A model generated the notes under the pieces. That model ran no database searches. It saw only the letters and a list, made by a program, of their open reading frames with translations, and had not been told where the DNA came from. A program made the position numbers and the translations under genes. 64,000 nt of DNA from Hominimerdicola alba 8 (GTDB taxonomy: Bacteria > Bacillota > Clostridia > Oscillospirales > Ruminococcaceae). The stretch covers positions 186,001-250,000 of the forward strand of contig NZ_ADKM02000062.1 of the NCBI RefSeq assembly GCF_000178155.2, written 5' to 3'. Positions 1 to 64,000 of the stretch are shown one piece after another; positions within the stretch are counted from its first letter, which is position 1; the number at the start of each line of letters is the position of its first letter.

Positions 1-1
1 C

Positions 2-190
2 GGCATAGCTGTATACCTGGCTGGTAAGTGGAGAATTCAGACCTCCAACATCACAACCAACAGCTACACTTCGCCTAAGAACATGACTCCCGGCATGAGC
101 TACAAGGTAGCTATCGCTGCAAGAGTTAACGGTACTTGGGACGTTGTAAACGCTCTAAAGTACTCTGTAGTTAACGTTACAGTTAAGTAA
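2..190 (+). CDS. C-terminal end of a probable secreted fibronectin-III-like protein (partial)
   Basis: The frame is open from the window edge to a TAA at 188-190 and encodes 62 residues ending in VVNVTVK. The peptide alternates aromatic and small polar residues (AVYLAGKW, SYKVAIAARVNG), as in the last strands of a fibronectin type III or similar beta-sandwich domain on extracellular Ruminococcus proteins. The start and the rest of the protein are outside the window, so the enzyme or binding function is unknown. A strong intrinsic terminator follows 31 bp later, so this is the last gene of its transcript. Confidence 0.7.
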   Translation, partial: GIAVYLAGKWRIQTSNITTNSYTSPKNMTPGMSYKVAIAARVNGTWDVVNALKYSVVNVTVK

Positions 191-221
191 TTCTTAGCAA
201 GCAGTAATGTAAAAGCATAAT

Positions 222-260
222 AAAGTCCGTGATGGCTGATAAAGCCATCGCGGACTTTTT
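222..260 (+). terminator. Rho-independent terminator of the partial gene
   Basis: A 16-bp arm (222-237) reading AAAGTCCGTGATGGCT pairs with AGCCATCGCGGACTTT (243-258) around a five-base loop and runs into a T tract. The orientation fits the upstream plus-strand gene. Confidence 0.9.
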
Positions 261-268
261 GTTTTATA

Positions 269-425
269 TGACTATCCCTTTAGCACACCAACTAAAAATG
301 CGGCGAACAAAAGGATAATTGAGCGTTGTATATCTTTCCCCCGCCTGCGGCGGGGGAAAGATATACGCCAAGAATCTTAAGTTCTGTATAGCCGCTGTTT
401 TTGTGGTGTGTCAGCGGGATAACCA
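269..425. repeat. Family 1 dispersed inverted repeat, copy 1 (about 157 bp)
   Basis: The left end reads CTATCCCTTTAGCACACCA. The right end, read on the minus strand, is TTATCCCGCTGACACACC, giving imperfect terminal inverted repeats. The centre (328-366) is an 18-bp perfect GC-rich hairpin with the core CCCCCGCCTGCGGCGGGGG. Related copies are annotated near 6.3, 7.2, 11.0, 23.2 and 56.2 kb, with partial copies near 41.5 and 44.1 kb. It fills most of the gap between the partial gene and argS. No coding capacity is visible. Confidence 0.85.
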
Positions 426-464
426 CATTGTTTTATGATATCTTCCCATATCACCAAAAGAAAA

Positions 465-491
465 ACGGAGTTTCACAGCAGGAAACTCCGT
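465..491 (-). terminator. argS operon terminator
   Basis: On the minus strand ACGGAGTTTC and GAAACTCCGT form a 10-bp stem followed by TTTTTCTTTT. It lies about 25 bp beyond the argS stop. Confidence 0.88.
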
Positions 492-514
492 CTTTGTTAT
501 CTTTTCTCAGTTTA

Positions 515-2284
515 TCACATGCTCTCAGGGCAGTTTATCTTAAGCATACCCAGTATGTTCGCGATTATCTGCTTAACAGCCAGCGAAAGTGACAGTCTTG
601 CCTGCATAACGTTCTCAGGCTCGCCCTTTATGCGGCATGCGTTGTAGAACTTGTGGTACAGTGTCGCAATATCCACCGCGTACTTGGTGACCTTTGCAGG
701 GTCGTAAGCCTTAGCCGCATCGTTTATTGTGGTCGGCAGAGTTGCCATCAGCTTCACCAGTTCCAGTTCTTCCGAAGTGTTCAGCGCCTCAGCCATCTCA
801 TCAGTGAAAGCCTTCGCCTCAACGCCCTCTTCTTTCAGCTTCTTTATTACCGAGCAGATACGCGCGTGTGCGTACTGAACATAGTAAACAGGGTTCTGGC
901 TGGAATTTGAGATGGCAAGGTCAAGGTCAAAGTCGAACTGTGAGTTCGGCTCTCTCAGGTTGAAGAAAAATCTTGCCGCATCTATCGGTATCTCCTCCAG
1001 CAGAGTGTTCAGCGTTATCGCCTTGCCCGAACGCTTCGACAGCTTGTATGTTTCGCCGTTCTTTACAAGTCTTACCATCTGCATGATGACAATATCCAGC
1101 TTCTTCGCATCAACGCCCAGCGCAGTCATAGCCGCCTTTAGTCTTGGTATGTAACCGTGATGGTCAGCACCGAAAATATCTATCGCCTTGTCGAACTTTC
1201 TTTCAGCCAGCTTGTTGTAGTGGTAAGCTATATCAGGCACGAAATAGGTCGGTATACCGTTGTCGCGCACCAGCACCCTGTCCTTTTCATCACCGAATTC
1301 GGTGGTCTTGAACCACAGCGCACCGTCCTGTTCGTAGGTATAGCCGCTCGCTTTCAGCTGTTCGATGACCTTAGCCACCGAGCCGTCATTGTGCAGTGTG
1401 CTCTCCCTGAACCATGTGTCATATTCTATGCGGTACTTTGCAAGGTCGTCATGCAGACCTTGTATGTTCTTGGGCAGTGCATAATCGACCAGAGCCTTCT
1501 TGCAGTCCTCTTCGGGCTGTGCGCTGGCTATCATGCCGTACTCATCAAAGAAATTCTTCGCATGTGCGATTATATCCATGCCCAGATAAACATCGTCAGG
1601 CATCGGGAATTCGGGACGGTTGCCGTCTTCGCCGTATATCTCCTTGCAAAAAGCGTCCAAATCAAGATTTTTCGCAACTATCGCCTGACCCGCCTCACTG
1701 CATATCTGCATGTATCTCAGCCTCAGCGATTTGCCGAACTTCTCTATCTGATTGCCCGCATCGTTTATGTAGAACTCTCTCTCTACCTCGTAGCCCGCAT
1801 ACTCCATAACAGCCGCCAGACAGTCACCTATAGCACCGCCCCTTGCGTTGCCGATGTGCATCGGACCTGTCGGGTTTGCAGAAACGAATTCCACCAGCGC
1901 ACGCTTGCCCTTGCCAAACTCGGTCTTGCCGTAATCAGCGCCCGCATCGAGCACAGCCTTTACCACCGACGCATACCAGCCCTTGTTATAGAAGAAATTT
2001 ATAAATCCGGGACCTGCTATCTCGACTTTCTCAAAGCAGCTGCCCTCAGTCACTATCTTGCCGACTATCGCCTCAGCTATCTTGCGGGGCGCATTGCGGA
2101 AAGGCTTTGCGCACACCATCGCCGCATTGGTGGAAACATCACCGTTCTTTGAGTCAGCGGGTATCTCTATGTTAAAAGCAGGCACAGCCTCCGCAGGGAA
2201 AACGCCCTCTGCCACCAGTGCGCCCATAGCATTCATCACAAGTTCTCTTGCCTGTGTAAATGACTCGTTTATCAGATCATACAT
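515..2284 (-). CDS. argS: Arginyl-tRNA synthetase
   Basis: This class I aminoacyl-tRNA synthetase charges tRNA-Arg with arginine in the cytoplasm. The HIGH signature appears as PTGPMHIGNARG (residues about 139-149), and the KMSKS-like loop as KLSKRSG in the second half, followed by the DALR anticodon-binding domain at the C terminus. The 589-residue length fits the family. I chose the ATG at 2284, which has GGGAGG eight bases upstream; a TTG two codons earlier could extend it. It is the last gene of a ddl-murI-DUF1934-argS operon, 15 bp after the DUF1934 gene, a pairing common in Firmicutes, and is followed by a strong terminator. Confidence 0.97.
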   Translation of the reverse strand: MYDLINESFTQARELVMNAMGALVAEGVFPAEAVPAFNIEIPADSKNGDVSTNAAMVCAKPFRNAPRKIAEAIVGKIVTEGSCFEKVEIAGPGFINFFYNKGWYASVVKAVLDAGADYGKTEFGKGKRALVEFVSANPTGPMHIGNARGGAIGDCLAAVMEYAGYEVEREFYINDAGNQIEKFGKSLRLRYMQICSEAGQAIVAKNLDLDAFCKEIYGEDGNRPEFPMPDDVYLGMDIIAHAKNFFDEYGMIASAQPEEDCKKALVDYALPKNIQGLHDDLAKYRIEYDTWFRESTLHNDGSVAKVIEQLKASGYTYEQDGALWFKTTEFGDEKDRVLVRDNGIPTYFVPDIAYHYNKLAERKFDKAIDIFGADHHGYIPRLKAAMTALGVDAKKLDIVIMQMVRLVKNGETYKLSKRSGKAITLNTLLEEIPIDAARFFFNLREPNSQFDFDLDLAISNSSQNPVYYVQYAHARICSVIKKLKEEGVEAKAFTDEMAEALNTSEELELVKLMATLPTTINDAAKAYDPAKVTKYAVDIATLYHKFYNACRIKGEPENVMQARLSLSLAVKQIIANILGMLKINCPESM

Positions 2285-2299
2285 TTTCAATTCCTCCCT

Positions 2300-2737
2300 T
2301 TATCTCGGTCTTACTTCTACTTCTATCTCAAAAACTCCCACCAGACTTGAATTAACATCAACCACGTAGGAGAAAGCCAGTTTTCCGCCGTTTTCGTCCA
2401 GCTTGACAGCTATCTTCTGCGCCTCGACCCCGACTTCAAAATTGCCGTACTGTGTGCCATAGATGCAGTGATGCTTCTCGCCCATTTCAATGACCATATT
2501 CGAGGTAACGTTCCCCGTTCTCGCCATGACCACCTTTGTATCCCCAAAACTTTCAAGCCTTGTCACACAGCCATCAAAGCCCGTAGCTTCGCTCTCTTCA
2601 TACTCAACAGCAAAGCCGTTCTCAGTAGCTTCCAGCGTCCCCAGCGACATTATCTCTGTCATCTCAGGTTCACTGCCCCGCTCTTCAAACTGTCGGCTCA
2701 CCAGCCTTATATCGACTTCCCTCTTATCCAACTTCAT
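2300..2737 (-). CDS. DUF1934 family beta-barrel protein (YwiB-like)
   Basis: This 145-residue protein matches the DUF1934/YwiB pattern: a charged N terminus (KREVDIRLVSRQ), the conserved TEIMSLGTLEATENGFAVEYEES stretch, then alternating strands ending YVVDVNSSLVGVFEIEVEV. Family members are small cytoplasmic beta barrels of unknown function, encoded next to argS in many Bacilli and Clostridia, as here. Spacing is 12 bp after murI and 15 bp before argS, so co-transcription is likely. The start ATG follows GGGAAAGGAAA. The sequence itself reveals no catalytic residues. Confidence 0.85.
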   Translation of the reverse strand: MKLDKREVDIRLVSRQFEERGSEPEMTEIMSLGTLEATENGFAVEYEESEATGFDGCVTRLESFGDTKVVMARTGNVTSNMVIEMGEKHHCIYGTQYGNFEVGVEAQKIAVKLDENGGKLAFSYVVDVNSSLVGVFEIEVEVRPR

Positions 2738-2749
2738 TTTCCTTTCCCG

Positions 2750-3565
2750 TCAGTACAGGTCACACTTCTCCACAGTTCCCGCAAAACTCTCGCCCAGAAA
2801 ACGCTCAACGTTCTCCGCGAAAAGTTCCGCGCTGTCAGTGCAGTAGAGTTTCTGACTGCCCGTTTCTTCCCTCTCTGCCAGTTCGTCCGCGAAAGTCAGC
2901 GTCTTCACCGCATATCTTGCCAGTTCCGCACTGGAAGATATCAGCTTCACGCCCTCGCCCATTATGTCCGATATGACATCTGCCAGATGGGGATAGTGGG
3001 TACAGCCCAGTATCAGTGTATCCACCTGCTCGCGCTTCATACATTCGAGGTATTCCTCCGCAAAGAACCTTGTAGGCGGGCAGTCAAGCCCCACATAACC
3101 GTTCTCCACCAGCGGCACGAACATCGGGCATGCCTTGCCCACCACCTTTGCAGACGGGTCGATGCTGCGTATCACCTTGCCGTAGCTGCCGCTCCTTATG
3201 GTGGCACCTGTGGCGATTACGCCTATCTTTCCGTTTTTGGTAGCCGCACATGCCGCATGCGCCGCAGGTATGACCACGCCGCTGTATACAGGTTCCGTCT
3301 TTCCCGAAAACTCAGGACTTGACATTATAACGCTCGATGCGGTGCCGCATGCCACCAGTATCATCTTGACATCATGACCACGCAAAAACTCCATATCCTG
3401 CGCGGTATATCTCGCTATCGTTTCCTTGCTTCTCGTGCCGTAAGGAACTCTCGCCGTGTCACCCAGATAGACTATATCCTCATGAGGCAGCAGCTTGGTC
3501 AGTTCCTTGACACATGTCAGTCCCCCGACACCCGAGTCAAAAACGCCTATCGGTGCATTATTCAT
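2750..3565 (-). CDS. murI: Glutamate racemase
   Basis: It converts L-glutamate to D-glutamate for peptidoglycan in the cytoplasm. The N-terminal motif IGVFDSGVGGLT, the first catalytic cysteine in LVACGTASS, and the second in LILGCTHYPHL are all present. The length of 271 residues is typical. The start codon overlaps the stop of ddl by 8 bp, so the two are translationally coupled, joining the D-Glu and D-Ala-D-Ala supply of the cell wall in one transcript. Confidence 0.97.
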   Translation of the reverse strand: MNNAPIGVFDSGVGGLTCVKELTKLLPHEDIVYLGDTARVPYGTRSKETIARYTAQDMEFLRGHDVKMILVACGTASSVIMSSPEFSGKTEPVYSGVVIPAAHAACAATKNGKIGVIATGATIRSGSYGKVIRSIDPSAKVVGKACPMFVPLVENGYVGLDCPPTRFFAEEYLECMKREQVDTLILGCTHYPHLADVISDIMGEGVKLISSSAELARYAVKTLTFADELAEREETGSQKLYCTDSAELFAENVERFLGESFAGTVEKCDLY

Positions 3566-4643
3566 AGTCCACTTCCGATCTGTCCAGCGCCAGCTTTATC
3601 AGCCTGTCCTCCTGCTCGGCATAGCTTATGCCTGCATGTTCCATCAGCTTCGGGTACATGCTTATCTTTGTGTGACCCGGCAGCGTGTTTATCTCGTTGA
3701 GTATCACTTCGCCCTTGTCAGACAGGAAGAAGTCCACCCTCGCAAGACCGCCGCAGCCCATAGCCTTGAATGCCCTTACAGCCACATCGCGCACTTCTTC
3801 GATGACCTTTTCATCGACCATTGCGGGTATGTAGGTCTTTGATGCTGCGTTATTGTACTTCGCATCATAATCATAGAACTCATTTGCAGCCGCTATCTGT
3901 CCCACAGTCGAAGCGAAAGGCGTGTCATTGCCCATTACGGCACACTCCAGCTCCACACCCTTGACTTCCTGCTCCACAACGACCTTCTGATCGTGGGTGA
4001 AAGCAGCCTTGATGCCTGCTTTCAGTTCTTCAAGGTCGTGCGCCTTGGATATGCCCACCGATGAACCGCAGTTCGCAGGCTTCACATACATCGGGTAGCC
4101 CAGTTTCTTCTCCATCAGTGCGCACTTTTCGTCCAGTTCAGCCAGATCGCGGTATATCATGCTGATCCACTTGGCAGTCTTTATGCCGTGTGCTTCAAGT
4201 ATAGTGTGTGTAACATCCTTATCCATGCAGCATGCGGAAGATATCAAGTCACAGCCCACGAAAGGCACCTCTGCCATCTGGAAAATGCCCTGGATAGTTC
4301 CGTCTTCACCGTTCTTGCCATGCAGTACAGGGAATACAACATCTACCTTGATATTTGAATAGCTGCCGTCCTCTTCCAGCTGTATGAAACCGCGATGGAC
4401 AGGATCAGGGCTGAAAATGCAGGCGAGATTGTCGGGGTGGTCTGTCCACTTGCCGTTCTCGATATCCTCAGTACTGCCCATGTATCTCAGCCAGTGACCT
4501 TTCTTGGTGATGCCGATGCAAATGACCTCATAGCGGTCAGAATTTTCATTGATACTGCGTATAACATGTGCCGCCGATACTACGGAAACATCATGCTCAT
4601 TCGACTTACCGCCGAAAACAACGGCGATCTTTAGCTTTGCCAT
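3558..4643 (-). CDS. ddl: D-alanine--D-alanine ligase
   Basis: This ATP-grasp enzyme joins two D-alanines for the peptidoglycan stem peptide. It starts AKLKIAVVFGGKSNEHDVSVVSA, has the ATP-grasp segment YPMYVKPANCGSSVG, the omega-loop EFYDYDAKY and the metal site VILNEINTLPG. The Tyr in FYDYDAKY is that of normal D-Ala-D-Ala ligases, not the Phe of depsipeptide (vancomycin-resistance) ligases. I prefer the ATG at 4643: the upstream ATG at 4661 would place the ribosome site AAAGGA inside the coding sequence. It is the promoter-proximal gene of the operon, overlapping murI. Confidence 0.95.
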   Translation of the reverse strand: MAKLKIAVVFGGKSNEHDVSVVSAAHVIRSINENSDRYEVICIGITKKGHWLRYMGSTEDIENGKWTDHPDNLACIFSPDPVHRGFIQLEEDGSYSNIKVDVVFPVLHGKNGEDGTIQGIFQMAEVPFVGCDLISSACCMDKDVTHTILEAHGIKTAKWISMIYRDLAELDEKCALMEKKLGYPMYVKPANCGSSVGISKAHDLEELKAGIKAAFTHDQKVVVEQEVKGVELECAVMGNDTPFASTVGQIAAANEFYDYDAKYNNAASKTYIPAMVDEKVIEEVRDVAVRAFKAMGCGGLARVDFFLSDKGEVILNEINTLPGHTKISMYPKLMEHAGISYAEQEDRLIKLALDRSEVDYE

Positions 4644-4683
4644 AACAAAACGTCCTTTCATGAAAATATTAACTCAATTTAAT

Positions 4684-4712
4684 ATTATACCACATATTTA
4701 TGTCAATTGCAA
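4684..4712 (-). promoter_or_regulatory. Sigma-A promoter of the ddl-murI-DUF1934-argS operon
   Basis: On the minus strand TTGCAA (4707-4712) and TATAAT (4684-4689) are separated by exactly 17 bp, about 40 bp upstream of the chosen ddl start. Confidence 0.8.
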
Positions 4713-4826
4713 ACGATTATCCCGAATAATAAAAATTTTACATTTCCGTATACTTCCCCGACCTGCCGATTTAAGAGCATTCATAAACACTTTGCAGAAT
4801 ATTCTCCAACAGCATCATCAAGCATT

Positions 4827-4929
4827 TATAGCGATCCAACTATTTAAATTCACAAGATCAGGTCGCTAAAGCTCGGATCTATGGGTTTTGTGACCGGATT
4901 TTGTCTGAATTTTAAGGCGGATTGATATA
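4827..4929 (-). repeat. Family 2 MITE-like element, copy A (103 bp, reverse orientation)
   Basis: The element begins TATAGCGATCC and ends GGATTGATATA, a slightly decayed version of the perfect TATAGCAATCC inverted ends of copies C and D. Internally it has the paired stretches GACCGGATTTTGT and its degraded partner. All four copies in the window (5939, 41606, 55274) are exactly 103 bp. Confidence 0.85.
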
Positions 4930-4958
4930 GTTAATAATATAAAATATTATGTATACTA

Positions 4959-4987
4959 TTGCTAATTATATAAAAATATGATATAAT
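4959..4987 (+). promoter_or_regulatory. Sigma-A promoter of the GNAT gene
   Basis: TTGCTA (4959-4964) and TATAAT (4982-4987) are 17 bp apart, 21 bp before the start codon, starting about 30 bp past the end of family 2 copy A. Confidence 0.8.
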
Positions 4988-5008
4988 CCTTTTAAGAGGT
5001 GACACCAA

Positions 5009-5443
5009 ATGAAAATTATCCGAGCCGCCACCACTGCCGCGCGGGCAGGCGCATATTACGTGCGCATACAGGCTATGGCAAAGAAATATCACATCACGCT
5101 GGAAGAAGAGTTTGACGAGCACGACACTCCCGATACGAAGTACATCGTTATCCTTGATGATGACTTCCCTGTTGCCACCTGCCGCCTTTATGCCGTTAAC
5201 GAAAATACCGTCATGCTTGGCAGAGTGGTCGTTCTGCCCGAATATCGCGGCAAAGGCATCGGCAGACTTGCCGTCCGCTCCGCAGAAGAATGGTCAGCCG
5301 AACTGGGCTTCACCATTGCCACTCTTGAAAGCCGCGAGGAAAAAGTCGGTTTCTACGAAAAACTCGGCTACACTGCCGATTTTTCAAAAGTCATCAGCGG
5401 CGGAACTTTCCGCTGTATCCATATGGAAAAAGCACTTACATGA
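5009..5443 (+). CDS. GNAT family N-acetyltransferase (ElaA/YjcF type)
   Basis: This 144-residue cytoplasmic protein has the GNAT core: a strand pair IVILDDDFPVATCRLYAV, then LGRVVVLPEYRGKGIGRLAV, where RGKGIG is the acetyl-CoA pyrophosphate loop, and a C-terminal KVGFYEKLGYTADF motif B. The substrate is unknown; the compact architecture resembles YjcF/ElaA-type acetyltransferases. GAGGTG lies 8-10 bases before the ATG. It has its own promoter and stands 43 bp upstream of an unrelated small gene, which may be co-transcribed. Confidence 0.88.
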   Translation: MKIIRAATTAARAGAYYVRIQAMAKKYHITLEEEFDEHDTPDTKYIVILDDDFPVATCRLYAVNENTVMLGRVVVLPEYRGKGIGRLAVRSAEEWSAELGFTIATLESREEKVGFYEKLGYTADFSKVISGGTFRCIHMEKALT

Positions 5444-5486
5444 TATCCCCGCACCAACAGCACCTAAAATAAGGAGGTCCCACACT

Positions 5487-5870
5487 ATGGCACTATCCAC
5501 CGAACCGTTCATGCTTGACGGCGACAGCATGATAAATAAATACTACCACAGGCACGACCTGCTGAACGGCGCATGGGTCACGCTGAAAAGCGATTTTTCA
5601 CTGTACATAAGCGGCTTTGACTACACCATGCGTGCCTACGATAAAGGCGAACTCACAGCCCGCTTCCGGTTTGATACAGAAGGCACACAATCTGATTTTC
5701 CGCTTTGCATCATGGGTACTGAAAAACTCACAGACCATAGTGGCGAACCGCTGTTCATACTGAATGATATGCACTTTTCAAACGGCACCATCACAGCCCA
5801 TCTTTCCCGTCTGCCGGAAAACTCCCCCATCACCATAGAACTTGTCAGGGCAAGCAATGTTCAGGAGTAG
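5487..5870 (+). CDS. Hypothetical protein, 127 residues
   Basis: I do not recognise a family. The start at 5487 is set by a perfect AAGGAGGT ten bases upstream; a longer open frame from 5112 has no ribosome site and overlaps the GNAT gene. The protein is acidic, without signal peptide or membrane span, and has many short beta-like stretches (AWVTLKSDFSLYISGFDY, ITAHLSRLPENSPITIELV), suggesting a small soluble beta-rich domain. It ends with a TAG. It lies 43 bp downstream of the GNAT gene on the same strand. Family 2 copy B begins 68 bp after it. Confidence 0.7.
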   Translation: MALSTEPFMLDGDSMINKYYHRHDLLNGAWVTLKSDFSLYISGFDYTMRAYDKGELTARFRFDTEGTQSDFPLCIMGTEKLTDHSGEPLFILNDMHFSNGTITAHLSRLPENSPITIELVRASNVQE

Positions 5871-5938
5871 CACCTGCTGTAATTGTCAGTATGGCTATTC
5901 CTCTGACACACAATATTAAACATCTTTTCAGCGGACAT

Positions 5939-6041
5939 TATAGCAATCCGCCTTAAAATTCAGACAAAATCCAGTCACAAAATCCATAGTTCCGAGCTTT
6001 TGCGACCGGATTTTGTGAATTTAAATAGTTGGATCGCTATA
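5939..6041 (+). repeat. Family 2 MITE-like element, copy B (103 bp)
   Basis: Starts TATAGCAATCC and ends GGATCGCTATA, with inner arms ACAAAATCCAGTCAC and GACCGGATTTTGTGAAT. It is flanked by degenerate family 1-like sequence (CTATTCCTCTGACACAC near 5894) and by a GC-rich module at 6063-6081. Confidence 0.88.
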
Positions 6042-6209
6042 ATAATAGTTGGTGGTTCTCATTCCCCGCCGCAGGCGTGGAAAGAAAACATCTCAATAAA
6101 TGTTTCTTGTTGTCCCTTTATTCTTAAATTGTAAGTACTGCATAAAAAATCCCCTGAAAATTTTGTTGTGTTCTTCCTTACGATTTCCTTAACATTCTGC
6201 CGTACAGTG

Positions 6210-6238
6210 TTGCATTTGGTCAAAAGCTGTGTTATTAT
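6210..6238 (+). promoter_or_regulatory. Candidate sigma-A promoter upstream of family 1 copy 2
   Basis: TTGCAT (6210-6215) and TATTAT (6233-6238) with 17 bp spacing. A transcript from here would carry both family 1 copies at 6.3-6.5 kb in its leader before reaching the zinc-ribbon gene. Confidence 0.6.
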
Positions 6239-6258
6239 ATTAGTTATAGAACGACATA

Positions 6259-6382
6259 TGACTATCCCTTTAGCACACCAGCTGAAAATGCTGTAAACAA
6301 AAGGATAATTGAGCACCATACGCCAACCACCTTAAGTTCTGTAAAACCGCCGTTTTTGTGGTGTGTCAGCGGGATAACCACG
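6259..6382. repeat. Family 1 dispersed inverted repeat, copy 2 (short form, about 124 bp)
   Basis: Left end CTATCCCTTTAGCACACCA and the continuation ACAAAAGGATAATTGAGC match copy 1 closely. The right end, read on the minus strand, has TTATCCCGCTGACACACC. The central GC hairpin of copy 1 is absent, so this is an internally deleted form. Confidence 0.85.
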
Positions 6383-6391
6383 TTAAAAAAT

Positions 6392-6500
6392 ACGGCTATC
6401 CCTTTAGCACACAGGCTTAAAATGCAGTAAAAAGATAGCATCAACACGATTTTTCATTGTTATACGGCACTTTGTATCGGTGTGTTAAAGAGATGACCAT
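6392..6500. repeat. Family 1-related element, copy 2b (both ends of the CCCTTTAGCAC type)
   Basis: The left end CTATCCCTTTAGCACACAG begins 10 bp after copy 2. The right end GGTGTGTTAAAGAGATGACC is the inverted counterpart of the same end type, as at the right edge of the 56.2 kb copy. It lies in the leader of the zinc-ribbon gene. Confidence 0.65.
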
Positions 6501-6546
6501 GTCATCAGAAAGAAAAAGTATAAGAACAATTTCAGGAGGCGATAAG

Positions 6547-7128
6547 ATGGGAAGCCGTGAAAACGGATACATCAATTACGGCGGATATAACGCCAATTTG
6601 CAGGGTACATATCCTTCTCGTCAGAACTACAACATACCACCACAGACATTTGGAAGCGGCAACATCCCGATGATGGTGCATGACACGCACAGCATCGACC
6701 TTAAATGCCCTAACTGTATGGGCAACAGGATACTCGACAATGCGAACATGGTGCTGAAATGCCCCTACTGCGACAGCAGAGAGGTCATACCCGCCGAACT
6801 TATCTCAGACTAAAGAAGACTCTTCGGCATACCCGAACCCGCACCGCAGTTTGTACAGCCCAACCAGCCCAACAACTGGCAGCCCGTCCAACAGAATTAT
6901 CCGCCCTATTACTCACGCCCGATGGGTGTTCCGCAAGGCGGCTATGTACCATACACGAAGCCCCGCAAAAGGCGCACATTGCTCTGGATTTTGGGTTGGC
7001 TTTTCATCTTCCCGCTGCCGCTGACCATACTTCTTCACCGCAGCAGAAAACTCCCCGCCGCAGTAAGGTATCTGCTTATCTTTATCGCATGGATAATCTA
7101 TTTTAATTTTAATATGATGAATATGTGA
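6547..7128 (+). pseudogene. Zinc-ribbon membrane protein interrupted by an in-frame TAA
   Basis: The start at 6547 has CAGGAGGC seven bases upstream. Codons 1-88 encode a polar N terminus and a four-cysteine zinc ribbon (Cys54, 57, 72, 75: CPNC and CPYC). TAA at 6811-6813 ends that frame, but the same frame continues for 105 codons as RRLFGIPEPAP, a Pro/Gln/Asn-rich linker and two hydrophobic helices (LLWILGWLFIFPLPLTILL, YLLIFIAWIIYF) to TGA at 7128. Zinc ribbon plus linker plus paired membrane spans is one coherent architecture, so I read this as one gene with a nonsense mutation. The first 88 residues could still be made as a truncated soluble ribbon. Function unknown. Confidence 0.7.
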
Positions 7129-7139
7129 TAAAAAAGAAT

Positions 7140-7293
7140 ATGGTTATCCCTTTAGCATACCGCCACAAGTGCTGTTTAATATGGAATCACCGTGTTTATA
7201 TTATTCCCCCCGCCTGCGGTGGGTGGAAGGATGATCGATAACTATTTCAAATTCTGATATAACAATGATCGATTTGGTGTGTCAGCGGGATAT
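7140..7293. repeat. Family 1 dispersed inverted repeat, copy 3 (about 154 bp)
   Basis: Left end TTATCCCTTTAGCATACC, right end (plus strand) GGTGTGTCAGCGGGAT, with a GC-rich centre CCCCCCGCCTGCGGTGGG. It begins 12 bp after the stop of the zinc-ribbon gene. Confidence 0.82.
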
Positions 7294-7319
7294 CTAAAAA
7301 AAGAATATCATCTTCATCA

Positions 7320-7356
7320 AGACACTTCCTGCCTTTCGGCGGAAGTGTCTTTTTTC
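7320..7356 (+). terminator. Rho-independent terminator after family 1 copy 3
   Basis: AGACACTTCC pairs with GGAAGTGTCT around TGCCTTTCGGC, followed by a T run. It separates the zinc-ribbon gene from the dockerin gene. Confidence 0.88.
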
Positions 7357-7496
7357 CGCTCTGCATGGGGCTTTTATCATAAAATTTTTCAATACATACT
7401 GTTTCTTAATAAAATGTTAAACTATTCAGCATTTTAATATGCTATAATTTGTAGGAATAAGTACCTTTCTCCCATTTCAGAACAGGAGGATCTCAC

Positions 7497-8945
7497 ATGA
7501 AAAAGACAAGTGCAAAATTTCTTGCTGCTGCGGCTGCGCTCTCACTGATGATGCAGACTGCTGTCATCGCAAGCGCGGACAGCGCATCAGCCGAACAGAA
7601 CGATATATCTGCACAGATAATAACAGAAACAGACAGCCTTGCCACCGATGAGGAAGATATCTCAGATGGCGATACCACCGATGGCGAATATGCACGCGGA
7701 GATGTCAATAACGATGGCAGAGTCAATGTCACCGATGTTTCAAGGGCGGCGGCGCACATAAAATCTGTCAAGCCGCTGGACGATAAAGCGCTCAAAGCCG
7801 CCGATGTCAACCTTGACGGCTCGGTAAATGTCACCGACCTCAGTACACTCGCCGCACATGTCAAAGGCATGCGTGCTATGGACTGGCTCGAAAAGCTGGA
7901 AACTGTCCCCGATGAGGAAATAGTCACAAAAACATCAGCTTATAAAAAACTCGATGATATAATCACCCTCAAAAAAGACCTTACCGTCAGCTGGGGCGAG
8001 GTGGACGGTGCCGCCGAATATGATGTAAACATCATAATAAACGGCAGGGAGAGAACTCTCCTGTCAAACGGCAATAAATCTTCCCGCAAAATAACAGCAG
8101 ACATGCTGGGCAATGCAGACTTCGCCACCGTAAAGGTCAGCCCCTACAAGTATTACAATACTCCCACAAAACAGGGTGTCAGAAGCTACCTCGACGGCTA
8201 TGAATTCGATATACTGATAAAACCCGCAGACCTCAAAGGCAGTCTTAAAACGGAACATACCCGCCCGCTGTCTGTGTCGCTCAGCTGGCAAGCCGCTGGC
8301 GATGCTGAGTTCTATGAAGTCTACTGCACCGTTGACGGTAAGGAGAAACTATTCAAAAGGGTAAACACCACAAACTGCACCATGCAGGTGCTCGCAGATA
8401 AAGACTACAGCTTCCGCGTAAAAGCTGTCAACGACATCGCGCGCGATGGCAAGACCACTACGCTCACTTCCGATAACTCGCTGACCGCAGAACTGCATAC
8501 ACTGCCCTATTACGAACTAGCCGCAAAAGTACTCGACCGTGTCGGCTGGGACTTAAGAGCCGCTTTTAACTGGAGCAGTTCGGCTCTGCCCTATTACTCT
8601 ATGAATCAGGACGGTTCATGGGGCATGGAGGGCTATGCGGATTTCGGCTTCTTAAATGGCAAGGGCAACTGCTACGTAATGGCGGCGACTTTCTGCGAAA
8701 TGGCTAAAATGCTGGGCTATGATGCCCACCAGATAGCAGGCTACACACTGAACGCCTATAATCAGAACCCTCACGACCATTCATGGGTCGAGATAGATAA
8801 CTACAACGGTTCGGGCATCACATATATATTCGACCCCGACCTCACCAATGAACGAGGAGCTGAGGGATTTGCGATACTGTACCGTTCACCGGGCTCGTAT
8901 AATTACGATATAAACCACCTGTTTAATACAAGAAGGATAAGCTGA
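7497..8945 (+). CDS. Secreted transglutaminase-like protein with N-terminal dockerin
   Basis: A signal peptide (MKKTSAKFLAAAAALSLMMQ...ASA) is followed by an acidic linker and a complete type I dockerin at residues about 68-128, with two calcium loops (DVNNDGRVNVTD, DVNLDGSVNVTD). Two fibronectin III-like segments follow (about 150-340), then a transglutaminase-like core with Cys392 in GNCYVMAA, His428 in HDHSWVEI and Asp446 in IFDPD, the expected triad. Such folds act as cysteine peptidases, transglutaminases or peptide-N-glycanases, so the reaction is open. The dockerin would attach it to a cohesin scaffold; its place near the N terminus is unusual. AGGAGG precedes the ATG, and TATAAT lies at 7443-7448. 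Confidence 0.85.
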   Translation: MKKTSAKFLAAAAALSLMMQTAVIASADSASAEQNDISAQIITETDSLATDEEDISDGDTTDGEYARGDVNNDGRVNVTDVSRAAAHIKSVKPLDDKALKAADVNLDGSVNVTDLSTLAAHVKGMRAMDWLEKLETVPDEEIVTKTSAYKKLDDIITLKKDLTVSWGEVDGAAEYDVNIIINGRERTLLSNGNKSSRKITADMLGNADFATVKVSPYKYYNTPTKQGVRSYLDGYEFDILIKPADLKGSLKTEHTRPLSVSLSWQAAGDAEFYEVYCTVDGKEKLFKRVNTTNCTMQVLADKDYSFRVKAVNDIARDGKTTTLTSDNSLTAELHTLPYYELAAKVLDRVGWDLRAAFNWSSSALPYYSMNQDGSWGMEGYADFGFLNGKGNCYVMAATFCEMAKMLGYDAHQIAGYTLNAYNQNPHDHSWVEIDNYNGSGITYIFDPDLTNERGAEGFAILYRSPGSYNYDINHLFNTRRIS

Positions 8946-8977
8946 CAATCGTCAGACAAAGTATGGAGGTAAATACA

Positions 8978-9823
8978 ATGAAAGACATGAAAAGATTTTT
9001 AGCGCTGGCACTTTCTGCCGCTATGACACTCGGCATGACTGCCTGCGGCGATACCGAAAAGACCGACAGCAAGTCTGCTGACAGTTCAAAGCCTGCCGCA
9101 TCTTCCGCCGCTGAGGAAAGTGCCCCCGAAAGCACAGCCGAGCCTGAGAGCGCCGCTCCCACCGAAAGCAAGGCTGAATCAAAAGCAGAAGAAAAGCCAG
9201 CCGCCGAAGAGGAAAACCTGAAATACATCGGTGAGAAAGATGGCGAGAAGAGCACCTACTCGGTAAAACTCACCAACGGCACCGAAAAGGATATCGTCGG
9301 CTTTGCCATCAGATACGGCGATGACGAGTTCGGTGAGAACCTCCTGCCCGACGGCGAAGATTTTGTCGCTGACGAATCAAGGATGCTCAACTACAGCCAT
9401 GTAGTCAGCGGCGATGTAATGACCATTGGCGATTTTGAGGTCGAGATAACCTTTGATGACGATAAGTCTTTTGTGCTTCACGGCTTCCCTCTCACCAATA
9501 TGCTTGAAGGCGAGATAAGACTCATGGACGACTACGCTTTCTTGGTCTACACCAACAAGATAGGCGACAGCAAGAATACTATGGAGTCTGAGGCAAACGC
9601 AGCCGAAGAAGCACGCAAGGCAGAAGAGGCTAAGACTGCCACCACGACCACCACTACAACTGCCCAGCCCGAAACTGAACCTCAGACAGAAGCTCCGACA
9701 GAAACACAGGCGACCGAAGCCCCTGCGGTTACAGAAGCCCCCGCCACCGAAGCACCCGCTGAAACAGATGCCGCACAGTCCCCTGAGGGCGGCTGCATGG
9801 GCGACGACGCTTTCACTTTATGA
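8978..9823 (+). CDS. Ala/Glu/Thr-rich cell-surface lipoprotein
   Basis: Translation from 8978 (GGAGG eight bases upstream) gives 281 residues. The signal ends in the lipobox LGMTACGD, so the protein is probably anchored to the membrane through that cysteine. A low-complexity Ser/Ala/Glu stretch (about 30-85) leads to a beta-rich domain (YSVKLTNGTEKDIVGFAI...FDDDKSFVLHGFPL), followed by a Thr/Glu/Ala/Pro tail with TTTTTT and TEAP repeats that looks like a wall-spanning stalk. I do not recognise the folded domain. It starts 32 bp after the dockerin gene and its stop is one base before the acyltransferase start. Confidence 0.75.
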   Translation: MKDMKRFLALALSAAMTLGMTACGDTEKTDSKSADSSKPAASSAAEESAPESTAEPESAAPTESKAESKAEEKPAAEEENLKYIGEKDGEKSTYSVKLTNGTEKDIVGFAIRYGDDEFGENLLPDGEDFVADESRMLNYSHVVSGDVMTIGDFEVEITFDDDKSFVLHGFPLTNMLEGEIRLMDDYAFLVYTNKIGDSKNTMESEANAAEEARKAEEAKTATTTTTTTAQPETEPQTEAPTETQATEAPAVTEAPATEAPAETDAAQSPEGGCMGDDAFTL

Positions 9824-9824
9824 T

Positions 9825-10937
9825 ATGGGTAAAACTAAAGAAAATAAGTCAGGCAGGATACTCTATATGTCCCGCCTGAAAGCCCTTGCCTGCCTGTCGA
9901 TAATCATTTTTCACGGCAGCTATATGGCAACGGCTTTTGCCGTAAAACAGGGCGCAGACGGTCAGCGAGTTCAGGATACCGAACTGATGACAGTTCTTAT
10001 GTCGGTGCGCAACCTGTTCATGTGGGCAGTACCCGTTTTCGTCATGGTGACGGGCGCACTGCTGCTTGATGAAAAACGCAGTATACCGCTGAAAAAGCTG
10101 TTCGGCAAATATCTGCTTAGGGTGGTCATAGCCCTTTTCGCAGCGGGCGAGATATTCACCCTCTACGACCATCTGGTCTATTTCAAGGACTTCACCCCCC
10201 ACCACCTGCTTGACGGTCTAAAAACTGCACTGCTGAACCGTTTCACCGCCACAGGCAACAGCTGGTCGCACACATGGTATCTCTATCTTATGATAGCCAT
10301 TTACCTCTCGCTGCCGCTGCTAAGACCCATCGCCAAAGCAGGCAAAAAAGAAGTCCTCTACGCCATAGCCCTCTGCTTTGCATTCGGGGCAGTCGGCAGT
10401 ACCATCGACTTCTTCTTCGGTGTGCAAAGCCCCGTCTATTACATCTTTATAGACGGCATTTACCCCATGTACCTGTTCGCAGGCTTTGCCATACATAACG
10501 GCAAACTGAAGATACCCCGCGCCGCCGCAGTCATGACGACTGTCATCAACGCAGGTGCTATCCTCTGGGCGACCTATTACCGTTTCCACACCACAAACGA
10601 AGAACTGGCTTCACAGCTTAAAAATTCGGTGGAAAAATACAGTTTCCCATTCGTGGCACTGGCGGCACTGTCCATATTCGCACTGTTCAAAAGTTCTGAC
10701 AGCGGTAAAGAGATACCGATACTTGACAAGATAGTTTCAGAGGTCGATAAATGTTCTTTCGGCATCTATCTGATACATATGCTGGTCTACAAGCACATCT
10801 TCGCCGTCATGAAAACAGACCCCTTTGCAAACGGCGGCTTTCTCACGCTGTTGCTGATAATGCTTGTGACTTTTGTGATATCCTACGCAGTCACAAGAAT
10901 TCTCAAATTCATACCTTTTGTAAAGAACATTGTATAA
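9825..10937 (+). CDS. Acyltransferase family 3 integral membrane protein
   Basis: This 370-residue protein has about ten hydrophobic helices and the family 3 signature at its start: RLKALACLSIIIFHGSY, with the likely catalytic His in IIFH. Relatives O-acylate surface sugars or wall polymers; the acceptor here is unknown. I used the ATG at 9825, just after the lipoprotein stop, as translationally coupled; an ATG at 9867 with AGGCAGGA upstream would remove 14 residues that the family often has. The lipoprotein neighbour may be functionally linked. A terminator follows directly. Confidence 0.85.
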   Translation: MGKTKENKSGRILYMSRLKALACLSIIIFHGSYMATAFAVKQGADGQRVQDTELMTVLMSVRNLFMWAVPVFVMVTGALLLDEKRSIPLKKLFGKYLLRVVIALFAAGEIFTLYDHLVYFKDFTPHHLLDGLKTALLNRFTATGNSWSHTWYLYLMIAIYLSLPLLRPIAKAGKKEVLYAIALCFAFGAVGSTIDFFFGVQSPVYYIFIDGIYPMYLFAGFAIHNGKLKIPRAAAVMTTVINAGAILWATYYRFHTTNEELASQLKNSVEKYSFPFVALAALSIFALFKSSDSGKEIPILDKIVSEVDKCSFGIYLIHMLVYKHIFAVMKTDPFANGGFLTLLLIMLVTFVISYAVTRILKFIPFVKNIV

Positions 10938-10939
10938 AA

Positions 10940-10980
10940 ATATCCCCGAAGCACCTTTTCAGCGCTTCGGGGATATTTTT
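10940..10980 (+). terminator. Terminator of the acyltransferase transcript
   Basis: ATCCCCGAAGC and GCTTCGGGGAT form an 11-bp stem followed by ATTTTT. Confidence 0.9.
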
Positions 10981-11230
10981 AGTAAACGACATTAAAAATT
11001 ATGGTTATCCCGCTGATACACCACAAAAAACAACGATTTTACAGAACTTAAGGTGGTCGGCATATCTTTCCCTCCCCCTGCGGCAGGTAAAGATATACGC
11101 CAGCCACCTTAAATTCCGTTAAGCCACATCATAATATCAACTTTTAAAATGGTGTGCTATTCAGCGCTCACAGCCACAAAAATAACAGCGTCAGTGAGCG
11201 CTGAATGTAGAAATAAATATGTCGTTTACT
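10981..11230. repeat. Family 3 repeat copy 1 with interleaved family 1 element
   Basis: The outer ends AGTAAACGACAT (10981-10992) and ATGTCGTTTACT (11219-11230) are perfect 12-bp inverted repeats. The right half contains the core hairpin ATTCAGCGCTCAC / GTGAGCGCTGAAT. A family 1 element lies between the left end and the core. This composite fills most of the gap between the acyltransferase and EAL genes. Confidence 0.75.
11001..11158. repeat. Family 1 dispersed inverted repeat, copy 4, inside family 3 copy 1
   Basis: The left end TTATCCCGCTGATACACC and the following CAGAACTTAAGGTGG match the reverse complement of the right arm of copy 1. A decayed GC hairpin lies at 11063-11100. The right end is cut short at GGTGTGCTA, where family 3 sequence resumes. 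Confidence 0.8.
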
Positions 11231-11287
11231 ATAAAAATAGCTATAAATCATTTTAACACGGCAAAGCCTTCCTTATCAATATACAAA

Positions 11288-11317
11288 AGCGGCACTCCCC
11301 TTTAAGGGAATGCCGCT
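11288..11317 (-). terminator. Terminator of the GGDEF-EAL gene
   Basis: Near-perfect palindrome with AGCGGCA arms; the minus strand continues into CTTTTG. It lies 10 bp beyond the gene's stop codon. Confidence 0.85.
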
Positions 11318-11326
11318 GTATCATGT

Positions 11327-13408
11327 TCACTTGTTATCAGAGTTATACATGTACTTGCCTTCAAAGTCGCTCAGCGGCATAGCCTTGTCAAAAAGCCAGC
11401 CCTGTGCCTTCGTGTAACCGCTCTGGCAGAGTATCGCCGCCTGCGCATCAGTTTCAACGCCCTCAAAAATGATGTCCTTGTTTGCCGTGTCTATCAGACT
11501 GCACATATTCGCCACAAAATCACGGTCATTCTTGTTGCGCTCGATGTTGTCGATGAAAGACTTGTCTATCTTTACGATATCCACAGGCGCATTCATCAGC
11601 ACGCTCAGCGTCGAATACCCGATGCCGAAATCGTCAATGCTCACCTTGAAGCCCTCATTCCTCAGCCTTTCCATCACCGAGAACAAAGCCTGCGTATCAC
11701 CGGAAAAGCATGATTCGGTTATCTCTATCTCCACAAAACTCTTGTCAACATCGAACCTGTTTGCGGTATCGATCAAGTTCTCCACAAACTTAGGCTGAGT
11801 TATGTGGTGCTGGCTGAAATTCACCGATATCGGCAGAAGAACTCTGTCATCGCGCTTCCACTTTTCCAGCGTCCTCAGCACCTCTTCATAAATGAAGAAA
11901 TCCAGTTCATCGATGTAGCCGACCTTTTCCAGCACAGGTATGAACTCGAACGGCATCTTGTAAGTACCGTTGGGATTTCGCCATCTCGCCAACGCCTCAG
12001 CACCGATGATGACCCTCTTCTCCAGATGGAACTTTGGCTGTAAGAACATCTCTATCTGCCTGTTTTCCAGCGCCGCATGCAGTTCGTTGCAGATGGACTG
12101 TTCATACAGCTTCTGCATTCTCATTCTCTGTGAATAGATGCCGCACAGTATGCTTGACGAATGCTTTACACTGCGCCTTGCAAGATTTGCATTGTCGATA
12201 GCGGTGTTAAGTTCCACCTCACCATCAGGCAGTATGTACATGCCGCAGGATATGCGAATGTCGCCCGATGGGAACTTCAGCTTCTGCAAAGCGGTGAAAC
12301 TGGTGTTTTCCACCTCAACGCTCTTTATCAGTTCTGCCCTTGACTTTGCGCGGCACAGCGTTATGAAGAAATCCGAGTAGATGCGGCAGCCCATCACATA
12401 AGTGCTGCCCGCCTTAAGGCATTCCGCGAAATCCCTAAGCATCGTATTGCCCGTTTCGTAGCCGAAATTCTCATTGACATACGAGAAGTCGTTTATGTCA
12501 GAATATACCAGTGCATAAATATATCCCTCTTCCCGCCTGCTAAGCAGATTGCCCGCCTGCTGGGTGAACCCCTTGCGGTTGTAAAGCCCAGTCAGCTGGT
12601 CTGACTGCAACAGATACTTGATGTACTCCGAGTCGCTGTCAGCCTGACTTGTCAGCGTTTTCAACTTCTGAATGTTCGCCAGCCGCCCGAATACCTCCAT
12701 GACCTCGCCGTTCTCGTCCGCAAAGCTGATATAAGCATCGCTGTACCAGCAGTAGTCATCATCATACGCCTTAGTGCGGAACTCCATAGTCCCCTTTGTG
12801 GGCTTTTTCAGAGCCTTTTCCCACTCATCGAAATAAGCCTTCACATCATCGGGGTGCATGAATTCCTCAGCCGCCCTTCTGCCCAGAAAATTCTCCAGAC
12901 AATTGTCATAATCCAGCCTGAACCGCGTTATGCTGACCGTCAGGTGCATCAGGTCATGCTTTACATCATACTGATAGTACACATCATCGGTGTTTTCGGC
13001 TATCATGTGAAGTTTTTCCTGCTGTTCGGTTATCTGCCTCATGAGTTTTTTCTGTGCCCCGTCCAGACTGTCATGACACCTGCAATCGCTTATCACCATC
13101 TCCACGCGGGAACAGTCCCTCACATACCCACAGCAATGTACAAACAGCGAACTTCCGTCACGGCAGTTCATCGGCTGCCTTATGCAGAATACCCTGCCCT
13201 CTTTCGCCGCATCGTTCAGTATCGTTTCAGTGTCCTCACGATACGCCCTGTCAAAAAGTGAAAATACCGTAAGTTCATTCTCTCTGACATAGTCCTGACT
13301 GTACCCTGTGAACCCGAAAAGGTCATCGTCCACCGAAATTATCCTGCCGCCGTCATTCATATCAAAAATGCACAAGCCGGCTTTAAGTCTGTAATTATCG
13401 TCCATCAT
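11327..13408 (-). CDS. PAS-GGDEF(degenerate)-EAL c-di-GMP phosphodiesterase-type protein
   Basis: A 693-residue cytoplasmic signalling protein. Residues 1-250 resemble two PAS sensory domains. A GGDEF fold follows, but the signature is replaced by IYSDFF, so cyclase activity is unlikely. The EAL domain (from about 471) keeps EALARW, the metal Asn in SVNFS, EITES, DDFGIGYS, KIDKSFI and EGVET, all consistent with hydrolysis of cyclic di-GMP to pGpG. The degenerate GGDEF may bind GTP as a regulator. It has its own promoter and terminator, so is a single-gene unit. Two adjacent ATG codons begin the frame after GGGGGTGAG. Confidence 0.9.
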   Translation of the reverse strand: MMDDNYRLKAGLCIFDMNDGGRIISVDDDLFGFTGYSQDYVRENELTVFSLFDRAYREDTETILNDAAKEGRVFCIRQPMNCRDGSSLFVHCCGYVRDCSRVEMVISDCRCHDSLDGAQKKLMRQITEQQEKLHMIAENTDDVYYQYDVKHDLMHLTVSITRFRLDYDNCLENFLGRRAAEEFMHPDDVKAYFDEWEKALKKPTKGTMEFRTKAYDDDYCWYSDAYISFADENGEVMEVFGRLANIQKLKTLTSQADSDSEYIKYLLQSDQLTGLYNRKGFTQQAGNLLSRREEGYIYALVYSDINDFSYVNENFGYETGNTMLRDFAECLKAGSTYVMGCRIYSDFFITLCRAKSRAELIKSVEVENTSFTALQKLKFPSGDIRISCGMYILPDGEVELNTAIDNANLARRSVKHSSSILCGIYSQRMRMQKLYEQSICNELHAALENRQIEMFLQPKFHLEKRVIIGAEALARWRNPNGTYKMPFEFIPVLEKVGYIDELDFFIYEEVLRTLEKWKRDDRVLLPISVNFSQHHITQPKFVENLIDTANRFDVDKSFVEIEITESCFSGDTQALFSVMERLRNEGFKVSIDDFGIGYSTLSVLMNAPVDIVKIDKSFIDNIERNKNDRDFVANMCSLIDTANKDIIFEGVETDAQAAILCQSGYTKAQGWLFDKAMPLSDFEGKYMYNSDNK

Positions 13409-13451
13409 CTCACCCCCATACCCTAAAGGGAAAACTTCACCTGTTAAGATG

Positions 13452-13480
13452 ATTATATCATATTAGAGTAAATATTGCAA
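13452..13480 (-). promoter_or_regulatory. Sigma-A promoter of the EAL gene
   Basis: On the minus strand TTGCAA (13475-13480), 17 bp, TATAAT (13452-13457), about 45 bp before the start codon. Confidence 0.82.
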
Positions 13481-13530
13481 TAGGGTGAATTACTTTTTAG
13501 CTTTTTTACACAATTTTGACTATTAATTTT

Positions 13531-14043
13531 TTACAGTTCACCGAAGGTAAACTTCCCGTTCTCAAAAATAAAGTAACTGTGAGCCGAATTTTCCTTAGGT
13601 ATGGATATCGAGCCGGGATTAATATAAGTAAAATCCCCGCAGTCTTTTATTACAGGCACATGTGTATGCCCATGCAGAAGAATATCACCCTTGCCCAGCG
13701 GCGGTAAATTATCGCAGTTGAATTTGTGCCCGTGTGTGGCGAATATTGTTGAACCGTCCGCATATATCAGCGCATATTCTGCCATTATCGGAAAATCCAG
13801 CACCATCTGATCGACCTCAGTATCGCAGTTGCCCCGCACACAGAGAATGCGGTCTTTAAGCGGATTTAGCATCGCGATGACCTTTTTGGGCGCATAATCC
13901 TGCGGCAGATCGTTTCGTGGACCGTGATAGAGTATATCTCCCAGCAGTACCAGCTTTTCAGCTCCGCTTTTCTCAAAGGCGCTCACCATCTTTTCGCACC
14001 AGTATGCCGAGCCATGTATATCAGAAGCTATAAACAATTTCAT
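13531..14043 (-). CDS. YfcE-type metallophosphodiesterase
   Basis: A 170-residue calcineurin-like phosphoesterase: FIASDIHGSAYW (metal site Asp-His), LVLLGDILYHGPRND, LCVRGNCDTEVD, FATHGHKFN and LLHGHTHVP are all present in order, closely following the MJ0936/YfcE class. E. coli YfcE hydrolyses phosphodiesters in vitro; the natural substrate is uncertain. I start at the ATG at 14043 (MKLFIASDIHG); the open frame runs further upstream to 14139 but those residues have no family character. It lies 112 bp downstream of folC on the same strand. Confidence 0.92.
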   Translation of the reverse strand: MKLFIASDIHGSAYWCEKMVSAFEKSGAEKLVLLGDILYHGPRNDLPQDYAPKKVIAMLNPLKDRILCVRGNCDTEVDQMVLDFPIMAEYALIYADGSTIFATHGHKFNCDNLPPLGKGDILLHGHTHVPVIKDCGDFTYINPGSISIPKENSAHSYFIFENGKFTFGEL

Positions 14044-14155
14044 ATTATCACACTTTCTATGGTTATTTCCTGTCAGTAACGGACTGCGAGTATCGCTTGC
14101 CATTCTCTTACACATTGCAAGCCCCACCCGCCCGCCCACGAGATCTGAGCCTTGA

Positions 14156-15430
14156 CTACTTGCCGCCCAGCGCCGCTTTCATAGCCGACACCAGATACAG
14201 CGACCCGCAGACAAGCGTCAGACCGTAAGCGTTGCCGCATTTCATATCTTCGTATTCTTCTAAAAGACTTCCCACAGCCGCACGAGCCTTGCCGCCCGAC
14301 TCATTGATAAGCGCCGCCAGCTTGCCCGCATCTTCAGCGCGGTCGGAGAAACCGTCAACAGTCACAAAGCTGTCCACGAACGGTATTATCTCCCCCAGCG
14401 CCGACCGCATGTTCTTGTCACCGCACATACCAATTATCGCATGTACAGGCGCTTTGTCGCTTATGACCTTAGCCAGTGCCCGCATGCCGTCAGGGTTGTG
14501 ACCGCCGTCCAGCATGACAAGCGGCTTGTTCGAAAGTATCTCCGTCCGTCCGGGAAGTACCGCCGCCGCGATGCCCTTTGCTATGTCATCATCACTAAGC
14601 CCCAGCTTGTCCGCAAGTAACCTGCACCCCTCAATGACAGAAAGCGCATTCATCACCTGATGCTCCCCCGCCATCGAAGTCCGCACCGCCAGTCCGCCAT
14701 AGTTGAACAACGTCGTGTGCAGTCCCCTGTGCAGCACCTCCAGTTTGTCTGTATCGGGTATAGCAAGCGCAGCACCCATCTCATCAGCCTTTTTCCGCAC
14801 TACCTGCCCGACAGCCCCGCAGTTGCCCGCACTCAGCACACAGGGACACCCCCGCTTGATGATGCCCGCTTTCTGCTCCGCAATAAGTTCCACCGTGTCA
14901 CCCAGTATCGCCGTGTGGTCGAGGTCTACCTTCGTGATTACTGTCAGCAGCGGTTCTTTGATAACATTCGTGCAGTCCAGCAGACCGCCCAGCCCCGTTT
15001 CCAGCACGACCACATCACAGACCATTTCCTCAAAGTACAGGAAAGCTATCGCCTGTGTTATCTCAAACTGCGAAAACTCCGCCTTTTCGGGAAGTTTATC
15101 CACCACCCCGCGAACCTTATCCACAAGCCGCTCAAGCGCCTCTACGCTGATGTTCTCATCGTTCACCTGTATGCGGTCAGCATACTCGATTATGAACGGC
15201 GAGGTAAAAAGCCCCGTTTTCAGCCCCGCATGCACGAACACCCCGTCAAACATTCTCGCCGTCGAACCCTTGCCGTTCGTTCCCGCGATATGCACGAACC
15301 TCAGCCGCTCCTGCGGGTCACCCAGCGCCGCCAGAAGCCTGCGTGCTCTCCCCAGATCCTTTACAGGCTTTCCCGAATGCGAAAAGCCGAATATATACTC
15401 CAAAGCAGGAGAATTATTGTACTCAAACAT
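14156..15430 (-). CDS. folC: Bifunctional folylpolyglutamate synthase / dihydrofolate synthase
   Basis: This Mur-ligase-family enzyme adds glutamate to folates. It has the P-loop FVHIAGTNGKGSTARM, the segment FTSPFIIEYADRIQVN, LLDCTNVI with ITKVDLDHTAILG, and the C-terminal MLDGGHNPDGMRAL. The ATG at 15430 follows GGAGGG; the longer frame to 15463 would start inside a terminator hairpin. That hairpin (15441-15475) is the terminator of the ROK gene and sits right before the folC ribosome site, so folC expression depends on read-through or an unseen promoter. Length 424 is typical. Confidence 0.94.
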   Translation of the reverse strand: MFEYNNSPALEYIFGFSHSGKPVKDLGRARRLLAALGDPQERLRFVHIAGTNGKGSTARMFDGVFVHAGLKTGLFTSPFIIEYADRIQVNDENISVEALERLVDKVRGVVDKLPEKAEFSQFEITQAIAFLYFEEMVCDVVVLETGLGGLLDCTNVIKEPLLTVITKVDLDHTAILGDTVELIAEQKAGIIKRGCPCVLSAGNCGAVGQVVRKKADEMGAALAIPDTDKLEVLHRGLHTTLFNYGGLAVRTSMAGEHQVMNALSVIEGCRLLADKLGLSDDDIAKGIAAAVLPGRTEILSNKPLVMLDGGHNPDGMRALAKVISDKAPVHAIIGMCGDKNMRSALGEIIPFVDSFVTVDGFSDRAEDAGKLAALINESGGKARAAVGSLLEEYEDMKCGNAYGLTLVCGSLYLVSAMKAALGGK

Positions 15431-15440
15431 TTTTGCCCTC

Positions 15441-15475
15441 CATAAAAAATCCCCGCAGGACAAGCCTACGGGGAG
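15441..15475 (-). terminator. Terminator between the ROK gene and folC
   Basis: On the minus strand CTCCCCGTAGG and CCTGCGGGGA form an imperfect stem followed by TTTTTT, ending a few bases before the folC ribosome binding site. Confidence 0.82.
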
Positions 15476-15480
15476 AATAT

Positions 15481-16728
15481 TTAACTGTTTGTATCGAAAC
15501 CGCCGCGATTGAAGAACAGTTCTCTGATAGCCAGAGCGCAGCCCGACAGGAAGCGGTGCTTGTCCTCGATGATAGAAGTTTCTATCTTGCCCGCCACAGC
15601 AGCACCCGCAATTTCATTCAGCGCATTTCTGATGCGGTTGAAATCGTTCTCGTTGTTGGTGTGGTTGGTGAAGTGGTGCAGTACTATCTTCTGTGGATTA
15701 GTCGAGAAGAACAGGTTGTTTATCAGCACAGCTGTGAGCCTTATCTCGCTGTCAACGACCTCTCTTACCGCAGGATCCTCCTTGTCGTAGGCAGCCTGTA
15801 CCATGTCCATATTAACATTCTTGAAGTTGCCTTTCGATACCTCATACAGATAAGGTGTCTTCTCAGCCGAATATACCTTATCCAGCTTCAACAGCGTAGC
15901 CGCAGGAGTTATCTCATTCTCGACACAGCCCCTTCTGCCGCACTTCTCACATGTCCTCTCGCTGTAAGGATTGATTATCATCTTGTCAACGAATCCTGTT
16001 CTGTTATCGTATGAAACGATAGGTTCGTTCAGATTGGTCACAACGAAGTTCATGTTGTTGCCGTACTGCAAAAACGCGATGTTCTGTCTGTTGGGATCCT
16101 TTGTCTTAAGGAAGTCGATGTTCGCCATCGCTGTGCCCTTTACAGAGTTGTCGAATACCAGCGGCAGATCTGTATAACTCTTGATGATGCCGCGCACCTT
16201 TGTGTAATCAGGTATACCGTCCCTCACATCTATGCCCAGCTTGTCATACATAGTCGGGAAAATGCCGAAGCCTATACCCAGTATCGAACTCTTGTCCAGA
16301 CAGTTGTCTGCCAGAACTTCCTTTATAGACTTTCTTACAAAGTCAAATATAGCATTGTATTCAATGGTATGGTCGATCGAGAGATTTCTCTTATCCAGCA
16401 CCGCACCCGCCAGAGTAGACAGACCCACGCTGACGATATCCTCCTCGATGGTGACACCGATGACGAACTTGTAGTGGTGGTTTATGTCTATAAGTATCTT
16501 CTTTCTGCCGCGAGGTGCTTTTTCAGTGACATGCTTGTACTCGCCTATCTCCTGAATTATGCCCTGCTCTATCATCTCATTGGTGATGATAGTAACAGCC
16601 GCTCTCGTCAGTTCGAGGGTGCCTGCGATATCTATTCTTGATGTAGGACCTCTCTGCTTTAGTATTTTGAGGACCTGCATTCTGTTTCGTCTTTTCAGGT
16701 CCAGCTTGCTTATACCATGCTGCTCCAT
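15481..16728 (-). CDS. ROK family transcriptional regulator (NagC/XylR type)
   Basis: 415 residues: an N-terminal winged helix-turn-helix (LKRRNRMQVLKILKQRGPTSRIDIAGTLELTRAAVTIITNEMI) and a C-terminal ROK domain. The ROK zinc site appears as CEKCGRRGCVEN. The usual sugar-kinase glycine motif is weak, so this is a sugar-sensing repressor rather than a kinase. The targets are not evident; no sugar operon adjoins it. CGGAGG precedes the ATG and a TATAAT-like box lies at 16776-16781 on the minus strand. Confidence 0.9.
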   Translation of the reverse strand: MEQHGISKLDLKRRNRMQVLKILKQRGPTSRIDIAGTLELTRAAVTIITNEMIEQGIIQEIGEYKHVTEKAPRGRKKILIDINHHYKFVIGVTIEEDIVSVGLSTLAGAVLDKRNLSIDHTIEYNAIFDFVRKSIKEVLADNCLDKSSILGIGFGIFPTMYDKLGIDVRDGIPDYTKVRGIIKSYTDLPLVFDNSVKGTAMANIDFLKTKDPNRQNIAFLQYGNNMNFVVTNLNEPIVSYDNRTGFVDKMIINPYSERTCEKCGRRGCVENEITPAATLLKLDKVYSAEKTPYLYEVSKGNFKNVNMDMVQAAYDKEDPAVREVVDSEIRLTAVLINNLFFSTNPQKIVLHHFTNHTNNENDFNRIRNALNEIAGAAVAGKIETSIIEDKHRFLSGCALAIRELFFNRGGFDTNS

Positions 16729-16990
16729 ATACGTATATCCTCCGATGGTCTGTTTAATATGCTTTCAACGATTTAATTATATCAGATAATTATTAATCTG
16801 TTATGAACATTCGATTATCATTTAACCATCAATGCAAGTTTTACATTTTGTTAAAACTCTTATCCCTTTAGTATAAATCACACAAAATCGACACTGCATG
16901 TTGTAAAATATGTCCAACACACAGTCATTTTTGGCAGACCAAATAACATATTCTACCATATTTTATATTTCACCGAGCTGTCGCCGCAAA

Positions 16991-17030
16991 ATAAAAACAG
17001 CACCCCCGCCTGTAGCGAAAGTGCCGCCTG
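16991..17030 (-). terminator. Terminator of the PC4-like gene
   Basis: Minus-strand stem GCACTTTCGC with GCGGGGGTGC (including G-U pairs) followed by TTTTT. The rest of 16800-17050 is AT-rich, with a CTTATCCCTTTAGTA stretch at 16859 that may be a relic family 1 end; I see no gene there. Confidence 0.75.
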
Positions 17031-17050
17031 TCATCATTTTGTCCCGCCGA

Positions 17051-17299
17051 TCAAAGCATCTGCGACTCGTCGATGTCGTCCTCGACCTCGCCGTTAAGTA
17101 TAGCCTTAAGAGCCTCCAGTTCTTCATCGGTCAGTGTAACGCCCTTAGCCATTCTTGTGTGATCTGGCGACCAATCTCTTATGTCGTACTTAGGTGCATG
17201 CTCGCCCCAGCTGACTTTGTTGAGTTCCTTAGTCCAGCCCTTAGCATTCTCTGAAAGCACACCAATGTGCTCCACGATCTCAAATTTCAATTCTGCCAT
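17051..17299 (-). CDS. YdbC-like PC4/p15 single-stranded DNA-binding protein
   Basis: An 82-residue protein with the bacterial PC4 pattern: FEIVEHIGVLSENAKGWTKELNKVSWG, KYDIRDWSPDHTRMAKGVTLTDEE. Lactococcal YdbC of this family binds single-stranded nucleic acid as a dimer; the same is inferred here. Start ATG follows GGAGAGATCTATT. It is 20 bp downstream of the flippase gene and probably co-transcribed, then followed by a terminator. No obvious functional tie to the flippase. Confidence 0.9.
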   Translation of the reverse strand: MAELKFEIVEHIGVLSENAKGWTKELNKVSWGEHAPKYDIRDWSPDHTRMAKGVTLTDEELEALKAILNGEVEDDIDESQML

Positions 17300-17319
17300 A
17301 ATAGATCTCTCCTTTATTA

Positions 17320-19314
17320 TCAGCCGTTGATGTCATCATCATCGGCAATGTTGTCATCTTCCGCGCCGCTCTTCCTGCGGTGAGGTATCTTCTCAGCCAC
17401 CCTGTCAATGGGTCCCAGCGTGCCGTATTCGATGTAATCCAGCACAAAGTCAGCGAGTTTCTTTCTGAAAACTATCATCAGTGCGATAAGTTCTACCAAG
17501 AACAGGAAAATGCCCAGTTCAGCCGTTACCAGCGTCCCAAGAAATACATCAAGCGACACCACAGCCGCCGCGATGTATATTTTTCTCCTGTACTTGACTA
17601 TCGGTGCCGCCCACATTACGAAAAGCAGTCCGCCGCCCAGTTCCGGCGCTATCAGAAAGCCCACCAGCGCCGCACACACCACTCCGCACACGCTGAATAT
17701 CTTCGGCGCATCTATGTGGAAGCCGAACGCATATCCTGCCGCCAGCAGTATCATCAGCGGTATCGCCCTGAAAAGTATGTTCAGCCCCGCGAAAGCCACC
17801 AGCCCCGCCGCTATGAGCGACAGCTTCTTCGTTCCCAGCGAAGTGACCTTCTCCGCGATGCTCTTCGGCAAAAAGCGGAAGAACAAACTGCTTATGGCTT
17901 CCATGTTTATCACGAACACCGCACAGAACAGCGCCAGCACTATCATATAGAATATCTTGTGGTGCCACATATCAGGCTCTATAAGCAGTATGCCCGTCAT
18001 TATGACTATCAGCACATTGCTGACTATCATCTTGCGTATATCTATCCTGAAAGGTATTATCTTTCTCGTGTCAACAGCGCGTATGATGAACACCGTCAGG
18101 TAAGCCGCCACCGTCGAAAGAGGCGGACCGTACAGCCCGATGGTCGGTATCAGCACTATGTTAAGACCCACATTGATAACGCCCGATATAACGCTGGTCA
18201 CCAGTGACCTTTTGGTCTGCTTGCTCGCCAGATATATACTGCCCATGAAAGTTGTCTGGCATGAGAATATCGTCGAATATATCAGCAGCGGCGAATACTT
18301 CACGCAATCGCGCACCGATGCGCCTATCCATACGGCAGTTATCGGCTGTACCACCAGCAGACAGCCCGCCGCCAGTATATAAAGCAAACTCTGGTTGAAG
18401 TCGAATACCTTCTCATAAAAGGTATCCCTGTCCTCCGAGTCGTTCTCGGTTATGGCAGACATGTTCCAAGCCTGCCCGAACATCATGTACACCGTCGCCA
18501 CAAGATTCGGTATCTTGTAAGCCGCCGCAAGAACGCCGTTTCTGCCCTCACCCAGATAGTGGGTGGTCATAAAGCTGTCCGAACCGTTGGTTATCAGCCA
18601 CAAAAGCTGCGCAGGTATCAGCGGCACAGCGTATTGAAGCATCGTCGTAAGCAGTTCGCGGTCGATATCCTTAAAGTCGATATACCTCCACAGCTTCGCC
18701 GCTATGGTAACGAACACCGCTGTTATAGCGTCGGAAAGTATCGTACACAGCAGGTACTTCTCTATACCTGTACCCGCCCCCAGAAAATCATCGGGCAGTA
18801 CCAGATAGAACAGCACCATGAACAGCAGCGTGAAAAACGTCGCGATTATTCCCGCCACTGCGAACAATCGGACTTTCTCCATCGCCCGCACGAAAGTCGT
18901 ATAAAGCGTTTTTATGCCCGACATGAACACATATAGGAAAAGCAGTATCGTGTACCCGCTTATCCACTTATCCGCGACCCCTATCAGCCGCACCAGCCCC
19001 AATATCACCGCAAATGCGAGCATGCCCGCACCGCAGGCAAGGTTGCCCAGTGTAAAGACTTTCTTCTTGTCGTAAGCCTTGTCAAGCCCGAAGCGTATTA
19101 TAGCTTCGCTGATGGTCAGTGTCGCGAGGGGTATCATCCAGTTGGCTATCATGGTAAGATTGTCGGTCTTGCCCTGCTCCGCACTGGTCAGATGATTTGT
19201 ATATATCGGCACAAGCAGCAGTACCAGCACTTTTGAACTAAAAGAGCCGATGGCAAAAATGATGGTGTTCATCATCAGTTTGCCGTAGCTTGAGCCTATC
19301 TTTTTCTCGTGCAT
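17320..19314 (-). CDS. Polysaccharide flippase (MOP/MATE superfamily, Wzx-like), C-terminally extended
   Basis: This 664-residue membrane protein begins with the Wzx-like region TIIFAIGSFSSKVLVLLLVPIYTNHLT and has about twelve helices in residues 15-480, typical of lipid-linked oligosaccharide flippases. A further 180 residues add around six more hydrophobic segments (from about 490) and a charged tail, making it longer than the usual 450-500. It may export undecaprenyl-linked surface glycans. No glycosyltransferases are adjacent. GAGGG precedes the ATG. Confidence 0.88.
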   Translation of the reverse strand: MHEKKIGSSYGKLMMNTIIFAIGSFSSKVLVLLLVPIYTNHLTSAEQGKTDNLTMIANWMIPLATLTISEAIIRFGLDKAYDKKKVFTLGNLACGAGMLAFAVILGLVRLIGVADKWISGYTILLFLYVFMSGIKTLYTTFVRAMEKVRLFAVAGIIATFFTLLFMVLFYLVLPDDFLGAGTGIEKYLLCTILSDAITAVFVTIAAKLWRYIDFKDIDRELLTTMLQYAVPLIPAQLLWLITNGSDSFMTTHYLGEGRNGVLAAAYKIPNLVATVYMMFGQAWNMSAITENDSEDRDTFYEKVFDFNQSLLYILAAGCLLVVQPITAVWIGASVRDCVKYSPLLIYSTIFSCQTTFMGSIYLASKQTKRSLVTSVISGVINVGLNIVLIPTIGLYGPPLSTVAAYLTVFIIRAVDTRKIIPFRIDIRKMIVSNVLIVIMTGILLIEPDMWHHKIFYMIVLALFCAVFVINMEAISSLFFRFLPKSIAEKVTSLGTKKLSLIAAGLVAFAGLNILFRAIPLMILLAAGYAFGFHIDAPKIFSVCGVVCAALVGFLIAPELGGGLLFVMWAAPIVKYRRKIYIAAAVVSLDVFLGTLVTAELGIFLFLVELIALMIVFRKKLADFVLDYIEYGTLGPIDRVAEKIPHRRKSGAEDDNIADDDDING

Positions 19315-19352
19315 TATAATTTATCCCTCATATCATTGGAAATACATCTATT

Positions 19353-19381
19353 ATTATAACACATCTCTTCTATTAATGCAA
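19353..19381 (-). promoter_or_regulatory. Sigma-A promoter of the flippase-PC4 transcript
   Basis: Minus strand TTGCAT (19376-19381), 17 bp, TATAAT (19353-19358), about 40 bp before the flippase start. Confidence 0.82.
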
Positions 19382-19470
19382 CTTTTTTAAAGACAAATTT
19401 TCCTGCACATTTTAACCGTTTTTTGGATATGTCATTTTTTGCCTGACATTCCCAGCCGCCCGAAACGACC

Positions 19471-20049
19471 TCACGCCTGTTCATCAAGCGTAAGCCCGTA
19501 AGCGGGTATGAATTCCTCCATGAAGACCTCCACTTCGGGCAGACCCAGTGCGTGAATGGCTTCAACGGTGGCTTTCTCGGCAGATGCGAAGTCTGCGTTG
19601 CCCATTTTGCGTTCTTCGATGCACTTTATCAGCGCCGACAGCTTGTCAGCCCCCTTGACCAGCTTCCACAGTTCAGCCTCTTCCTCCGTGTGACCCAGCA
19701 GAGGTTCATAATACTTTTTCAGGTCATCGGGCAGATAGGAGATAAGCGTGTTCTTCGCCTTTTCCTCCACTTCATCGTAAGCACCCTTTATCTCCTTGCT
19801 GTAATACTTTATCGGTGTCGGAAGGTCGCCCGTGATTATCTCGGTGGTATCGTGGTACATCGCCAAAAGAGCGCACCGCTCAGCATTGACATTCCCGCCG
19901 AACCTCTCATTCCTTATCAGCGCCAGTGCATGGGCGATAAACGCCGTTTCCAGCGAATGTTCGCTGATATTCTCCTTGATGGTGTTGCGCATCAGCGCCC
20001 AGCGGTTTATGTACTTCATACGCGAGATGACCGCAAAAAATCTGTCCAT
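19471..20049 (-). CDS. yfbR: 5'-deoxynucleotidase, YfbR-like HD phosphohydrolase
   Basis: 192 residues of the HD superfamily with NISEHSLETAFIAHALALI, LLAMYHDTTEIITGDLPTPIKY and KGADKLSALIKCIEE, the hallmark of YfbR, which removes phosphate from deoxyribonucleoside 5'-monophosphates. His and Asp ligands are in EHS, YHD and GADK. Its ATG overlaps the stop of the upstream nuclease-like gene by one base, implying coupled translation. Confidence 0.93.
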   Translation of the reverse strand: MDRFFAVISRMKYINRWALMRNTIKENISEHSLETAFIAHALALIRNERFGGNVNAERCALLAMYHDTTEIITGDLPTPIKYYSKEIKGAYDEVEEKAKNTLISYLPDDLKKYYEPLLGHTEEEAELWKLVKGADKLSALIKCIEERKMGNADFASAEKATVEAIHALGLPEVEVFMEEFIPAYGLTLDEQA

Positions 20050-20732
20050 TATTTTACCACCTCTATCTTGTTAAGCTCCTGTATCAGCACGCATACATAC
20101 TTTGTCAGTTCAAGGTAAATGTTCGGGTCAACTTTCAGTTTCTTGTCCTCATGCTTTACAAGTTCAAAACTAGCTGAAGGGTTTTCAAACAATTCTTTTA
20201 CACTGTGATGATCCATTATCTTCTCTATAAGACTATTTAACTGTTCATTCTCTTCCTTCTTCTTTTCCTTCAATGTGATGTATTTCTCTATCATTGGTTT
20301 TAGTATATTTTTATCATTCTCCGAAGGCATAAACCGATAGTGTTCCCACTTTTTTCCATTAGTGATAATACCCTCGCCAAATGTCAATAAATGCCCAAGG
20401 AACTGTATACGGAACTTATCTTTATCTATTGATTTCTTTATTTCTTTGACTTCAACACAAAAACGTATCTTACTTTTCTCTGTGTCTTTATCTTTTTTTG
20501 AATTATCATAATCAAGATCATTCCGCACTATCGCAATATCGGATACACCGCCGCATGTACCATAAACCGAGTCTTTCTTCATACGATCAATAATAACAGG
20601 CTCATATCCGATGCAGTTTTCAAACAATTCGTCCAGATACATGAACACCAGTGCCTGCACACCGCTTTCCAGCGGAGCCGGAGCTGTTCTATATGTTCTT
20701 CTGAGCAGTTCTTCATATTTCCTATAATTCAT
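20049..20732 (-). CDS. Putative PD-(D/E)XK nuclease-like protein, AT-rich
   Basis: 227 residues from an ATG at 20732 with GGGAGG upstream. The pattern SDIAI (Asp65) followed by FCVEVKE (Glu94, Lys96) resembles the catalytic core of PD-(D/E)XK nucleases and the N-terminal domain of some restriction subunits, and a Lys/Glu-rich helical C terminus follows. No helicase or methylase partner is nearby. The coding sequence is clearly richer in A and T than its neighbours, with many Lys, Asn and Ile codons, suggesting acquisition. It is translationally coupled to yfbR. The nuclease role is an inference from one motif. Confidence 0.6.
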   Translation of the reverse strand: MNYRKYEELLRRTYRTAPAPLESGVQALVFMYLDELFENCIGYEPVIIDRMKKDSVYGTCGGVSDIAIVRNDLDYDNSKKDKDTEKSKIRFCVEVKEIKKSIDKDKFRIQFLGHLLTFGEGIITNGKKWEHYRFMPSENDKNILKPMIEKYITLKEKKKEENEQLNSLIEKIMDHHSVKELFENPSASFELVKHEDKKLKVDPNIYLELTKYVCVLIQELNKIEVVK

Positions 20733-20750
20733 CTCTGACCTCCCAAATAC

Positions 20751-20778
20751 AAAAGAGCCGCGCATCAACGCGGCTCTT
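20751..20778 (-). terminator. Terminator of the fakA operon
   Basis: Minus strand AAGAGCCGCG and CGCGGCTCTT form a 10-bp stem followed by TTG; it lies between the fakA stop and the nuclease-like gene. Confidence 0.85.
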
Positions 20779-20783
20779 GTCTG

Positions 20784-22442
20784 TCATTCTACCGATATGA
20801 TATAGTAATAAACAGGCTGTCCGCCGTTTATCAGGTTTACATCAAGTCCCGAAAATTTCGTGCTTATCTGCTTGTACAGCGCCTCAGCCGCATCATCGGT
20901 GACATCAGCACCGTAAATTATGGTGATGTACGAACTGTCACCCTTTACCAGCTTCTTCGTCAGCTTGAAAGCCGCCTTAGCAAGGTCTTTCTCAACAAAT
21001 GACAGCTTGCCGTTGTCCATCGCCAGTATCTCGCCCTGCTTGATATCTCTGCCCTCATAGTCCGAGTCCCTGGCGGCAAAGGTTATCTGTCCTGTTGAAA
21101 CTCTCTCTATCGCCGCAGTCATCTCGATGCGGTTCGTGTTGAAGTCAGCTTCGGGGTCAAAAGCCAGCATAGCCGACATGCCCTGAGGTATCGTCCTTGT
21201 CTGCAATACGCATACCTTTCTGTCAGCCAGCTTGACAGCCTGTTCAGCCGCCATGATTATATTCTTGTTGTTTGGCAGAACAAACACCGTCTTTGCGGGA
21301 CAGCTCATTATAGCCTCTAAAATATCCTGTGTAGATGGGTTCATGGTCTGACCGCCCTTGACCACGCAGTCAACGCCCACATCTTTGAACAGCGCCTCAA
21401 CGCCGTTTCCCGCCGCCACAGCCACAAAGCCGAAATCCTTCTCCTGCTCGGCAGGAACAAAAGTGCTCTTCGCCTTTTTCTGCTCCTTCTCGTGCTGTAA
21501 CTTCATATTTTCAACCTTTGGGAAGTTTATATACCCGAACTCCAGACCCTTTTCGATAGCCTTGCCGGGATTGTTGGTGTGTACATGTACCTTGATTATC
21601 TCGTCATCGTCCACCACCACAACACAGTCACCGATGGTTTCAAGATAAGCCCTCAGCTTGATGGGGTCATCGCAGTCAGGTTTCTTTGTTATCAGCATCT
21701 CGGTGCAGTAGGTGAAGTTTATCACCGCATCATACTGACCCACTACCGATGAGAAAGTATCAGTAGTGACAGCATCTTCAACGTGGTTATGCTGGTTCTG
21801 TACAGCCGCCTGAACTGTCTGCTCGACTATCTCGCCGCCGTCAAAAACATCGCGCATAGCCTCGAATATTATCACAAGACCCATGCCGCCCGCATCGACA
21901 ACGCCCGCCTTAGCCAGCGCAGGCAGAAGTGTCGGGGTCTTGTCCAGCGTTTCACGCGCCTGAGTGCATATGTCAGCCATTATCGCCCTTACATCATTGG
22001 TAGACCTCAGCGATGCCCTTGCCTTTTCAGCTGCCTCTCTCGCAACAGTCAGTATAGTGCCCTCAGTGGGCTTCATAACAGACTTGTACGCGCCCTGAAC
22101 GCCAAGTTCCAGTGAATTTACAAGGTCTTCCGCCGACATCTCGTTCTTGCCCGCAAGCCCTTTCGCAAAACCCCTGAATATCAGCGAAAGAATAACGCCC
22201 GAGTTGCCCCTTGCCCCCCTCAGCAGGCAAGAAGCCGCAGTGCTTGCAACAGTGCTGCAAGCCACGCTGTCTTCAAGGTTTTCAAGTTCAGCCACCGAGT
22301 TATTTATTGTCATGGACATGTTGGAACCTGTATCGCCGTCAGGCACAGGAAAAACGTTCAGTTCGTCCACCGATTTTTTCTTGTTTGTGATACTGTGCGC
22401 ACCGCTGATGAATGCGCGGCGCAGCATATTTCCGTTTATCAC
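20784..22442 (-). CDS. fakA: Fatty acid kinase FakA-type (DAK2/DhaL plus DegV-like) protein
   Basis: 552 residues. The N-terminal DhaL-like kinase domain has the ATP/Mg site ELNVFPVPDGDTGSNMSMT and ARGNSGVILSL; the C-terminal half (VAAGNGVEALFKDVGVDCVVKGGQTMNPSTQDI) is the companion domain of FakA. FakA phosphorylates fatty acids bound by FakB for phospholipid synthesis; no fakB is in the window. Translation probably begins at GTG (22442), which has GGAGG at good spacing. The gene lies 48 bp after the Gls24-type gene, the usual arrangement in Firmicutes. Confidence 0.93.
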   Translation of the reverse strand: MINGNMLRRAFISGAHSITNKKKSVDELNVFPVPDGDTGSNMSMTINNSVAELENLEDSVACSTVASTAASCLLRGARGNSGVILSLIFRGFAKGLAGKNEMSAEDLVNSLELGVQGAYKSVMKPTEGTILTVAREAAEKARASLRSTNDVRAIMADICTQARETLDKTPTLLPALAKAGVVDAGGMGLVIIFEAMRDVFDGGEIVEQTVQAAVQNQHNHVEDAVTTDTFSSVVGQYDAVINFTYCTEMLITKKPDCDDPIKLRAYLETIGDCVVVVDDDEIIKVHVHTNNPGKAIEKGLEFGYINFPKVENMKLQHEKEQKKAKSTFVPAEQEKDFGFVAVAAGNGVEALFKDVGVDCVVKGGQTMNPSTQDILEAIMSCPAKTVFVLPNNKNIIMAAEQAVKLADRKVCVLQTRTIPQGMSAMLAFDPEADFNTNRIEMTAAIERVSTGQITFAARDSDYEGRDIKQGEILAMDNGKLSFVEKDLAKAAFKLTKKLVKGDSSYITIIYGADVTDDAAEALYKQISTKFSGLDVNLINGGQPVYYYIISVE

Positions 22443-22490
22443 TGTTCTTTCCTCCTATATCATCTATGATCCGAAAGACTGTGCCATGAT

Positions 22491-22838
22491 TCAGTCTGTC
22501 ATTTCATCAACATAAACGTTGACCGCCTTGACCGACACACCCGCTTCATTGGTCAGCGCATAATTGACTTTATGTATTATGCTGTCCACGATAGCGCCGA
22601 CATTCACACCATAGGTGACAGTTATGTGCAGGTCAACCACCAGTTCATCTCCGTCCTGCGAAATGATAACGCCTTTGGTCGTATTCTCTCTTTTCAGCAT
22701 AGCGTAAACGCCTTGTTTTGCGCCGTATGCGTTAAGCCCCGCCACACCGAAGCAGTTTTCTGCCGTAGCAGAGATCAGTTGCCTTAAATAGCCTGTAGAT
22801 ATCCCGATAGTGCCGAGATGATTTTTTATCTTTATCAT
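22491..22838 (-). CDS. Asp23/Gls24 family envelope-stress protein
   Basis: 115 residues in the Asp23/Gls24 pattern: GTIGISTGYLRQLISATAENCFGVAGL, then VVDLHITVTYGVNVGAIVDSIIHKVNYALTNEAGVSVKAVNVYVDEM. Members are cytoplasmic, sometimes membrane-associated, and linked to envelope stress. It is promoter-proximal in the fakA operon. GGGAGG precedes the ATG. Confidence 0.93.
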   Translation of the reverse strand: MIKIKNHLGTIGISTGYLRQLISATAENCFGVAGLNAYGAKQGVYAMLKRENTTKGVIISQDGDELVVDLHITVTYGVNVGAIVDSIIHKVNYALTNEAGVSVKAVNVYVDEMTD

Positions 22839-22878
22839 ACAAACGCCTCCCTTTATCAGCTTACGGTTATCAGTGACT

Positions 22879-22907
22879 ATTATAGCACATTACAGCACAT
22901 TTTTCAA
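22879..22907 (-). promoter_or_regulatory. Sigma-A promoter of the gls24-fakA operon
   Basis: Minus strand TTGAAA (22902-22907), 17 bp, TATAAT (22879-22884). Confidence 0.82.
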
Positions 22908-22993
22908 GGGTTTACACAAACTTTTCACGGAAATCGGTTTTCGCGAAATGCAGAGATACGCATAAGTGTAACGATGATAAATAATGGCGCTAG

Positions 22994-23029
22994 GTGTATT
23001 TTCCCCGCCGCAGTCGGGGAAAAATACAC
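22994..23029. repeat. GC-cored hairpin related to the family 1 centre
   Basis: GTGTATTTTCCCCG pairs with CGGGGAAAAATACAC. It resembles the central hairpin of family 1 copies but lacks family 1 ends. It lies between the divergent gls24 and cellulase genes. Confidence 0.6.
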
Positions 23030-23183
23030 AAAAATACAGCATGATGCGATATCCCTGCGGAACAGATCGGCTTTTTATTCGTCCGCTTTCCCACAAAACA
23101 GCTCCATACCGTAAACACCGCCCGCATATCCCCGCGAAGCTGCCAAATTTTAGTATATCACGAAAAAAGGTCACCCAAAATAC

Positions 23184-23212
23184 TTGAAATGCCGCGCCTG
23201 TTGTGCTATAAT
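23184..23212 (+). promoter_or_regulatory. Sigma-A promoter reading toward the GH5 cellulase
   Basis: TTGAAA (23184-23189), 17 bp, TATAAT (23207-23212). The cellulase start is about 300 bp downstream; the intervening leader is almost entirely repeat sequence. Confidence 0.72.
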
Positions 23213-23215
23213 ACA

Positions 23216-23457
23216 GTGTAGTTATCCTGCTGACACACCACAAAACAGCGTTTTATTGCAAACGACAAGTATTTCAGTACATTCAGCGCTCACAGCCGCA
23301 CGCATTCGGCACAGTAAATGCTGAGCACCGTGTCTGCGGGCGCTGAATGCAGAAATATAATAAATGTTTCGTTTACCATAACAGTCAGTGACGGTGGTTT
23401 TCACCGAAAAGATGACCTGCCGTTATTTTAAGCGGTGTGCTGAAAGGATGATCTGCA
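23216..23457. repeat. Family 1 element copy 5 split by family 3 copy 2
   Basis: The left end TTATCCTGCTGACACACC (23222-23239) and right end GGTGTGCTGAAAGGATGATC (about 23434-23453) are family 1 ends. Between them lies family 3 copy 2. A second degenerate right end (GAAAAGATGACC) precedes the last one. Confidence 0.72.
23258..23377. repeat. Family 3 repeat, copy 2, inside family 1 copy 5
   Basis: Ends GCAAACGACA and TGTTTCGTTTACC are inverted, and the core ATTCAGCGCTCACAGCC with GGGCGCTGAATG matches the 11.2 kb copy. Confidence 0.75.
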
Positions 23458-23509
23458 ATGTGATACTGCGCGGGCTTATCCCCCGCCGCCGAGTGAAAGG
23501 AGAAAATCT

Positions 23510-25516
23510 ATGAAAGTCACATTCAAAAGAATGCTGAGCCTTGCCGCAGCAGGTGCTATGACGCTCTCTGCGATGCCTGTACTGACAGCTTCGGCAAAAG
23601 ACGTGTCAAAAATGACACCCTTCGAGATAGCCGCCGATATGGGCGTGGGCTGGAATTTGGGCAACACACTGGATTCCCATGACGGCACTAACCACAAGAG
23701 TCTGGGTCTTAATGCCGAAACTTACTGGGGCAACCCCAAGACCACAAAAGCGCTGATAGATGCTGTCAAGGCAAAGGGCTTCAACACTATCCGCGTACCT
23801 GTTACCTGGTATCCCCACGCTGATGCGAATTTCAATATCGACACCGCATGGATGGACCGCGTAAAAGAGGTCGTTGACTGGTGCATAGACGAAGATACCT
23901 ACGTTATCCTCAATATCCACCACGAAGAGTGGAACACACCCACCAACGCCAATTACTCCGCCGCTTCAAAAGAACTGAAAGCATTCTGGAAGCAGATAGC
24001 AAAAGAATTCGGCGGATATGACCGTCACCTGATATTCGAGGGCATGAACGAACCCCGCAACTACGGCGGCGCTCACGAATGGGACGGCGGCACAGCTGAG
24101 ATGCGCGAAGTCATCAACAAGCTGAACAAGGATTTCGTAGATACCGTCAGGGCTACAGGCGGCAAGAACAGCGACCGCTGTCTTATGATACCCACTTATG
24201 CCGCAAGCAATACCTCTGCGGCGATGAAAGCACTTACTTTCCCTGATGACCCTAACCTGATGGTGTCGGTACACTGCTACTCGCCGTACAACTTCGCGCT
24301 GAACAACAAGGGCACTTCAACTTTCGGCAGTTCACAGCAAAGTGAACTTGACAGCGTATTCAGTGCGATAAACAGCACTTTCCTACAGAAAGGTCACGCT
24401 GTTGTCATCGGAGAATTCGGTGCGACCAACAAGGATAATGACAATGAGCGGGTAAAGTGGGCTGATGCTTTCGCGAAAAAGGCTAAAACTCTGGGACTGC
24501 CCATAGTGATCTGGGATAACGGCATAAAGTCATCTTCCGACCACGCTGAGGCTTTCGGTCTGATAAACAGAAAGACATGCGCATGGAACGAGGCTTCTCT
24601 GCCGATGGTAAACAAGCTGATCGAAACCTATTACGGCACTCCCGCACCTTCTGCACCTGTTTCGGGCGACAGAGAAACTATCTACACAGGCAGCCTTTCT
24701 GCCAGCGAATGGACACCCTCAGAGGCAGTTGCATTTGACTTCTCAAAGATGACCGCAGGCAGCAGCATAGCAGTCACCTACGACACAAACGGCGTTGCCC
24801 CCACACTGATATTGCAGGACGATGACCCCTGGAAAGTCTGGGCTAAGGTCGAGCCTTACTCGATCATGCTGAACGTTGCTTACTACAGCTACAGCGATAT
24901 CGCCGCAGCTTATGCAGAAGCATACAGGTCTGCCTACGGCAAAGACCCCTCAAAGCCACTCTACAACGCTTTCCAGATGTTCATTTCTGCTGAGAACAAC
25001 GGCACCGCAGGCGCAAGCAAGATAGAATTTATCCCTGCGCAGGCAGCTTCTTCAAAGGTAGATATAGCCGACTGCTACATCACCCTATCAGAAAAGTCAT
25101 ACATCTATGACGGCACTCAGCACAAGCCCGAAGTAACCGTGACTTACCGTGACAGGATGCTTCACGCGGGCACAGATTACACCGTTGCATACAAAGGCGG
25201 CACCGAGATAGGCAACGGCAGTGTGACCGTTACAGGCACAGGCGACTACACAGGCAAGACCACCATCTCATTTGCAGTTGACCCCGCCGACATCAGCGGT
25301 TACAAGCTGGGCGATGTGAATTTCGACGGCAAGATAAATGTCACCGATATCACACTCACAGCAGCCCATGTAAAGGGCGTAAGTTCACTTAACGAGAACC
25401 GCCGCAAGGCAGCCGACATCAACGGCGACAACTCCATCAATGTTAGCGATATCTCCCGCATAGCAGCCCATGTCAAGAGCATAAAATCGCTCCCCGACAA
25501 AACTATTGCAGGATAA
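23510..25516 (+). CDS. GH5 family cellulase with dockerin
   Basis: 668 residues: signal peptide to about residue 28, then a GH5 catalytic domain (about 35-375) with GVGWNLGNTLDS, ILNIHHEEW, acid/base Glu181 in FEGMNEPRN, and nucleophile Glu302 in VIGEFGA. It should cleave beta-1,4-glucan. A beta-rich module (about 388-515; ETIYTGSLSASEW...KVWAKVEPYS) looks like a carbohydrate-binding module, followed by an Ig-like YDGTQHKP domain and a C-terminal dockerin (about 602-664; DVNFDGKINVTD, DINGDNSINVSD) for cellulosome assembly. AAAGGAG precedes the ATG. Its transcript leader appears to contain nested repeats. Confidence 0.95.
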   Translation: MKVTFKRMLSLAAAGAMTLSAMPVLTASAKDVSKMTPFEIAADMGVGWNLGNTLDSHDGTNHKSLGLNAETYWGNPKTTKALIDAVKAKGFNTIRVPVTWYPHADANFNIDTAWMDRVKEVVDWCIDEDTYVILNIHHEEWNTPTNANYSAASKELKAFWKQIAKEFGGYDRHLIFEGMNEPRNYGGAHEWDGGTAEMREVINKLNKDFVDTVRATGGKNSDRCLMIPTYAASNTSAAMKALTFPDDPNLMVSVHCYSPYNFALNNKGTSTFGSSQQSELDSVFSAINSTFLQKGHAVVIGEFGATNKDNDNERVKWADAFAKKAKTLGLPIVIWDNGIKSSSDHAEAFGLINRKTCAWNEASLPMVNKLIETYYGTPAPSAPVSGDRETIYTGSLSASEWTPSEAVAFDFSKMTAGSSIAVTYDTNGVAPTLILQDDDPWKVWAKVEPYSIMLNVAYYSYSDIAAAYAEAYRSAYGKDPSKPLYNAFQMFISAENNGTAGASKIEFIPAQAASSKVDIADCYITLSEKSYIYDGTQHKPEVTVTYRDRMLHAGTDYTVAYKGGTEIGNGSVTVTGTGDYTGKTTISFAVDPADISGYKLGDVNFDGKINVTDITLTAAHVKGVSSLNENRRKAADINGDNSINVSDISRIAAHVKSIKSLPDKTIAG

Positions 25517-25527
25517 CATAACAACAG

Positions 25528-25560
25528 ATGCGCAGCCCCGAAAAGGCTGCGCATTTTTTT
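25528..25560 (+). terminator. Terminator of the cellulase gene
   Basis: ATGCGCAGCC pairs with GGCTGCGCAT and is followed by seven Ts. Confidence 0.92.
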
Positions 25561-25729
25561 CTTCTCCAGTGATTTCGGTATTGCGGTGTTTTAAAGGGTT
25601 GACTGCGTCATTGATTTGTCGCTTCGCAGGCGACCTCTTCCGATGAAAAATATGTTATCATATAGTCACAGTAAAGGAACAGCCCGAAAAAAGGCTGAAC
25701 ATGATACATATCTCTAAGGAGGAACTACT

Positions 25730-26371
25730 ATGAAAAACAACAGAAACGACCTCACAGAACTGGTTTTCATACTCGACCGCAGCGGTTCGATGTCGGGACT
25801 TGAAGCTGATACCATCGGCGGGTTCAACTCGCTGATAAAAGACCAGCGGCAGGCGGAGGGCAGGGCGCTGGTAACAACGGTACTTTTTGACACCGAATTT
25901 ATCTATGTTCACGACCGCGCAGACATCGGCACGATAGCCCCCATGACCGAACGTGACTACGTTCCGCGCGGCTGTACCGCACTTCTCGATGCGGTAGGCA
26001 GGACTATCCGCCACATAGCAGGCATACACAAATATGCCCGCCCCGAAGATGTTCCCGCAAAGACCATATTCGTCATAACCACCGACGGCATGGAGAATGC
26101 CAGCCGCGAATTCAGCTACAACAAGGTCAAAGCCCTCATCGAAAAGGAACAGAAGAAATACGGCTGGGAGTTCATATTCTTAGGCGCGAACATAGATGCC
26201 GCCGCCACCGCAGGGTCAATGGGCATCGAACACGCTTCAAACTACAAGGCAGACAAAAGCGGCACAAGACTGATGTACGGTGCGGTCAACAAAGCTGTCC
26301 GCTGTATGCGCAAATGCGCTCCCATGCCTGCTGACTGGAATGCCGAAATGGAAGAAGATGCCAAGCGCTGA
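25730..26371 (+). CDS. von Willebrand factor type A domain protein
   Basis: 213 residues, almost entirely a vWA domain. The MIDAS metal site is complete: DRSGSMSG near the N terminus, a Thr in PRGCTALLDAVG and an Asp in ITTDGMENAS. There is no signal peptide or membrane span, so it is probably cytoplasmic. The family mediates metal-dependent protein contacts; partners such as MoxR ATPases are not seen nearby. AAGGAGG precedes the ATG. Convergent with the DUF434 gene. Confidence 0.9.
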   Translation: MKNNRNDLTELVFILDRSGSMSGLEADTIGGFNSLIKDQRQAEGRALVTTVLFDTEFIYVHDRADIGTIAPMTERDYVPRGCTALLDAVGRTIRHIAGIHKYARPEDVPAKTIFVITTDGMENASREFSYNKVKALIEKEQKKYGWEFIFLGANIDAAATAGSMGIEHASNYKADKSGTRLMYGAVNKAVRCMRKCAPMPADWNAEMEEDAKR

Positions 26372-26374
26372 CAC

Positions 26375-27091
26375 TTATTCTCCGCAGATGTCAACAAGTC
26401 CGTAATCGCCTATCTTTCGCTCGATGACGCACTTTGTCAGGTCGAACCAGCGCCCGCATTCATCGAGAATGATAGCATCTGCCGTGACTACGAGCGGCTT
26501 TGTTTTCAATATAGCGTCAACGGGGTTCTCTATAAGCACCTCAAGTTCAAAGGTAAGTTCGCCGCAAACCTCAAAAATACGCTCTTTCAGCCGCCCCGAA
26601 TTGGAAACGGGCGCGTCCAGATAGATGACAGCTTTCTTTATGCCGAGTTCGCCCAGCGTTTCGCACATTGCTTTTATGGCCAGGTCGGTCTGTTCTATCA
26701 GCCGATATGTGCCGTGAAGCCCCGCAAGATCTCTAACGGTGCCGTCCATACAGCGAAACAGCATCGACTGCGAATAGGCTATCTCCAGTGTGATGACGGT
26801 GTTGAAGCCGTCGATATACAGCGTTTCGCCCGATAGTTCGTCTGCGCCGACCTCTTTAGCCTTTCGCTTAGCAATATTCTCCTGCGGCGATACCACCCGC
26901 GCCAGTGCCAGTCTCTGCCGCTCGCTCAGCAGATAGTGATTTCCCACAAAAGTTGTCACGCTTTTCACGGGGTAGCCCCTGTCCAGCAGGAAACCGACTT
27001 CCTCAGCCGCCTTGCGCAGAATGACCTGCGCCTTTTCCGAAAAATCCCGCTCATCGGTCGGCATAAAGCCGCGCTTTGCCTGTTTTGCCAT
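26375..27091 (-). CDS. DUF434 family protein
   Basis: 238 residues. The N-terminal third (ILRKAAEEVGFLLDRGYPVKSVTTFVGNHYLLSERQRLALARVV) fits DUF434, and the rest (LYIDGFNTVITLEIAYSQ, VIYLDAPVSNSGRLKERI, VVTADAIILDECGRWFDLT) looks like a nucleotide-hydrolase-like alpha/beta domain with conserved Asp residues, reminiscent of PIN/Toprim-type metal sites. The function is unknown. It lies 9 bp after the DUF1653 gene and is co-transcribed with it. Recognition of DUF434 is from memory of its motif. Confidence 0.75.
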   Translation of the reverse strand: MAKQAKRGFMPTDERDFSEKAQVILRKAAEEVGFLLDRGYPVKSVTTFVGNHYLLSERQRLALARVVSPQENIAKRKAKEVGADELSGETLYIDGFNTVITLEIAYSQSMLFRCMDGTVRDLAGLHGTYRLIEQTDLAIKAMCETLGELGIKKAVIYLDAPVSNSGRLKERIFEVCGELTFELEVLIENPVDAILKTKPLVVTADAIILDECGRWFDLTKCVIERKIGDYGLVDICGE

Positions 27092-27100
27092 ATCATCACC

Positions 27101-27316
27101 TCATATCTTCTCAAACCTGCACCTGCCGCCCACATCTTCGTTCCACATCTCGGCGGGACGTACCCACACGCCGCCCTCGCCGTAAAGTGCGCGATAGACC
27201 ACCACAGGTTCCAGCGTTTCGGAATGTTTCGCCACGCAGATGACCTCATACTCGTTTCCCTTATAATGGCGGTATCTGCCCGCAGGTATCGCCTGTACAG
27301 CTTCTTCAAATGTCAT
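27101..27316 (-). CDS. DUF1653 family small protein
   Basis: 71 residues with the DUF1653 signature: GRYRHYKGNEYEVICVAKHSETLEPVVVYRALYGEGGVWVRPAEMW. These are small beta-rich cytoplasmic proteins of unknown role, often fused or adjacent to nucleic-acid enzymes. AAAGGAG precedes the ATG. It precedes the DUF434 gene in a two-gene unit. Confidence 0.9.
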   Translation of the reverse strand: MTFEEAVQAIPAGRYRHYKGNEYEVICVAKHSETLEPVVVYRALYGEGGVWVRPAEMWNEDVGGRCRFEKI

Positions 27317-27332
27317 ATTTATCTCCTTTCAC

Positions 27333-27363
27333 AAAAAGACCCCCGACATGCGCCGAGGGTCTT
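27333..27363 (-). terminator. Terminator of the Cache-GGDEF gene
   Basis: Minus strand AAGACCC pairs with GGGTCTT across an imperfect stem and runs into TTTTTG, about 20 bp after the gene's stop. Confidence 0.8.
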
Positions 27364-27381
27364 GATATTGAACTTACTTTA

Positions 27382-28971
27382 TCACATCTCGCGGTAATCT
27401 ATCATGCCGTAAGTAGCTTCGCCTGTTCTGTTGGTCATATCCTTAAGTGCAGATACTACAGATGTATCAGCCGCACTGCTCCTCTTGATGACCGCTATCT
27501 TGAACTTAGGATAGATAGCACCCATGTTATCGATCTTCTCAGGTACCATCAGCTGTCTGAACGCTGTGTTTACATCGTTGAGCACCTGTTCGGGTGCGGG
27601 CTGACCGTTCTCGGTGGGTATCATGACCACGAACTCGTCCGAACCTGTACGGTATACTGCCCTGTCAGGGAAGATATCGTTGAGAGTTTCAACAGTTCTT
27701 ACCAGCAGTCTGTCGCCTGCGTCGTTGCCGTATCTGGTATTTATCTCACTGAATCCCAGAATGTTGAACATCATGAAGTAGCATGGCTTATCAGCACTTA
27801 CATCTGACTTTTCCATATCCATCGAGAAAGATACACGGTTGTTGGCATTTGTAAGCACATCCTTGAACATCGCTGTGTTCAGCGACTGTCTTGTCTGTGC
27901 GTTCTTTGCGATGGTGGATACCAGCTTCTGGTTGATCCTTTCCTGACGCTTGTTGATGAAGAAGAATACTGTTGTCAGCACGATGATGATCGCACCGAAT
28001 GCACCCAGGAACACTCTCATGGCGTATGTCAGCGAATAGATATCCGACTTTGCAACGTTTACGGTAAACAGCCAGTCATACTTGGCTATGTACACGTAGC
28101 TGGCAACATAGTCCTTGCCGCCGTCAGTGTACTCTATCTTACCTGTAGCGTCCGTATTTGTCGCACCGTACTTCTCGCACAGCTTTTTCAGTTCATCTAC
28201 CTCGATAGGAACATCGATCTTTCCCTTATCCTGACCGTTAAACAGTATGTTGCCGCTGTCCGCCTTGATCATATAGTAGAATGCGTTTGTCAGCGCCGAC
28301 TGTGCCTGCTTTGCCTTGACTTCCTTATCAGCGGCGTTTTTGTTCGCACCCGATATCCTGTCCAGAGTGGTTATCAGACCATCTGTTTCGATACCGATAC
28401 CGACCAGACCGATAGGCTTGCCGAGCGAATCGTATACGGCTTTGTACATCGAAATTACCTGTTTATCGGAAGCGGGCGATCTCATGATACCGCCGTTGTA
28501 GACCTGCTTACCGCTGTTTTTAATGGCTTCCTGCAACAGGATAAGTTCATCGCCGCTTCTGGTGGGCTTGCCTATAGCACCCATCATGGTAGAGTGGACA
28601 AGCACTGTGGTATCCCACTTTGAAATATACAGACCCTCGATATAAGGTATATCAAGGTGGAAATCTCTTGCCAGCTTTTGTGCCGCCTGAAGTTTTTCCT
28701 CGTTTTCGGGATCCTCCAGCAGTTCAGTGACCTGTGCCGCCCTGCTGAAGTCCTTCAGCTGTCTTTCAGACACCTCAACGTAGTTCAGTATTACCTGCGC
28801 ACGCTCTTCGGTGGTCATATTCAGGTGGGCATCAGAATTTGCCCTCGTCCTCGAACTGATTATATTTGTTATCGTCAGTACCAGACCCAGCATGATTATC
28901 AGCTGGAATATAAGTACCAGATTAAGGGATATGCCGCCCTTCTTCTTTTCCTTCTTTTTTGCCTTAGCCAT
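27382..28971 (-). CDS. Membrane diguanylate cyclase with extracytoplasmic Cache-like sensor
   Basis: 529 residues. A Lys-rich N terminus, a membrane helix (about 14-40), an extracellular double-Cache-like sensor (about 45-310; VHSTMMGAIGKPTRSGDELILLQEAI, VYDSLGKPIGLVGIGIE, YVYIAKYDWLFTVNV), a second helix (VFLGAFGAIIIVLTTVFFF) and a C-terminal GGDEF domain. The active-site loop reads RTGSDEF (441-447), a GSDEF variant that keeps the catalytic Asp-Glu, so cyclic di-GMP synthesis is plausible. Monocistronic with its own terminator. The ligand is unknown. Confidence 0.9.
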   Translation of the reverse strand: MAKAKKKEKKKGGISLNLVLIFQLIIMLGLVLTITNIISSRTRANSDAHLNMTTEERAQVILNYVEVSERQLKDFSRAAQVTELLEDPENEEKLQAAQKLARDFHLDIPYIEGLYISKWDTTVLVHSTMMGAIGKPTRSGDELILLQEAIKNSGKQVYNGGIMRSPASDKQVISMYKAVYDSLGKPIGLVGIGIETDGLITTLDRISGANKNAADKEVKAKQAQSALTNAFYYMIKADSGNILFNGQDKGKIDVPIEVDELKKLCEKYGATNTDATGKIEYTDGGKDYVASYVYIAKYDWLFTVNVAKSDIYSLTYAMRVFLGAFGAIIIVLTTVFFFINKRQERINQKLVSTIAKNAQTRQSLNTAMFKDVLTNANNRVSFSMDMEKSDVSADKPCYFMMFNILGFSEINTRYGNDAGDRLLVRTVETLNDIFPDRAVYRTGSDEFVVMIPTENGQPAPEQVLNDVNTAFRQLMVPEKIDNMGAIYPKFKIAVIKRSSAADTSVVSALKDMTNRTGEATYGMIDYREM

Positions 28972-29051
28972 ATCTTAAAACTACCCTTTCTCTGACCGCA
29001 TGGATATCTGCGGTTTATTTTGCTTCATATGTTCTGAAACGCTTGCAGTGA

Positions 29052-29780
29052 TCAGCCGAAAAGTCCGAAAAGACCTTTCTTCTTTTTCTTGCTGGTAAGT
29101 TCTTCCAGAAACTCTTCATCTTCCTCCTCATCTGTTTCCGCCGCACTCAGCAGACTGCTGACACGGTTTTTCAGCAGGTCGTTTTTTGAAGTCCCTCCCG
29201 AACCTGCACCGTCAGCCACCTGCGAAGATGTCATAGACTGGAGATTTGAAGACTGCACAGGTGCAGCGCCGAACTGCATTGACTGTACATATCCCGATTG
29301 TACGGGCGCCGCCCCGAACGGCATCGACTGGAAGTAACCTGACTGTACAGGTGCCGCTGACGGCATGCCGGCAGGCATACCGCTGAACGCCGAATTCTGC
29401 GCACCCATAAGTTCACCGATAGGTATGATCCTGTCGGGCATTACTATACAGCCCGCCGAGTTTTCCGGACTCTTCGATATGATGTGTTCCAGACACCCCG
29501 CGCATGGGAGCATCGGACTGCGGGTCATGGCATCTATTAGGACCATCGAATCCACCGAAACTTCGTTGCCGTAAGTCTGCATATTGAGCATAGCATCTAT
29601 CTCAGCATGTACGCTCACCTGTTTGCCGTTCATCATCTCGGTATGGCTGACGCCGTTATAGACCCTGCCTGTGCGCGATATCATAACGCATATCGTATCA
29701 CCGGGAGCAACACGCTCACCGCTTTGTGCGCGGGCATTTGCGACCTCCAGTGCGATATTGTAAATGGCGTCAAATGTCAT
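29052..29780 (-). CDS. Cytidine-deaminase-fold protein with C-terminal 15-residue repeats
   Basis: 242 residues from an ATG at 29780 preceded by AAAGGTGG. Residues 1-125 have the deaminase zinc site: HAE (58-60) with the proton-shuttle Glu60, and PCAGC (92-96). The spacing matches cytidine deaminase-like enzymes, but other CDA features are not obvious, so the substrate is unknown. Residues 142-184 are three copies of a 15-residue unit like AAPVQSGYVQSMQFG. An acidic stretch (EEEDEEFLEEL) and a KKKKKGLFGLFG tail follow. The tail could bind membrane or a partner. No secretion signal is seen. Monocistronic. Confidence 0.7.
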   Translation of the reverse strand: MTFDAIYNIALEVANARAQSGERVAPGDTICVMISRTGRVYNGVSHTEMMNGKQVSVHAEIDAMLNMQTYGNEVSVDSMVLIDAMTRSPMLPCAGCLEHIISKSPENSAGCIVMPDRIIPIGELMGAQNSAFSGMPAGMPSAAPVQSGYFQSMPFGAAPVQSGYVQSMQFGAAPVQSSNLQSMTSSQVADGAGSGGTSKNDLLKNRVSSLLSAAETDEEEDEEFLEELTSKKKKKGLFGLFG

Positions 29781-29850
29781 ATTCTTTAACCACCTTTCCT
29801 TCGTCTGCTGTACCCTTTCACAATTACGCGCAGACCCTCTCGTAAATAAT

Positions 29851-29879
29851 ATTGTATACCTTGCCCAACAAATTGTCAA
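29851..29879 (-). promoter_or_regulatory. Sigma-A promoter of the deaminase-like gene
   Basis: Minus strand TTGACA (29874-29879), 17 bp, TACAAT (29851-29856). The remaining gap up to 30190 is AT-rich and has one plus-strand promoter-like pair near 29989-30015; no coding sequence is supported there. Confidence 0.8.
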
Positions 29880-30189
29880 TAGCATATGCTACTATTTGAA
29901 TACATAAAAAAAAACTTCGTACACTTGCACAATTTTCGCCTGCCACGCCATAGCATTATGACAACACTCCGACACAGCTTAAGTGCCTTGATTTTGTTTA
30001 ATATGCTTTATAATTTGCATCTCCGACAACTGTTTGATAGCTTATTCATACAATTATTTGACTTTTTTGGCAGTGACCATTTTTGACCATCATTCCCTTA
30101 CCTGCGCAGACTGTCAATTTGCACAATTTCAGTGATAGTTCGCCTCTCAAAACATACTATTTACCCTTTTTTTGCTTCTGTGATGCACA

Positions 30190-30224
30190 AAAAAGCACTC
30201 CCGCAGCTGACAGGAGTGCTTTTA
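30190..30224 (-). terminator. Terminator of the large dockerin protein (possibly bidirectional)
   Basis: AAAAGCACTCC and GGAGTGCTTTT pair around CGCAGCTGACA; the minus strand continues TTTTTTG, and the plus strand has TTTTACG. Confidence 0.85.
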
Positions 30225-30284
30225 CGCTTTTGTGTATTACGGCAAACGATTTGCCGCATGGGTATGAACAGTGGATATCACGTT

Positions 30285-33188
30285 TTAGCCGAGAGGCTTG
30301 ATGCCCTTGACATAAGCCGCCAGCAGTGAGATATCAGAAACGTTTACCTTGCCGTCGCCGTTGATGTCAGCGCATTTCATTTCGTCATCGTCCAGCTTCT
30401 TGACAGATTTTACGTAAGCCGCTATCCTCGAAACATCGGTGACATTGACTTTACCGTCGCCGTTGACATCGCCCTTTCTGCTCTCATCGGCAGTGGTGTC
30501 GCCGTCCTTCGGCTCAGTTTCATCGTCTGTTGGCTGAGTGTCGGCAGGCTTTGGCTCGTCTTCGTCCTCAGTAGGCTCGGTGTCGGCGGGCTTTGGCTCG
30601 TCTTCGTCCTTAGTAGGCTCGGTGTCTGTGGGCTTATCCTCGTCAGCGGGCTTATCTTCATCTTCGGGCTTGGTGCTGTAAGTAAAGGTCAGTTCGGTTG
30701 TATAGCCTGCCGACTTTACAGCAACTTCAAAGCTGTCGCCCTCAGCAAAGGGTGATGCTTCTGTATCGAGAGTGCCGTCTGCCTTGATTATCACAGTTGC
30801 TCTCTTGCCGCTTGCGGAGTACTCGGTACCGTTAACGCTCACTGCGGTGATGTTCCTGATGTAAGCTGCAAGCTGCTCGTCAGTGAAGCCCTCAGCTGTT
30901 GTCAGCGATACAGACTCCTTATCGTAAGCCGCAGGCATATCGGCAGTAGTAAGGGCGAATGTTGCTTTTGCAGACTCGTAAACGCCGTTTTTGTCAGACA
31001 TTACCAGTGTGTATTCGCCCGGCTGTGCATCAGTGAAGAACACTGCGCTGTCGCTGAAACCGCAGTCAAGACCCTCTACAGAGTAAACTGCATCGTAGTC
31101 TTCGGGCTTTTCGGTGACAGTTATGGCTGTCTTGCCGGCAGTTGCCTCTGCATCTTCAACAGAAACGGGTGTTTCCTTGTACTTATAGAACTTCTTTGGG
31201 AGGTAGGTATCAGTCTTTGCCGAAACCACGCCGTTTTCGGTGATATATACTATCTCGGTGACGGTTGCACCATCAGTTGGCAGGAACGACTGATATTCCA
31301 GCGGGTTGCCCTTGCCGTCATCGGTCAGGTAACCTACCGACCACGAAAGTTCGTTTCTCCAGATATTCTGCTCGTGTCTGAGCGCATAGCTGTTGCCGTC
31401 TGCGGTCTTGATGATAACGCCGTAGATAACGCCTAAGTCAGATGCTTCCTTGACGGTGAGCATGTAGTCGCCGCGCTTGGTGTCGGTTTCGACTTTTGGT
31501 GATATCTCTATGCTTTCAGGCTCACTGTCTGTTACTTCTGCGAAAGTTACAGCACCGTCCTTTACAGTGACTATCTTGTAAGCCGCAGGCTTATCCTCGC
31601 TTGCCGCGAAGCTGTACTGCTCACCTATCTCAGCAGCAGCAGACCTTGTAACAGCCACAGGGTAGGTCACGCCGTAAATCTTGCCGACTGTGTCACTGCC
31701 TTCTTCGCCTGCGTTGTTGTAGGTGCCTTCAAAAAGTTCGCCCTTGCCGTTTTTGGTGGTCTTGGTAACGGTAGCGGAACTTACAGCGTCAAGGCAGCTG
31801 TCATTGGGGGCTTCCTTAAGTTCAGCGGCATAGAACTCGGCATAAGGGATATTCATGGTGCCGTAAACGAACTTGCTGTAGGTGAAACTCAGCTTATTCT
31901 CAAAGCCTGTTGCTGTCACTTCTATCTCGTAGCTGTCCTTGTTGTCGGCAAAAGGCGCTGCGCTGTCGATGATAACACCGTCAGTGCCGACTATTTTTGT
32001 GGCACCTCTGCCGCTTGCGGAATAAGCCTTTCCTTCAACGCTTACGGAAGAGATGTTCTTTATGAAATTGTTCAGGTCTTCCTCTGTGAAGCCCTCTGCG
32101 GTGGTAAGAGCGCCCTTTTCGTCATCATATACCGCAGGCATGTCAGCGGTGGTCAGCTGGAATGATGCTGACAGGTCGGCGTACTTGCCGTTTGCGTCCT
32201 TTACAGTCAGTGTGTAACTGCCCGCAGAAGCATTCTCAAAGGTGAAGCTGTCGCCGTAAAACTGTGCTTCAAGACCCTCTACCGAATAATCTGCCTTATA
32301 ATCGGCAGGTACGCCGTCCTTGACGATATCAGCCTTGCCCGCAGAAACAGCGGTATTTGCCACGCTCACGCCGCCATCGAACTTAACGGGGATATAGACA
32401 TTGCCCACATCAACGGTAACATAGCCGTCAGCGGTGATGAACTGTACATCGGTGACTGTCTTGCCCATAAGTGTAACAAAGTTCTCGTATTCGAGATAGT
32501 TGCCATGAGCTTCGACTGTCTTTATGCCCGATGACCACGAAAATTCGCCGCCGCGCCATATGTTCTGTTCGTGTCTGAGGGCATATTTGCCACCGTCAGC
32601 CGTGTCGATGATGATGCCGTAGATGATACCTGACGGCTTGTCTGTAACATTCAGCAGGTAATCGCCCCAGGGAGTAGATGTGCTTAGTTTTGCACTGCCC
32701 TCGACTGTTTCGGGCGCACTGTCTATGACCTTTGAAAAAGTCACATTTCCGCCGCTGACAGTTGCCTGCTTATAGCTGACAGGCTGTGCGGTCAGTTCAG
32801 CGAAACCATAGTTGTTCTCGCCCAGCGCATCAAGGTCTGCCTTAGTGATGGCAACAGGGTATACAACGCCGTAAATTTTTGCCTTTATCTCGTTGCCTGC
32901 GCCGTTCACACCTGCATCGGTGACTGCTTCGCTCCACGCGCCCTCAAACATCTGACCTGCGCCTGTCATCAGCGATTTGCGGTCAGTAGCCGATGACACG
33001 GCATCAAGTACATTGACATTTGAAGCGCCCTCAAGTTCAGCCGCATAAAACTCGGCATAAGGTATCTTCATAGTACCGTACAGCACCTCATCGCCTGTTG
33101 CCGCATCTGCAATGATATTCATCGGCAGGGCACTCGCAGCCAGTGCTGCGCACACGGTAAGTCCCAGTATTGACTTTGCTTTCTTCAT
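30285..33188 (-). CDS. Large secreted dockerin protein with two Tp47-like repeats
   Basis: 967 residues: signal peptide to about 30, two homologous units of about 400 residues (36-438 and 440-835), an acidic Asp/Glu/Pro/Thr linker with 14-residue tandem repeats (DEDEPKPADTEPT), and a C-terminal dockerin (DVNGDGKVNVTD, DINGDGKVNVSD). Each unit starts YGTMxIPYAEFYAAEL and LDAVSSAT, then YGVxYPVAxT, ALRHEQNIWR, and a TTADMPAxYD domain. From memory this resembles the penicillin-binding Tp47 domain family found in Clostridia; I hold that loosely. It has no recognisable glycosidase site, so it may be a binding or scaffold component. GGAGAG precedes the ATG. Confidence 0.75.
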   Translation of the reverse strand: MKKAKSILGLTVCAALAASALPMNIIADAATGDEVLYGTMKIPYAEFYAAELEGASNVNVLDAVSSATDRKSLMTGAGQMFEGAWSEAVTDAGVNGAGNEIKAKIYGVVYPVAITKADLDALGENNYGFAELTAQPVSYKQATVSGGNVTFSKVIDSAPETVEGSAKLSTSTPWGDYLLNVTDKPSGIIYGIIIDTADGGKYALRHEQNIWRGGEFSWSSGIKTVEAHGNYLEYENFVTLMGKTVTDVQFITADGYVTVDVGNVYIPVKFDGGVSVANTAVSAGKADIVKDGVPADYKADYSVEGLEAQFYGDSFTFENASAGSYTLTVKDANGKYADLSASFQLTTADMPAVYDDEKGALTTAEGFTEEDLNNFIKNISSVSVEGKAYSASGRGATKIVGTDGVIIDSAAPFADNKDSYEIEVTATGFENKLSFTYSKFVYGTMNIPYAEFYAAELKEAPNDSCLDAVSSATVTKTTKNGKGELFEGTYNNAGEEGSDTVGKIYGVTYPVAVTRSAAAEIGEQYSFAASEDKPAAYKIVTVKDGAVTFAEVTDSEPESIEISPKVETDTKRGDYMLTVKEASDLGVIYGVIIKTADGNSYALRHEQNIWRNELSWSVGYLTDDGKGNPLEYQSFLPTDGATVTEIVYITENGVVSAKTDTYLPKKFYKYKETPVSVEDAEATAGKTAITVTEKPEDYDAVYSVEGLDCGFSDSAVFFTDAQPGEYTLVMSDKNGVYESAKATFALTTADMPAAYDKESVSLTTAEGFTDEQLAAYIRNITAVSVNGTEYSASGKRATVIIKADGTLDTEASPFAEGDSFEVAVKSAGYTTELTFTYSTKPEDEDKPADEDKPTDTEPTKDEDEPKPADTEPTEDEDEPKPADTQPTDDETEPKDGDTTADESRKGDVNGDGKVNVTDVSRIAAYVKSVKKLDDDEMKCADINGDGKVNVSDISLLAAYVKGIKPLG

Positions 33189-33229
33189 AAAGCATCTCTC
33201 CTTACATAATATAATTCTGCCCCCTGCAA

Positions 33230-33245
33230 GTTAGTATAATCTAAC
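33230..33245. promoter_or_regulatory. Palindromic operator-like site upstream of the large dockerin gene
   Basis: GTTAG-TATAAT-CTAAC is a perfect five-base inverted repeat with a promoter-like centre, 42 bp upstream of the start codon. A regulator binding here would block initiation; no candidate regulator is identified. Confidence 0.45.
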
Positions 33246-33374
33246 CAAACTATACAGCAGAGGTCATTCACATGAAGCATTATACCATATCCTACCATAC
33301 AGGTCAACAATATATATGAAAGTTTACAAGTAAGCCAAAGCTAACAGAACAGAGCGTTATTTTCAGCCGCAGAC

Positions 33375-33405
33375 AAAAAATGCGCAGCCGTGAAAGACTG
33401 CGCAT
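33375..33405 (-). terminator. Terminator of the solute-binding protein gene
   Basis: ATGCGCAG and CTGCGCAT pair; the minus strand continues TTTTTTG. Confidence 0.85.
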
Positions 33406-33421
33406 AAATATTTTTATAGGC

Positions 33422-34663
33422 TTATTTGAGCGAATCATAGAACGACTTTGCCGCATCTGCCGAACTTGCTTTGTCGAATATATACTCGTTTGCCGCCGCG
33501 AAGAAAGCGTCGATGGTATCGCCGTTTTCAAGTGCGGGGTCAAGTTCGGTCATTGGAGTGCCGCTCATCTCCTGACTTGCGTCATATTGCAGACCTCTCA
33601 TCTGGTCACTAATGGCTTCCTGTGCCGACTTGCTCAGCGGTATGCCCTTTTCAACGCCCTGAAGTTCTGCCATCTCACTGCTGTTGAGCAGGAAGTCCAG
33701 CAGCATCGCAGCTTCATCGGGGTGCTCGGTATCCTTGCTTACCGCGTACATTGTCGCGGGTTTAGCATACCAGCCCTCGCCCGCTGTTCCGCCTGCCATA
33801 GTCGTGTAAGGTGCGATAACTATCTCCCTGCCCTTATCTATTGCAGAGCCGAAATAGTTGTTCGCATCGCTGACCCATGCTACACTGCCTGCGTATTCCT
33901 CGCCGTCCAGCTTCAGACGCTCATAATATTCCACCTGAGGGAGAACTTTCTCGTCCACCAGCTTTTTATAGAACTCTATCATGGTACGGAAATCGTCAGC
34001 CGTGAAATTGAAGCTGCCGTCATCAGCCAGTATCTTTTTGCCTGTAGCCTGCTCGGTATAGGTGATAAGATACAGCCACATCGACTTAGATGACGCACTC
34101 AGCGGATAAATGCCGTCCTTGCTCATGACTTTTGCCGCACTGAACAGGTCGTCCCATGTGGCGGGCACTGCCAGACCGTAATTGTCATAGATAGTCTTGT
34201 TTATATAGACTGTCATGGCATTCATCGCTATGGGAAGAGCATTCAGCTTGCCGCCGCGTCTGCCGTATTTCAGCACTTCTTCGTCAAAATTATCCAGCTT
34301 TACGCTATCTTCGAGCGCATCGATATCAAAATAGCCGCTGCCGTCATCGGAATATGTCGAGAGCCAGCCGTAATTTATCTGCATGACATCGCACTCGGTA
34401 TCAGATATCATCCACACCTTATTGCGCATCTCATAGCCTGCCCATTCCGAATAGCTGACATTTACCTTTATATCGGGGTGCAGTTCCTCAAACTTCTCTA
34501 TCGCCTCGATGGTGTACTTATTTCGCTTGTCATTGCCCCACCACGAAAAAGATATCTCGGTTTGCGGTTTGCGCTCATTTTTTTCGCTGCTTCCGCAGGC
34601 TGTCAGCATGCCTGCCGCCAGCACCGCACTTGTGAGGGCTGCTATTGCCTTAGTAATATTCAT
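33422..34663 (-). CDS. Extracellular sugar-binding lipoprotein (ABC solute-binding family 1)
   Basis: 413 residues with a lipobox MLTACGS (Cys23), then the family 1 pattern: ISFSWWGNDKRNKYTIEAIEKFEELHPDIKVNVSYSEWAGY, DVMQINYGWLSTY, NALPIAMNAMTVYINKTIYDNYGLAVPATWDDLFSAAKVM. It should bind a sugar or oligosaccharide outside the membrane. No ABC permease or ATPase genes follow. The gene starts 13 bp after a Cache-GGDEF receptor gene, so it may present ligand to that receptor rather than feed a transporter. The ATG at 34663 has AAGGAGG eight bases upstream. Confidence 0.92.
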   Translation of the reverse strand: MNITKAIAALTSAVLAAGMLTACGSSEKNERKPQTEISFSWWGNDKRNKYTIEAIEKFEELHPDIKVNVSYSEWAGYEMRNKVWMISDTECDVMQINYGWLSTYSDDGSGYFDIDALEDSVKLDNFDEEVLKYGRRGGKLNALPIAMNAMTVYINKTIYDNYGLAVPATWDDLFSAAKVMSKDGIYPLSASSKSMWLYLITYTEQATGKKILADDGSFNFTADDFRTMIEFYKKLVDEKVLPQVEYYERLKLDGEEYAGSVAWVSDANNYFGSAIDKGREIVIAPYTTMAGGTAGEGWYAKPATMYAVSKDTEHPDEAAMLLDFLLNSSEMAELQGVEKGIPLSKSAQEAISDQMRGLQYDASQEMSGTPMTELDPALENGDTIDAFFAAANEYIFDKASSADAAKSFYDSLK

Positions 34664-34676
34664 ATCCACACCCTCC

Positions 34677-36161
34677 TTACAGCTTTATCTTATAACTGCC
34701 GCGATACTGCTTCTTGGCATCTTCAAGGGCAGTCAGCGCGCCGTCAAATATTTCCTGATAATCATTGCCCGAAATGGGGTAGATAGCCGCGCCGACTGTC
34801 GCAGAAGTTTTCAGCGTGCCCATAGTATTTGTTGAAAGGCTCTCCCGGAACATCTTGCAGACGAGTTCACAGTTGCGGTCTACTTCAGTGCGGAAATCGT
34901 CATCAGCCGCACTTGAGGGCTTGGTCAGCACAGCGAACGTATTCTCGCCCAGTCTGCCCTTGCAGTCAACATCGCGGAATATCTGGTCGATTATCAGCAC
35001 CATCTTTTCAAGCTGTTTGTTGGCGGTATTGCGGTCTATCTTGTTGATGATATCGGGGAAATTGTCTATCTCCATGATGACCAGCGCACGCTTGTCCTTT
35101 TCGGAAGACTTGTTTACGATATTCTTCGACTTGTCGCGGAAGTAGCGGTTGCCCAGCACACCCTCGAAGCCGTCTTCACGTATCTCTGCCGAAAGACCCG
35201 AAGTTACCGTACCGATAGGATCAGCGATACGCCTTACGAATACCGAACCTGCACCTACTGCCAGTATAGCAGCGACTACCGCCGCAAATATGATATATAT
35301 CTTCATGCTGGCAGCTTCTTTAAGGATTATGTTGGTGGGTATCGAACAGATAACGAACCACGAACCGCTGCTGCGGTTGACGCTTACAAGGTTCTCGCTG
35401 TCTGCAACAGCCTTGAAATATGCGCCATCAATATTTTTCAGCAGATCTTCGGGCAATGCCGAACCCAGTTCGTCCTTTTTGGAAGAGTAGATCATCTTAT
35501 AGCGGCTGTCGGTCAGCCTTATCTCCATATCGTCCAGATTATCGGGGTTCTCGAACACATTGTCAAGTTCCGATGTGTAAAAAGATATGCAGAACAGCGC
35601 ATTTTCATGTATGCGCTTTACGTAGTAGATACGCTCGAAATTATCGCCGTAGCCTGTATACCAGCCGTCATGTGTACGGTCACGGGTGATCATACCCGAA
35701 AGATCGGTATACAGCTTCTCACCGAACAGTGCGTTGGTGCCGTTGGATATCTTGCCGACTGTGTGGTTGTTGCTGTACACGATACCGTAGTCAACGAAGT
35801 TCTCCATAAGGCACAGCTTGTACAGTTCATCGGATATCTCCTTTTCGGTATTCAGCGCCTCATACTTATCGTTTGAGGGGTCGGTGGCATCGTAGGTGTA
35901 GGCATCGTCCACAGAATATGCCAGTGTGCCGACCTGCTCCATCCTGTCCAGATAACTGTCAAGATTGATACGCAGCTGCTAGTTCAGCGACTGCGTCATC
36001 GAACTGACTTTCTCGGTCAGCAGTGCGTCATAACGTTTTATGGCGAACATGGTTATGCCCAGTATCGCCACGATAACGATGACCGCGTAACCCACTATCA
36101 TGAAGATACTGAGTTTCTTGATCTTTTCCAGGCTTTGCGCCTGAATTTCATCTCTAGTCAT
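34677..36161 (-). pseudogene. Cache-GGDEF-like receptor interrupted by an in-frame TAG
   Basis: From the ATG at 36161 (AGGAGG upstream) 60 codons encode a membrane helix (IFMIVGYAVIVIVAILGITMFAI) and the start of a coiled region ending TQSLN. TAG at 35979-35981 interrupts; the same frame continues QLRINLDSYLDRMEQVGTLAYS with an extracellular Cache-like domain, a second membrane helix (IYIIFAAVVAAILAVGAGSVFV) and a GGDEF-fold domain whose signature is GRLGENTFAVL, lacking the catalytic GGDEF. A CAG-to-TAG change explains the stop. Re-initiation at the ATG at 35942 would give a protein lacking the first helix. The gene heads a unit with the sugar-binding lipoprotein. Confidence 0.8.
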
Positions 36162-36394
36162 TTTTACCTCCTGTGATTCCCTTTTTGCGGTGTGTGCCCC
36201 GCTTGAAACATAATTCTACACGGTATCCCCCTGACGCACCTGCACAATGCGGTTTCGACCCGAAACATGATGCGGCGATATTATCTTCCCCCGAACGAAA
36301 GACAAAAAAGATGACCGCCTGCCATTGTTGACATCAATTACCGAAGTTCTGCATTATCGGTCAGTGAGGATACCATTTGACCCTATAGTTTAGA

Positions 36395-36423
36395 ATTATA
36401 CCATATGAACATTACGAGTTCAA
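36395..36423 (-). promoter_or_regulatory. Sigma-A promoter of the receptor/solute-binding unit
   Basis: Minus strand TTGAAC (36418-36423), 17 bp, TATAAT (36395-36400). Between it and the gene (36216-36380) lies a region with decayed family 1-like ends. Confidence 0.8.
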
Positions 36424-36545
36424 GGATAATACGGTTTAACTCAGGTAAATTATTATAGCAAATAAAGCATACGAATTGTTAAATCACGACAAATTGTAAT
36501 ATTTTTTTAATAATCAAAGAATACAACTTTCTTGAAAAAGCTGTA

Positions 36546-36574
36546 TTGACTTTTTTTCTCAAATGTGTTATAAT
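36546..36574 (+). promoter_or_regulatory. Sigma-A promoter of the apbE operon
   Basis: TTGACT (36546-36551), 17 bp, TATAAT (36569-36574), 38 bp before the apbE start. Confidence 0.85.
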
Positions 36575-36612
36575 ACCCGTTAGCTATGACTAATTATTAA
36601 GGAGATGCCCAT

Positions 36613-37656
36613 ATGCCTGAGATTTCCCGCGTTCTGCCGATGCTGATGTGCCTGACTTTGCTGACTTCGTGCGCATCGGACAAGGCAGTATCTTCGACCG
36701 CAGCCGACCCGAATGCAAAGTCGAGCGGTTCTATATTTGCGATGGATACCTACATAACCGTCACCGCATACGGTGAGAACGGCGATGCGGGCATATCTGC
36801 CGCAAAGGACGAGATATCCCGTCTTGAAAAGATGTGGTCTGTGACCGATGAGAACAGTGAGATATACGCTGTTGACCATGCGGGCAGTGCTGAAATGTCC
36901 ATATCAGATGAAACTGCCGAACTGATAGAATTCGCGCTTGATATGCACGAGCGCACAGGCGGTGCGCTGGACATCTCGCTGTACCCTGTGCTGTGCGCGT
37001 GGGGGTTCACAACTGGCGAATACCGAGTACCTGATGATGACGAGATAGCGGGACTGCTTGCACGCACAGGTGTCGGGAAGATAAAACTCAGCGGAAACAA
37101 CATTACTTTGCCCGACGGCATGGAGATAGACTTAGGTGCTGTTGCAAAGGGCTGTGCGGGCGACAAAGCTGCTGCTGCGCTGAAAGAAAGCGGCGTGGAA
37201 TGCGCACTTCTCGACCTGGGCGGCAACATACAGACTGTCGGTGAAACAAAGCCTGACGGTAAGAAGTGGAAAATAGGCATACGCGACCCTTACGGCGAGG
37301 GTTCGGTGGCTACACTGGAGATAGGTGAGAGCGCAGTGATAACCTCAGGGGGATATGAGCGTTATTTTGAAGAGGACGGCGTGGTATACAAACACATACT
37401 CGACCCGAAAACGGGCAGACCCGCCGAGAGCGGTCTGGTGAGTGCAACAGCCATAGGAAAAGAGGGGCGCTACTGCGACTCGCTTTCGACTTCGCTTTAC
37501 GTGCTGGGCGCTGAGGGTGCGGAAAAGCTATGGCGTGAGAGCGAAGATTTCGACATGGTGCTTATCGCTGAAGACGGCAGTTTTATCATAACGGAGGGCA
37601 TAGAGGACAGCTTTGCGCTGACAGTCCCCGCTGAAATGAAGGTACTGAAACGATGA
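36613..37656 (+). CDS. apbE: FAD:protein FMN transferase (ApbE/FmnB-like lipoprotein)
   Basis: 347 residues with a lipobox LLTSCAS (Cys20), so it acts outside the membrane. It has the ApbE motifs IFAMDTYITVTAYG, GAVAKGCAGDKAA, LLDLGGNIQTVG, ITSGGYERYF and YKHILDPKTGRP, and the metal-site region CDSLSTSLYVLG. ApbE transfers FMN from FAD to a Thr/Ser of extracytoplasmic proteins with an SGAT-like motif. It starts an operon with a NusG-II protein (4-bp overlap) and an Hpre_diP_synt_I-type protein, an order resembling the Listeria extracellular electron transfer genes. AAGGAG precedes the ATG. Confidence 0.93.
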   Translation: MPEISRVLPMLMCLTLLTSCASDKAVSSTAADPNAKSSGSIFAMDTYITVTAYGENGDAGISAAKDEISRLEKMWSVTDENSEIYAVDHAGSAEMSISDETAELIEFALDMHERTGGALDISLYPVLCAWGFTTGEYRVPDDDEIAGLLARTGVGKIKLSGNNITLPDGMEIDLGAVAKGCAGDKAAAALKESGVECALLDLGGNIQTVGETKPDGKKWKIGIRDPYGEGSVATLEIGESAVITSGGYERYFEEDGVVYKHILDPKTGRPAESGLVSATAIGKEGRYCDSLSTSLYVLGAEGAEKLWRESEDFDMVLIAEDGSFIITEGIEDSFALTVPAEMKVLKR

Positions 37657-38012
37657 GCAGGCGCAGCATTTTCATTATCATCACTGCTGTGATAATGCTG
37701 GGTGCAGGGGCGTGGAGCGTTTACCTTATGCTTAGACCTGCGGGGGAAACGGTCATAATATCGCAGGACGGCAAGGAACTTTACCGTCTTGACATTACCC
37801 GCGAGCCTGACAGGACTATTGAAGCAGAATACGAAGGGCGAAAAAATATCATTGAGATAAAGGACGGCGAGGTATACATGTCACACGCCGACTGCCCCGA
37901 CCACATCTGTATAGAAACGGGTAAACTCCGCCCCGATACCCCGATAGTCTGCCTGCCGAACAGACTGGTGATAGAGTACGAAAACAGCGGTCTTGACGGC
38001 ACAGCGAGGTGA
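37653..38012 (+). CDS. NusG domain II (DUF1312) membrane-anchored protein, EetA-like
   Basis: 119 residues: an N-terminal membrane anchor (IFIIITAVIMLGAGAWSVYLML), then the NusG-II pattern VIISQDGKELYRLDI...IEIKDGEVYMSHADCPDHICIETGKL...IVCLPNRLVIEYE. Cysteines in DCPDHIC and VCLPNR are family-typical. The domain faces outward. Its ATG overlaps the apbE stop (ATGA). In Listeria a NusG-II/DUF1312 type protein is, to my recollection, EetA of the flavin-based electron transfer system; the function here is inferred from that context. Confidence 0.88.
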   Translation: MSRRSIFIIITAVIMLGAGAWSVYLMLRPAGETVIISQDGKELYRLDITREPDRTIEAEYEGRKNIIEIKDGEVYMSHADCPDHICIETGKLRPDTPIVCLPNRLVIEYENSGLDGTAR

Positions 38013-38016
38013 GATG

Positions 38017-38502
38017 ATGAAGACCAAAAAGCTGACAAAACTGGGTCTGCTGACCTGCCTTGCGCTGATAATATTCATCATCGAACTGCGTCTGCCCGAC
38101 CTTGTACCGATACCGGGTGTTAAACTGGGGCTTGCAAATATCGTGACGGTCTACTGCATATACACTTTTACACCTGCCGAAACTGCGATGATGCTTTTTT
38201 CGAGGATACTTCTCGGAGCGCTGTTTTCGGGCAACCTGATGGCGCTGTGGTACAGCATAGCGGGTGGAATGCTTTGTTTTGCGGGCATGACACTGCTCAG
38301 GCGATTTGCCGATGAAAAGAACATGTGGTTTTTGAGCGTGGCAGGTGCGGTTCTGCACAACATCGGTCAGATAACTGTAGCCATGATAGTACTTAAGAGC
38401 ACTACTGTGCTGGGGTACCTGCCGTTTCTGCTGATATCGGGGTGCATCGCGGGGCTTTTTACGGGGATATGTGCTCAGCTGGTCACCAAAAGGCTGAATT
38501 GA
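38017..38502 (+). CDS. Hpre_diP_synt_I / Gx transporter family membrane protein, EetB-like
   Basis: 161 residues with about five membrane helices and the family pattern TKLGLLTCLALIIFIIELRLPDLVPIPGVKLGLANIVTVYCIYTFTPAETAMMLFSRILLGALFSGN. The Pfam name refers to heptaprenyl diphosphate synthase component I, but the compact S-component-like shape suggests a membrane transporter or partner. It begins 4 bp after the NusG-II stop, with GAGGTG upstream (ATG at 38014 is an alternative). Together with ApbE and NusG-II it forms the triad described in the findings. Confidence 0.9.
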   Translation: MKTKKLTKLGLLTCLALIIFIIELRLPDLVPIPGVKLGLANIVTVYCIYTFTPAETAMMLFSRILLGALFSGNLMALWYSIAGGMLCFAGMTLLRRFADEKNMWFLSVAGAVLHNIGQITVAMIVLKSTTVLGYLPFLLISGCIAGLFTGICAQLVTKRLN

Positions 38503-38581
38503 CAGCATTCTTTCTATACTATTCAGGGCACAGAAGCCTGTGGGCGGGCGGGTGGGGCGCAGTCCGTGTCAGAGAATGGGC

Positions 38582-38612
38582 GCGGATACGCAGATTTATC
38601 CGTCCGCTTTTT
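38582..38612 (+). terminator. Probable terminator of the apbE operon
   Basis: GCGGATA and TATCCGTCCGC can form a short GC stem followed by TTTTTT. The 60 bp before it are GC-rich without an evident gene. Confidence 0.6.
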
Positions 38613-38631
38613 TGCAAATGCAGATATGCCC

Positions 38632-38660
38632 TTGACATTCACTGAAAAATAGGGTATAAT
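38632..38660 (+). promoter_or_regulatory. Consensus sigma-A promoter of the rrf2 gene
   Basis: TTGACA (38632-38637), 17 bp, TATAAT (38655-38660): a perfect consensus on both boxes. Confidence 0.9.
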
Positions 38661-38710
38661 TAAGTCATAGTACAGCCATAGGATTACTAAAAACTTAACA
38701 GGAGGGCACT

Positions 38711-39145
38711 ATGAAGATCTCTACTAAGGGTAGATATGCACTCAGACTTATGACAGACCTTGCAGAACACCATCAGGACGGATATGTTCCGATAAAAGTA
38801 ATCGCTGAAAGGCAAAATATCAGCGACAAATATCTTGAACAGATAATATCGATACTCAGCCGCGCCGGATATGTGAGGAGCATACGCGGTGCGGGCGGCG
38901 GTTATATGCTTGCTTACCCGCCTGAGAATTACACTGTCGGCATGATACTCAGGCTGACTGAGGGCAGTCTTGCCCCTGTAGCCTGTCTTGAAACTGATGA
39001 AAATCTCTGTGAGAGGGCGGAAAACTGTCCCACTCTTTTTATATGGGAAAAGCTATATGCGGCAATAAACGATGTGGTGGATAACATCACTGTTGCCGAT
39101 ATAGTTGCCAGAAAGACCAACGCAGGGGATTTTTACAACATTTGA
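38711..39145 (+). CDS. Rrf2 family transcriptional regulator
   Basis: 144 residues: the Rrf2 winged helix MKISTKGRYALRLMTDLAEH, SDKYLEQIISILSRAGYVRSIRGAGGGYMLA. Three cysteines (CLETDENLCERAENC) lie where IscR binds its iron-sulfur cluster, though the first gap is seven residues instead of five, so redox or Fe-S sensing is plausible, not certain. It has a perfect consensus promoter and no adjacent isc/suf or cysteine genes; it stands between the apbE operon and the pnuC-like gene. AGGAGG precedes the ATG. Confidence 0.93.
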   Translation: MKISTKGRYALRLMTDLAEHHQDGYVPIKVIAERQNISDKYLEQIISILSRAGYVRSIRGAGGGYMLAYPPENYTVGMILRLTEGSLAPVACLETDENLCERAENCPTLFIWEKLYAAINDVVDNITVADIVARKTNAGDFYNI

Positions 39146-39163
39146 TAAAAGAATAATATCTCA

Positions 39164-39263
39164 CACCGGGGAGGAACGGTGCGTCCGTTCATGTATCGTC
39201 AGGTCAGCGCTCTGTAGCGATCAGCTGTAAATGAGCCCGAAGATACATGGGCGGGCGCTTTTT
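39164..39263 (+). promoter_or_regulatory. Structured leader/attenuator upstream of the pnuC-like gene
   Basis: A small hairpin (CACCG 39164-39168 with CGGTG 39177-39181) precedes a 17-bp stem formed by 39181-39197 and 39242-39258 (GATACATGGGCGGGCGC on the 3' side), with a 44-base loop holding CGCT-CTGT-AGCG. The stem ends in TTTTT (39259-39263), and the Shine-Dalgarno site of the next gene follows a few bases later. It is either the terminator of the rrf2 gene or a riboswitch-like expression platform. I could not match it to a class I know. Confidence 0.55.
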
Positions 39264-39280
39264 CTGACAGGAGTGATAAC

Positions 39281-39964
39281 ATGAAGATAAAAGAAACTTT
39301 TGGGTCACTGAGCGGCTTTGAGCGCGGGCTGTGGGCGGCATCACTGGCGGTGATAGCCATAGCGTATGCACTGACAGGCGGCGGTGCGGCAGAACTGGCG
39401 GCTTCGCTGATAGGGGTGACTGCTCTGATATTCGTGGCTAAGGGAATGGTGACGGGACAGGCTTTGACGGTGGTATTTTCTCTGTTTTACGGCATGATCT
39501 CCCTCAAAGCCCGCTACTACGGCGAAATGCTCACATATCTCGGCATGACTGCACCCATAGCGGCGGCGGCAGTGGTATCGTGGCTGAGGCACCCTTTCGA
39601 GGGAAGCAAAGTGGTGGAAGTCGCACCGATGACCGTTAAAAAACTGGGACTGCTGACCTTGCTTTCTTCCGCAGTGACGGCGGGGGCATACTTTCTGCTG
39701 AGGTGGCTTGGCAACGCAAACCTTGTTTTCAGCACTGTTTCGGTATTCACAAGTTTTATGGCTTCGGGGCTGACCTTTCTGCGAAGCCCTTATTACGCAC
39801 TGGGGTATTCCGCCAACGACATAGTGCTTATTGTGCTTTGGATCGGGGCATCGCGGGAGGACAGGTCGGCTATGCCGATGGTATTCTGCTTTGTGATGTT
39901 CCTCGTGAATGATCTATACGGATTTTTCAACTGGCGCAGACTTGAAAGTGCGCAGAAAAAGTGA
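39281..39964 (+). CDS. PnuC-like nicotinamide riboside transporter
   Basis: 227 residues with about seven hydrophobic helices. The pattern VTALIFVAKGMVTGQALTVVFSLFYGMISLKARYYGEMLTYLGMTAPIAAAAVVSWLRHP and the C-terminal NDIVLIVLWIGA...MVFCFVMFLVNDLYGFFNW follow PnuC transporters, which import nicotinamide riboside for NAD synthesis by facilitated diffusion. The specificity could differ within the family. CAGGAG lies upstream of the ATG, directly after the structured leader. A terminator follows, so this is a single-gene unit. Confidence 0.82.
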   Translation: MKIKETFGSLSGFERGLWAASLAVIAIAYALTGGGAAELAASLIGVTALIFVAKGMVTGQALTVVFSLFYGMISLKARYYGEMLTYLGMTAPIAAAAVVSWLRHPFEGSKVVEVAPMTVKKLGLLTLLSSAVTAGAYFLLRWLGNANLVFSTVSVFTSFMASGLTFLRSPYYALGYSANDIVLIVLWIGASREDRSAMPMVFCFVMFLVNDLYGFFNWRRLESAQKK

Positions 39965-39975
39965 GATCATAAATG

Positions 39976-40007
39976 CAGCGGCGGAAAACTTTTCTGCCGC
40001 CTTTTTT
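39976..40007 (+). terminator. Terminator of the pnuC-like gene
   Basis: GCGGCGGAAAA and TTTTCTGCCGC arms followed by CTTTTTT. Confidence 0.85.
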
Positions 40008-40063
40008 CAACTACCCGCCTCACTTTTTTTAGGCGTATCGCACATAAAAATTTTCTCAGGCAC

Positions 40064-40092
40064 TTGTTATCTGAGCGGATATGTGTTATAAT
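40064..40092 (+). promoter_or_regulatory. Sigma-A promoter of the phenylacetate-CoA ligase gene
   Basis: TTGTTA (40064-40069), 17 bp, TATAAT (40087-40092). The transcript leader would be about 105 bases. Confidence 0.82.
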
Positions 40093-40100
40093 TAGTTTCA

Positions 40101-40190
40101 AGGTGAGTTGACAGTGGTGAACTGATGAATGCCGCTGTACCTCACCATTACATAAGGAAACTTACAGCGCAGTGCTTTACGCGCTTTATC
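40101..40190 (+). promoter_or_regulatory. Leader with competing hairpins before phenylacetate-CoA ligase
   Basis: Three pairings are visible: GGTGAG with CTCACC enclosing CAGTGG/CCGCTG; an alternative CGCTGTA with TACAGCG; and AGCGC with GCGCT (about 40166-40186) just before the AAGGAGG site. The second excludes parts of the first and third, as in attenuators. The ligand or signal is unknown. Confidence 0.4.
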
Positions 40191-40204
40191 AAGGAGGAAT
40201 AAAC

Positions 40205-41440
40205 ATGCAGATAACCGAAAAACAACTGGAACAGGTCAACGACCGCATAAGGGCGCTGATCGAATCGAACAGCTTTTACGGCAAAAAGCTGGAAGAGGCA
40301 GGCATAAGCGAGGTAAATTCGCCCGAAGATTTTGCAAAATTGCCTTTCTCGGAGAAAAAGGATCTGAGAGATGCTTACCCGCTGGGGCTGATGACTGCGC
40401 CTGAGGACGAGATAGTGCGCATACACTCTTCATCGGGTACAACAGGCAAGCCTGTCATAATACCCTACACTGCAAAGGACGTTGACGACTGGGGCGAGAT
40501 GTTCAAGAGATGCTACGAAGTTGCGGGCATCACCAAAAAGGACAGGATACAGATAACTCCCGGCTATGGTCTGTGGACTGCGGGAATAGGCTTCCAGAAC
40601 GGCTGTGAGAAGCTGGGCGCGATGGCTGTGCCGATGGGTCCCGGAAACACCGAGAAACAGCTTGAAATGATGCAGGCACTTGAAACCACTGTGCTTTGCT
40701 CGACTTCCTCCTATGCACTGCTGTTGGCTGAGGAGATACAGAAGAGGGGCATAAAGGACAAGATACACCTGAAAAAGGGCGTTATCGGTTCCGAGAGATG
40801 GTCGGATAAGATGAGAGAGCGCATCTCCAACGAACTTGGCATCGAACTTTACGACATCTATGGGCTGACCGAGATATACGGTCCCGGTATCGGCATAAAC
40901 TGCGAGTACAACACAGGCATGCACTACTGGAACGACTATCTCTATCTTGAGATAATCGACCCAAAGACAGGTGAGAACCTGCCTGACGGCGAGTGGGGCG
41001 AGATAGTCATAACCACACTGGTCAAGGAGGGTGCGCCGCTGATACGCTACCGCACACACGACCTTTCGAGGATAATACCCGGCGAATGTCCCTGCGGCAG
41101 AAAGTTCCCCCGCATAGACACTATAAGGGGCAGAACTGACGACATGATGAAGATAAAGGGCGTTAACGTGTTCCCCTCGCAGATAGAGGAAGTTCTGGCT
41201 GAGTTCGATGAGATATCCAGTGAATACCAGATACGCATTTCTCACCTTGACGGCAAGGATACCATGCGCATATACGTTGAAACCAACGGTCATGTTGATT
41301 TCGCAGACCTTGCAAAGCGCATCGCTGAAAAGGTCAAGAGCAGGATAGGCTTCACACCCATCGTAAAGGTGGTAGAGATAGGCGTTCTGCCGAGAAGCAT
41401 GAAGAAGACTGCCCGCGTTATCGATGAAAGATTTGACTGA
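40205..41440 (+). CDS. Phenylacetate-CoA ligase (adenylate-forming)
   Basis: 411 residues from the ATG at 40205, set by AAGGAGG seven bases upstream. It has the P-loop IHSSSGTTGKPVIIPYTAKD, YDIYGLTEIYGPGIGINCEYNTGMHYWNDY, the hinge region IRYRTHDLSRIIPGECPCGRKFPRID and the C-terminal GVNVFPSQIEEVL. PaaK-type enzymes activate phenylacetate or related aryl acids with ATP and CoA. In anaerobic gut bacteria it often goes with amino-acid-derived aryl acid metabolism (indolepyruvate oxidoreductase), which is not in the window. Single gene with its own promoter, leader and terminator. Confidence 0.93.
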   Translation: MQITEKQLEQVNDRIRALIESNSFYGKKLEEAGISEVNSPEDFAKLPFSEKKDLRDAYPLGLMTAPEDEIVRIHSSSGTTGKPVIIPYTAKDVDDWGEMFKRCYEVAGITKKDRIQITPGYGLWTAGIGFQNGCEKLGAMAVPMGPGNTEKQLEMMQALETTVLCSTSSYALLLAEEIQKRGIKDKIHLKKGVIGSERWSDKMRERISNELGIELYDIYGLTEIYGPGIGINCEYNTGMHYWNDYLYLEIIDPKTGENLPDGEWGEIVITTLVKEGAPLIRYRTHDLSRIIPGECPCGRKFPRIDTIRGRTDDMMKIKGVNVFPSQIEEVLAEFDEISSEYQIRISHLDGKDTMRIYVETNGHVDFADLAKRIAEKVKSRIGFTPIVKVVEIGVLPRSMKKTARVIDERFD

Positions 41441-41464
41441 TACAAGGCACATATAGACAGATGG

Positions 41465-41495
41465 AGCACTTCCGCTTTTGCGGGGGTGCTTTTTT
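41465..41495 (+). terminator. Terminator of the phenylacetate-CoA ligase gene
   Basis: AGCACTTCCGC pairs with GCGGGGGTGCT (with G-U pairs) and is followed by TTTTTT. Confidence 0.88.
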
Positions 41496-41502
41496 GTGAG
41501 GA

Positions 41503-41590
41503 TACACACCGCTGACACGCCGCAAAACAGCAGTTTTACAGAACTTAATGTGGTAAACAAAACTCTCAGCGCTCCTTTTGTTTACCACAT
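41503..41590. repeat. Partial family 1 copy 6 carrying a family 3-like hairpin
   Basis: ACCGCTGACACGCCGCAAAA and CAGAACTTAATGTGG match one arm of family 1 (compare 11003-11055). From 41548 a 15-bp perfect stem (ATGTGGTAAACAAAA with its complement ending at 41590) encloses CTCAGCGCT, resembling a minimal family 3 element. The other family 1 end is missing. Confidence 0.65.
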
Positions 41591-41605
41591 TTTCAGCCTG
41601 TATGC

Positions 41606-41708
41606 TATAGCAATCCGCCTTAAAATTCAGACAAAATCCAGTCACAAAACCCATAAATCCCAGCTTTTGCGACTGGATTTTGTGAATTTAAAAAGTTGGA
41701 TTGCTATA
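41606..41708 (+). repeat. Family 2 MITE-like element, copy C (103 bp)
   Basis: Starts TATAGCAATCC and ends GGATTGCTATA, perfect 11-bp inverted ends; inner arms ACAAAATCCAGTCAC and GACTGGATTTTGTGAAT. It lies 16 bp after the family 1/3 composite. Confidence 0.9.
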
Positions 41709-41769
41709 AATGGATAGTCATAAAAGCAAAAAATGCTACTAATTGTTGCGAATTTGCTAATATTGTTGC

Positions 41770-41798
41770 TTGACAAAATTACGGCAATATCCTATAAT
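41770..41798 (+). promoter_or_regulatory. Consensus sigma-A promoter of the leucine-rich dockerin genes
   Basis: TTGACA (41770-41775), 17 bp, TATAAT (41793-41798), both perfect consensus. Confidence 0.9.
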
Positions 41799-41855
41799 AT
41801 TTGTTGTGGGCTGAAAAAGCCGATAATACGATAATACAGAACAGGAGAGAATAAC

Positions 41856-42863
41856 ATGAAAAAGACGATAGCGATTCTGGCGGCGCTGGTAATGACACTG
41901 GGCGGTGCGGCTTATCTGCCGATGCAGGAGTTTTCTGCGGGTGCTGTACTGACTGCAAGCGCGGCAACAGGTGAGTTCACTGAGGGTGCTTACCAGTACA
42001 ATGTCAAGGCTGACGGCACTGTGGTGATAGAAAATTACACAGGCAGTGAAGCAACTGTGAAGATACCCTCGACACTGGGCGGAAAGACCGTGACTGAGAT
42101 AGGCGAACGTGCTTTCGCGCTTAACCGCAGTATTGTCACTGTAAACATTCCCGACACTGTCAAGGTACTGGGCGACCACGCTTTCTTCCTCTGCTACTCG
42201 CTGACCAATATCAGCATACCTGACAGCGTCACAACTGTGAAAAATTCGTGCTTCTGGGGCGATGACAGCCTTGTGAGCGTCAGCATGCCCGATTCTGTAA
42301 CAGATATGGAAGCACTGGTATTCGCTGACTGCAAGAACCTCAGATATGTTAAACTGCCTGCGGGTCTTGAAGAACTGCCCGGCTACACATTCAACAAGTG
42401 CCCGTCACTTACAAGATGCGATATCCCTGAGGGTGTTAAAAGGATAGGCGGAAACGCATTTATAGACTGTACATCGCTGAAAGCACTGTTAGTACCTGCC
42501 GGTGCTTCGATAGATGACTATGCTGTAGGTTTTGGATACAACGGCGATACCATACAGAATATCGAGGGTTTCAAGATGTATGTTTATCAGAACTCCCCTG
42601 CTGAGGAATATGCAAAGAACTTCTCGGTGCCTTATGTGTACTATGAGGGTCAGCCCATACCTGAGTTTGAAACAAAGGGCGATATCAACGATGACGGCAA
42701 GGTGAATGTCACCGATGTTTCAAAGATAGCGGCACATGTAAAGGGCGTTAAGTCGCTGGACAGTGCAGGCATTTCAAAGTCTGATGTGAACGGTGACGGC
42801 AAGGTGAATATCACCGATGTATCGAAGATAGCGGCTCAGGTAAAGGGCATAAAGAAGCTGTAA
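41856..42863 (+). CDS. Secreted BspA-type leucine-rich repeat protein with dockerin (paralogue 1)
   Basis: 335 residues: signal peptide (MKKTIAILAALVMTLGGAAYL), then about seven LRR_5/BspA-type repeats (TEIGERAFALNRSIVTVNIPDTVKVLGDHAFFLCYSLTNISIPDSV...) from about 50 to 230, a spacer, and a C-terminal dockerin (DINDDGKVNVTD, DVNGDGKVNITD). The repeats are non-catalytic and usually bind proteins or glycans; the dockerin would display them on the cellulosome. AGGAGAG precedes the ATG. A second, related gene lies 146 bp downstream on the same strand. Confidence 0.9.
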   Translation: MKKTIAILAALVMTLGGAAYLPMQEFSAGAVLTASAATGEFTEGAYQYNVKADGTVVIENYTGSEATVKIPSTLGGKTVTEIGERAFALNRSIVTVNIPDTVKVLGDHAFFLCYSLTNISIPDSVTTVKNSCFWGDDSLVSVSMPDSVTDMEALVFADCKNLRYVKLPAGLEELPGYTFNKCPSLTRCDIPEGVKRIGGNAFIDCTSLKALLVPAGASIDDYAVGFGYNGDTIQNIEGFKMYVYQNSPAEEYAKNFSVPYVYYEGQPIPEFETKGDINDDGKVNVTDVSKIAAHVKGVKSLDSAGISKSDVNGDGKVNITDVSKIAAQVKGIKKL

Positions 42864-43009
42864 CGGTCGCGGAAGAACTTTGTGGAGAAAAAGAAAACGG
42901 AGAAAACAGCAAAAAAGCAAGCGGCGGTGATTTCACCGCCGCTGTGCTTTCAAAAAGACAAACGATAATTGGTCACGGGAGTTTCCCGTCAGAAGGAAGG
43001 AACATTTTT

Positions 43010-44053
43010 ATGAAGAGAATAGCGGCATTCACACTGGCACTGACTGTAATATTCGGCGGGGCGGCTTATCTGCCATGTGCAGTGGACAGCGGTGCGATAG
43101 TGGCACACGCAGAAAATTCAACAGGTGCATTCGTTATAAACGAATTTGGCAACGGAACATGCTCCATCAAAAAGTGTGTCAGCCCCAATACCGAGAACAT
43201 TGTAATACCCGAAACGATCTTCGGCAACACAGTGGTCGAGATAGATGAGAACGCATTTATGTTCCATAAGAACATGAAAACAGTAGTTATACCCGATACC
43301 GTTAAGATAATACATGAGGGCGCATTTTACAGCTGTTATGAACTGACATCAGTGCAGATGAGCAAAAATGTTGAGGTACTGGAAGACCAGGCTTTCTTTG
43401 ACTGCACTAAGCTCAGCTACATAAACATACCTTCATCTGTCATGTATATTGGCAGGATATGCTTTGCGAACACTGCGTTGAAGAACGTCACCATACCGAG
43501 TACACAGACTGTACTGGGCAGTGAACTTTTCTCAGGCTGTAAGGATCTCGAAACGCTGGTACTGCCCTCAAAGCTGGACAGCATACCGCAGTCGATGTGC
43601 TATGACTGCCCGAAACTGAGAAGCGTGACCATTCCCGATGGTCTGTGCTATATCTCTGACGAAGCATTTCGCGGATGTACCGGTCTTAAATCGCTCACCA
43701 TACCCGCAAGTGTGCAGAATGTGGGCTATTATGCCATCGGCTTTGATATCAACACGCAGAAAGACAGCGGCTTTACTGCCAGAGTCACAGCAGGCACAGC
43801 GGGCGAAACTTATGTCAAGCAGAACGGACTGAACTACGTTTACGCAGGCGGAAGCAGCGGCGGCGCAGGCGATGTGAACAGTGACGGCAAGGTGAATGTC
43901 ACCGATGTTTCAAAGACTGCGGCACAGGTAAAGGGCGTTAAGTCGCTGGACAGCGCGGGCAAATCAAAGGCAGATGTGAACGGCGACGGCAAGGTGAATG
44001 TCACCGATGTATCGAAGATAGCGGCTCAGGTAAAGGGTATAAAGAAGCTGTGA
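43010..44053 (+). CDS. Secreted BspA-type leucine-rich repeat protein with dockerin (paralogue 2)
   Basis: 347 residues from the ATG at 43010 (GGAAGGA upstream). It has the same plan as the upstream gene: signal peptide, BspA-type repeats (VEIDENAFMFHKNMKTVVIPDTVKIIHEGAFYSCYELTSVQM...), dockerin at the C terminus. The dockerin DNA is nearly the same as in paralogue 1, while the repeats differ clearly. A 23-bp hairpin (42920-42943) and a shorter one (42975-42989) lie between the genes; neither has a good T tract, so co-transcription is possible. Confidence 0.9.
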   Translation: MKRIAAFTLALTVIFGGAAYLPCAVDSGAIVAHAENSTGAFVINEFGNGTCSIKKCVSPNTENIVIPETIFGNTVVEIDENAFMFHKNMKTVVIPDTVKIIHEGAFYSCYELTSVQMSKNVEVLEDQAFFDCTKLSYINIPSSVMYIGRICFANTALKNVTIPSTQTVLGSELFSGCKDLETLVLPSKLDSIPQSMCYDCPKLRSVTIPDGLCYISDEAFRGCTGLKSLTIPASVQNVGYYAIGFDINTQKDSGFTARVTAGTAGETYVKQNGLNYVYAGGSSGGAGDVNSDGKVNVTDVSKTAAQVKGVKSLDSAGKSKADVNGDGKVNVTDVSKIAAQVKGIKKL

Positions 44054-44095
44054 GGCACACCGCCTTACACGCCGACATAACCGTGTCATTTTTTA

Positions 44096-44120
44096 GTGGT
44101 ATGTCGGCGGGATAGCCGTA
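44096..44120. repeat. Family 1 end remnant
   Basis: The minus strand reads GGCTATCCCGCCGACATACC, close to the TTATCCCGCTGACACACC end type. It also forms a 10-bp inverted repeat with CGCCGACATA at 44070-44079. Confidence 0.5.
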
Positions 44121-44125
44121 TAAAA

Positions 44126-44163
44126 CAAAAACCATCGTCACGCTTGAGCGGCGATGGTTTTTC
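44126..44163. terminator. Bidirectional terminator between convergent genes
   Basis: AAACCATCG pairs with CGATGGTTT, with A-rich and T-rich flanks on both sides, between the plus-strand LRR gene and the minus-strand clpE unit. Confidence 0.85.
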
Positions 44164-44167
44164 TATA

Positions 44168-44710
44168 TCATACAAAGCCCTCTTCGACATAATCGCGCTC
44201 GAAGAGTTCATGACATATCTCAGGCTTTAAAAGCTGTTCGTCAATGCAGGCGAGCAGTTTTTTTGTTATGAACTGCCGACTGCAATTGCGATATTTCGGC
44301 AGGCTGAACCTGTCGAGAATGTTCCACAGTTCCCTTTTCCATAGAAGCCTCAGCTGGTTTGACAGCTTTGCTTTCGGGTTCGGGCGGGCGCACCTGACTG
44401 TTTCTATGCTGTCTTCATCAACGACTATAACGCCCCAGTATTCGGGTATATGGGCTTCGGCAGACTTGCGGTGGCTTCTGCCGACAACAAGGTAATTCTC
44501 GTCAAAAAAGCTGTCATAGCTTTTCACCTGCGAGCGCAGGCGTGCATAGCTGTCAGCATCGCTTTTTATCTCGTAGCCTGTCAGCTTATCGGTGACGGCA
44601 TAGAAATCACACCTCGACTTACCGATAACGACTTCCTCGAAAATGCGTATCTTCGGGGAAGTCGTTTCGATTTCAAAGAACAGCTTATCCCTTATCTGAG
44701 GGTCAAGCAT
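44168..44710 (-). CDS. sce7726/MmcB-like nuclease-fold protein
   Basis: 180 residues. The core EEVVIGKSRCDFYAVTDKLTGYEIKSDADSYARLRSQVKSYDSFFDENYLVVG has Asp35 and the Glu47-x-Lys49 pair of PD-(D/E)XK nucleases, and the layout fits the sce7726 family (related to MmcB DNA-repair proteins). The C-terminal half is helical and basic. The start codon lies 1 bp after the clpE-like stop with no clear ribosome site, implying coupled translation. The partnership with an unfoldase is unexplained. Confidence 0.78.
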   Translation of the reverse strand: MLDPQIRDKLFFEIETTSPKIRIFEEVVIGKSRCDFYAVTDKLTGYEIKSDADSYARLRSQVKSYDSFFDENYLVVGRSHRKSAEAHIPEYWGVIVVDEDSIETVRCARPNPKAKLSNQLRLLWKRELWNILDRFSLPKYRNCSRQFITKKLLACIDEQLLKPEICHELFERDYVEEGFV

Positions 44711-44711
44711 A

Positions 44712-47042
44712 TCATTCGGTGGTGACGGTCAGCTTGTCGCCGTCAGCCGCTATTTTAACGAGAGTTATACTGCCCTCGCCCTTTTCAACGATGACTTCGG
44801 CAATTTTATCCTCTATCTCGGTGCGGATAACGCGGCGGATATCTCTTGCGCCCAGACGGTTGCCGTGACTCTTTTCAGCTATCAGCTTAAGTGCATCATC
44901 GGTGTATTCCAGCTTGACTGCCTTTTCGGACAGCGGCGCTTTCATCTCGTCCAGCATCAGTGCGGCTATCTTAGCGTAGTCTTCCTTAGTCAGCGGGTTG
45001 AACATTACTATCTCGTCAACTCTGCCCAGAAATTCGGGCTTGAGGAACTCACGCAGAGCCTTCATAGCCTTGTTTTCGGCTATCTCGGTGGCGGTCTTGT
45101 TGAAGCCCACGCCCGAATCCTTGTCAGCGGCACCCGCATTGGAGGTCATGACGATGACGGTATTCTCGAAAGAAACACTTCTTCCCTGTGAGTCGTTCAG
45201 CCTGCCCTCGTCAAGTATCTGGAGAAGGAGGTTCATGACATCGGGGTGCGCCTTTTCTATCTCATCGAACAGCACCACGCTGTAGGGCTTGCGCCTTACC
45301 TTTTCGGTCAGCTGACCAGCCTCGTCAAAGCCCACATATCCGGGAGGCGAACCGATCAGCTTGGAAACGCTGTGCTTCTCCATATACTCGGACATGTCTA
45401 TCCTTATCAGCGGTTCGGTGGCATCGAACAGTGACTCGCCAAGCACCTTTACCAGTTCGGTCTTGCCCACGCCTGTAGGTCCCACAAAGATGAACGATGC
45501 GGGGCGGCGGCGCTTGTCAAGCTGCACGCGGGTGCGCTTGATAGCTTTTGCCACCTTATCCACAGCTTCTTCCTGACCGATGATGCGCTTTGACATCTCG
45601 TCTTTCAGATTTCTGATCTTATTGAATTCGCTCTGTGCGATCTTGTTGGCGGGTATACCTGTCCACAGTTCTATGACCTTTGATATGTCATCATCGGTCA
45701 CATATACCTGATCCAGCTTTTCTTTCAGGTCATCAAGCTGTTTCTGCATGCGGCTGACCTCGCTCTTTTCGCGTGCGATGGCTTCATAATCGGGGTCGTT
45801 GCCCTGTTCGAGTGCGTCTGCCTTGTCGATGTGCTTTTTCAGTTCCTTTTTCAGCTTGTCGTACTCGCCTATCTCAGGAGTCCTGATGCTTGCGCATGCG
45901 CAGGCTTCGTCCAGCAGGTCGATGGCTTTATCGGGCAGGAAACGGTCGTTGATGTATCTTTCGGAGAGTATGGCGCACTTTCTCAGCGATTCGTTGCTGA
46001 CATGTACGCGGTGGTACTCTTCGTAGTACTTGCTTATGCCTTCAAGGACGGTGATAGTGTCCTCAACAGTGGGTTCACCGACTGTGACGGGCTGGAAGCG
46101 TCTTTCAAGGGCTGAGTCCTTCTCGATATACTTGCGGTACTCAGCAAAAGTTGTCGCACCTATCACCTGTATCTCGCCCCTTGACAGGCTGGGCTTAAGG
46201 ATATTTGCGGCATTCATGCTGCCTTCGGAGTCACCTGTGCCCACGAGAGTATGCACCTCATCGATGAACAGGATTATATTGCCCTCAGCCTTTACCTCTT
46301 CCACAAGACTCTTACAGCGGCTCTCAAACTGACCTCTGAACTGTGTACCTGCCACCAGCGAAGTCAGGTCGAGCAGATATATCTCCTTATCAGCCAGATG
46401 GAAAGGCACATCGCCCTTGACTATCTTCTGGGCGATACCCTCAGCTATGGCGGTCTTTCCAACACCGGCTTCACCTATCAGGCAGGGGTTGTTCTTCTGT
46501 CTTCTCGACAGGATATGCTCGACTCTCGATATCTCGCGTTCTATGCCGATGATGTTGTCAAGTTCGCCGTCACGGGCTTTCTGGGTAAGGTTGGTGCAGT
46601 AATTGTTGAGGAATTTCAGCTTCTTTCCGCTCCTGCCGACAGGCTCTTTTGCGCGGTCTTCACCTTTCTCGCGCTTTCTTGATGAAGAGTCGGGTCTGAC
46701 AGCTCCAAAGCCCTCACCGCCTGTCAGGTTCTTCTCCAGATTGTCAGCCATATTCTTTATGCCGCCGAAGAGGTTCGACAGTATATCAGGCATTGTGCCG
46801 CTGCCGCCCGGCTCAAAATCCATGCCGTCGTCAAGGTCTTCAAAGGTATCGTTCATTGCCTCGATGTCCTCGTCTGAAATACCCATCTTCTTGATGTAGT
46901 CTTCTACCTGAGGTATTTTCAGTTCTCTTGCGCAGCTAAGGCACAGACCCTCGTTCTTCATTGCCTTTGTAGGGTCATTGGGGTTTGCCGATGATACGAA
47001 TACCACCGCAGGTCTTTTGCCGCATCTTGAACATTTTATCAT
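44712..47042 (-). CDS. ClpE/ClpC-type AAA+ unfoldase
   Basis: 776 residues. The N terminus carries a four-cysteine zinc finger (CSRCGKRPAV...GLCLSCAREL), as in ClpE, in place of the Clp_N double repeat. Two AAA+ modules follow: first P-loop GEAGVGKT with FIDEVHTLVG, a coiled middle domain (about 390-450), and second P-loop GPTGVGKT with LFDEIEKAHPDV. It should unfold damaged proteins for ClpP. ClpE is the closest type by the zinc finger. No CtsR box was recognised. Upstream neighbour is cvpA (30 bp). Confidence 0.92.
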   Translation of the reverse strand: MIKCSRCGKRPAVVFVSSANPNDPTKAMKNEGLCLSCARELKIPQVEDYIKKMGISDEDIEAMNDTFEDLDDGMDFEPGGSGTMPDILSNLFGGIKNMADNLEKNLTGGEGFGAVRPDSSSRKREKGEDRAKEPVGRSGKKLKFLNNYCTNLTQKARDGELDNIIGIEREISRVEHILSRRQKNNPCLIGEAGVGKTAIAEGIAQKIVKGDVPFHLADKEIYLLDLTSLVAGTQFRGQFESRCKSLVEEVKAEGNIILFIDEVHTLVGTGDSEGSMNAANILKPSLSRGEIQVIGATTFAEYRKYIEKDSALERRFQPVTVGEPTVEDTITVLEGISKYYEEYHRVHVSNESLRKCAILSERYINDRFLPDKAIDLLDEACACASIRTPEIGEYDKLKKELKKHIDKADALEQGNDPDYEAIAREKSEVSRMQKQLDDLKEKLDQVYVTDDDISKVIELWTGIPANKIAQSEFNKIRNLKDEMSKRIIGQEEAVDKVAKAIKRTRVQLDKRRRPASFIFVGPTGVGKTELVKVLGESLFDATEPLIRIDMSEYMEKHSVSKLIGSPPGYVGFDEAGQLTEKVRRKPYSVVLFDEIEKAHPDVMNLLLQILDEGRLNDSQGRSVSFENTVIVMTSNAGAADKDSGVGFNKTATEIAENKAMKALREFLKPEFLGRVDEIVMFNPLTKEDYAKIAALMLDEMKAPLSEKAVKLEYTDDALKLIAEKSHGNRLGARDIRRVIRTEIEDKIAEVIVEKGEGSITLVKIAADGDKLTVTTE

Positions 47043-47072
47043 ACTTGATTCTCCTTTCGCTTACTATTTATA

Positions 47073-47954
47073 TCATTTATAGAAAAAGTCAAAGAAATAT
47101 CTGAACAGGAATGTCTTCCCGCCTATATCAGCGTTGAAGACCGTCATGCTGTTTTTGGTGGCGGTACAGAAAAAGCTGAGCGCCCAGCCCATCACCGCAC
47201 AGTACAGCAGACCCTTTATCGCACCAAGCACCAGTCCCGCAAAGCGGTCTGCCGCCTTGACTTCGGGTATCGTGTCGGTAACGCCCGAAATGAATATCAC
47301 CAGTTTAAGCAGCAGCATGACCACTGCGAAGCACACCGCGAACAGGACTGTCCTGACAACGCCTACGAGTATGGGCTTTATCGCCTTTTCAACGATGTAG
47401 TCCGCCGCATCTTCCTTGCTCTGTGTGGCTGCGCGGGTGACACATTCGCGCAGCTGGTCTGTCGGGATACTCACGCGGTCGATGTATGGGGTCAGCCCTG
47501 TTTCATCAAGCTGCTTATTGATGGTATCGGGCAGTTCGCTGTTGAAGTATCCGTCTATATTCTGCCGCAGGAGGTCTATCTCGCTGCTGTCAGCGCCTTT
47601 CTGCTTGAGCAGACCGCTGAGATTTTCAAGGTAGTCGCCGCCCTGGGATATCATATCAGAAACTTCCTGCTCGGTAACAAGTTCGCCGTAGCCCTGTTCA
47701 CGAAGTTTCTGCATGACCACTTTTTTCGGGTCGAAATCTTCTATCGCTTTTGTTACATGCGCCTTTACATCATCACGTATATACCTGTCATAGACAGGTC
47801 CTGCAAGATGGTCAGATGCAAAGGCTGATGCCGCCGTAGCGATGACTGCTGCGAGTATACCTATGAAATACTTGCGAAATCCTTTGACATAGCCCACTAT
47901 ACAGGTCACTATCAGTATTATGAGGACGATGATATCAAATATTATAGATGCCAT
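47073..47954 (-). CDS. CvpA family membrane protein
   Basis: 293 residues: ASIIFDIIVLIILIVTCIVGYVKGFRKYFIGILAAVIATAASAF at the start and AADRFAGLVLGAIKGLLYCAVMGWALSFF near the end form the CvpA pattern of four helices, with an acidic extracellular insert (residues about 50-170). Family members are linked to colicin V export and envelope integrity; the exact role is unknown. Start ATG at 47954 follows AAGGGGGGG. It lies between DUF5711 and clpE genes, within the long unit. Confidence 0.9.
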   Translation of the reverse strand: MASIIFDIIVLIILIVTCIVGYVKGFRKYFIGILAAVIATAASAFASDHLAGPVYDRYIRDDVKAHVTKAIEDFDPKKVVMQKLREQGYGELVTEQEVSDMISQGGDYLENLSGLLKQKGADSSEIDLLRQNIDGYFNSELPDTINKQLDETGLTPYIDRVSIPTDQLRECVTRAATQSKEDAADYIVEKAIKPILVGVVRTVLFAVCFAVVMLLLKLVIFISGVTDTIPEVKAADRFAGLVLGAIKGLLYCAVMGWALSFFCTATKNSMTVFNADIGGKTFLFRYFFDFFYK

Positions 47955-47967
47955 ATCTCGCCCCCCC

Positions 47968-49488
47968 TTACGTGGTAAAGGATATCTTGTTGACCTCACG
48001 CAGGTCGCAGAAGTACACATTATCTCCGAAATAGACGAAATCGCTGTAATCGGAACTGCACTCTGCGGTGGCAGCGAGGTTGCCATAGACATCATAACAG
48101 TTTATGCTGTTATCCTTAAGAAGTATTATCTTGTTACCGCTTATCTTTATCCTTTCAGGATCACCGTCATCGGTGCTGACGGTATATTCGGGAGCAGTTT
48201 TCTCGGAGTCGCTGTCAAATATCAGCAGTTCAGCTGACCGCCGCCTGACACCGCTGAGAGTAACTGCCGCGCATTCGCGGCCTAGCGAGAAATCTTTCAG
48301 CCCGCCCTGATAGCTGTAGCCGAAACTTATCTTGCCGTCCTTATCCAGCTTATAGAATGCGGTATCACCTGCCACCCAGAAGTCGCCGTTATCATTTTCC
48401 ATCGCCTGCAATGCCAGACAGGGCAGCGCTTCGCTCTGCATAACGGGTTCTTCGGTATCGAAGCTGAAATATCTCACCACTGAACTGAGAGTACCGCCGC
48501 GGCTTGAATAGGTAGTGACGAAGCAGCCGTTACCGCTTTCATCAAATGTCACGCTGATCAGCGATGAACTGCTTGACCACTTGAATATCTCGCGTCCGTT
48601 GCCATCATAGACTGTCAGTATGCCGGCATACTTTTCATCTGAGGTAACGACTGCCACATTGTTATTCTCTGCTATCTCTGCCATTATGATGCGGTTCTTC
48701 ACGACCTTTGAGAACATCTCGCTCTTCCTGCCCACCACCATCAGTGAACTGCCGCCCTTATCGTAGAGAAGCACCCTCTTGTCTGAGGCTTTCATAACGG
48801 GGTCAGCGTAGTTATGGCTGAACGAATTTGTTTCGTTGCCGTCCTCATCGTAGAATTTAAGCTGGTTCTTGTCAAGGCAGAGCAGGTAGCTGCCTGTACT
48901 GCCGATGCTGCTAACCGAACCTTCATCAAAACTCAGCGGGAAATTGCCCTTTTTGACCTCGCCGTCATTGACGATAGTTTCTTTCGGGCGGTTGAGTACT
49001 TTTTCAAGTGCAGGCACCCAGCTTTGTCTTGTGAAATATGCTGTCAGCGCAAAAGCCGCCACTATCACCAGTGCTGCTGCTGTACGTATGCGGCGCTTGT
49101 TCTTTTCACGCGCCCTTGCTTCACGTATCTCCTCAGCGGTGGGCGTTTTTCGCTTGCCGCCCGTTCTTCTGCGTCTGCGGGGCGGCTCGTTCTCATCGGG
49201 GATACCGCCTGTTCTCGTATGCTTTATGCTCTCACGGGCTATCTCAGCCGCATCACGCGGGGGTGCTGCCTTTTTCTTCGGTGCAGACTGTCTGTGCTTT
49301 TTTACGGGAGCAGTCTTCACTTCTTTATGCGGCGCTTCACGTACCTCTGCGGCAGCTTCGGCGGAGATATCTTTTTCCTGTTCGTCGGCAGCTTCTAAAG
49401 TTTCTTCTGCCTTAGCTTTTGCTTCACGCAGTTTTTTGCCGACATTGGCATTTGCCTTTCTGTTTCTTCCCTTACCCTTTTTACTCAA
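47968..49488 (-). CDS. DUF5711 family membrane-anchored beta-propeller-like protein
   Basis: 506 residues: a long, basic, Lys/Arg/Ala-rich cytoplasmic N terminus (1-130), one membrane helix (about 136-155; TAAALVIVAAFALTAYF), and an extracytoplasmic domain of repeated beta strands such as GSYLLCLDKNQLKFYDEDGNE and SSLMVVGRKSEM, as in DUF5711 proteins. Translation starts at TTG (49488), overlapping the truA stop by 4 bp. In Clostridia this family is found next to CvpA genes, as here. Function unknown; envelope-related is the likely guess. Confidence 0.82.
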   Translation of the reverse strand: MSKKGKGRNRKANANVGKKLREAKAKAEETLEAADEQEKDISAEAAAEVREAPHKEVKTAPVKKHRQSAPKKKAAPPRDAAEIARESIKHTRTGGIPDENEPPRRRRRTGGKRKTPTAEEIREARAREKNKRRIRTAAALVIVAAFALTAYFTRQSWVPALEKVLNRPKETIVNDGEVKKGNFPLSFDEGSVSSIGSTGSYLLCLDKNQLKFYDEDGNETNSFSHNYADPVMKASDKRVLLYDKGGSSLMVVGRKSEMFSKVVKNRIIMAEIAENNNVAVVTSDEKYAGILTVYDGNGREIFKWSSSSSLISVTFDESGNGCFVTTYSSRGGTLSSVVRYFSFDTEEPVMQSEALPCLALQAMENDNGDFWVAGDTAFYKLDKDGKISFGYSYQGGLKDFSLGRECAAVTLSGVRRRSAELLIFDSDSEKTAPEYTVSTDDGDPERIKISGNKIILLKDNSINCYDVYGNLAATAECSSDYSDFVYFGDNVYFCDLREVNKISFTT

Positions 49489-50237
49489 TCTTCAGGTTCC
49501 TTATCATAATAAACTTTGTTCAGGTACAATCCCTGAGGCGGGACAGTTTTGCCTGCTTTTGTGCGGTCTTTCGACTCAATGATGCGGGGTATCGCGTCTG
49601 CGGCTATCTTACCCTCGTTTATGAAAAGCAGTGTTCCCACCATAATCCTGACCATATTATACAAAAATCCGTTTCCTGCCACAGTGAAGATGACCAGTTC
49701 ACCCTCACGCCTGACATCAAAACGATATATTGTTCTCACAGTTATTTCCTTGTCGCAGGCTGTCGAGCAGAACGCCTTGAAATCATGCTCACCCACATAG
49801 TCCTTAGCCGCCTTGTCCAGCAGCACTTCGTCTATCGGGTAGGTATTTCTGAAAGCGGTGTTCTTAAGGAACGGATCCTTTATCCTGCTGTTATGCACGA
49901 TATACTCGTACTCTTTTCCCTTGCAGTGGTATCGCGCATGGAAGCCCGCTTCACACTCCTCACAGCCGATGACGCTTATATCATCGGGCAGCCACGAATT
50001 GAGTCCCAGCTGTATCCCGCGCGGGGTTATGGTGCTTTCAAGTTCCATACTCAGCACATACATTCTTGCATGCACGCCCGCATCTGTTCTTGAACAGCCC
50101 TGCACCACCACTTTTTCGCCTGTCAGCTTGAAGATAGCGTTCTCCACCACCTCCTGCACAGCCAGTGCATTCGACTGACGCTGCCAGCCGTGATAACCGC
50201 TGCCGTCGTATGCTAAAGTTACTTTAAAGTTTCTCAT
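49485..50237 (-). CDS. truA: tRNA pseudouridine synthase A (positions 38-40)
   Basis: 250 residues with KVTLAYDGSGYHGWQRQ, the catalytic Asp in GCSRTDAGVHAR, FHARYHCKGKEYEYIV and MVRIMVGTLLFINEGK. It isomerises U38-40 in tRNA anticodon arms. It overlaps by 4 bp both the upstream gene (ATGA) and the downstream DUF5711 gene (TTGA). TruA commonly follows ecfT in Firmicutes; here three genes lie between them. Confidence 0.96.
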   Translation of the reverse strand: MRNFKVTLAYDGSGYHGWQRQSNALAVQEVVENAIFKLTGEKVVVQGCSRTDAGVHARMYVLSMELESTITPRGIQLGLNSWLPDDISVIGCEECEAGFHARYHCKGKEYEYIVHNSRIKDPFLKNTAFRNTYPIDEVLLDKAAKDYVGEHDFKAFCSTACDKEITVRTIYRFDVRREGELVIFTVAGNGFLYNMVRIMVGTLLFINEGKIAADAIPRIIESKDRTKAGKTVPPQGLYLNKVYYDKEPED

Positions 50238-50620
50238 CCCATCAGATCAAGCGCTGCCTTCGGCAGATATGTTATCTCTTTCAGCTCGGTGATCGGTTTT
50301 GTGATGGTAACATCTATACCATTCTTTTTAGCGGGAATAAGTATTTTTATCCAGTCCTCATCGACATCCAGCACCTTACACCTGACCTCTTCACGGCTGA
50401 TGTTCAGTATGACCTCCTGACCGATGAGCTCTGACAGTATCTTTGACATTGCGCTACCTCCGTTTACACGTTTTTCCAGTTTTCTTATGCGTCTTTCAAG
50501 TATCTGTATCTTCTTTTCCAGTTCTTCCTCTTTATATTTTTCAAGTTTTTCTACTCGTTGTTCAACAGTCGGTTTCTTATCTTTATTGATATTGATGTTG
50601 ATATCTTTACGCATTCCCAT
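50234..50620 (-). CDS. Hypothetical coiled-coil protein with an internal ribosome site
   Basis: 128 residues with no family I recognise. Residues 15-52 are a Lys/Glu-rich coiled coil (VEQRVEKLEKYKEEELEKKIQILERRIRKLEKR). Residues 58-128 form a small beta-rich domain (LIGQEVILNISREEVRCKVLDVDEDWIKILIPAK) with Hfq/Sm-like strand rhythm, though that is only an impression. Both the ATG at 50620 (AAAGGAG) and an in-frame ATG at 50449 (CGGAGGT seven bases upstream) have good ribosome sites, so a 71-residue short form may also be made. It overlaps truA by 4 bp. Confidence 0.7.
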   Translation of the reverse strand: MGMRKDINININKDKKPTVEQRVEKLEKYKEEELEKKIQILERRIRKLEKRVNGGSAMSKILSELIGQEVILNISREEVRCKVLDVDEDWIKILIPAKKNGIDVTITKPITELKEITYLPKAALDLMG

Positions 50621-50646
50621 AGCTTTTCTCCTTTTTCGGTCGGCTG

Positions 50647-51102
50647 TCAGAACGGTGTTGAAAGGTTCGCACCGTGACCCTCACGCTCGACCATTGCTTC
50701 GTAGCAGTCATCGCACATGGTATATATCCAGCCATCGCCGCGCTGCTTGCAAGGTCTGCCGCAGTCAACGCATCGCTTGTGGCTGAGCGCGGTGTACTTT
50801 TCAAGTATAGCGTCCATATTAGGTGTGGTAAGACCTGTGTAGATGCGCAGTTCACCGTATTTTTCCAAAACGCCTGTTACACGCCAGTTCTTTCTGTCGT
50901 GCCGCGTGAAATTCTTATATTCTGCTGCCATTTCTTTCAGCATATCAAGACCGAATGCTATGCGCCAGCCCTTAGGTATCCTGCCGTACCATGTGAAATC
51001 CAGAGTTTCACCCGTAGCACCGTTTGTCGCCTTTGTGAACGGCAGCTTTTTCATTAGCTCCTTTTCGGTCATTCCCAGTTCGGGATAGAATGTATTCTCC
51101 AT
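50647..51102 (-). CDS. Hypothetical protein with C-terminal zinc ribbon
   Basis: 151 residues. The C terminus holds two cysteine pairs (CVDC and CDDC, with an additional Cys in GRPC), a probable treble-clef or ribbon zinc site. The rest (DFTWYGRIPKGWRIAFGLDMLKEMAAEYKNFTRHDRKNWRVTGVLEKYGELRIYTG) is not recognised, but is rich in Trp and basic residues, compatible with nucleic-acid binding. Its ATG overlaps the YfhO stop by one base. Confidence 0.7.
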   Translation of the reverse strand: MENTFYPELGMTEKELMKKLPFTKATNGATGETLDFTWYGRIPKGWRIAFGLDMLKEMAAEYKNFTRHDRKNWRVTGVLEKYGELRIYTGLTTPNMDAILEKYTALSHKRCVDCGRPCKQRGDGWIYTMCDDCYEAMVEREGHGANLSTPF

Positions 51103-53492
51103 TACTTCTTACCCTTTCTTCTCCTTACTCCAAAAACGATACAGCACATAGTATATACCACCAGCACTGACGATGCACAGATACTTATTTTCATACCTGT
51201 TCTCAGCCCGGGAGTGCTGTAATCAAATCTTACGGTGTGATCGCCTTTCGGTACGAACACCGCACAAAGCCCGCCGAAAACTTTTTCTATCTCAGTTTCA
51301 TTACCATCTACATATGCGGTAAAACCATCGTTCCACGGGACAGAATAGAACACAAGCTCGTCCTTTACGGCGTTGATCTTTGAGGTAAATCCCTTTTCAT
51401 CGGGCACAAACTCATATGCTGCCCTTTCGCGCCTTGCCTGACAGTCTTTTACATAAGTTTCATAGCTTGTATCGCCTGCCAAGTCATCTGGTAGTTTCTG
51501 CATGATACCACTGTATTTATTTATCTGCTCCTCAGTGAGCATCAAAGCCTTCATGCACAGATTTTCACGCCTTGTTATCTCGTCCGAATCATAAGTCCCG
51601 TCATCTACTACATCGGGGAAATCTGTTTCGGGTAGATAGTAGTCATACGCAAACCCCATCGGTACAAAATTTGTATTCTCATATATCACATAATGCCCGC
51701 AGACATTTTTCAGTTCAAAGCCTTTTCTAAGCATTTTTACATGCTCGGGCTCTACCTCTACGCCGCCCTGATTGGGCACGTTGCAGAGAATATCATACTT
51801 AACGGAAGTAAGCGAATACAGCGAATACTGCTCATCATATTTTGAAACAGCTCCCTGTTCCCTGACCTGATCGAGTTTCGAATAAAAATCGGTGGTTTCA
51901 GCAGGAACACAGCTGTTGAACAACTCCATCTGAGGATATCCCCAGTAAAGCGGGACATTTGTTGATTCAGTGAGCCTTGTGACATCTGCTATCACTCGGT
52001 AAAATTCGCTGTCATCTTCGGTATCAGGCGCGATGCCGTCATTATAGTTTATCAGCGATTCCATATCGGCATCTTCCCAGAGCATCGTCGCTGATACGGA
52101 TACCGTATTGAAAAGCAGTATCCCCGCACAGAAGCCGCAGACTATCCTGCTGAGATTTTTTGCGTTCAGCCTTTTATTATCCCTGTATCTTATCACATAC
52201 AATGCACCCGCGCATATCAGCGCATATGACAGCACCCCTGTATACAGCGAAACATAATCTTTATAAGTTTCGGTACTCAGTATCAGGTACACCGCATATG
52301 CGATGAACATCGCCACTGCACCAAACCAGATCTTAATGCCTGTTTTTATCTCCCTGTTCTCAAAATCTTCGGTGTACCTGCCTGTCATCATCACCATTAT
52401 CAGTATGGGCATGAAGAACCAGCGTGCATAGTAATGCGCATTGAAAGCCGAGAAAGCACTGTTTAACAGCGGCACTACAGCTATTACCGCACATATTGCC
52501 ATCAATCTGCTGTACCAGCTTTTTCTGTTATGTAAAAACTCACTTGCCGCACCAATTATGCCAAACAGCGGTATGAACAGTGTGCAGGTGGAAAAATTCA
52601 GCTCAAATTGCGAGAAGAACAGCCCGCACCCCTGTTCGGGCGGAAGGAACAATGACTGTATTATCCTCAGTACAGTGCCCGATTCCTCATAAGCAAGCAG
52701 ATTATGGTCAAATATCAGGTCACCCGCGCGGTTATTGCCTTTTAGTGACATTACCGCAGGCAGAAGCACGACAGCTGTCATAAGCACTCCGCAGAGCGTT
52801 TCCAGCGCGAGCATTGAGAACAGCTTTGCATCGATCTTTATTTCCTTGCAGAACAGCTTGACCATAAAATACAGCAGCAGGAAAACACATATACTGAAAA
52901 ATGTATAGTAATTGGTCATTCCCGTGACTGCCAGCATTATCGCGAAAGCCACACCTCTTCGCTCATACAGCAGTCTGTCAAAGCAAAACATGACCAGTGG
53001 GAACAGCGATATGATATCAATAAAATGGAATATCAAATTAGTGACCATAAAGCCTGAGAACGCATAAAGCATGCCGCATATGAATGCAGTATCGGCTTTT
53101 TTAACATATCTCGCAGAATACAGATGTGCGCCAAGTGCCATAACACCAAACTTTATTCCGTTTAACAGTGTTATCAGATAGGGCATGAACGCGGCGGGAA
53201 ATATTAGACTAAGCAAAGTATACGGTCCGAACAGGTTATAAAACGAAAAACCGGGAACAGTACCCATGCCCATGTCCATTTTCCAGTCAAATTCGGGCAT
53301 GCCATTATGGAAAAGTTCGTAATAGTGCATGCTGAACGGAATCATCTGTGCATTATAGTCACTTCCGATAACATATCTGCCACCTGACAGTATCAATGTA
53401 GGAAGTATGCCAACCCAGAAAAGTATTGCCGCAAATACAAAGGTTTTTATCAGCTTTTTCGGTGAATACTTATTTTCAGCCGCTTGTGACAA
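51102..53492 (-). CDS. YfhO family polytopic membrane protein
   Basis: 796 residues with about a dozen membrane helices, then a large C-terminal extracytoplasmic domain and a last helix (MKISICASSVLVVYTMCCIVF). The pattern YNAQMIPFSMHYYELFHNGMPEFDWKMDMGMG, TAFICGMLYAFSGFMV and the C-terminal VFVPKGDHTVRFDYSTPGLRTG match YfhO proteins, GT-C-fold enzymes that help glycosylate teichoic acids in other Firmicutes. The substrate here is unknown. Translation probably starts at TTG (53492) with AGGAG nine bases upstream. It follows ecfT after 38 bp. Confidence 0.9.
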   Translation of the reverse strand: MSQAAENKYSPKKLIKTFVFAAILFWVGILPTLILSGGRYVIGSDYNAQMIPFSMHYYELFHNGMPEFDWKMDMGMGTVPGFSFYNLFGPYTLLSLIFPAAFMPYLITLLNGIKFGVMALGAHLYSARYVKKADTAFICGMLYAFSGFMVTNLIFHFIDIISLFPLVMFCFDRLLYERRGVAFAIMLAVTGMTNYYTFFSICVFLLLYFMVKLFCKEIKIDAKLFSMLALETLCGVLMTAVVLLPAVMSLKGNNRAGDLIFDHNLLAYEESGTVLRIIQSLFLPPEQGCGLFFSQFELNFSTCTLFIPLFGIIGAASEFLHNRKSWYSRLMAICAVIAVVPLLNSAFSAFNAHYYARWFFMPILIMVMMTGRYTEDFENREIKTGIKIWFGAVAMFIAYAVYLILSTETYKDYVSLYTGVLSYALICAGALYVIRYRDNKRLNAKNLSRIVCGFCAGILLFNTVSVSATMLWEDADMESLINYNDGIAPDTEDDSEFYRVIADVTRLTESTNVPLYWGYPQMELFNSCVPAETTDFYSKLDQVREQGAVSKYDEQYSLYSLTSVKYDILCNVPNQGGVEVEPEHVKMLRKGFELKNVCGHYVIYENTNFVPMGFAYDYYLPETDFPDVVDDGTYDSDEITRRENLCMKALMLTEEQINKYSGIMQKLPDDLAGDTSYETYVKDCQARRERAAYEFVPDEKGFTSKINAVKDELVFYSVPWNDGFTAYVDGNETEIEKVFGGLCAVFVPKGDHTVRFDYSTPGLRTGMKISICASSVLVVYTMCCIVFGVRRRKGKK

Positions 53493-53530
53493 GCCACTGC
53501 ACTCCTCTCATACATATTGTATAGTTTAGC

Positions 53531-54337
53531 TTAACCAAATACATGATTTACCACGATAACGCCTGCAAGAAATACACCGCAGAACAAGGCTCCCCACAGG
53601 TCTGATATGCTCATTTTCAGCTGTTTCATGCGTGTTCTGCCCTCGCCGCCGTGATAGCAGCGGCATTCCATCGCCAGTGCCAGTTCTTCGGCATGGCGGA
53701 AACTTGCCACGAACAACGGTATCAGCACAGGTATCAGTGCCTTTGCTTTTTGCAGTATGCTGCCTGTTTCCATATCAGCGCCGCGTGCTTTCTGGGCGCT
53801 CATTATCTTATCTGTTTCTTCGATGAGTGTCGGGATAAATCTCAGTGCTATGGTCATCATCATTGCCAGTTCATGTACAGGCACTTTTATCTTTTTAAGG
53901 GGACTCAGCAGTCGTTCTATGGCATCTGTCAGGTCTATGGGCGATGTGGTATAGGTCAGCAGAGAACTGCCGCATATCAGACAGATTATCCTTATCACCA
54001 TGAACAGCGATGTATCGATGCCGTCCTGTGTCAGCTTTATCATCTTCCACTCCCACAGCACCTTGCCTGTGCGTATGAAAAACAGGTTCAGCACCGCCGT
54101 GAATATCACTATGGGCACTATGGGCTTAAGGCTTTTGCCCATCATTTTCAGCGGTATCTTCGAGAAGAGGAAAGCCGTGACCGTGAACAGTATGCCCACA
54201 GCCAGTCCCTCGATGCCTTTTGCCGCAAACAGCATGACTATGAACACGCCTGTCAGCAGTATCTTGACCCTTGGGTCCATGCGGTGCAGCACCGAATCAC
54301 CCGGAAAGTATTGTCCTATGGTTATATCCTTTATCAC
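53531..54337 (-). CDS. ecfT: ECF transporter transmembrane subunit EcfT
   Basis: 268 residues with five or six helices. The cytoplasmic coupling helices carry the EcfT Ala-Arg-Gly motif (MSAQKARGADMETGS) and a second arginine-rich turn near MECRCYHGGEGRTRM. EcfT links the two ATPases to vitamin-binding S components encoded elsewhere. The start is GTG (54337), overlapping the ecfA2 stop as GTGA, so translation is coupled. Confidence 0.94.
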   Translation of the reverse strand: MIKDITIGQYFPGDSVLHRMDPRVKILLTGVFIVMLFAAKGIEGLAVGILFTVTAFLFSKIPLKMMGKSLKPIVPIVIFTAVLNLFFIRTGKVLWEWKMIKLTQDGIDTSLFMVIRIICLICGSSLLTYTTSPIDLTDAIERLLSPLKKIKVPVHELAMMMTIALRFIPTLIEETDKIMSAQKARGADMETGSILQKAKALIPVLIPLFVASFRHAEELALAMECRCYHGGEGRTRMKQLKMSISDLWGALFCGVFLAGVIVVNHVFG

Positions 54338-55197
54338 TTGGCGCTCTTCCTCCCCAGCCTGTCAAGCAGCAGACTGCTGCCGAATTTAACTGTATAAACG
54401 TCTTCGCCCATATCAAAGCCCATAGCTTTCAGGCGGCTGAACACGCGGGTTACCTGCGGTACTGCAAGACCCATCTTTTCAAGTTCAGCCGAACGGTGGA
54501 ACACCTTTGCGGTATCATCATAGCAGAACAGCTTTGAGTCGTTCATGACCAGTATCTTATTGACATTGCGGGCGATGTCCTCCATCGAATGTGATACCAG
54601 CAGGACGGTATTGCCCTTAGCCTTATGGTACTCCTTTATCATACCAAGTATCTGTTCGCGTCCTTTCGGGTCAAGACCCGATGCAGGTTCATCGAGGATA
54701 AGCACTTCGGGTTCCATAGCCATAACGCCCGCGATAGCTACGCGGCGCTTCTGTCCGCCCGAAAGTTCAAAAGGCGATTTCTGCATCACGCTGTCGGAAA
54801 GTCCCACCAGCTTTGCAGTTTCTTTTATACGGCGGTCTATCTCTTCCTCATCAAGCCCCATATTCTTTGGACCGAAGGCGATATCCTTATAAACCGTTTC
54901 CTCAAAAAGCTGATATTCGGGGTACTGGAACACCAGCCCCACCTTGAAGCGAATGGATCTGAGCCGCGCCTTGTCGTCCCAGAGGCGTTCGCCGTCTATA
55001 TACACCGAACCGCTCGTTGGTTTCAGCAGTCCGTTAAAATGCTGTATCAGCGTGGATTTTCCTGAGCCTGTATGCCCTATCACGCCCGCAAAGTCGCCCT
55101 TTTCTATCTCTAAATTCACATGGTCTACCGCGACCTTGCGAAAGGGCGTGCCGTCACCGTAAACGTAGGTGAGGTCTTCGGTTTTTATTACTGCCAT
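54334..55197 (-). CDS. ecfA2: ECF transporter ATPase EcfA2
   Basis: 287 residues with Walker A GHTGSGKST, Q loop VFQYPEYQLFEETVYKDIAFGPKN, signature LSGGQKRRVAIAG, Walker B EVLILDEPASGLDP and the switch His in LLVSHSMED. The C-terminal ECF-type extension follows. It pairs with EcfA1, which is encoded 1.1 kb upstream instead of adjacent, because a fic gene and repeats lie between. Confidence 0.95.
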   Translation of the reverse strand: MAVIKTEDLTYVYGDGTPFRKVAVDHVNLEIEKGDFAGVIGHTGSGKSTLIQHFNGLLKPTSGSVYIDGERLWDDKARLRSIRFKVGLVFQYPEYQLFEETVYKDIAFGPKNMGLDEEEIDRRIKETAKLVGLSDSVMQKSPFELSGGQKRRVAIAGVMAMEPEVLILDEPASGLDPKGREQILGMIKEYHKAKGNTVLLVSHSMEDIARNVNKILVMNDSKLFCYDDTAKVFHRSAELEKMGLAVPQVTRVFSRLKAMGFDMGEDVYTVKFGSSLLLDRLGRKSAK

Positions 55198-55273
55198 TTT
55201 ACTTTCTCCGTCTATGGCTCAGGTCTTTGCGCCCGAAGCCTTTATATCCTTATAGGTCAGATATGACCTGTCA

Positions 55274-55376
55274 TATAGCAATCCGCCTTAAAATTCAGAC
55301 AAAATCCAGTCACAAAATCCATAGAGCCGAGCTTTTGCGACTGGATTTTGTGAATTTAAATAGTTGGATTGCTATA
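55274..55376 (+). repeat. Family 2 MITE-like element, copy D (103 bp), overlapping the fic 3' end
   Basis: Starts TATAGCAATCC and ends GGATTGCTATA, perfect ends; inner arms ACAAAATCCAGTCAC and GACTGGATTTTGTGAAT. Its right 21 bp encode the end of the fic gene on the minus strand. Confidence 0.92.
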
Positions 55377-56084
55377 GTCTATCCTGAAATAGTCAAGCAC
55401 TGCCTTCATGCTTTCCTGCGAGGCGAGGAAGACATTTATCAGCCGCTCATCACTGCCCTCAGTCTGCCATTCCTTCAAGCCCATATAATAGAACATTTTA
55501 TCGTTATCATCGATATAGAAAGGTATGATGCCGTTTTCAAGGCACTGTTTAAAAATTATCAGTCTGCCCGTTCTGCCATTGCCGTCATAGAAAGGGTGTA
55601 TCTGTTCATACCTTACATGGAACTCAGCTATATCATAAAGGCTGAGTTTTCTGCCGCTGTATCTGTCAAGCAGAGCGTGCATCTTGTCTGAAACAGCTTC
55701 GGGAGAAGCTGTCAGCATACCGCCGACTTCATTCGGCTCTCGCTTATATTCGTCTATGACTGCGTATTCATCAAAGACACCGTTTTTCAGCCTGCGGTGC
55801 AGATCTTTTATAAAATCTTCGGTAAGCGGTCTGCCCAGTGTATCAAGTATATGGTCAAAACATCGGAAATGGTTGACAGTTTCAACTATATCATTGACCC
55901 GCACAGTGTTTTCTGCGGTGACACCCACTGTTTTTGTTTCGTAGATATACCTCGTCTGGTCATGGGTAAGCCTGCTTCCCTCGATATGGTTTGAGTTATA
56001 GGCAAAATCTACCTGCATTTTATTATAAATGCCGCCCCTGTGTCCTGCGCGTTTTTCGGCAAGCAGTTTTTCAGTGATGTCCAT
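55356..56084 (-). CDS. Fic domain protein (AMPylase type)
   Basis: 242 residues. The Fic active site HPFYDGNGRTGR (163-174) is intact, so transfer of AMP (or another nucleotide moiety) to a target hydroxyl is plausible. The inhibitory motif SNHIEGS (31-37) fits (S/T)xxxE(G/N) at the N terminus, the self-inhibited class. No antitoxin gene is adjacent. The gene sits between ecfA1 and ecfA2, with a family 1 element upstream and family 2 copy D downstream; the last residues SNPTI and the TAA come from copy D, so the original C terminus was replaced or trimmed. Confidence 0.93.
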   Translation of the reverse strand: MDITEKLLAEKRAGHRGGIYNKMQVDFAYNSNHIEGSRLTHDQTRYIYETKTVGVTAENTVRVNDIVETVNHFRCFDHILDTLGRPLTEDFIKDLHRRLKNGVFDEYAVIDEYKREPNEVGGMLTASPEAVSDKMHALLDRYSGRKLSLYDIAEFHVRYEQIHPFYDGNGRTGRLIIFKQCLENGIIPFYIDDNDKMFYYMGLKEWQTEGSDERLINVFLASQESMKAVLDYFRIDYSNPTI

Positions 56085-56109
56085 ATTACCTCACTTATTA
56101 TTAAAAAAT

Positions 56110-56271
56110 GTGATTATCCCGCTGATACACCAAAATAAACGATGTTATATCGGGAACCAAATACAGTTGGCGGTTATCTTTCCCCCGCCTGCGGCGGGGG
56201 AAAGATAACATCAACTCAGTTTTTCCTCATTGATAAAGGTATTTTGCAGTGGTGTGCTAAAGGGATAGTCA
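56110..56271. repeat. Family 1 dispersed inverted repeat, copy 8 (about 162 bp)
   Basis: Left end TTATCCCGCTGATACACC, right end TGGTGTGCTAAAGGGATAG, and a perfect central hairpin (56173-56209) with the core CCCCCGCCTGCGGCGGGGG identical to copy 1. It fills the gap between ecfA1 and fic. Confidence 0.88.
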
Positions 56272-56288
56272 TATTTAAAAATGCTGTA

Positions 56289-57146
56289 TCACACCCCGCC
56301 CAGCAGTTCTGCCAGCTTAGCCACGCACTCGTCTTCTGTGATTATCTCGGTGGAGATGTCATATCCTGCCTTTTGCAGTTCCCACGCAAGTTCTGTGACC
56401 TGCGGCACATCAAGACCCAGTTCTTTCATCTTTTCAACCTGTGCGAATATCCTGCGGGGGATATCGTCCATGACCACCTTGCCGCCGTCTATGACCACCA
56501 CACGTTCTGCCTGAGCCGCCTCTTCCATATAGTGGGTTATCAGCACGATAGTCACGCCCTGCTCATTGAGCATCTTTACGGTGCGCATGACCTCGTCCCT
56601 GCCCTTCGGGTCGAGCATAGCGGTCGGCTCGTCCAGCAGTATGCAGTCGGGTCGCATGGCGATCACGCCTGCAATGGCAACACGCTGTTTCTGTCCGCCC
56701 GACAGCTTGTGCGGTGCGTGCAGTCTGTACTCATACATACCCACAGTTTTAAGCGCATCATCGACGCGCCTGCGTATCTCGGCAGGGTCAACGCCCATAT
56801 TCTCCAGTGCGAAAGCCACATCTTCCTCAACTATGGTAGCAACTATCTGGTTATCGGGGTTCTGGAACACCATGCCCACCCGCTGTCTTATGGGCAGCAG
56901 GTTGTCCTCGTCAAGAGTGTCCATGCCATCAACGAAAACGCCTCCCGCTTCGGGAAGATTGATGGCATTGATACACTTGGCAAGCGTTGATTTGCCTGAG
57001 CCGTTGTGACCCAGCACAGCGAGAAACTCGCCTTTTTTGATATTCAGTGTGACCCCTTTCAGTACCTCCGTTTTTACGGGCGGTTCTTCAAGATCATTTA
57101 TATATGAAAATCGGAGATCTTTTATCTCGATGAAATTTTCGCTCAT
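56289..57146 (-). CDS. ecfA1: ECF transporter ATPase EcfA1
   Basis: 285 residues from the ATG at 57146 (TAAGGA upstream). It has Walker [11 protein letters not shown] loop [26 protein letters not shown] (typical of EcfA1), signature [13 protein letters not shown], Walker [14 protein letters not shown] and switch His in VLITHYMEE. It energises vitamin or metal uptake with EcfA2 and EcfT. Separated from them by family 1 copy 8, fic and family 2 copy D. Confidence 0.95.
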
Positions 57147-57180
57147 AATATTTTCCTTACTTTTATGTGCAGGCATTTTC

Positions 57181-57201
57181 GCGGGGGAAAACTTCCCCCG
57201 C
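57181..57201. repeat. GC-rich perfect hairpin between ecfA1 and the Lys/Val-rich protein gene
   Basis: GCGGGGGAA-AAC-TTCCCCCGC, a 9-bp perfect stem that shares its GC core with the family 1 centre. No T tract suitable for a terminator follows on the minus strand. Confidence 0.6.
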
Positions 57202-57230
57202 CTGCCCGCAGGGAATAAAGCCGTTTACTG

Positions 57231-57473
57231 TTACTTATCGCCCTTTACCTTGTCAATGACTTTCTCGGCAACGTCCTTTACCTTTTCGATATTCTCTTTG
57301 GTAGCTATCTTCTCGATGTTCTCAGCGGTAGCCACCTTCTTGACTTCCTTCTTTACCTCGTCCTTTACCGACTTGGGTGCGGGGATCTTGTCTGCTACTG
57401 TGTCAACAGCCTTGTCAACTGCCTTAGCGATATTATCGCCGCCAACTGCCTTTGTTATGTCTTTTACGTCCAT
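57231..57473 (-). CDS. Small amphipathic Lys/Val/Ala-rich helical protein
   Basis: 80 residues from the ATG at 57473, with AGGAGG upstream. The sequence is repeated heptad/11-mer-like helix: IAKAVDKAVDTVADK, VKKEVKKVATAENIEK, VKDVAEKVIDKVKGDK. This resembles LEA-like or YtxH-like stress proteins, but no family is certain. No signal peptide. It lies upstream of ecfA1 on the same strand (84 bp) and downstream of a hypothetical gene. Confidence 0.7.
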   Translation of the reverse strand: MDVKDITKAVGGDNIAKAVDKAVDTVADKIPAPKSVKDEVKKEVKKVATAENIEKIATKENIEKVKDVAEKVIDKVKGDK

Positions 57474-57519
57474 TTTAGTGACCTCCTGTAAATATATTTT
57501 GAAAAGCGTTGCCGCTTGT

Positions 57520-57855
57520 TCATTCTTCGTCATTTTCGCGGGCTTCTATATCCATGATATATTCTGTCCATTCCTCTGTTTCTTTGTACGACTCCAAAAG
57601 ATTTTTAAAATACTGCACCTCACAAGGCTCGTCCCCCGCATAAAGCTGACATTCCAACCCTTCCGCCGTGAACTTGCCATAAAGCGAAAGCAGTCTTTTG
57701 AGAACTTCGCCGTCTGTTATATTTCCCTGCAAGATAAACTCGCCCGCTTCTATGCGCCGCTTTATCTCACTTATGGGAACTTCCTCATACCCGCGCACCG
57801 CTTTAGCCAGCGCCGCCGTAAATCTGTCAGCCTTTATGCCGGCTTTCCTGCACAT
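57520..57855 (-). CDS. Hypothetical acidic protein, 111 residues
   Basis: No family recognised. It is soluble and acidic, helical at the N terminus (ADRFTAALAKAVRGYEEVPISEIKRRIEAGEF) and C terminus (YFKNLLESYKETEEWTEYIMDIEARENDEE). The start has GGGAGGAG upstream. Gaps of 83 bp to the methyltransferase gene and 46 bp to the small helical protein gene suggest a loose same-strand group. Confidence 0.68.
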   Translation of the reverse strand: MCRKAGIKADRFTAALAKAVRGYEEVPISEIKRRIEAGEFILQGNITDGEVLKRLLSLYGKFTAEGLECQLYAGDEPCEVQYFKNLLESYKETEEWTEYIMDIEARENDEE

Positions 57856-57938
57856 GCCGTACTCCTCCCTGTCAAACTCACCGTTTCAAAGTGAACGACA
57901 AAAACATCAAAACCATAATGCCTGCCAACAATTATGAA

Positions 57939-58802
57939 TTAAACAGACCATATCGCCGTTGACCCGCAGGGCAGAACACCGCCTGTGGCTTCAACAGGCA
58001 GACCTATCTCGTCAGCAGTGACCTTTCCGCCGCGTTCGGTGGTCAGCACATCGTTCAGTATATATGCCATCACCGATGGTGAAAGCCCTGTGGTATAGCT
58101 GTTTAACAGGAAGAACAGCGGTGTGTCGCTCAGCACACCTGCGCAGGTCTTCACAAGGTCGTAGATGCAGTCCTCCAGCTTCCATACCTCTCCGCCTGGA
58201 CCTCTGCCATAGCTGGGCGGGTCCATAACTATGCCGTCATAGAAATTGCCGCGCCTTATCTCGCGCTTCACGAACTTCTCGCAGTCGTCCACAAGCCAGC
58301 GTATGGGCTTGTCCGAAAGACCCGATGCCGCCGCGTTGTCGCGCGCCCACTGCACCATACCCTTTGAAGCGTCAACATGTGAAACACTCGCACCTGCATT
58401 TGCGCAGGCAAGGGTCGCACCGCCTGTGTAGGCAAACAGATTCAGCACCTTTATCGGTCTGCCTGCATTCTTTATCATATCTGCCATAAAGTTCCAGTTT
58501 ACAGCCTGTTCGGGGAACAGCCCCGTGTGCTTGAAACCCGTGGGTCTTATGACAAATGTCAGGTCGCCGTAGTTTATCTTCCAGCTTTCGGGGAGTTTCC
58601 TGCGGTACTCCCATTCGCCGCCGCCCTTTGATGAACGGTGGTATATGCCGTCCGCCTTCTCCCACATTTCAGACCTCTTCGGGCTTTTCCAGATTATCTG
58701 AGGATCGGGTCGCACCAGCACCTTGCCGCCCCAGCTTTCCAGCTTGTCGCCTTCGGTGGTGTCAAGTATGCGGTAATCCTTCCAGTTTTCTGCTATTCTC
58801 AT
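57939..58802 (-). CDS. Class I SAM-dependent methyltransferase (RlmI/COG1092-like)
   Basis: 287 residues. The SAM fold is visible: VLNLFAYTGGATLACANAGASVSHVDASKGMVQWARDNAAASGL, then catalytic-loop-like YDGIVMDPPSYGRGPGGEVWKLE and FFLLNSYTTGLS. The MDPPSYGRG motif and region order match 23S rRNA cytosine methyltransferase-like proteins, but the N-terminal PUA domain of RlmI is missing. The ATG follows the HD gene's stop by one base. The target is unknown. Confidence 0.9.
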   Translation of the reverse strand: MRIAENWKDYRILDTTEGDKLESWGGKVLVRPDPQIIWKSPKRSEMWEKADGIYHRSSKGGGEWEYRRKLPESWKINYGDLTFVIRPTGFKHTGLFPEQAVNWNFMADMIKNAGRPIKVLNLFAYTGGATLACANAGASVSHVDASKGMVQWARDNAAASGLSDKPIRWLVDDCEKFVKREIRRGNFYDGIVMDPPSYGRGPGGEVWKLEDCIYDLVKTCAGVLSDTPLFFLLNSYTTGLSPSVMAYILNDVLTTERGGKVTADEIGLPVEATGGVLPCGSTAIWSV

Positions 58803-58803
58803 G

Positions 58804-59247
58804 TCATGTTTCCTTTATATCATTAAGTATTTCTTTGGCTTTTGCGTACTTTTCAAGCCTTGCCCTGTCCTTGTCGGTGAGGGGTCTTGTAAAGCGTGTC
58901 ACATCGCTGTTGTGGGCGAGGTCTGCCAGCTTTACCGCCCTTGCTATCGGGTCACACTTTATACGCGCCACATAATCGAGATAGGGTTCGTCATCATCGT
59001 GGGTGAGTAGTTTCACCGCCTCAATGACCCTTTCTGTGATACCTGCTTTTCGCAGGTCATCGGCAGTGATGTCGGTATCTTCTATTACATCATGCAGGAG
59101 CGCCGCCGCACAGCTTTCCTCCGTCACCATCTGTTCAGCCACATGCCAGGGGTGGAAGACATAAGGCACACCGCTTTTGTCAAGCTGTTCTTTATGCGCC
59201 TTATACATTATGGTCATCGCCCTGCGTGTCAGGTCAGTGTATATCAT
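58804..59247 (-). CDS. RelA/SpoT-type HD domain hydrolase (small)
   Basis: 147 residues from the ATG at 59247 (GGAGG upstream). MTIMYKAHKEQLDKSGVPYVFHPWHVAEQM, AAALLHDVIEDTDITADDLRKAG and ARAVKLADLAHNSD form the HD metal site of (p)ppGpp hydrolases/MESH1-like proteins, without synthetase or regulatory domains. Likely a stand-alone (p)ppGpp or nucleotide pyrophosphohydrolase. It lies between a hypothetical gene and the methyltransferase gene with tiny gaps. Confidence 0.9.
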   Translation of the reverse strand: MIYTDLTRRAMTIMYKAHKEQLDKSGVPYVFHPWHVAEQMVTEESCAAALLHDVIEDTDITADDLRKAGITERVIEAVKLLTHDDDEPYLDYVARIKCDPIARAVKLADLAHNSDVTRFTRPLTDKDRARLEKYAKAKEILNDIKET

Positions 59248-59260
59248 TTTCTTCCTCCGT

Positions 59261-59536
59261 TCACATAAGGAATATCCTGCTGTGTTCAAAGAGATACATT
59301 CTTATGCGCAGCCGCATTTCTTCCATGTCGCATTCCTTTGCGACAGCACAGCCGCCGTCATCATAGCTTGCCTTTGTGTCATACCACCAGTCCATATACC
59401 ACACAAATTCGCACAGCGCCATTGTAAACTTCATGTCCTTGCCGTCAGACTTGCGTGTCACTCTGATAAGATAGTCGTTTTCTCTTTCGGTAATGTCGAT
59501 ATCGAAAAAGTCCTCGACCTCTGCCAGCGCTCTCAC
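59261..59536 (-). CDS. Hypothetical protein, 91 residues
   Basis: No family recognised. It starts at GTG (59536) overlapping the NUDIX stop as GTGA, so it is translationally coupled. The protein is acidic with an aromatic centre (LCEFVWYMDWWYDTKASYDDGGCAVAKE). No signal peptide or membrane span. Confidence 0.68.
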   Translation of the reverse strand: MRALAEVEDFFDIDITERENDYLIRVTRKSDGKDMKFTMALCEFVWYMDWWYDTKASYDDGGCAVAKECDMEEMRLRIRMYLFEHSRIFLM

Positions 59537-60024
59537 AGTTTTTCCTTAGCCGCTTTGATGAAACGCTGTATTATACTTCCCTCGCGGACGGTATCTATCG
59601 CATCATCTACAGTGAACCACTTAGCCTCCAGCAGTTCCCCCGAAATGGAAGTATCTGCCTTCCTCACACGGGTCAGCATGCCCAGCATCAGCTGATCCCT
59701 GCCATCGTAGAACGCACTGTCGATGTAAGCCGTACTTAGTGCGGTCAGCCCTGTTTCTTCCAGCACTTCCCTTACAGCCGACTGTTCGGGCGTTTCACCG
59801 ACTTTCATAAAACCCGCCACGCCCACGAACTTTGCAGTATCGCCGTAGCTCTGCCTTATCAACAGTACTTCGTCATCTTCATTCATCACCACGTTCAGCA
59901 CGCATGTCGAGAACATATCGAACCAGGGACGCTTGCAGTTCTCGCAGTAGGGTATCATACCTTCGTCCCCTATCTCGCGGGGAACATTCTTCGTGCCGCA
60001 GTTGGGGCAGTATTCAAATCGCAT
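59533..60024 (-). CDS. NUDIX hydrolase with N-terminal zinc ribbon
   Basis: 163 residues. A zinc ribbon (CPNC at 6-9, CENC at about 27-30) precedes a NUDIX domain with the complete box GFMKVGETPEQSAVREVLEETGL (GX5EX7REVXEEXG). The zinc ribbon plus NUDIX layout is that of NudC-like or ADP-ribose pyrophosphatase-type proteins; the substrate is uncertain. It starts the NUDIX-hypothetical-HD-methyltransferase run, 14 bp after the CPBP gene. Confidence 0.92.
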   Translation of the reverse strand: MRFEYCPNCGTKNVPREIGDEGMIPYCENCKRPWFDMFSTCVLNVVMNEDDEVLLIRQSYGDTAKFVGVAGFMKVGETPEQSAVREVLEETGLTALSTAYIDSAFYDGRDQLMLGMLTRVRKADTSISGELLEAKWFTVDDAIDTVREGSIIQRFIKAAKEKL

Positions 60025-60038
60025 AAGTTTTCAGCTCC

Positions 60039-60644
60039 TTATATAGACATCAATGCCGTAAATACATTTATCGTACCGTGCAGTATCCAGCCCGGTATTA
60101 TGGAACCGCCGTTCTTTTTCTCATCGAGCCAGCCCAGCACCCAGCCTACACAAGCAGGCAGCACTGTCAGCAATATGAGAGCAGCCGCATTATGAGTCTT
60201 TACAAATATCGGCACACCGTGCATAGCTCCGAAAAGCAGCGCCTGCACTGCATTTGCCGCTGTAAGACCAATTTTGCCCGAAAGCCCTTTCAGGATAAAG
60301 CCCCTGAAAAGCATCTCTTCCGAAAAGGCTGTGCGTATAAACGAATATGCCAGTATAGCAGGTATCGCACCGGCGCCCTTTCCGCTGAAAGCATCTGAGG
60401 TCGCATTGGGCAGATCGGAAAACACATATTTCATGATGAGCAGCGATACGACAAAGTACACTGCCATCACCCCGATGGCAATACCCCACCATTTGAGCGC
60501 AGGCTTATCAGCTTCGGGCTTTTTTATGCCCAGCCATTTGAGGAAGTTTTCTTTTTTTCTTCCTGCGATCAGCCATACTATAAACGGTATCACTGCAAAG
60601 ATCAATACCTGAACTACCGAGCCTACAAGCTCTGAAATAAACAT
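60039..60644 (-). CDS. CPBP family intramembrane metalloprotease
   Basis: 201 residues with about six helices. The CPBP/Rce1-like motifs are FSEEMLFRGF (Glu-Glu...Arg) and FGAMHG (metal His), with a third motif near ILHGTINVF. Members cleave membrane-embedded peptides or prenylated substrates. It is 20 bp after glmM on the same strand. Confidence 0.93.
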   Translation of the reverse strand: MFISELVGSVVQVLIFAVIPFIVWLIAGRKKENFLKWLGIKKPEADKPALKWWGIAIGVMAVYFVVSLLIMKYVFSDLPNATSDAFSGKGAGAIPAILAYSFIRTAFSEEMLFRGFILKGLSGKIGLTAANAVQALLFGAMHGVPIFVKTHNAAALILLTVLPACVGWVLGWLDEKKNGGSIIPGWILHGTINVFTALMSI

Positions 60645-60664
60645 TGTTGTTCGCCTTTCTCAGA

Positions 60665-62014
60665 TCACATTTTCTCTATAAGTTCAGCTATCCTGTGGGC
60701 ATAATCGGTGATAAGACCTGTCTTCTTGCCCTCTATCATAACTCTGACCAGCGGTTCGGTACCCGACTCTCTGACGAGTATCCTGCCCTCGCCGCCCAGT
60801 TTTTCTTCATACATCTTTATAGCATCGGTTATTTCGGGAACTTTATCCCACTTGCCCTTTTTATCGGCGGTTATCTTCACATTTATAAGCACCTGCGGGT
60901 AGCTTTCCATGCAGGAAGCAAGTTCGCTTGCCTTTTTGCCTGTCTTAGCCATTATTTGCAGGAACATCGCACCTGTCATCTCGCCGTCGCCCGTGTTTGC
61001 ATGGTCAAGAAGTATTATGTGACCCGACTGCTCGCCGCCTATGTTGTAGCCGCCTTTGAGCATCTCTTCCAGCACATAGCGGTCACCGACCTTAGTGGTA
61101 GCAGTTACTATGCCCTCAGCTTTTGCGAATTTGAAAAAGCCCAGATTTGACATCACCGTTACCACACAGCAGTTATTGTTGAGGGTCTTCTGCGCTTTCA
61201 TGAATTTGGAGAATATAGCAAGCAGTTTGTCGCCGTCTATCAGTTCGCCGTTTTCATCGACTGCAAGGCATCTGTCGGCATCGCCGTCAAATGCAAGACC
61301 CACACTGCACTTGTTGTCAACGACTGCTTTTTTCAGCGCTTCCATATGGGTACTGCCGCATTCCTTGTTGATGTTTGTACCATCAGGTTCGGAGTTTATC
61401 ATCACAACGCTTGCGCCCAGTCCCTTGAATATCCTTTCGGCACAGACGCTTGCCGAGCCGTTTGCGCAGTCGAGGCACACCTTGATGCCCTTAAGGTCGA
61501 TATCGACAGTCTTCATGACATGTCTTATATAATCCCACTCAGCATCCTTGCAATAGGTTATCCTGCCGACTTCTGTGCCCTCGCTTAGTTGTTTATCCAT
61601 CTCTTCGGGCTTATCGAGCACGAGTTTCTCTATCTCATTCTCAACATCATCGGGCAGCTTGAAGCCTGTGCCTGCAAACAGCTTTATGCCGTTAAATTCC
61701 ACCGAGTTATGTGATGCGGATATCATCACGCCTGCATCGGCGTTATATTTCTTCACCAGCATCGCCACCGCGGGGGTAGGTATCACGCCCAGCTTCACCA
61801 CATCAGCACCCACCGAGCAGATGCCCGCACAGAGTGCGGCTTCCAGTATATCGCCCGAAATTCGGGTATCCTTGCCTATAAGTATCTTAGGTCTGTGGTC
61901 ACAGTCCTTAGCAAGCACCAGTGCGGCGGCTTTGCCTATCTTCATAGCTGTTTCACAAGTAAGTTCAGTTATTGCGACACCTCTTGCGCCGTCTGTTCCG
62001 AATAATCTACCCAT
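60665..62014 (-). CDS. glmM: Phosphoglucosamine mutase
   Basis: 449 residues: LFGTDGARGVA at the start, active-site Ser in VMISASHNSVEFNGIK, metal loop LAFDGDADRCLAVD, sugar loop GGEQSGHI and phosphate-binding RESGTEPLVRVMIEG. It converts glucosamine-6-phosphate to glucosamine-1-phosphate for UDP-GlcNAc. AAGGAG precedes the ATG. It heads the minus-strand unit down to the methyltransferase gene. Confidence 0.97.
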   Translation of the reverse strand: MGRLFGTDGARGVAITELTCETAMKIGKAAALVLAKDCDHRPKILIGKDTRISGDILEAALCAGICSVGADVVKLGVIPTPAVAMLVKKYNADAGVMISASHNSVEFNGIKLFAGTGFKLPDDVENEIEKLVLDKPEEMDKQLSEGTEVGRITYCKDAEWDYIRHVMKTVDIDLKGIKVCLDCANGSASVCAERIFKGLGASVVMINSEPDGTNINKECGSTHMEALKKAVVDNKCSVGLAFDGDADRCLAVDENGELIDGDKLLAIFSKFMKAQKTLNNNCCVVTVMSNLGFFKFAKAEGIVTATTKVGDRYVLEEMLKGGYNIGGEQSGHIILLDHANTGDGEMTGAMFLQIMAKTGKKASELASCMESYPQVLINVKITADKKGKWDKVPEITDAIKMYEEKLGGEGRILVRESGTEPLVRVMIEGKKTGLITDYAHRIAELIEKM

Positions 62015-62124
62015 CTTCCAATTCTCCTTATATTTATTCAGGGCTTTGCGCCCATATCATCTTATGTTTACCACATCTGTTGTGTTATGTTTTTTTCATG
62101 CAAAATACCGCAGTACCCGTGACA

Positions 62125-62274
62125 TCACCTGTCACCCGCGCTATGGCGATATTCACAGCAAGGAGTTTTCACCCTGCCGCGCATCTTTACGTAAATGCCC
62201 AAAATCGCAAATACTATCGCAGACACCACACTGAACAGCAGTCCTCCTGCTAAAAATATCCTGCCGCCGCTGAC
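62125..62274 (-). other. Intergenic open frame with a hydrophobic segment (possible remnant)
   Basis: In the 300-bp gap between glmM and the GNAT gene, the minus strand encodes about 49 residues including GGLLFSVVSAIVFAILGIYVKMRG, like a membrane anchor, ended by TGA at 62125. There is no convincing start or ribosome site, and a different frame continues NIAIARVTGDVTGTAVF just beyond. It may be a decayed small membrane-protein gene. Low support. Confidence 0.25.
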
Positions 62275-62316
62275 CTAACGCATAAGCGGCGAAATAATAC
62301 TTTTCTATCACGCTCT

Positions 62317-62802
62317 TCACAGATGCCGCTTTCCTTTTCGCATCATTTCAAGTTCGGTCATACCGCCCTCGTCAAGCGTCCTGCCCGTGAATTCAAATCC
62401 CATATGCCTGTAAAAGCTGATGGCATTATCGTTCCCCTTCAGTACGAACAACGTGGTATCTCTGCCTTCATTTCCTTCAAGGGCTTTTTCCATAAGCGCC
62501 CTGCCAACGCCCCTGCGGTGATATCCTTTCAGCACGTAGAGTGCCACTATCTCACAGCTGTCAGCATAAGTGCAGAAGTTCCTCGCACTTTTCAGCATAC
62601 CCACTGCACCAACAGCTTTGTCGCCAACATAGGCAAGATATTTGCCCTCAGGTGAAAGCCTTGCCCTTTCCGCCCAGCGTTCAGCATTTCTGTTATCTAG
62701 TATCTCATCGGGGATAAGCCCACGATAGGTCTGCCCCCAGCTGTCACATATGACCCGACCGAAATCGCAGGCATTCTCAGCTGTAACAGGCACTATCTCC
62801 AA
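62317..62802 (-). CDS. GNAT family N-acetyltransferase
   Basis: 161 residues with the GNAT core: EIVALYVLKGYHRRGVGRALMEKAL, where RRGVGRA is the acetyl-CoA loop, and NDNAISFYRHMGFEFTGR as motif B. It starts with VTAENACDFGRVICDSWGQTYRGLIPDE, common in this class. The likely start is TTG (62802), which has GGGAGG eight bases upstream. Substrate unknown. Confidence 0.9.
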   Translation of the reverse strand: MEIVPVTAENACDFGRVICDSWGQTYRGLIPDEILDNRNAERWAERARLSPEGKYLAYVGDKAVGAVGMLKSARNFCTYADSCEIVALYVLKGYHRRGVGRALMEKALEGNEGRDTTLFVLKGNDNAISFYRHMGFEFTGRTLDEGGMTELEMMRKGKRHL

Positions 62803-62840
62803 AGCCGAACCCTCCCAAAAACACTCGCCCCTGCCATTAA

Positions 62841-62875
62841 TTATGAATTATGAATTATGAATTATGAATTATGAA
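62841..62875. repeat. Tandem heptanucleotide repeat, five perfect TTATGAA units
   Basis: Five uninterrupted copies of TTATGAA with partial units on both sides lie between the ruvB stop (62879) and the GNAT gene. The final partial unit abuts the ruvB stop codon. Confidence 0.95.
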
Positions 62876-62878
62876 TTA

Positions 62879-63916
62879 TCAAAAGTGCACCTGCCCCTGC
62901 CTGAGTATACCCAGATGGTCATAAGCCAGCTGTGTGGCGACTCTGCCGCGCGGGGTCTTTGCAAGAAATCCCAGCTGCATCAGATACGGTTCACAGACAT
63001 CTTCCAGCGTGACAGCTTCTTCGCCTATCGCCGCCGCCAGTGTAGCCAGCCCGACAGGTCCGCCGTTGTAGCCTTTGATTATCATTTCCAGAAGCCGTCT
63101 GTCAAGGCTGTCAAGCCCCAGCGAATCGACTTCCATGCGGTTGAGGGCAAGCCCCGCTATATCGCGGGTGATGCGCCCGTCACCAATGACTTCCGCGAAA
63201 TCGCGCACCCTTTTGAGATACCTGTTCGCGATACGCGGCGTACCTCTTGCACGCCCCGCTATCTCTTCCGCGCCGTCATCGTCACAGCCGACCCCAAGTA
63301 TGGTCGCTGAACGCTTTACTATATCCGTCAGCTGTTCAGTGGTATAAAGTTCCATGTGCATAAGCATGCCGAAGCGGTCGCGCAGAGGTGCTGACAGCTG
63401 ACCCGAACGGGTAGTTGCGCCTATCAGTGTGAACCTGTTGAGGTCTACCCTTATCGACCTTGCGGCAGGACCCTTGCCCATGATTATATCCACCACACAG
63501 TCCTCCATAGCTGGGTAGAGTATCTCCTCCACCTGTCTTGAAAGGCGGTGTATCTCATCGATGAACAGCACATCGCCCTTTTCAAGGCTTGCCAGCAGTG
63601 CGGCGAGGTCGCCGGGCTTCTCAATGGCAGGACCCGAAGTCGTGCGGATATTCACGCCCATCTCGCGGGCGATGATATTCGCAAGGGTAGTCTTGCCCAG
63701 CCCCGGAGGGCCGTACAGCAGCACATGGTCGAGGCTGTCACCGCGACGCTTTGCCGCATCGATATATATTTTCATATTCTCCTTGACCTTATCCTGCCCG
63801 ATATACTCATTCAGGCTGAGAGGTCTGAGAGTGACTTCAAAATCGTCTGTGGTTTCCTGCTCGGTCTCTTTCGGGGAAACGAAACGTTCAAAGTCGAACT
63901 CGCTTTCTTCAATCAT
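62879..63916 (-). CDS. ruvB: Holliday junction branch migration ATPase RuvB
   Basis: 345 residues: LSEYIGQ-type start ([25 protein letters not shown]), Walker [15 protein letters not shown], Walker [10 protein letters not shown], sensor 1 IGATTRSG, and the C-terminal winged helix ending in the [15 protein letters not shown] motif. It drives branch migration with RuvA. ruvA is not in the window; the 84 bases upstream have no gene. GGAG precedes the ATG. Confidence 0.97.
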
Positions 63917-64000
63917 TTTATTCTCCTATTTTAGATGGGGCTGACCACGTTCGACGCAGTCAACGTCGCCCCCATGCCCCAAACATCAGCTTTGCTGATG

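What the first reader, a model, noticed from the sequence alone, without database searches (positions are those of the whole stretch)
269..56271. Family 1: dispersed 155-160 bp elements with two distinct, related inverted ends
The sequence shows at least six near-complete copies (269, 6259, 7140, 11001, 23216, 56110), one double-ended variant (6392) and partial copies (41503, 44096). One end reads CTATCCCTTTAGCACACCA, the other TTATCCCGCTGACACACC; these pair as imperfect terminal inverted repeats. Several copies hold a central GC-rich hairpin CCCCCGCCTGCGGCGGGGG (copies 1 and 8 have the same core); copy 2 lacks it. All lie between genes. I do not know this family from published repeats. It could be a non-autonomous transposable element, a REP-like family mobilised by a distant transposase, or a structured RNA module.
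Basis: seen in the sequence. Interest (0 to 1): 0.72.

Follow-up and report, generated by a model that had tools for sequence, protein, structure and literature searches.

The report
Miniature transposons scattered through Ruminococcus genomes
These 126-165-base repeats are miniature transposons that carry no gene and were copied to a couple of hundred places in a Ruminococcus genome, most likely by the enzyme of a known bacterial jumping-gene family (IS1595); the kind is known, and this family was not found described in the papers searched.

Summary
The end motif occurs 400 times in the window's own 4.05-Mb genome (5 for the reversed control). In 86 distinct paired copies from own-genome loci, 49 have a perfect 8-bp AT-rich target duplication and 10 match 7 of 8; chance pairing predicts about 1.4 of 86 at 7 or more. 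Two copies have precise empty orthologous sites in a relative, and a third sits in another repeat whose sister copies lack it. In Ruminococcus albus 7 similar ends with 8-bp duplications (12 of 15 elements checked) bound a 1,023-bp insertion sequence with an IS1595-family transposase. Family 1 is therefore a non-autonomous miniature transposon (MITE), most likely moved by an IS1595 transposase. The own assembly shows only truncated or interrupted transposase copies. Two size classes (about 126 and 161 bp) differ by a central palindrome; arms of two subfamilies are swapped in 3 of 86 copies. A structured-RNA function is not supported. An IS1595 MITE of the same build is in print (Haloquadratum walsbyi, 165 bp, DR 8; PMC3852290), so this is a new, high-copy member of a known kind.

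The parts
267..427 (+). Family 1 copy, subfamily A, 161 bp, with central palindrome; 8-bp duplication TTGTTTTA on both sides
6257..6382 (+). Family 1 copy, subfamily A, 126-bp class without central palindrome; no duplication (3/8)
6391..6501 (+). Family 1 diverged copy, 111 bp, 8 bp after the previous copy; no duplication (4/8)
7139..7298 (+). Family 1 diverged copy, right terminus altered (5/8 at the standard boundary); AAAAAGAA on both sides if shifted
11000..11159 (-). Family 1 incomplete copy; one end cut at GGTGTGCTA where another repeat (ATTCAGCGCTCACAGCC...) begins
23217..23456 (-). Family 1 diverged copy, 240 bp, containing another repeat; no duplication (2/8)
56109..56273 (-). Family 1 copy, subfamily B, 165 bp, with central palindrome; duplication 7/8
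41499..41722 (-). Family 1 copy split by a Family 2 element (41608-41706); outer limits approximate
5890..5940 (-). Family 1 one-ended remnant beside a Family 2 element (5941-6039); right limit set by that element
44098..44120 (+). Family 1 single-end relic

Best explanation
Family 1 is a gene-less miniature transposon (MITE). Shown: two related but distinct terminal inverted repeats of about 24 bp (left TATGACTATCCCTTTAGCACACCA, right YGTGGTTATCCCGCTGACACACCA), duplication of 8 bp of AT-rich target DNA at most copies examined, a preference for A-N8-T targets outside ORFs, and sites that are filled in one genome and empty in a relative. Shown for the proposed partner: in R. albus 7 a 1,023-bp IS with similar ends and mostly 8-bp duplications encodes a 291-aa IS1595-family transposase (zinc ribbon plus DDE domain). 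Inferred: a transposase of this type binds both MITE ends in trans and inserts the element elsewhere. Also inferred: amplification in bursts; loss or gain of the central ~35-bp palindrome between its ATA repeats, giving the 126- and 161-bp classes; and recombination at the palindrome, giving the arm-swapped copies.
For: Copy number: 40 of 265 candidates were scored; 38 of them cover nearly the whole query and 2 cover 33/34-166. End hits 400 against 5 control. Duplications: 49 of 86 perfect, 10 of 86 at 7/8; random pairing gives 0.19% and 1.48%; shifting one boundary by 1 to 4 bp drops the 7-or-more count from 59 to 6 or fewer; 48 of the 49 perfect duplications are distinct. Empty sites: L032:11697 and L166:490 against G024, about 95% identity over about 300 bp, and a paralogous one for L158:689. 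Pfam DDE_Tnp_IS1595 1e-21 and Zn_ribbon_IS1595 1.4e-10; NCBIfam IS1595 transposase 1.3e-47. Representative MITE ends match the representative IS end at 20 and 19 of 24 positions, and each other at 17. The R. albus 7 record names the gene IS1595 family transposase. Co-occurrence: 6 of 8 end-rich genomes of the genus have a transposase hit against 3 of 21 others (Fisher p 0.004, kinship not corrected).
Against: The own genome, with about 200 copies, shows only broken transposase: four protein matches and two PF12762 matches, all on one contig; one frame lacks residues 1-57, the other copy has a stop and a large insert. G002 and G020 carry the ends without a transposase hit. Draft assemblies lose repeated IS, so absence is weak evidence. 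I found no IS with one TTTAGC-type and one GCTGAC-type end. By eye the IS and the MITE share only their ends. 24 of 86 copies match the duplication at 5 or fewer of 8 positions and 3 at 6. Not all IS copies show duplications: three G023 elements score 3, 1 and 4 of 8, two G005 elements 6 and 4, a G027 element 2, and the split own-genome copy 4. No transposition was observed.
Confidence: 0.92

Rival explanations
1. A MITE mobilised by a different, unseen transposase that also makes 8-bp duplications; the R. albus IS has similar ends by shared ancestry only.
For: End identity to the IS is 19-20 of 24, not perfect; no intact matching IS found in the own assembly; G002 and G020 carry ends without any IS1595 hit.
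Against: Same duplication length, similar AT-rich targets and co-occurrence in the clade; R. albus 7 holds both the IS and 162-165-bp MITEs with two different end types and 8/8 duplications (6 of 6: L059, L064, L065, L066, L068, L069).
Confidence: 0.06
2. A structured RNA module or regulatory hairpin kept by selection at each site.
For: Palindrome-bearing copies fold into one long hairpin (z -10.5, -6.8 and -5.9 for three copies); the central stem shows paired changes; a stable hairpin lies beside a T-rich duplication somewhat more often than at control sites.
Against: The one 126-bp copy folded gives z -1.5; the covariation term is only -0.51 and two-sided changes sit in the palindrome alone; the three arm-swapped copies break a pair; gene contexts are mixed; no Rfam match at the gathering score; some sites are empty in a relative.
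Confidence: 0.015
3. A REP/BIME-like palindrome served by a RAYT (Y1 HUH) enzyme.
For: Dispersed, mostly intergenic, palindromic.
Against: 8-bp target duplication and empty sites with one target copy; ends resemble those of a DDE-transposase IS. RAYT genes were not searched for.
Confidence: 0.005

Closest known systems
IS1595 MITE of Haloquadratum walsbyi, listed under ISHwa6 (PMC3852290; one table passage seen)
   Same: IS1595 family, 165 bp, IR 25, DR 8
   Different: 7 copies in an archaeon; here about 200 in the own genome and 380 in G024 (half the end counts), with two subfamilies and a central palindrome that one size class lacks; sequences not compared
IS1595-family IS of Ruminococcus albus 7 (WP_013483548.1, plasmid pRUMAL01)
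   Same: 19-20 of 24 end positions (representative ends), 8-bp AT-rich duplication, same genus
   Different: 1,023 bp with a transposase gene; by eye only the ends are shared
ISApl4, IS1595 family (PMC12561309; passages seen)
   Same: A/T-rich 8-bp direct repeats, many in non-coding DNA, 39 copies
   Different: Autonomous, 712 bp, 14-bp ends starting GGGG
REP/BIME, ERIC and Correia-type repeats (recalled, not tested)
   Same: Dispersed intergenic palindromic repeats
   Different: Recalled as having different ends and enzymes

Membership tests
MITE (miniature inverted-repeat transposable element) | Short, no transposase gene | tested here: met
   17 of 86 copies are 126-127 bp and 49 of 86 are 158-165 bp; longest closed frame median 39, maximum 64 codons with generous starts, copies flagged for Family 2 left out
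MITE (miniature inverted-repeat transposable element) | Terminal inverted repeats | tested here: met
   17 of 24 positions between the two representative ends
MITE (miniature inverted-repeat transposable element) | Fixed-length target duplication | tested here: met
   8 bp; 49 of 86 perfect, 59 of 86 at 7 or more, 24 of 86 at 5 or fewer
MITE (miniature inverted-repeat transposable element) | Empty sites with one target copy | tested here: met
   Two orthologous and one paralogous among 86 copies searched against held loci only
MITE (miniature inverted-repeat transposable element) | Multiple dispersed copies | tested here: met
   400 end hits against 5 control
IS1595-family derivative | Ends shared with an autonomous IS1595 element | tested here: met
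   19-20 of 24 with the R. albus 7 IS, representative ends
IS1595-family derivative | 8-bp AT-rich direct repeats | tested here: met
   The 8 bp left of each copy are 92% AT against 62% further out
IS1595-family derivative | Partner encodes IS1595 DDE domain and Zn ribbon | tested here: met
IS1595-family derivative | Ends beginning with GG (reported for eukaryotic Merlin in PMC8101967; ISApl4 ends begin GGGG) | tested here: not met
   Ends here begin mostly T or C then ATG or GTG; the passages read do not give GG as a rule for every IS1595 group
IS1595-family derivative | Mobilised in trans by that transposase | not testable with these tools
   Needs an assay
Structured RNA | Compensatory changes across helices; curated family | tested here: not met
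   4 of 30 predicted pairs have two-sided changes, all in the central palindrome (48 copies); no Rfam match at the gathering score
REP element | Associated RAYT (Y1) transposase | not tested
   Not searched; target duplications speak against it

The most novel reading that the evidence does not exclude
The CCCCCGCC-GGCGGGGG palindrome is an exchangeable module rather than part of one transposon: it sits in the middle of at least two otherwise different repeat families here, its centre occurs in both orientations, a whole size class lacks it, and subfamily arms are swapped across it. MITE arms in these genomes would then be shuffled at shared palindromes into new transposable combinations.
Probability: 0.15. 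Interest if true: 0.5.

Novelty: new member of a known kind. Interest (0 to 1): 0.3.

Why it matters
It explains a conspicuous repeat in intergenic DNA of R. albus-clade genomes (about 200 copies in the own genome and about 380 in one relative, by halving end counts), points to a testable enzyme partner in a named laboratory strain, and warns annotators against reading these hairpins as RNAs or terminators. The MITE/IS pair could be tested as a natural mobilisation system in rumen bacteria.

Tried and rejected
Composite-IS idea: two end pairs about 1.3 kb apart (L018 4330-5672, L022 1946-3296) looked like an autonomous element, but the frames between them, read by eye and not searched, look like ordinary genes; I treat them as separate copies. 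Terminator-tract targeting: 17 of 86 copies have a hairpin of -8 kcal or better beside a T-rich duplication against 14% of 400 control sites, and 15 of 86 against 9.5% at -10; a weak excess, not pursued. Gene context: 21 convergent, 33 tandem, 16 divergent, 10 at a locus edge, 6 overlapping an ORF; no clear bias. Window sites including copy 1 and 57868 were looked at for empty sites in G024; the flanks are too diverged to use. Another spanning match (L033:2944) has gaps at the junction and was not counted. Plasmids: one record, R. albus 7 pRUMAL02, two places. Viral contigs: no exact match to one 20-base end. Literature: IS1595+MITE (12 papers, listing), Ruminococcus+miniature inverted-repeat (1, listing, unrelated title), IS1595 family and duplication terms (722 at two terms, 15 listed), R. 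albus+transposase+IS1595 (0), R. albus+insertion sequence (12, 10 listed), IS1595/non-autonomous terms (96, 12 listed): no listed title or abstract start describes this family; passages were read in three papers only, and the held library is open-access. The 86 copies come from 67 own-genome loci (window included), mostly chosen from the first 100 places listed and the matches, so they favour intact ends; of 228 end hits in those loci, hits without a facing partner within 330 bp, or too near a locus edge, and repeats of the same copy were left out.
Full report
What is there. Both end motifs lie at the stated coordinates. A DNA search of the window's own genome (4,052,160 bases, 136 contigs) with copy 1 gave 265 candidates, of which 40 were scored; 38 of the 40 best matches cover nearly the whole query and 2 cover 33/34-166. 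The end pattern TATCCCKYTRRCACACC with up to 2 mismatches has 400 hits; the reversed pattern has 5. Among 61 genomes (own plus 60 relatives) clear excess is seen in 8 of the 29 of the same genus (own included): G024 765, G000 400, G020 171, G023 154, G027 93, G005 54, G002 31, G012 25; each of the other 53 has 8 or fewer, and controls run from 0 to 8. The G023 count includes IS ends. A DNA search with copy 1 matched 13 of 61 genomes, all in one genus.

Anatomy. I collected 86 distinct paired copies from 67 own-genome loci. Seventeen are 126-127 bp and 49 are 158-165 bp; the other 20 range from 82 to 262 bp. With the element taken to start 6 bases outside TATCCC, the flanking 8 bases match perfectly in 49 of 86, at 7 in 10, at 6 in 3 and at 5 or fewer in 24; random pairing of flanks gives 0.19% and 1.48% for 8 and 7. 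Shifting one boundary by 1 to 4 bp leaves 6 or fewer copies at 7 or more. The 8-mers are 92% AT against 62% further out. Among the 49 perfect cases 48 duplications are distinct; the base before is A in 37 and the base after is T in 42, so the target is roughly A-N8-T.

Site polymorphism. Joining the flanks of each of the 86 copies minus one duplication and searching held loci gave precise empty orthologous sites in G024 for L032:11697 (95.0% over 302 columns; one base differs in an A-run next to the target) and L166:490 (94.7% over 300; a 12-base gap lies 16 bases away). A paralogous one was found too: L158:689 sits in another repeat family, many copies of which lack it and carry the target once. 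In one search the two G024 matches around L032:9046 overlap by 9 bases, which points to another empty site; I did not align it. Some sites are shared: the G024 match to L033 runs through the copy at L033:3144.

Partner. In G023 similar ends recur about 993-996 bp apart. Of 15 such elements (1,022-1,025 bp, most 1,023), 12 have 8/8 duplications and three have 3, 1 and 4 of 8. Elements of this size in other genomes score lower (G005 6 and 4, G027 2), and the split own-genome copy scores 4. Typical ends are (C/T)ATGGTTATCCCTTTAACACACCACA. The copy in L050 encodes a 291-aa protein with Pfam DDE_Tnp_IS1595 and Zn_ribbon_IS1595 and NCBIfam IS1595 family transposase. Contig lengths identify G023 as Ruminococcus albus 7: its C2 (352,646) is NC_014825 and its C1 (420,706) is NC_014824, where the gene is annotated as IS1595 family transposase. 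R. albus 7 also has 162-165-bp MITEs, 6 of 6 with 8/8 duplications. Passages of PMC8101967 say that IS1595 members are usually flanked by 8-bp duplications, and passages of PMC12561309 report A/T-rich 8-bp repeats for ISApl4.

State of the transposase. A protein search hit 10 of 61 genomes, 9 of them in the genus. In the own genome all four matches are on contig C113: one frame lacks residues 1-57 and is preceded by other sequence; the other three matches are pieces of a copy with a stop codon that is interrupted by about 2.8 kb of other DNA, which by eye resembles an IS21-type pair of genes (not searched). PF12762 finds two matches in G000, one in G024, none in G002 or G020. Four of the G024 matches lie at contig ends, so IS copies there may have broken the assembly; absence in drafts is weak evidence. 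In the genus, 6 of 8 end-rich genomes have a transposase hit against 3 of 21 others (Fisher p 0.004, kinship ignored).

Internal structure. By arm similarity 58 of 86 copies are A-A (three flagged for Family 2, one of these at 126 bp probably falsely), 11 are B-B, 3 are B-A swaps, and 14 could not be assigned at one or both arms. In the swaps the change of arm lies across the central palindrome. The palindrome's middle occurs as TGC (25) and as its reverse complement GCA (6) within subfamily A. The 126-bp class looks like the 161-bp class minus the stem, joined at an ATA shared by both sides (read from the sequences; inference). Mean identity of A copies to their majority sequence is 94% (55 copies).

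RNA reading. Copy 1 folds into one long hairpin (z -10.5 as RNA; -9.2 as DNA); a B copy gives -6.8 and an arm-swapped copy -5.9, but a 126-bp copy only -1.5. In an alignment of 48 palindrome-bearing copies the covariation term is -0.51; 4 of 30 predicted pairs show two-sided changes, all in the palindrome. Palindrome arms can stay matched without selection on an RNA, so this does not support an RNA function. Rfam gives no match at the gathering score in the window.

Place among known things. PMC3852290 lists an IS1595 MITE in Haloquadratum walsbyi: 165 bp, 7 copies, IR 25, DR 8 (one passage seen). The kind is therefore known. I saw no description of this family in the listings. What stands out is the copy number, the two distinct ends, and the palindrome across which arms are exchanged.

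Noticed in passing
window 5941-6039, 41608-41706, 55276-55374 and about 4826-4930: Family 2: a 99-bp near-palindrome TAGCAATCC...GGATTGCTA flanked by TA on both sides in 21 of 47 pattern hits in own loci (the 47 include chance hits). It splits several Family 1 copies and looks like a separate TA-target miniature transposon.
   Followed up: partly
L002:494-606, L022:5862-5970, L033:6873-6975, L131 (three places), many listed G002 matches: A third repeat of about 100 bp (TCCCAATTTTGATGTGTATTGCTGATGATAC...ACAACCAAATTGGGA) with its own CCCCCGCC-GGCGGGGG core; a copy of it holds the Family 1 insertion at L158:689.
   Followed up: partly
window 11159-11245 and 23251-23400; also L034, L019/L004, L022: A fourth repeat with ATTCAGCGCTCAC...GAGCGCTGAAT arms lies at the end of one Family 1 copy and inside another.
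   Followed up: no
L130 (G000:C113), about 5425-8210: The own-genome IS1595 copy is interrupted by about 2.8 kb that looks by eye like an IS21-type element (not searched).
   Followed up: no
G024:C33:31101-31160, C130:2-61, C159:1-60, C167:3-374: Pieces of the IS1595 transposase lie at contig ends, suggesting collapsed IS copies in that assembly.
   Followed up: no
window 7698-7881, 25310-25493, 30301-30473, 42678-42861, 43868-44051: Diverged repeats of about 180 bp inside or near long frames; by recall they look like dockerin repeats of cellulosome-type proteins (not searched).
   Followed up: no
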